Assembly (NCBI GenBank): GCA_003248845.1
Contig: QFPD01000012.1
Coordinates: 1 to 15,249 of the forward strand
DNA length: 15,249 bases
Direction of reading: 5' to 3'
From: Microbacterium sp.
GTDB taxonomy: Bacteria > Actinomycetota > Actinomycetes > Actinomycetales > Microbacteriaceae
The number at the start of each line of letters is the position of its first letter. Within the stretch, counting starts at the first letter, position 1. The notes below the pieces were generated by a model, which worked only from the letters and a program-made list of their open reading frames with translations, was not told where the DNA came from and searched no databases. A program made the translations under genes and the position numbers. Shown in pieces: positions 1 through 15,249 of this stretch.

Positions 1-828
1 GGAGGTCACCTTCGCGGGCGACAGCGCGTTCGCGACGAACTTCGCGAGCTCCGGATCGAAGTCGACGATGTCGATCTTCTCGCCGCCGAGCTCTTCGGTC
101 ACTGCGCGCACGCGACGCCCCATCTCGCCGATGCACGCGCCCTTCGCGTTGATGGCGGGATCTTTCGCGATGACGGCGATCTTCGTGCGGTGTCCCGCTT
201 CGCGGGCGAGGGACGTGATCTCCACGAGTCCCGAGGCGATCTCGGGAACCTCGAGCGCGAAGAGCTTGCGGACGAGTCCGGGGTGCGTGCGTGACACGGT
301 GATCTGCGGGCCTTTGAGGCCCTTCGACACCGACGTCACGTACACGCGCAGTCGCGCGCCGTGCGGGTACTCCTCCCCCGCCACCTGCTCCTCCGGGGGC
401 AGGATCGCCTCGACGGCACCGAGGTCGACGTGCACCATGCGGGGATTCGGCCCCTGCTGGATGACGCCGGCGACGATGTCGCCCTCCTTGCCGCGGAACT
501 CGCCGAGCACCTGGTCGTCGGCGATGTCGCGCAGACGCTGGCTGATGACCTGCTTTGCGGCGAACGCGGCGATCCGTCCGAAGTCCTCGGGGGTCGACTC
601 CTCCTCGCCGATGACCGCTCCGGTCTCATCGGTGAGCGGGATGAACACCGCGACGTGACCGGTCTTGCGGTCGAGCTCCGCGCGGGCGCCGTCGGGCAGC
701 TCACCGTCCGGCGAGGTGTGCTTGGCGTAGGCGGTGAGGATCGCCTGCTCGATGATCCGCACGAGTTCGTCGAAGGGGATCTCCCTCTCGCGCTCGACCG
801 TCCGCAGCAGTCCCAGATCGATGTCCAC
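1..828 (-). CDS. nusA: Transcription termination/antitermination factor NusA (5' part, truncated by the window edge)
   Basis: NusA binds RNA polymerase and nascent RNA and modulates pausing, termination and antitermination in the cytoplasm. The 276 visible codons begin MDIDLGLLRTVERE. They hold the N-terminal RNAP-binding domain (about residues 1-110), an S1 domain (about 113-182, with GDIVAGVIQ and VHVDLGAVEAILP) and the start of KH1 with the NusA signature GACIGEMGRRVRAV (230-243). No stop is reached, so the gene continues past base 1. The GTG start at 828 is fixed by a strong Shine-Dalgarno GGGGAGGA at 833-840, five bases upstream. The first gene upstream is divergent, so nusA is the first gene of its transcript here. 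rimP, which commonly precedes nusA, is absent from that position. Identification is secure. Confidence 0.96.
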   Translation of the reverse strand, partial: MDIDLGLLRTVEREREIPFDELVRIIEQAILTAYAKHTSPDGELPDGARAELDRKTGHVAVFIPLTDETGAVIGEEESTPEDFGRIAAFAAKQVISQRLRDIADDQVLGEFRGKEGDIVAGVIQQGPNPRMVHVDLGAVEAILPPEEQVAGEEYPHGARLRVYVTSVSKGLKGPQITVSRTHPGLVRKLFALEVPEIASGLVEITSLAREAGHRTKIAVIAKDPAINAKGACIGEMGRRVRAVTEELGGEKIDIVDFDPELAKFVANALSPAKVTS

Positions 829-875
829 AGGTTCCTCCCCTATTCAGCTCTCACCGCGGCGCTCGCGCACGCAGC

Positions 876-889
876 ATCCTTCGAGGATA
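876..889 (-). promoter_or_regulatory. Candidate nusA promoter -10 with overlapping inverted repeat
   Basis: On the minus strand TATCCT (889-884) fits the actinobacterial TANNNT -10 pattern. It would place the transcript start near 877, giving a 5' UTR of about 50 bases that ends in the strong nusA ribosome binding site. The box overlaps a short inverted repeat, ATCCT-TCG-AGGAT (876-888). No convincing -35 is visible. Whether the repeat is an operator or chance is unknown. Confidence 0.35.
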
Positions 890-952
890 CCGGATGGCCC
901 GGAAAGGGACGCCGCACGGCCCCACCGGTGGTGCGACCCCCTCTGCCCCCGC

Positions 953-958
953 GATACT
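953..958 (+). promoter_or_regulatory. -10 box of the GPR1/YaaH-like gene, predicting a leaderless mRNA
   Basis: GATACT (953-958) is followed by exactly six bases and then the ATG at 965, so transcription would begin at or next to the start codon. The first base departs from TANNNT. The GAGG at 959-962 is too close to the ATG to act as a Shine-Dalgarno. No clear -35 is visible. The same geometry recurs at other genes in the window. Confidence 0.5.
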
Positions 959-964
959 GAGGCG

Positions 965-1582
965 ATGGACACGCAGCACGTCGCCCGGCCGCGCCCGCGG
1001 ACGGCCGACCCCGGACTCATCGGACTCCTCGGCTTCGTCATCGCGACCCTCACAGCACAGCTCGCGCACCTGGGCGTGCAGGACGAGAGCGCGGTGTTCT
1101 GGGTCGGTGCCGCGTTCGGCGGGATCGTCCAGGTGACCGCGGGCATGCTGTCCTACTTCATCGGCGATGACTTCCATTTCCTCGTCTACAACGCCTTCGG
1201 GTGGTACTGGATCTGCATGCCCGGGTTCCTGCTGGGCGGCCAGCTGGGCTTTTTCGAGGTCTCGGGGCCGGCGAAGCCGTTGTTCATGCTCATCTTCTCG
1301 CTGCTCGCCTTCGGCTTCGCCGTCGCCGGCGCGACACACAACTCCGTGCTGCCCTCGACGCTCCTGTGCGTCGGCGTGGGATTGGGGCTCGAAGCGATCG
1401 GCGCCTTCGCCGGCCTGCCGGCGTTCGGGATCGTCGGCGCCTGGTTCCTCGTCGGCGCCTCGGCGCTGGCGACATACATGCTCATCGAGAAGTTCTTTTG
1501 GCGCACGATGGCTCGCCGGGTCGTTCCTCTCGGTCGCCCTTGGATCCGCACGGTGGACGGCAATGAGGATCCCGAGTCGTGA
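965..1582 (+). CDS. GPR1/FUN34/YaaH-family membrane transporter (acetate/succinate uptake type)
   Basis: A 205-residue polytopic inner-membrane protein. It has the family pattern: a Pro-Gly-Leu entry to the first helix (ADPGLIGLLGF, 15-24), the conserved FGGIVQVTAGM segment (51-61), then GDDFHFLVYNAFGWYWI (67-83), which matches the family's charged-loop/aromatic block. About six hydrophobic segments follow one another to residue 175, with a basic cytosolic tail. Known members (SatP/YaaH) take up acetate or succinate with protons, while other members have unclear substrates. ATG 965 is preferred because a -10 box ends six bases before it and the sequence upstream in this frame is not membrane-like. 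The stop overlaps the next gene (GTGA), so the two are co-transcribed. The substrate is inferred only from the family. Confidence 0.8.
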   Translation: MDTQHVARPRPRTADPGLIGLLGFVIATLTAQLAHLGVQDESAVFWVGAAFGGIVQVTAGMLSYFIGDDFHFLVYNAFGWYWICMPGFLLGGQLGFFEVSGPAKPLFMLIFSLLAFGFAVAGATHNSVLPSTLLCVGVGLGLEAIGAFAGLPAFGIVGAWFLVGASALATYMLIEKFFWRTMARRVVPLGRPWIRTVDGNEDPES

Positions 1583-2400
1583 TGATGACGGATGCCGCGC
1601 GGCAAGCGGCGCGCGACGTGCAGGCGAGTCCGCTGGTGCGCGCGCTCGCGCGCGCCGGTTATGCCGCGAGCGGGGTCGTCCACGTGCTGATCGGCCTTCT
1701 CGTGCTTTCGCTCGCGTTCGGCGGATCGGGTGAGGCCGACCAGCCCGGTGCCCTGAGGGCGATCGCGGGCGCACCCCTCGGCCTTCTCGCCCTGTGGATC
1801 ATCACGGTGGTCCTCGGCGCTCTCGCCCTGTACCACCTCGTCGAGGGAGTTGTGCTGAGAAGCGGGCCCGGCGCGAAGGGGAGCGCGAAGGCGTGGGGGC
1901 GACGGTTGTCGGAACTGGGCCAAGGGGTGATCTTCGGCGCCCTGGGAGCGGTCGCGGCATCGGCCGCACTCGGCGCGCACCTGAACGGGAACGAAACCGC
2001 CAAGGCGGCGAGCCGCGGCGTCCTGTCGTTGCCGGGTGGACCGGTTCTCCTCGGCGCCGTCGGCCTCGGCGTGGCGGGCGGCGGGGTCGCGTTCGGGGTG
2101 ATGGGCATGCTGCGATCCTTCGAGAAGAAGATGACGATCCCCCGCGACGGTCTCGGACCGTTCGTGAAAGGTCTCGGTGTGGTGGGCTACCTGGCGAAGG
2201 GAGTGGCCCTGACGATCGTGGGGGTGCTGCTCGTGATCGCCGCGGTGACCGCCGACCCGTCGCAGGCGGGTGGCCTGGATGCCGCCTTCGATGCCTTGCA
2301 CGCCGTCACCCTGGGGCCCGTGATCGTCGCCGCCGTCGGCGTGGGGTTCGTCGCGTACGGAGTGTTCCTCTTCTTCCGCGCGCGCTACGCACGTCTCTGA
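1579..2400 (+). CDS. DUF1206-domain membrane protein with three repeats
   Basis: A 273-residue integral membrane protein of unknown function. It is built from three DUF1206-like units, each two hydrophobic helices introduced by a Gly-Tyr or Gly-Gln turn: GYAASGVVHVLIG (28-40), GQGVIFGALGAV (115-126) and GYLAKGVALTIVG (203-215). Between helix pairs lie short basic loops such as LRSFEKKM (178-185), and DPSQAGGLDAAFDAL (226-240) is typical of the third repeat. The gene overlaps the upstream transporter stop as GTGA. The GTG at 1579 has GAGGA (1565-1569) nine bases ahead; ATG 1582 or 1585 are equally possible starts. Co-transcription suggests a membrane role shared with the transporter, but none is established for this family. 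Confidence 0.85.
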   Translation: MMMTDAARQAARDVQASPLVRALARAGYAASGVVHVLIGLLVLSLAFGGSGEADQPGALRAIAGAPLGLLALWIITVVLGALALYHLVEGVVLRSGPGAKGSAKAWGRRLSELGQGVIFGALGAVAASAALGAHLNGNETAKAASRGVLSLPGGPVLLGAVGLGVAGGGVAFGVMGMLRSFEKKMTIPRDGLGPFVKGLGVVGYLAKGVALTIVGVLLVIAAVTADPSQAGGLDAAFDALHAVTLGPVIVAAVGVGFVAYGVFLFFRARYARL

Positions 2401-2417
2401 CGCGCGTCGGCCACCGA

Positions 2418-3500
2418 TCAGGCGGACGGCGCCGAGACGGGCGCCGTCTGCGCCGATGCCAGCGCGTTCAGGGCTCGGATGAGGCGGTGCAGCCCACCCA
2501 CACGGAACTGATTCATCTGCAGCATGATCCGCGGGAGGTCGAGTCGGTCGCCGTCGCGGCGCTCGGCGGGGAGGGGCGCGGTCGTCGTGATGCGCCCGGA
2601 GTCGTCGTCGCCGGGGAGGACGAGGTCGCCGAAGCGCTCGTTGAGCTCGGCGATCTCGGACGCGGTCGGCTCGTGCCGCAGACGCAGCACGAGCCTCCCC
2701 TTGACCCAGCGGAGCGAGTCGTAGTTCCGGTAGAACCCCGTGATCTCGGCGACGGCGGCATCCACCGAGTCGGTCACGAGCACGCGATCGAGGTCGTCCG
2801 GCGAGATCACGCCGGTCGGGATGAGCTGCTCGGTCGCGAAGCGTATCAAGCCGGCCCAGAAGGTGCCGCCAGGGCGGTCCAGGAGCACGATCGGCGTCGG
2901 ATCGGCTTTTCCCGTCTGCTGCAGGGTGAGCAGCTCGAACATCTCGTCGAGCGTTCCGAACCCGCCGGGCACGCAGATGAACGCGCGCGACTCCTTCACG
3001 AGCATGAGTTTCCGTGTGAAGAAGTACTTCATCGCGACCGAACGCGAGTTCTTCGCGATGACCGCGTTCGGCTTCTCCTCGAAGGGCAGCCGGATGCTCA
3101 CGCCGAGCGAGTGCTCCGGCCCGGCGCCCTCCGCCGCTGCCTGCATGATGCCGGGGCCGGCGCCGGTCACGACCATCCAGCCGCGTTCGGCGAGCGCCCG
3201 GGCCGCCGCCGACGCCGCACGGTACAACTCGTCGTCGGGTCGTGTGCGAGCGGATCCGAAGATCGTGACCTTCGGCACGCGCCGGTACGGTGCGAACAGT
3301 CCGAAGGCCGCGCGCATCTCGCTGAGCGCCGCGGAGGTGATCTTCAGGTCGAGCCGGTCGGTGTCGTCGAGACCGAGGCCCACACCGGTCGCGAGGATGC
3401 GTGCGACGAGGTCTCGATCGGTCTCGATACCGGCATCCTCGAGGAGGCGACGCAGGTCAGCAGTGACGTCGGAAGGGACCGGGGTGGAGCTCGGGGTCAT
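2418..3500 (-). CDS. LOG-family (TIGR00730-like) nucleotide-binding protein, probable nucleoside-monophosphate phosphoribohydrolase
   Basis: A 360-residue soluble Rossmann-type protein. Its core has the family's blocks in order: TIFGSART (79-86), VTGAGPGIMQAA (111-122), a central Arg/Lys region around FFTRKLMLVKE (160-170), and PGGFGTLDEMFE (178-189), the PGGxGTxxE motif that holds catalytic Arg/Glu chemistry in LOG proteins. Family members hydrolyse nucleoside 5'-monophosphates, and plant LOG and some bacterial homologues activate cytokinin nucleotides. This protein is longer than the roughly 190-residue classic LOGs, with about 75 extra N-terminal and over 100 extra C-terminal residues, so it is nearer to the long housekeeping type. 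Cytokinin production therefore cannot be claimed. The ATG at 3500 is preceded by CAGGGT plus six bases, a weak leaderless-type promoter; GGGTGGG there could instead be a poor ribosome site. Confidence 0.82.
   Translation of the reverse strand: MTPSSTPVPSDVTADLRRLLEDAGIETDRDLVARILATGVGLGLDDTDRLDLKITSAALSEMRAAFGLFAPYRRVPKVTIFGSARTRPDDELYRAASAAARALAERGWMVVTGAGPGIMQAAAEGAGPEHSLGVSIRLPFEEKPNAVIAKNSRSVAMKYFFTRKLMLVKESRAFICVPGGFGTLDEMFELLTLQQTGKADPTPIVLLDRPGGTFWAGLIRFATEQLIPTGVISPDDLDRVLVTDSVDAAVAEITGFYRNYDSLRWVKGRLVLRLRHEPTASEIAELNERFGDLVLPGDDDSGRITTTAPLPAERRDGDRLDLPRIMLQMNQFRVGGLHRLIRALNALASAQTAPVSAPSA
2422..2451. terminator. Possible hairpin terminator between convergent genes
   Basis: A stem of nine perfect pairs, GACGGCGCC (2425-2433) with GGCGCCGTC (2440-2448), around a six-base loop. 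It extends to 12 pairs with one G-U. It lies 22 bases after the DUF1206 stop and inside the last codons of the convergent LOG gene. There is no T-run on either side, so it may be a factor-independent terminator of the U-less kind proposed for actinobacteria, or only coding-sequence structure. Confidence 0.35.
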
Positions 3501-3506
3501 ACGCCC

Positions 3507-3512
3507 ACCCTG
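3507..3512 (-). promoter_or_regulatory. Weak -10-like box before the LOG-family gene
   Basis: On the minus strand CAGGGT (3512-3507) sits six bases ahead of the ATG at 3500. It keeps the A at position 2 and T at position 6 of TANNNT but not the first T. The geometry matches the stronger boxes in the window. Alone it would not be called. Confidence 0.25.
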
Positions 3513-3600
3513 TCACGCTCGGGTGAACGGCGCGTGCACGCGCGGATCGCCGCTTGTCAATCCCCTGCCCGCGACGGTCCTGTGCTGAGAGTGTCGACGC

Positions 3601-4104
3601 ATGACCGAGATCACCGGAACCGAAGCCCTTGCCCGTGTCAAGGAACTCGTCGAGGACATCGACTTCACGATGCTCACGACCGAGGACGACGACGGGCACC
3701 TCGTGAGCCGCCCGATGTCGACGAGGGAGATGGATGCCGCGGGCGACATCTGGTTCTTCACATCGGAGGACACGGAGAAGGTCGACGAGGCCCGCACGCA
3801 TCGCGATGTGGGACTGTCCTACTGCGACGCGAAGGGCATGCGGTACGTCTCGGTGGCCGGGACGGCCTCGATCGTCCACGACAAGGGGAAGATGGCCGAG
3901 CTCTACTCCCCCTCCCTCGATGTCTGGTTCGAGGACGGTCTCGAGACGCCCGGGATCGTCCTCCTGAAGGTGACGCCGAAGGTGACCGAGTTCTGGGAGC
4001 CGTCGAAGGGCAAGATCGCGATGGCGGCGGGCATGCTGAAGGCGCTCGTGTCCAAGGACACGCCCGACGACGACATCGTGAATCACGGCAAGATCACCTG
4101 CTGA
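3601..4104 (+). CDS. Pyridoxamine 5'-phosphate oxidase-fold protein, general stress protein 26 type
   Basis: A 167-residue protein with the split-barrel flavin-binding fold. Recognisable blocks are the first strand with DFTMLTTEDDDGHLVSRPM (21-39), DIWFFTSEDTEK (49-60), YVSVAGTASIVHD (82-94) and the late VTEFWE (128-133) near an acidic-basic tail. This layout is that of the general stress protein 26 group rather than PdxH itself, which is longer and ends in a different signature. Members bind FMN, FAD or F420, and most have no assigned substrate. The ATG at 3601 lacks a good Shine-Dalgarno; GAGTGT (3589-3594) lies six bases before it as a weak -10 candidate. The gene is divergent from the LOG-family gene and convergent with DUF1622. 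Function beyond the fold is unknown. Confidence 0.82.
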   Translation: MTEITGTEALARVKELVEDIDFTMLTTEDDDGHLVSRPMSTREMDAAGDIWFFTSEDTEKVDEARTHRDVGLSYCDAKGMRYVSVAGTASIVHDKGKMAELYSPSLDVWFEDGLETPGIVLLKVTPKVTEFWEPSKGKIAMAAGMLKALVSKDTPDDDIVNHGKITC

Positions 4105-4139
4105 GATCCGCGCCCACCCGCACGACGAGGGATTCGACC

Positions 4140-4553
4140 TCAGCGCGCGTCGCGGGACGCCGCGCGGTCGCGCGCGATCTGCTCTCCGAACACCTGACCG
4201 CCGCTCGTCAGGAGCGCCCGTCGCCACGGCAGGACCCCGTCGATCTCGATCTGGATCGACATCGACAGGACCGTCCGGATCAGCACGATGAGGCCGAGGA
4301 TCACGGCATCCTCGAGCGACGGTTTGGAGGTGATCGTTCGGATGAGATCGGCCGCGACGAGCACCTCGAGCCCCAGGAGGATCGCCGCGCCGAGCGTGGT
4401 GCGGAGCGTCTGGAAGGCAGCCTGCCCGCCATCGCCGCGCCGCAGCGATCGGACGCCGAGGACGACGGCGACAACGAACCCGACGCACATCGCGAACGCG
4501 CCGATCACCTCGAACACGACCGCGACGGTCGTGAACACCGGCTCGATGTGCAT
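4140..4553 (-). CDS. DUF1622-family small membrane protein
   Basis: A 137-residue protein with three predicted membrane helices: about 8-34 (TTVAVVFEVIGAFAMCVGFV region), 53-73 (TLGAAILLGLEVLVAADLIRT) and 82-100 (DAVILGLIVLIRTVLSMSI). The Arg-x-x-Leu-Gly-x-x-Ile-Leu-Leu-Gly-Leu-Glu block and the later Ile-Arg-Thr-x-Leu-Ser are characteristic of DUF1622, a family with no known biochemical role. The ATG at 4553 is well supported by a TAGGCT box that ends six bases upstream. The gene has its own promoter and follows proS on the same strand after a gap of 60 bases. The C-terminal tail is charged and probably cytosolic. Confidence 0.8.
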   Translation of the reverse strand: MHIEPVFTTVAVVFEVIGAFAMCVGFVVAVVLGVRSLRRGDGGQAAFQTLRTTLGAAILLGLEVLVAADLIRTITSKPSLEDAVILGLIVLIRTVLSMSIQIEIDGVLPWRRALLTSGGQVFGEQIARDRAASRDAR

Positions 4554-4559
4554 GCCCCC

Positions 4560-4565
4560 AGCCTA
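4560..4565 (-). promoter_or_regulatory. -10 box TAGGCT of the DUF1622 gene (leaderless geometry)
   Basis: On the minus strand TAGGCT (4565-4560), then GGGGGC, then ATG at 4553. The hexamer is a full TANNNT match with a six-base discriminator, so the mRNA should begin at or within a base of the start codon. The G-run could also be read as a ribosome site but touches the ATG too closely to work well. No -35 is evident. Confidence 0.5.
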
Positions 4566-4584
4566 GGCCCGCGGGCGCGTTGCA

Positions 4585-4613
4585 CGCCGGACGGAACAGC
4601 GGGCATTCCGGCG
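4585..4613 (-). terminator. Possible weak terminator hairpin after proS
   Basis: CGCCGGA (4585-4591) pairs with TCCGGCG (4607-4613) around a 15-base loop, immediately after the proS stop. A competing shorter stem, CGGAA (4592-4596) with TTCCG (4606-4610), uses part of the same bases. There is no T-tract in the downstream minus-strand sequence, so this is only a structural candidate. Confidence 0.25.
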
Positions 4614-6380
4614 TCAGCGCGCGCGGAGCCGCTCCACGACCTCGGATGCCGGCACGACCTCGCGCTCGCCCGAGCGGCGATCCCAGAGTTCGACCTCGCC
4701 GTCGGCGGCGCCGCGACCGACGATCACGATTTGCGGTACGCCCACGAGCTCGGCGTCGCCGAACTTCACGCCCGGCGACACCTTCGGACGGTCGTCGTAC
4801 AGCACGTCGAAGCCGGCAGCATCCAGCTCGTCCGACAGCGACGCCGACAGCGCGAACGCGGCCTCGTCACGGCCCGTCGCCACGACCTGCACATCGAACG
4901 GGGCGACCGATGCCGGCCAGATGAGGCCCTTCTCGTCGTTGTTGAGCTCCGCGATGATCGCGAGGATCCGCGTCACACCGATTCCGTACGACCCCATCGT
5001 GACCGTGACGAGCTTGCCGTTCTCATCGAGCACCTTGAGCCCGAGGGCCTCGGCGTACTTGCGTCCGAGCTGGAAGACGTGGCCGATCTCCATGCCGCGC
5101 GCGAGGGTCACGGGGCCCGAGCCGTCGGGCGCCGGGTCGCCCTCGCGGACGGTCGCGATCTCGACGACCCCGTCGCCGAAGAAGTCGCGCCCGGCGACGA
5201 GCGAGTGCACGTGCTTCTGGTCGATGTTGGCGCCGGTGATCCACGCGGTGCCGTCCACGACGCGCGGGTCGAGAAGATAGCGGATGCCGGTCGCCGACTC
5301 CTCCCCGAGGATCGCGCCCTCCGGGGACCACGGTCCGATGTACCCCTTGACGAGCAGCGGGTTCTTCTCGAAGTCGTCGGCGGTGGCGGGCTGGACTTCG
5401 GCGGGAGCGAACGCGACCTCAGCGCGCTTGTCATCGACGTCGCGATCGCCAGGGATGCCGACGATCACGAGCTCGCGCGTTCCGTCGAGATGCGTCAGCG
5501 CCAGGACGACGTTCTTCAGAGTGTCGGCGGCCGTGTACTCCCCCGCCGACGTGTCGAGCGCCGCGTTCGCGTGCGTCACGAGCGTCTCGATCGTCGGGGT
5601 GTTGGGGGAATCGAAGATCACGGGCTGCACCTCGTCGTCGAAGGGCACCGCGTCGGGGACGGGAGTCGAGTACGCCTCGACGTTCGCGGCGTACCCGCCC
5701 GCCGAACGCACGAAGGTGTCCTCGCCGACGGGGGTCGGGTGCAGGAACTCCTCCGACTTCGACCCTCCCATCGCCCCGGCGTCTGCCTGGACGATGACGT
5801 ATTCGAGACCGAGACGCTGGAAGATGCGCTCGTAGGCGTCGCGCTGCGCCTGGTACGAGGCATCCAGCCCCGCATCGGAGGCGTCAAAGGAGTACGCGTC
5901 CTTCATCGTGAATTCGCGGCCGCGCAGAAGGCCCGCGCGGGGGCGAGCCTCATCGCGGTACTTGTCCTGGATCTGGTAGAGCGTGACCGGCAGGTCCTTG
6001 TACGAGGAGTACAGGTCCTTCACGAGGAGCGTGAAAGCCTCTTCGTGCGTGGGGGCGAGCAGGTAGTCACCGGCCTTGCGGTCTTGGAGGCGGAACAGCA
6101 GATCGCCGTACTCCTCCCAGCGCCCCGTCGCCTCGTATGCCTCCCGCGGCATCAGTGCGGGGAAGTGCACTTCCTGCGCACCAGCGGCGGCCATCTCCTC
6201 ACGCACGACCTTCTCGATCCGCGCCTTGACGCGCAGGCCCAGCGGCAGCCACGCGAAGATCCCCGCCGCCTGCGGCCGGATGTACCCGGCGCGGATGAGC
6301 AGTTTGTGGCTCGCGACCTCGGCCTGAGCCGGGTCTTCGCGGAGCGTGCGGAGGAAGAAGTTCGACAGACGGGTGACCAC
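4614..6380 (-). CDS. proS: Prolyl-tRNA synthetase (bacterial type with editing insertion)
   Basis: ProRS charges tRNA-Pro with proline in the cytoplasm. The 588-residue length and domain order fit the bacterial class II enzyme. It opens [20 protein letters not shown]. The Thr-His-Glu-Glu active-site block is at 111-114, motif 2 with [25 protein letters not shown] spans about 141-165, a YbaK-like editing insertion fills roughly 230-400, motif 3 GSYGIGVTR is at 463-471, and the anticodon-binding domain runs from about 495 to the end. The GTG at 6380 is chosen because the family N-terminus begins right there; the frame stays open far upstream but carries no homologous sequence. No Shine-Dalgarno precedes it. 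A TAAGCT box lies eight bases upstream, overlapping the stop of the lipoprotein gene 11 bases away. Confidence 0.96.
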
Positions 6381-6388
6381 GAGGGTCA

Positions 6389-6394
6389 AGCTTA
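6389..6394 (-). promoter_or_regulatory. Possible internal promoter -10 of proS, overlapping the upstream stop codon
   Basis: On the minus strand TAAGCT (6394-6389) is a TANNNT match. Its first three bases are the TAA stop of the lipoprotein gene. It is followed by eight bases and the proS GTG. The spacing is slightly longer than the six bases seen elsewhere. If active, proS would have its own leaderless transcript as well as read-through from the lipoprotein gene. Confidence 0.35.
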
Positions 6395-7438
6395 GCCGCG
6401 CGCCGCGGCGTCCTTTCCGGCGATGACGGACAGGACGCCCAGTGCGGTGTCGACGACGCTCACCCCCGCGAGGCGCTGGCCCTGCAGGTGAAGGATGTTC
6501 ACGCCGTCGGAGAGATACACCTCGCCCTTCGACGTCACCCGCGCCGGGTGACCGCCGACCGTGGCGTCGACCGAGTCGGGGATGCTCGCGGCGAGGGTCT
6601 TCCACGCCCAGGCGCCGTTCGGCACGGCAATGACGCTGAAGTCGGAGCCGCGGTCGCCGTCCTGCGTCGGCGTGCGTGCCCAGTCGCACCGCGCGATCGT
6701 CGACGACGCGATCGAAAGCCGGGTGTCGACCGAGGATGCCGCGGGCGGAGCGAGCGCCGTGCGCGCCTCGTCCGATCCGAGCAGCGACGTCACGCCGATC
6801 GTCTCGGCGATCGCGGTGCAGTCGAGCGGATTGCTCCAGGTCGTCGGACGCGACTTGGCGGGCTGCCCCTCGGTCGCCGATTGTGCGACGGCGGTGGCGA
6901 TGGCGGTCAGCTCGGCGAGCGCGGACGGGTCGTCGACAGAGGTCGGGAAGGATGCCGCGGCGAGCACTGTCTGCCCCGCTCCCGGAGCCGACGCGTGGCA
7001 CTCCATGGACCCCGTGCCGCGATCGCACGCCGCGCTCCCTGCGAGGGTCGCGACGTCGCCCACGACGGTCGCGGCGGGCAGGACGTAGACATCCACCGCC
7101 AGGCGCGGCGTGAGCAGCGAGCACGCCAGGCCCCCCGCCGTGTCGATCCCGATGTGCCACATCTCGTCGAGCGTCGTGGCGCGCTGGATCTCACCCGCGG
7201 CCGCTGTGACGGCCGGAGCGGCCCCGAGCGCCGCGCAGCCGCCGGCGACGGGAGACGTGGGCGTGAGCGGCGCAGGTGTTCCGGACGGCGACGGGGTGGG
7301 CGAGGCCGTGGGAGTGGCCGACGGCGACGCGGGATCTGCCTCTGCGGCGCCTGTGCACCCGGCGAGAATGCCGGTGAGGAGGATCAGCGAGGCCAGTGCC
7401 ACCGGGACGGACGCGGACTTCGACCTCGTAACGCTCAC
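6392..7438 (-). CDS. Secreted lipoprotein with Pro/Ser/Thr-rich linker and two similar Cys-containing halves, function unknown
   Basis: A 348-residue exported protein. The N-terminus has basic residues, a hydrophobic stretch (11-26) and the lipobox Leu-Ala-Gly-Cys with Cys28, so lipid attachment at the outer face of the membrane is expected. A linker rich in Pro, Ser, Thr and Ala (about 31-65) follows. The remainder looks like two related units: Cys68 to Cys106 and Cys207 to Cys251, each ending near a Val-rich strand (VDVYVLPAA, 115-123; [12 protein letters not shown], 268-279). Cys138 and Cys147 form an extra pair in the first unit. No named family was recognised. The GTG start at 7438 follows a TAGCAT box by six bases, predicting a leaderless mRNA. 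The gene precedes proS by 11 bases and is divergent from the ribonuclease gene. Confidence 0.75.
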
Positions 7439-7444
7439 CGCAGA

Positions 7445-7450
7445 ATGCTA
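7445..7450 (-). promoter_or_regulatory. -10 box TAGCAT of the lipoprotein gene (leaderless geometry)
   Basis: On the minus strand TAGCAT (7450-7445), six bases, then GTG at 7438. It is a full TANNNT match. There is no purine-rich ribosome site between box and start, so a leaderless transcript is the simplest reading. Confidence 0.55.
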
Positions 7451-7510
7451 ACGGGCCGAATCTGTGCCCGCGATGTGCGCGGACAGCGACTGGCCGTGGC
7501 GGGTGCGACC

Positions 7511-7516
7511 TACACT
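7511..7516 (+). promoter_or_regulatory. -10 box TACACT of the RNB ribonuclease gene (leaderless geometry)
   Basis: TACACT (7511-7516), then GACCCC, then GTG at 7523. It is a full TANNNT match with a six-base discriminator and no Shine-Dalgarno. It lies within an 84-base divergent region shared with the lipoprotein promoter. Confidence 0.55.
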
Positions 7517-7522
7517 GACCCC

Positions 7523-9002
7523 GTGTCGCACCGTCGCCCTCGCATCGTTCCTACGCCGGCGCGCGGCGCACTCGCCGCCTCGCTCATCGAGCTGCGGAGA
7601 TCACTCGATCTTCCCGACGCCTACCCCGCGGACGCGCAGGCCGAAGCGGACGCCGCCGCGCGTGACATCCCCGTCGATCCGGGCGCCGCTGCGCTCCCCG
7701 ATCTGCGCGACATCGACTTCCTCACGATCGACCCGGCCGGTTCCACCGACCTCGATCAGGCGCTGCATCTCGAACGCACCGCGACGGGTGCCGTCCTGCA
7801 TTACGCGATCGCCGACGTGCCCGCGTACGTCTCGCCGGGCGGACCGTTGGATGCCGAGACGCGGCGTCGCGGTCAGACGATGTATGCCCCCGACACGCGA
7901 ATTCCCCTGCATCCGCCGGTTCTCAGTGAGGGTGCGGCATCGCTTCTGCCCGGTGTCGACCGGCGTGCATTCGTCTGGCGGTTCGAGCTCGACGATGGCG
8001 CACGGCCCACGCGGGTGACAGTGACGCGGGCGATCGTGCGCTCGCGCGCACAGTGGTCATACGACGACGCGCAGCGCGCGATCGAGGCCGGCGACGCGCC
8101 GGGGAGTCTCCTCCATGCCATGGTTCGGCGCCGAGCGCGCGTCGCGAGAACGCGAACGCGGCGGGGCGAGTCTCAACATCCCCGAGGCCCGAATCCTGGC
8201 GGTCAGCACTGCCGAGGGTGACGGCTACACGATCGAGCGCAGCTACGGCGTTCCGCTGGAGGACTGGAACGCGCACGTGTCACTTCTCACCGGCATGGCC
8301 GCGGCCGACATCATGATCGCCGGCGGCGTGGGGATCCTCCGCACGATGCCGCCCGCCGACCCCGATGACGTCGCCGCCTTCCGCGCGCAGACGGTCGCCC
8401 TCGGCATCCCGTGGCACGCGGACGTCGCCTACGGCGACTATCTGCGCGGTCTCGACCGCTCCCCCGCGGCGCGGGCCGTCAAGGAGTACGCCGCCGGTCT
8501 GTTCCGCGGCGCCGGCTACGTCGCGTTCGACGGCGAGGTGCCCGTCGAACGCGCGCAGGCGGCGATCGGAGCCCCGTACGCGCATGCGACGGCGCCGCTC
8601 CGGCGCCTCGTCGACCGCTGGGCGCTCGTCGTGTGCGAAGCGCTCGCGAACGGTCGGGAGGTGCCGGACTGGGCGCGCTCGTCGCTGCCGGAGCTTCCCG
8701 CCCTCATGTCCCGCTCGTCCCAGAAGGCCGCGCAGCTGGATGCCGGCGCGCTCGATCGCGTCGAAGCGGCCCTGCTGCGGGGCCGCGAGGGCGAGGTCTT
8801 CACCGGTGTGGTGCTCGCCCAGCGCGGAGACCGTGCGCGCGTGCAGATCGCCGATCCGCCGGTGGAGGCGAAGGTGCCCGGTGTGGATGCCGCGCCGGGG
8901 AGCACCGTGCGGCTTCGGCTGGTCGCGGCATCCATCGCCGACGGCACCGTCGCTTTCGCGCCAATCGCGGCAGAGTCTTCCTCAGAACAGAAAGTTCACT
9001 GA
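7523..9002 (+). pseudogene. RNB-domain (RNase II/R family) ribonuclease, split by a +1 frameshift near 8111-8120
   Basis: RNB enzymes degrade RNA processively from the 3' end. Frame 1, from GTG 7523, carries the metal-binding motif IDPAGSTDLDQALHL with Asp70, Asp76 and Asp78; the fourth family Asp is Gln here, as I recall for this actinobacterial group. Good similarity stops at about SLL (to 8113), and that frame then runs nonsensically to a stop at 8219-8221. The rest resumes one base later: PWFGAERASRERERGGASLNIPE from 8118, and YAHATAPLRRLVDRWAL, which carries the conserved catalytic-site Arg. It ends at 9002. Removing one base gives 492 residues, a normal length. The cause may be a real indel, a sequencing error or, less likely, two polypeptides: ATG 8115 has GGGGAG (8101-8106) eight bases upstream and would start a 295-residue C-terminal piece. 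Confidence 0.8.
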
Positions 9003-9009
9003 AATTCAC
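8995..9009 (+). promoter_or_regulatory. AT-rich repeat element upstream of aceA, possible regulator site
   Basis: TTCAC occurs at 8995-8999 and again at 9005-9009, ten bases apart (one helical turn). The second copy forms part of the imperfect palindrome TGAAATTCA (9000-9008). The patch is unusually AT-rich for this region and lies about 105 bases before the aceA start, at the end of the ribonuclease gene. The glyoxylate-shunt genes of actinobacteria are controlled by carbon-source regulators, but I do not recognise this as a specific consensus. Between 9010 and 9113 no clear -10/-35 pair was found. Confidence 0.25.
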
Positions 9010-9113
9010 ACGTCGGATCGTCGGAAGAGCATCGGTTCTTGGCGCACAGTGGTGTCAACGCCCACCGCTTCACCGCAGACGCGACAGCGGACGACCACGA
9101 CGAAGGACAGACA

Positions 9114-10706
9114 ATGACTGCCTACACCGACGCCATCGAGGCGATCACGGCTCTGAAGGAACAGAACGGACCGGCCTGGGACGCCATCAACCCCGAATAC
9201 GTCGCCCGCATGCGCCTCCAGAACCGGTTCAAGACGGGCCTCGAGATCGCTCAGTACACCGCCGACATCATGCGTCGCGACATGGCCGAGTACGACGCCG
9301 ACTCGTCGGTCTACACGCAGTCGCTCGGCGTATGGCACGGCTTCATCGGGCAGCAGAAGCTGATCTCGATCAAGAAGCACTTGAAGTCGACGAACAAACG
9401 CTACCTGTACCTCTCCGGCTGGATGGTCGCGGCCCTGCGGAGCGAGTTCGGCCCGCTCCCCGACCAGTCGATGCACGAGAAGACAGCGGTTCCGGCCCTC
9501 ATCGCCGAGCTGTACACCTTCCTCCGCCAGGCCGACACGCGCGAGCTCGACCTGCTCTTCACGAAGCTCGATGACGCGCGCGCCGCGGGCGATGAGACCG
9601 CCGTGGAGTTCATCCAGTCGCAGATCGACAACCACGAGACCCACGTCGTTCCGATCATCGCCGACATCGACGCCGGCTTCGGCAACCCCGAGGCGACCTA
9701 CCTGCTCGCCAAGAAGATGATCGAGGCGGGCGCGTGCGCCATCCAGATCGAGAACCAGGTCTCCGACGAGAAGCAGTGCGGCCACCAGGACGGCAAGGTC
9801 ACCGTGCCGCACGAGGACTTCCTCGCGAAGATCAACGCCGTGCGGTACGCCTTTCTCGAGCTCGGCATCGACAACGGCGTAATCGTCGCCCGCACCGACT
9901 CGCTGGGCGCCGGCCTCACGCAGAAGATCGCCGTCTCCCAGACGCCGGGCGACCTCGGCGACCAGTACAACGCCTTCCTCGACGTCGAGGAGATCTCGGC
10001 CGACGCGCTGAGCGACGGCGACGTCGTGATCCGCCGCGAGGGGAAGCTCCTGCGACCCAAGCGCCTGGCATCGAACCTCTACCAGTTCCGCTCCGGTACC
10101 GGCGAGGCCCGCTGCGTGCTCGACTGCATCACCTCGTTGCAGAACGGCGCCGACCTGCTCTGGATCGAGACCGAGAAGCCGCACGTCGCGCAGATCGCCG
10201 GGATGGTCGACGAGATCCGCAAGGTGATCCCGAACGCAAAGCTCGTCTACAACAACAGCCCGTCGTTCAACTGGACGCTGAACTTCCGCCAGCAGGCGTA
10301 CGACGCCCTCGTGGAGCAGGGCGCGGACGTCTCCGCCTACGACCGCGCGGACCTCATGAACGTGTCGTACGACGACACCGAGCTCGCCCGCCTCGCCGAC
10401 GAGAAGATCCGCTCGTTCCAGAAGGACGGCTCGGCCCGTGCCGGCATCTTCCACCACCTCATCACCCTGCCGACCTACCACACGGCCGCCCTGTCGACGG
10501 ATGACCTCGCGAAGGGCTACTTCGGTGACGAGGGAATGCTGGCCTACGTCAAGGGCGTGCAGCGCCGCGAGATCCGCGAGGGGATTGCGACCGTGAAGCA
10601 CCAGAACATGGCCGGCAGCGACATCGGCGACAACCACAAGGAGTACTTCGCCGGGGATGCCGCCCTGAAGGCCGGCGGCGCGCACAACACGATGAACCAG
10701 TTCTGA
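9114..10706 (+). CDS. aceA: Isocitrate lyase, long (about 530-residue) form
   Basis: Isocitrate lyase splits isocitrate into succinate and glyoxylate, the first step of the glyoxylate shunt that allows growth on acetate or fatty acids. The 530-residue product has the catalytic block DEKQCGHQDGK with nucleophile Cys222 and His224; this long subclass has Lys-Gln-Cys where the short form has Lys-Lys-Cys. Other blocks are IIADIDAGFGNPE, VARTDSLGAGLT, NNSPSFNWTLNF and the C-terminal HQNMAGSDIGD. The ATG at 9114 follows a good Shine-Dalgarno, GAAGGA (9102-9107), with six bases of spacing, so this gene has a leader. The sequence closely resembles the Pseudomonas-type enzyme rather than the roughly 430-residue mycobacterial ICL1. 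No malate synthase gene is in the window. A strong terminator follows. Confidence 0.96.
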   Translation: MTAYTDAIEAITALKEQNGPAWDAINPEYVARMRLQNRFKTGLEIAQYTADIMRRDMAEYDADSSVYTQSLGVWHGFIGQQKLISIKKHLKSTNKRYLYLSGWMVAALRSEFGPLPDQSMHEKTAVPALIAELYTFLRQADTRELDLLFTKLDDARAAGDETAVEFIQSQIDNHETHVVPIIADIDAGFGNPEATYLLAKKMIEAGACAIQIENQVSDEKQCGHQDGKVTVPHEDFLAKINAVRYAFLELGIDNGVIVARTDSLGAGLTQKIAVSQTPGDLGDQYNAFLDVEEISADALSDGDVVIRREGKLLRPKRLASNLYQFRSGTGEARCVLDCITSLQNGADLLWIETEKPHVAQIAGMVDEIRKVIPNAKLVYNNSPSFNWTLNFRQQAYDALVEQGADVSAYDRADLMNVSYDDTELARLADEKIRSFQKDGSARAGIFHHLITLPTYHTAALSTDDLAKGYFGDEGMLAYVKGVQRREIREGIATVKHQNMAGSDIGDNHKEYFAGDAALKAGGAHNTMNQF

Positions 10707-10732
10707 CGCGCATCCCGCGCCTTACACATCAC

Positions 10733-10769
10733 AGAAGGGCCCCGCTGCGGCGGGGCCCTTCTCGTTGTT
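10733..10769 (+). terminator. Strong intrinsic terminator of aceA
   Basis: A perfect 13-base-pair stem, AGAAGGGCCCCGC (10733-10745) with GCGGGGCCCTTCT (10750-10762), closed by the tetraloop TGCG. It is followed by CTCGTTGTT as a partial T-tract. It begins 26 bases after the aceA stop and separates aceA from the regulator gene downstream. Confidence 0.92.
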
Positions 10770-10787
10770 CAGCCAACCGGATAAGCG

Positions 10788-10801
10788 TGCGATATATTGC
10801 A
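10788..10801 (+). promoter_or_regulatory. Promoter -10 and overlapping palindromic operator of the gntR-acdS operon
   Basis: TATATT (10793-10798) is a full TANNNT match, and seven bases later comes the GTG at 10806. The box sits inside the palindrome TGCGATATATTGCA (10788-10801), which has six of seven base pairs symmetric. An AT-rich palindrome over a -10 is exceptional in this GC-rich sequence and is the natural place for the downstream GntR protein to repress its own operon. The binding itself is inferred. Confidence 0.5.
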
Positions 10802-10805
10802 TACT

Positions 10806-11492
10806 GTGCCCCTGCCTCCAAACCCGCTCCCGCGCAATCTGCTGCGCGAGGACGTCCACACGCAGCTGAGGAACGCCATCGTCGACGGCACCCTTGCCCC
10901 CGGCGAGCAGCTTCGCGACGGAGACCTCGCCGCGCGCCTCGGCGTCAGCCGTACACCCGTTCGCGAGGCGCTGCTCGAACTCGCGCGGGCAGGACTCGTC
11001 CGCGCCGTCCCCGGCCGCTCCACGGTCGTCGCACCGATCGACCCGGCAGCCGTCCGCGACGCGCAGGCCGTCGTGGCGGCGATGCACGCGCTTGCTGTCC
11101 GGGTGGCGGTGCCGCACCTGACGGCATCCGATCTCGACGAGATGCGCGCCGCGAACGCGGACTTCGCCGCCGCACAGCGGCGCGGCGACCTCGACGGAGC
11201 GATGGATGCCGACGCTCGCTTCCACGCGGTACCCGTCGCGCGATCGGGCAACACCGCGGCGGCCGGTGTGCTGGCGCAGTACGAACCGGTTCTTCGGCGC
11301 GCGGAGAGGCTGCGCTTCGCCTCGCACGAAGGCGCCGCATCGGCCGAGCGGCATGAGCGTCTCATCGACCTGTGCGCCGACGGCGACCCCGAGGGCGCCG
11401 CCGCGCTGGCTGCCGAGATCTGGCAGACCCTGCCGTCCGCGAGTCCCACCCCCGCACTCCCCTCCGCCCCCTTCGAAAAGGACACCCCATGA
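10806..11492 (+). CDS. GntR-family transcriptional regulator (FadR/FCD subfamily), probable regulator of acdS
   Basis: A 228-residue cytoplasmic DNA-binding protein. The N-terminal winged helix (about 10-76) has the GntR signature: [24 protein letters not shown], then [20 protein letters not shown] (40-59). The C-terminal region is an FCD-type ligand domain with the pattern Asp-x-x-Phe-His followed by Ser-Gly-Asn ([14 protein letters not shown]) and a later His in [11 protein letters not shown], residues that usually bind a metal and an organic acid. GTG 10806 is preferred because the -10 box predicts transcription starting there; TTG 10797 would add three residues but lies inside the -10 box and lacks a ribosome site. 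The stop overlaps the acdS start as ATGA, so this regulator and acdS form one operon. The effector is unknown; ACC or a related amino or keto acid is a guess. Confidence 0.85.
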
Positions 11493-12517
11493 AGCTGCAC
11501 GAGTTCGCCCGCTACCCGCTGACGTTCGGCCCGAGCCCGCTGCAGCGGCTCGACCGCCTCTCCGACCACCTGGGCGGAGCGCGCATCTGGGCCAAGCGCG
11601 AAGACGTCAACAGCGGTCTCGCCTTCGGCGGCAACAAGGTGCGAAAGCTCGAGTACATCGTCCCGGACGTCCTCGCGTCAGGCGCCGACACGATCGTCTC
11701 GATCGGCGGATACCAGTCGAATCACACGCGCCAGGTCGCCGCCGTCGCAGCCCACCTCGGCCTCAAGGCCCGCCTCGTGCAGGAGAAGTGGGTGCCGTGG
11801 GAGGACGCCACGAACGACAAGGTCGGCAACATCCTGCTCTCTCGCATGATGGGCGCCGACTCGCGCCTCGACGACGCCGGATTCGACATCGGCATCCGCG
11901 ACTCGTGGAAGCAGGCTCTGGAAGAGGTCGAAGCGGCGGGCGGCACCCCGTACCCGATCCCGGCCGGGGCGAGCGAGCACCGGCTCGGCGGACTCGGCTT
12001 CGCGAACTGGGCGTTCGAGGTCGCCGAGCAGGAGAAGCAACTGGGCGTCTTCTTCGACACGATCGTCGTGTGCACCGTCACGGGATCGACCCATGCCGGC
12101 ATGATCGCCGGTTTCGCGGCGCTCGAGGAGCTCACCGGCATCAAGCGTCGGGTCCTCGGAATCGACGCGTCGGCCACTCTCGAGAAGACCCGAGACCAGG
12201 TGGCCCGCATCGCGCGGCACACGGCCGAGCTCATCGAGCTCGGCCGTGACCTGCGCGACGACGAGATCCAGGTGCTCGAGGGCTGGGCGGGCGAGCTCTA
12301 CGGCATCCCGGTGGACTCGACGATGGAGGCGATGGCGCTCGGCGCTCAGCTGGAGGCGATGATCACCGACCCCGTGTACGAAGGCAAGTCGCTCGCGGGA
12401 CTCATCGATCTCGTGCGCTCCGGCGACATCTCGAAAGACTCCACAGTCCTCTACGCGCACCTCGGCGGGCAGCCCGCGATCAACGCGTACCACTCCCTGT
12501 GGGACCCGTCGGCGTGA
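11489..12517 (+). CDS. acdS: 1-aminocyclopropane-1-carboxylate (ACC) deaminase
   Basis: AcdS is a PLP enzyme that cleaves ACC, the precursor of plant ethylene, to 2-oxobutyrate and ammonia in the cytoplasm. The 342 residues align end to end with the roughly 338-residue Pseudomonas enzyme from memory. [13 protein letters not shown] places the PLP lysine at Lys50, [12 protein letters not shown] gives Ser77, and DPVYEGKS gives Tyr297 and Glu298. LYAHLGG gives Leu325. Glu and Leu at the last two sites are the pair that separates true ACC deaminases from D-cysteine desulfhydrase-like homologues. The ATG at 11489 has AAAAGGA (11476-11482) six bases upstream and overlaps the regulator's stop as ATGA. 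Nitrogen scavenging or lowering of plant ethylene are possible roles. It is convergent with ispG. Confidence 0.93.
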
Positions 12518-12550
12518 TCGCGCGGAGTCTCGTCCGCCTCGGAGGCCGCG

Positions 12551-13702
12551 TCAGGCCGTGACGACCTGCGCGGTGCCGAGCGGCGCGTCGGGGCCCATCT
12601 CGGCGGCGAGGCGGTTCGCCTCTTCGATGAGCGTCGCGACGATCTCGGCCTCGGGCACGGTCTTGATGACCTCGCCCTTCACGAAGATCTGACCTTTGCC
12701 GTTGCCGGATGCCACGCCGAGGTCCGCCTCGCGGGCTTCACCGGGGCCGTTCACGACGCACCCCATGACGGCGACGCGCAGCGGCACGGTCATGTCCTTG
12801 AGGCCCTCGGTCACGTTGTCGGCGAGCGTGTAGACGTCGACCTGCGCACGCCCGCACGACGGGCACGAGACGATCTCGAGCTTGCGCTCGCGCAGGTTCA
12901 GCGACTGCAGGATCTGGTGCCCGACCTTGACCTCTTCGGCGGGCGGCGCGGAGAGCGAGACGCGGATCGTGTCGCCGATGCCCTCCGACAGCAGGATGCC
13001 GAACGCGGTCGCGCTCTTGATCGTTCCCTGGAAGGCGGGGCCCGCCTCGGTCACACCGAGGTGCAGCGGCCAGTCGCCGCGTTCGGCGAGCAGGCGGTAG
13101 GCCTTCACCATGACGACGGGGTCGTTGTGCTTGACCGAGATCTTGAAGTCGTGGAAGTCGTGCTCCTCGAAGAGGGAGGCCTCCCAGACGGCGCTCTCGA
13201 CGAGCGCCTCCGGGGTCGCCTTGCCGTACTTCTCGAGCAGGCGCTTGTCGAGGGATCCGGCGTTCACACCGATGCGGAGGGACACGCCGGCATCCTTCGC
13301 CGCCTTCGCGATGGCGCCGACGTTGCCGTCGAACTCGCGGATGTTGCCGGGGTTCACGCGCACGGCGCCGCACCCGGCGTCGATCGCCTGATAGATGTAC
13401 TTCGGCTGGAAGTGGATGTCGGCGATCACCGGGATCTGGCTCTTCTTCGCGATGATGTGGAGCACATCGGCGTCTTCGGGCCGGGGCACGGCGACGCGGA
13501 CGATCTCGCAGCCGGACGCCGTGAGCTCGGCGATCTGCTGCAGCGTCGCGTTGATGTTGTGCGTGGGTGTCGTCGTCATCGACTGGACGCTCACGGGCGA
13601 GTCGCTGCCGACTCCGACCGAACCGACCTTGATCTGACGGGTCTTGCGGCGGGGGGCGAGGACTTCCGGCACGCGGGGCATCCCGAGGTTCACTGCTGGC
13701 AC
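12551..13702 (-). CDS. ispG: 4-hydroxy-3-methylbut-2-en-1-yl diphosphate synthase (IspG/GcpE)
   Basis: IspG makes HMBPP from MEcPP in the non-mevalonate isoprenoid pathway, using a [4Fe-4S] cluster. The 383-residue protein has the TIM-barrel part with [13 protein letters not shown] (38-49), [28 protein letters not shown] and [16 protein letters not shown]. The cluster-binding part has Cys280 and Cys283 in SCPSCGR, Cys315 in [10 protein letters not shown], and Glu322. All expected ligands are present. The GTG at 13702 lacks a ribosome site but lies exactly six bases after TAGGCT, indicating a leaderless mRNA. The neighbours are unrelated in pathway: acdS converges on it and the trp leader diverges from it. 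The gene stands alone in this window. Confidence 0.97.
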
Positions 13703-13708
13703 GAGATC

Positions 13709-13714
13709 AGCCTA
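13709..13714 (-). promoter_or_regulatory. -10 box TAGGCT of ispG (leaderless geometry)
   Basis: On the minus strand TAGGCT (13714-13709), then GATCTC, then GTG at 13702. It is a full TANNNT match with a six-base discriminator, identical in sequence to the box of the DUF1622 gene. No -35 is obvious. Confidence 0.6.
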
Positions 13715-13777
13715 CGCCGGGTCGGGGGCGCGAAGGCTGAGGATGCCGCGGGGAAGATGAGGGCTCGCCGCTTCTGA

Positions 13778-13783
13778 TATCGT
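13778..13783 (+). promoter_or_regulatory. -10 box TATCGT of the trp leader (leaderless geometry)
   Basis: TATCGT (13778-13783), then GACGGC, then the ATG of the leader peptide at 13790. It is a full TANNNT match. The nearest purine-rich stretch (13749-13763) is too far upstream to serve as a ribosome site, so the leader peptide is probably translated from the very 5' end of the mRNA. Confidence 0.6.
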
Positions 13784-13789
13784 GACGGC

Positions 13790-13825
13790 ATGTTCGCGAG
13801 CACCTCCTGGTGGCCCACCCGCTGA
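13790..13825 (+). CDS. trpL: Tryptophan-operon leader peptide (11 residues, tandem Trp)
   Basis: A short open frame encoding MFASTSWWPTR, with two consecutive Trp codons at 13808-13813. The stop at 13823-13825 is directly followed by the antiterminator strand. When charged tRNA-Trp is scarce, a ribosome would stall at these codons. The start lies six bases behind a -10 box. The peptide itself probably has no function beyond sensing. The pairing scheme around it and the TrpE-like gene downstream make chance occurrence very unlikely. Confidence 0.88.
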   Translation: MFASTSWWPTR

Positions 13826-13887
13826 GGCGGTGTGCTCGCAACCCTGACACAGACCGCCCCGCACTCCACCGGGCGGTCTTCTCGTTT
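13796..13887 (+). promoter_or_regulatory. Transcription attenuator of the trp gene (three alternative hairpins)
   Basis: Four segments pair in mutually exclusive ways. Segment 1:2 (anti-antiterminator) is GCGAGCAC (13796-13803) with GTGCTCGC (13832-13839), eight perfect pairs with the Trp codons in its loop. Segment 2:3 (antiterminator) is GGCGGT (13826-13831) with ACCGCC (13853-13858), extended by GTG (13832-13834) with CAC (13848-13850) across a two-base bulge. Segment 3:4 (terminator) is AGACCGCCC (13851-13859) with GGGCGGTCT (13871-13879). A ribosome stalled on the Trp codons would mask segment 1, freeing segment 2 to disrupt the terminator, the classical attenuation logic. All pairings were checked base by base. 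Confidence 0.9.
13851..13887 (+). terminator. Attenuator terminator hairpin (3:4)
   Basis: A perfect nine-base-pair stem, AGACCGCCC / GGGCGGTCT, with an 11-base loop. It is followed by TCTCGTTT as a weak T-tract, the same style of tail as the aceA terminator. It ends about 40 bases before the start of the synthase gene. Confidence 0.88.
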
Positions 13888-13927
13888 CGCGATGAGGCAG
13901 CCCGCCTGAACGACAGAAAGGCCCGGC

Positions 13928-15249
13928 ATGCCCGACGCCCTCGACGACGCGATCTCCTCCGGTCGCCCCTTCGCCCTCCTGGCCCGTGACGGCGAGACCG
14001 TCGAGGTTCTGACCGGAGATGTCACCGACGTCGCCCTCCTCGCCGACATCCCACTGCACGACGCAAGCGGTACCGCGCGCGAAGTCCTCGCCCTCGTGCC
14101 GTACCGCCAGATCGTCGAGCGCGGCTTCGCCTGCCACGATGACGAGGCTCCGCTGCGCTGCCTCGTGATCGACACGCACGAGCGCCTCGCGCGGGATGCC
14201 GCGATCGCGGCACTCCCGGACGCTCCGATCCCGCTCGACGATGCCGAGTTCGACATCACCGATGCCGACTACGCCGATATCGTACGGACCGTCATCGCCG
14301 ACGAGATCGGCCGTGGCGAGGGCGCGAACTTCGTGATCCGGCGCGATTACACGGCATCCGTCGATGGTGACGCGCTGACCGCGGGGCTCACGTGGTTCCG
14401 CGCTCTCCTCGAGCATGAACGCGGCGCCTACTGGACCTTCCTCGTCTCGACGCCGGGCCACCTCACGGTCGGCGCGAGCCCCGAGGCGCACGTGAGCGCG
14501 CAGGCAGGGGTCGTCACGATGAACCCCATCTCGGGCACCTTCCGCCACCCCGCCGGCGGCGCGACGGCCGCGAGCCTCACCGAGTTCCTCTCGTCGACGA
14601 AGGAGACCGAGGAGCTCTTCATGGTCGTCGACGAGGAGCTCAAGATGATGAGCGCCGTCTGCAGCGACGGCGGCCGGATCACCGGGCCGCACCTCAAAGA
14701 GATGTCTCGCCTCACGCACACCGAGTACATGTTGCGCGGCCACAGCATGATGGACCCTCGCGACATCCTGCGTGAGACGATGTTCGCGCCCACGGTCACC
14801 GGGTCGCCGATGCAGAACGCCTGCACCGTCATCCGACGGCACGAGAAGACGCCGCGCGGCTATTACTCCGGCGTCGCGGCACTGTTCACCCCCGCTGCGG
14901 GCGATACGCACGACCTCGATGCACCGATCCTCATCCGCACGGCATACCTCGAGGACGGTCGCCTGCGCGTGCCGGTCGGCGCGACGCTGGTGCGGCACTC
15001 CGACCCCGACGGCGAAGTGGGCGAGACCCACGGCAAGGCGGCGGGCGTCCTTGGCGCGATCGGGGCGATCGCCCGTGACGAGGCTGCCGAGCGGGCGGCG
15101 CTCGACGAGGATGCGCCGGCGCTCCCGAAGGCGTCGCTCGCCGACGATCCCGCAGTGGCGACCCTGCTGGCTGCTCGAAACGAACGGCTCGCGCCGTTCT
15201 GGCTCAACCCGCAGAACACGCGCGCTGACGATGACGTCGCCCTCGCGCC
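13928..15249 (+). CDS. trpE: Anthranilate synthase component I, TrpEG/PhzE-type (5' part, truncated by the window edge)
   Basis: This chorismate-using enzyme makes anthranilate, the first committed step to tryptophan. The 440 visible codons show the chorismate-binding fold: NFVIRRDY near 136-143, SPEAHVS, MNPISGTFR (198-206), a helical ELFMVVDEELKMMSAVC block, LTHTEYMLRGH with the family's conserved His, GSPMQNACTVI (292-302) and the PRGYYSGVAALF signature (309-320). The short N-terminus and this version of the motifs resemble the fused TrpEG/PhzE group, in which a glutamine amidotransferase domain follows; that part would lie beyond the window. PhzE relatives make aminodeoxyisochorismate for phenazines instead, but the Trp attenuator upstream argues for tryptophan synthesis. 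The ATG at 13928 has GAAAGG (13916-13921) six bases ahead, a normal ribosome site. Confidence 0.88.
   Translation, partial: MPDALDDAISSGRPFALLARDGETVEVLTGDVTDVALLADIPLHDASGTAREVLALVPYRQIVERGFACHDDEAPLRCLVIDTHERLARDAAIAALPDAPIPLDDAEFDITDADYADIVRTVIADEIGRGEGANFVIRRDYTASVDGDALTAGLTWFRALLEHERGAYWTFLVSTPGHLTVGASPEAHVSAQAGVVTMNPISGTFRHPAGGATAASLTEFLSSTKETEELFMVVDEELKMMSAVCSDGGRITGPHLKEMSRLTHTEYMLRGHSMMDPRDILRETMFAPTVTGSPMQNACTVIRRHEKTPRGYYSGVAALFTPAAGDTHDLDAPILIRTAYLEDGRLRVPVGATLVRHSDPDGEVGETHGKAAGVLGAIGAIARDEAAERAALDEDAPALPKASLADDPAVATLLAARNERLAPFWLNPQNTRADDDVALA

Follow-up and report, generated by a model that had tools for sequence, protein, structure and literature searches.

Exact counting on both strands of the window (the whole 15,249-nt stretch of Microbacterium sp. 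DNA analyzed here, which includes an isocitrate lyase gene) gave 17 copies of GGATGCC and 12 of GGCATCC, or 29 heptamers, of which 26 lengthen to the octamer GGATGCCG/CGGCATCC. These totals are identical to those in a preliminary description of the sequence; 28 of the 29 positions given there also agree, although the copy placed at 5860 begins at 5859. Each copy is an exact match to GGATGCC on the strand indicated:

1590..1596, plus strand, octamer GGATGCCG
2277..2283, plus strand, octamer GGATGCCG
2757..2763, minus strand, octamer GGATGCCG
3432..3438, minus strand, octamer GGATGCCG
3732..3738, plus strand, octamer GGATGCCG
4305..4311, minus strand, octamer GGATGCCG
4644..4650, plus strand, octamer GGATGCCG
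5282..5288, plus strand, octamer GGATGCCG
5453..5459, plus strand, octamer GGATGCCG
5859..5865, minus strand, heptamer only
6734..6740, plus strand, octamer GGATGCCG
6950..6956, plus strand, octamer GGATGCCG
7849..7855, plus strand, octamer GGATGCCG
8403..8409, minus strand, octamer GGATGCCG
8738..8744, plus strand, octamer GGATGCCG
8885..8891, plus strand, octamer GGATGCCG
8927..8933, minus strand, octamer GGATGCCG
10655..10661, plus strand, octamer GGATGCCG, close to the end of the isocitrate lyase gene
11123..11129, minus strand, octamer GGATGCCG
11204..11210, plus strand, octamer GGATGCCG
11891..11897, minus strand, octamer GGATGCCG
12302..12308, minus strand, octamer GGATGCCG
12707..12713, plus strand, heptamer only
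12994..13000, plus strand, octamer GGATGCCG
13289..13295, minus strand, octamer GGATGCCG
13677..13683, minus strand, heptamer only
13741..13747, plus strand, octamer GGATGCCG
14194..14200, plus strand, octamer GGATGCCG
14353..14359, minus strand, octamer GGATGCCG

Dinucleotide shuffles of the window predict 3.61 heptamers (sd 1.93, maximum 10) and 1.71 octamers (sd 1.37, maximum 7), and none of 200 shuffles reached the observed 29 or 26, which upholds the strong over-representation first described for both words. Within-gene shuffling of synonymous codons gave 7.8 heptamers (sd 2.2, maximum 12) against 28 in the called genes, and 7.1 (sd 1.4, maximum 10) against 27 under a corrected gene model. 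The 28 coding copies are read as Asp-Ala (G GAT GCC) in 13 cases, Ala-Ser (G GCA TCC) in seven, and Gly-Ile (GGC ATC C) in seven, and thus fall mostly in frame as Asp-Ala or Ala-Ser (20 of 28), as had been noted. The depletion claimed for GGACGCC is not seen in the window (11 vs. 9.4 expected; 10 vs. 12.9 on the codon null) but does appear on the codon null in relatives (114 vs. 313 in genome G001; 239 vs. 327 in genome G107). A plasmid collection, among the matches listed (20 of 28), matched only the isocitrate lyase, IspG, or tRNA synthetase region of the window.

Spread and variants of the word in Microbacteriaceae

GGATGCC, often as CGGATGCCG, is a genome-wide, lineage-specific double-stranded word of most sampled Microbacterium and many other family members. 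In the 3.1-Mb genome of the nearest named relative, Microbacterium lacticum, the octamer GGATGCCG occurs 2,237 times, and other whole genomes have 4,491 in 3.4 Mb and 4,747 in 4.6 Mb (sizes are rounded, and densities per Mb are therefore approximate). The octamer exceeds 300 per Mb in 71 of 150 family genomes, with a maximum of 1,321 per Mb, and in 13 of 296 class genomes as counted by reading the table (G001 included); ten of these 13 are also in the family or genus lists, and G361, G370, and G446 are unplaced. Thus, the enrichment extends well outside the window. Forward and reverse copies in the 150 family genomes number 89,047 and 88,719, respectively. Phages are much poorer in the word than the window, with a pooled count of 61 copies vs. 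32.5 expected, but they are not uniformly free of it. Of six Microbacterium phages (four sampled over 20 kb), three are near expectation and two have approximately two-fold the expected heptamers and four-fold the expected octamers. The temperate-looking Microbacterium phage Efeko has 19 copies vs. 4.3 expected, and an Arthrobacter phage has 9 vs. 4.3.

The word also varies between lineages. In M. lacticum, position 8 is filled by A or T no less readily than by G (two of 20 stretches, of 338 and 1,028 bases, were excluded from the count of variation at +8). Genomes G048 and G088 are poor in GGATGCCG and rich in GCAGGATC (538 and 534 per Mb), and G005 is raised in GCAGGATC (263 per Mb); GGAT is common to both words. 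Genes of G048 and G088 contain 93 copies of GCAGGATC vs. 20.8 expected and 124 vs. 18.7, respectively, with no excess of GGATGCC. GCGGATC in Leucobacter (218 vs. 90) is not claimed as a further dialect, as many other words score similarly.

From core genes to genes found only in G151, the density of the word declines from 1.46 through 1.21 to 0.66 per kb, the last figure representing only 9 copies, and the ratio to the codon null from 3.1 through 2.5 to 2.2; four distinct control words were used in this comparison, one of five being the reverse complement of another. Among genes of at least 300 bases, those of low GC3 are poor in the word in G001 and hardly poorer in G107 (1.41 per kb). No copy of the word lies in the IS-like repeated genes of G001; the codon null predicts less than one copy in each, and this absence is therefore no evidence. 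Perfect 9-bp intergenic hairpins have the word in both arms in 4 of 63 and 6 of 62 cases (plain counts), and some intergenic copies are inverted pairs inside terminator-like hairpins.

Excess over codon usage and retention of copies

The 400-kb samples of two genomes contain 591 and 724 heptamers. Against a synonymous-codon null, the sampled genes contain 670 vs. 200 (sd 12) in G107 and 511 vs. 150 (sd 8) in G001, with an excess in all six codon phases of both genomes and with identical counts after gene-model correction; intergenic DNA has 53 vs. 8.4 and 77 vs. 11.3 expected, respectively. In these samples, rather than whole genomes, the count is thus far above a null that preserves codons and dipeptides, and the enrichment extends beyond the window; neither of the two outcomes named as refuting in the preliminary description was observed. 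Maximal-order Markov z-scores mask the signal, because sub-words carry it. On the same codon null, four Cryobacterium loci show an excess (59 vs. 29), and there is none in Pseudomonas (114 vs. 120; 19 loci) or Burkholderiales (70 vs. 86; 14 loci). The dinucleotide null overstates enrichment: several Pseudomonas loci reach 3- to 5-fold in the octamer by it, yet their heptamer counts do not rise above the codon null.

Copies in G001 genes are sense in 218 cases and antisense in 293, and the codon null is skewed likewise. With respect to replication, 357 copies lie on the leading and 367 on the lagging strand of G107, the one genome tested, which agrees with the non-polar reading first proposed. 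Spacing is near random (CV 1.12 and 0.98 in two genomes) and not even. The word occupies 190 of 333 Asp-Ala sites with a preceding G in the G001 sample and 305 of 580 in G107; filling more than half of these sites, it shapes codon use genome-wide. Synonymous alternatives one and two steps from the word are depleted alike. Most words with one mismatch at positions 1–7 are within two-fold of expectation, indicating specificity.

A search for close relatives starting from G107 gave none above 85% among the matches listed; these were found from G151 instead, and alignments of less than 300 bases were excluded from the relatives' set. In the one species trio aligned, a weak force acting on the entire word preserves GGATGCC: losses number 32 vs. 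116 expected, a ratio of 0.275. This is the lowest value among the 648 heptamers that had 60 or more ancestral copies (median 0.85), and losses are under expectation at each of the seven positions, in each codon class, and in noncoding DNA. Its ratio of gain to loss exceeds that of typical words approximately 4- to 5-fold. Gains from GGACGCC number 10 vs. 3.6 expected, and the remaining one-step neighbors jointly show no extra gain (7 of 17 gains). With GGATGCC the best retained of the 648 heptamers, the excess comes mainly from retention rather than from directed C-to-T change. Identity in the trio is 97.2% inside the word, 93.2% in its flanks, and 93.4% genome-wide. Within 300 bp of 19 gains, the derived-site ratio is 1.3–1.9, vs. 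1.35–1.55 around random synonymous changes, and these 19 gains have no clear placement in import tracts. In an isocitrate lyase alignment of 17 loci, copies of the word turn over between species but are too few for modeling.

A candidate tag for gene exchange

We tentatively favor an uptake-sequence-like role for GGATGCC, which is the most likely single explanation, if somewhat short of an even chance. The retaining force would be preferential uptake and recombination of word-bearing DNA in natural transformation, with a putative cell-surface reader, linked to a pilus or to ComEA/ComEC, favoring kin DNA that carries the word. Recombination with tagged DNA would repair mutated copies, or selection would remove them, and tagged sequence may thereby accumulate up to protein limits. 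The fuller proposal is a DNA-uptake-sequence system in Microbacteriaceae that would make transformation selective for kin DNA and would have GGATGCC and GCAGGATC, with their common GGAT core, among its two or more dialects; we hold this possibility with slightly less confidence.

To our knowledge, uptake sequences are known only from Neisseriaceae and Pasteurellaceae. The DUS of Neisseriaceae occur in both orientations and as hairpin pairs; GGATGCC, too, lies in both orientations, and a few hairpins (4 of 63 and 6 of 62) have it in both arms. The USS of Pasteurellaceae are short, dense, non-palindromic words, as is GGATGCC. For the DUS of Neisseria, the available parts of two sources describe strong conservation, a concentration in the core genome, and the existence of dialects (PMC2397512; PMC3630211); GGATGCC likewise has thousands of copies in genes and intergenic DNA, strong conservation (in the one trio), dialects with a common core, and perhaps a higher density in the core genome, the G151-only figure having 9 copies behind it. 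USS are conserved as DUS are (PMC2397512, in part). Being abundant, rarely lost, and DUS-like in many respects, the word is a candidate for a "self" tag in the exchange of genes. It differs from DUS in being only 7–9 bp long, in its Gram-positive, high-GC host, in being a candidate tag without a known ComP receptor, and in having gains with no clear tie to recombination tracts, and from USS in sequence and phylum. Several observations count against an uptake tag: sequence flanking the conserved copies diverges no further than the genome at large, unlike in Neisseria (PMC2397512, in part); spacing is random, unlike the even spacing described for known uptake sequences (PMC1939737, in part); the 19 gains are not clearly placed in import tracts; some phages have more copies than expected; and genomes of less than 2 Mb, as read from the family table, are poor in the word. 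According to the available part of PMC11577799, two Microbacteriaceae are naturally transformable, and the transformable members fall in that size class. Literature searches found no report of uptake tags in Microbacteriaceae or of this word there (leaving aside papers in which the letters occur), and we found no mention of the family in the available part of an octamer survey (PMC2843746). Cyanobacterial HIP1 (GCGATCGC) is also an octamer iterated many times over, and some relatives have exceptional variants of it (PMC4390886, in part), but it is palindromic and tied to methyltransferases, whereas GGATGCC is not its own reverse complement.

The presence of competence machinery suits an uptake tag, ComEC being found in 148 of 150 family genomes; near universal, it does not separate word-rich from word-poor genomes. 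Word density has a weak link to T2SSF (pilus) genes across the 150 genomes, based on author-set E-value classes without kinship correction and with four genomes lacking a match entered as E = 1. G044 and G116 have approximately 618 per Mb with weak matches only, and G107, the richest genome, has a T2SSF match of the Tad-like class only; in view of these exceptions, the idea that a pilus is either sufficient or necessary is rejected.

Of the causes first suggested, a binding site, taken broadly as a word read by some (putative) protein, is the one that survives. All six phases and intergenic DNA are enriched in the two sampled genomes, in both orientations, with no polarity in G107, and RecC is absent (found in 0 of 150 family genomes, E. 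coli serving as the positive control); codon pairs, an RNA signal, KOPS, and RecBCD-Chi therefore explain the word poorly. A codon-pair or dipeptide preference would suit the prevalence of Asp-Ala and Ala-Ser in the window, and codon use alone explains the heptamer counts of the Pseudomonas loci, but the enrichment in every phase, between genes, and in sense and antisense orientation refutes it as the main cause in G107 and G001; as a general account, it is very improbable. An RNA-level signal is likewise rejected as the main cause. Chi and KOPS/AIMS are also short over-represented words, but they are polar with replication, and E. coli Chi is read by RecBCD; the balanced strands of G107 argue against a KOPS/AIMS motif and, together with the missing RecC, against RecBCD Chi, and both are rejected as the main cause. 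A non-polar Chi-like word for recombination or self-recognition inside the cell, read by a putative AdnAB/AddAB-type helicase-nuclease such that tagged ends are repaired and not degraded, is unlikely, if the foremost of the alternatives. A lineage-specific, retained 7–8-mer in both orientations suits two-ended break repair, its retention is of the selection type, and phages are much poorer in it than the window; however, the classical reader is absent, leading-strand bias is lacking, and GCAGGATC takes over in some family members.

Ranked after it, and also unlikely, is a binding site of a putative abundant nucleoid-associated or chromosome-organizing protein, selected as a global count. This would be consistent with the high density on both strands, the near-random spacing, and a slightly higher density in origin-near stretches of G107 (judged by eye), yet there is neither even spacing nor a strand pattern, and the similar retention of coding and noncoding copies is easier to reconcile with drive than with a structural role. 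Improbable, too, and next in order, is a mutation or repair bias, in which methylation or context-dependent repair (e.g., by NucS or a Vsr-like enzyme) would make GGATGCC from GGACGCC or shield it. The extra gains from GGACGCC, its depletion on the codon null in G001 and G107, and the possibility that a protein covering the word could reduce its mutation rate all point this way. Against it, spellings two steps away or reached by transversion (GAC GCG, GCC TCG) show a depletion similar to that of the one-step C-to-T source, loss is low at all seven positions, other one-step neighbors show no extra gain, and a methylated cytosine is expected to speed loss. Directed C-to-T change at GGACGCC, suggested from the window, could thus contribute part of the excess at most, and single-step conversion is rejected as its main cause.

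Even with a repair enzyme or nucleoid protein as reader, the word is a possible confounder in analyses of codon usage, methylation, and phylogeny, and it might aid genetic work in Microbacterium. For the uptake-tag reading, the contrast between GGATGCC and GCAGGATC genomes offers a direct handle on the reader, via minor pilins and ComEA. If this reading is true, sequence-selective gene exchange would have arisen independently in an actinobacterial family.

Occurrence in the window and across Microbacteriaceae

The heptamer GGATGCC (GGCATCC on the other strand) is in excess in the window (15,249 bases, 69.1% GC), as the preliminary description had claimed: there are 29 copies, 26 of which extend to the octamer GGATGCCG, against dinucleotide-shuffle expectations of 3.6 heptamers and 1.7 octamers, and the observed counts were reached in 0 of 200 shuffles. 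The copy positions listed in that description are correct apart from one (5860 should be 5859); the depletion of GGACGCC also claimed for the window is not borne out (11 seen vs. 9.4 expected). The window genes scanned are ordinary chromosomal genes:

DUF1206
lysine-decarboxylase-like (SLOG) protein
pyridoxamine-oxidase-like protein
class II tRNA synthetase with editing domain, probably ProS
RNase II-type C-terminal part
isocitrate lyase
GntR regulator
PLP enzyme
GcpE/IspG protein

The RNase II/RNB-type gene (6488-9002, + strand) apparently occupies two reading frames: the first open frame stops at 8221, and the second, the end of which matches RNase_II_C_S1, starts at 8115; this appears to be a frameshift or sequencing error.

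Judged by isocitrate lyase, the best relative of the window is Microbacterium lacticum DSM 20427 (93%; genome G001, locus L001). A dinucleotide null was applied to loci no longer than 21.6 kb. By this measure, most Microbacterium loci and four Cryobacterium loci have more octamers than expected; no such rise is seen in four Leucobacter loci or in the Microbacterium records L009 (1 vs. 1.6) and L037 (short; 1 vs. 0.4); this null is crude, as several Pseudomonas loci look 3- to 5-fold up in the octamer by it. With a null that shuffles synonymous codons within genes, thereby preserving protein and codon usage (hereafter the codon null), there is no heptamer excess in 19 Pseudomonas loci (114 vs. 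120) or 14 Burkholderiales loci (70 vs. 86), and the heptamer is in excess in the four Cryobacterium loci (59 vs. 29). The enrichment first described for the window is found genome-wide, with 2,237 octamers in G001 (vs. 218 for the reversed pattern) and 4,747 in Microbacterium sp. B35-30 (G151). Octamer density in 150 family genomes spans 27-1,321 per Mb, with a median of 289, and exceeds 300 per Mb in 71 of them, compared with 13 of 296 genomes of the class (table read by eye; 10 of the 13 are also in the family or genus lists). Thus, the effect is concentrated in the family within the class, and is variable inside the family.

Codon, strand and gene context

GGATGCC is over-represented, reaches over much of the family, and is present outside codon constraints. 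The excess claimed in the preliminary description persists over the codon null in 400-kb samples of genomes G107 (670 vs. 200, sd 12) and G001 (511 vs. 150, sd 8), a result repeated with a corrected gene model for both. It occurs in each codon phase and in both orientations, although it is small in some (e.g., 14 vs. 9.8), and intergenic DNA is also enriched (53 vs. 8.4 and 77 vs. 11.3 in the G107 and G001 samples, respectively), which argues against codon-pair and RNA-level readings. G107 has 342 sense and 328 antisense copies. In G001 the counts are 218 sense and 293 antisense, a skew that the null shares. The proposal that the word is non-polar holds in G107, the sequence of which begins at dnaA: 357 copies are leading and 367 lagging, while GC skew switches sign. 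This non-polarity, together with the lack of RecC matches in all 150 family genomes (an E. coli positive control matched), argues against KOPS and RecBCD-Chi readings. The copies are spaced almost at random (CV 0.98 and 1.12).

The word is found in both arms of perfect intergenic 9-bp hairpins in 4 of 63 (G107) and 6 of 62 (G001) cases. After some of these word-bearing hairpins comes a T-rich sequence, an arrangement like that of terminators. G151 genes found in both relatives (sister G497 and outgroup G499) carry 1.46 copies per kb (3.1x codon null), those shared with G497 alone 1.21 per kb (2.5x), and G151-only genes 0.66 per kb (2.2x; 9 copies). The lowest-GC3 genes are the poorest in G001 (0.46 per kb) and hardly poorer in G107 (1.41 per kb). 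In six pooled Microbacterium phages the word is found 61 times vs. 32.5 expected; the corresponding figures for the window are 29 vs. 3.6. Counts lie close to expectation in Min1, SanaSana and Quenya and at roughly twice the expectation in Abigail and Clayda5, and the small, temperate-looking Efeko (L126; 19 vs. 4.3) lies above the five others sampled. An Arthrobacter phage has 9 vs. 4.3.

Stretches L086, L087, L096 and L098 of G001 contain 1,515-bp genes of equal GC3 in three places and 1,284-bp genes in two; these are probably repeated mobile genes, and are without the word (expectation <1 copy each). A dispersed, partly tandem repeat of ~145 bp is present at L129:10349-10495 (G151:C1), and represents the majority of matches listed for G497 (136 in total), for G499 and for genome G665.

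Specificity and retention of the word

Ranked by excess over a third-order Markov model, GGATGCC heads the heptamers of both 400-kb samples (G001, 591 vs. 128; G107, 724 vs. 165). In the same samples, octamers with a single substitution at positions 1-7 are mostly <2-fold from expectation, which indicates that recognition would be sharp; a few one-mismatch neighbours are up two- to three-fold (e.g., GGATGTCG, GGATGCTG). In G107, G predominates at position 8 and C is preferred at position -1 (CGGATGCCG). In M. lacticum, A or T at position 8 is at least as frequent relative to expectation as G (GGATGCCA, 99 vs. 12; GGATGCCT, 138 vs. 16; GGATGCCG, 281 vs. 46). Heptamer excess in 18 further 20-kb samples of rich genomes ranges from ~2-fold (G087) to ~6-fold (G396); among these samples, position 8 is relaxed in genomes G058 and G345.

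The word is retained in one trio of genomes (G151, G497 and G499). Their three-way alignment covers 159 kb, over which the two sisters are 93.4% identical; changes were inferred by parsimony, and expected rates depended on trinucleotide and codon position. GGATGCC losses number 32 vs. 116 expected. Of the 648 heptamers with an ancestral count of 60 or more, none has a lower loss ratio than this (0.275; median 0.85), and shifted forms of GGATGCC rank second and third. Among octamers (n = 585), CGGATGCC has the lowest loss ratio (0.217) and GGATGCCG the fourth (0.280); the two octamers ranked between them are ACGGATGC, itself a shifted form, and an unrelated word with 40 copies. Losses are reduced in noncoding DNA (6 vs. 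16.6), the sense Asp-Ala phase (10 vs. 46) and the antisense Ala-Ser phase (3 vs. 26); the reduction is smaller for the Gly-Ile phase (10 vs. 18.5). Of 250 sites with a G151 copy, 186 also have it in the outgroup, vs. 49-60% for four control words.

Gains (17 vs. 15.1 expected; median word ratio 0.74) amount to a rise of ~1.5-fold, based on small numbers. Ten of the 17 are GGACGCC to GGATGCC changes (3.6 expected), with no rise from other neighbours. Against a process that only creates the word, losses are under expectation at all seven word positions, and in Asp-Ala and Ala-Ser pairs after G the excess is taken from all common synonymous spellings, two-step and transversion spellings included (in G001: G GAC GCC, 45 vs. 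165; G GAC GCG, 51 vs. 174; G GAT GCC, 190 vs. 35). The gain/loss ratio is ~4, exceeding that of the median word roughly 4- to 5-fold, and explains much of the excess. A process purely creating the word does not fit these data and the suppressed losses; a weak selection-like or conversion-like force acting on the whole word does.

Words in relatives and a possible role in DNA uptake

A different word is present in some relatives. In the genes of two GGATGCC-poor family members, G048 and G088, GCAGGATC is in excess (93 vs. 20.8 and 124 vs. 18.7; five and six of six codon phases, respectively) and GGATGCC is not (49 vs. 64 and 58 vs. 64); GGAT is common to both words. Genome-wide, GCAGGATC reaches 538, 534 and 263 per Mb in G048, G088 and genome G005 (GGATGCCG: 108, 148 and 143), and is at most ~214 per Mb in the other 147 family genomes (table read by eye). 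Neither word is in excess in other poor genomes, e.g., G052. G088 genes (stretches L200-L203, L218-L227) also show CGCAGGAGC (75 vs. 13) and GCAGGAGCC (64 vs. 12), perhaps a second accepted spelling. GCGGATC is raised in Leucobacter (218 vs. 90) and was not counted as a dialect word, since many other words are raised too; in Leucobacter chironomi (G154), CTGCTGC, CGAGCAG, GCGCAGC and GCGGATC all exceed the codon null two- to three-fold, which is a broader context bias.

The DNA uptake sequences (DUS) of Neisseria are reported to be conserved far above their surroundings and concentrated in the core genome (PMC2397512), with dialects sharing a core (PMC3630211); the GGATGCC pattern is close to that of DUS. 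In contrast to reports on known uptake sequences, divergence is not elevated in the flanks, gains are not clearly inside import tracts (in the trio, with few gains), and spacing is not even. Rhodoluna and Aurantimicrobium (Microbacteriaceae) are reported as naturally transformable (PMC11577799), and ComEC is present in 148 and T2SSF pilus protein matches in 146 of the 150 family genomes; thus, competence exists in the family. In Micrococcus luteus, also an actinobacterium, transformation is reportedly served by Flp pili (PMC6370729). Among genomes of at least 2 Mb, median word density is 426 per Mb where the best T2SSF match is <1e-25 ("PilC-like"; n = 75), 293 for 1e-25 to 1e-11 (n = 31), and 219 for weaker or none (n = 21); this difference (p ~0.001-0.003, uncorrected for kinship and with clear exceptions) is only suggestive of a link between word density and a PilC-like match.

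Among the explanations named, we tentatively regard a role of GGATGCC as an uptake sequence as the best, with a probability that we place slightly short of even; its rivals are a non-RecBCD recombination signal, a nucleoid protein and a repair effect. In such a role, a reader would recognize the word, DNA bearing it would be preferentially taken up, and the cells may benefit from this word-selective uptake.
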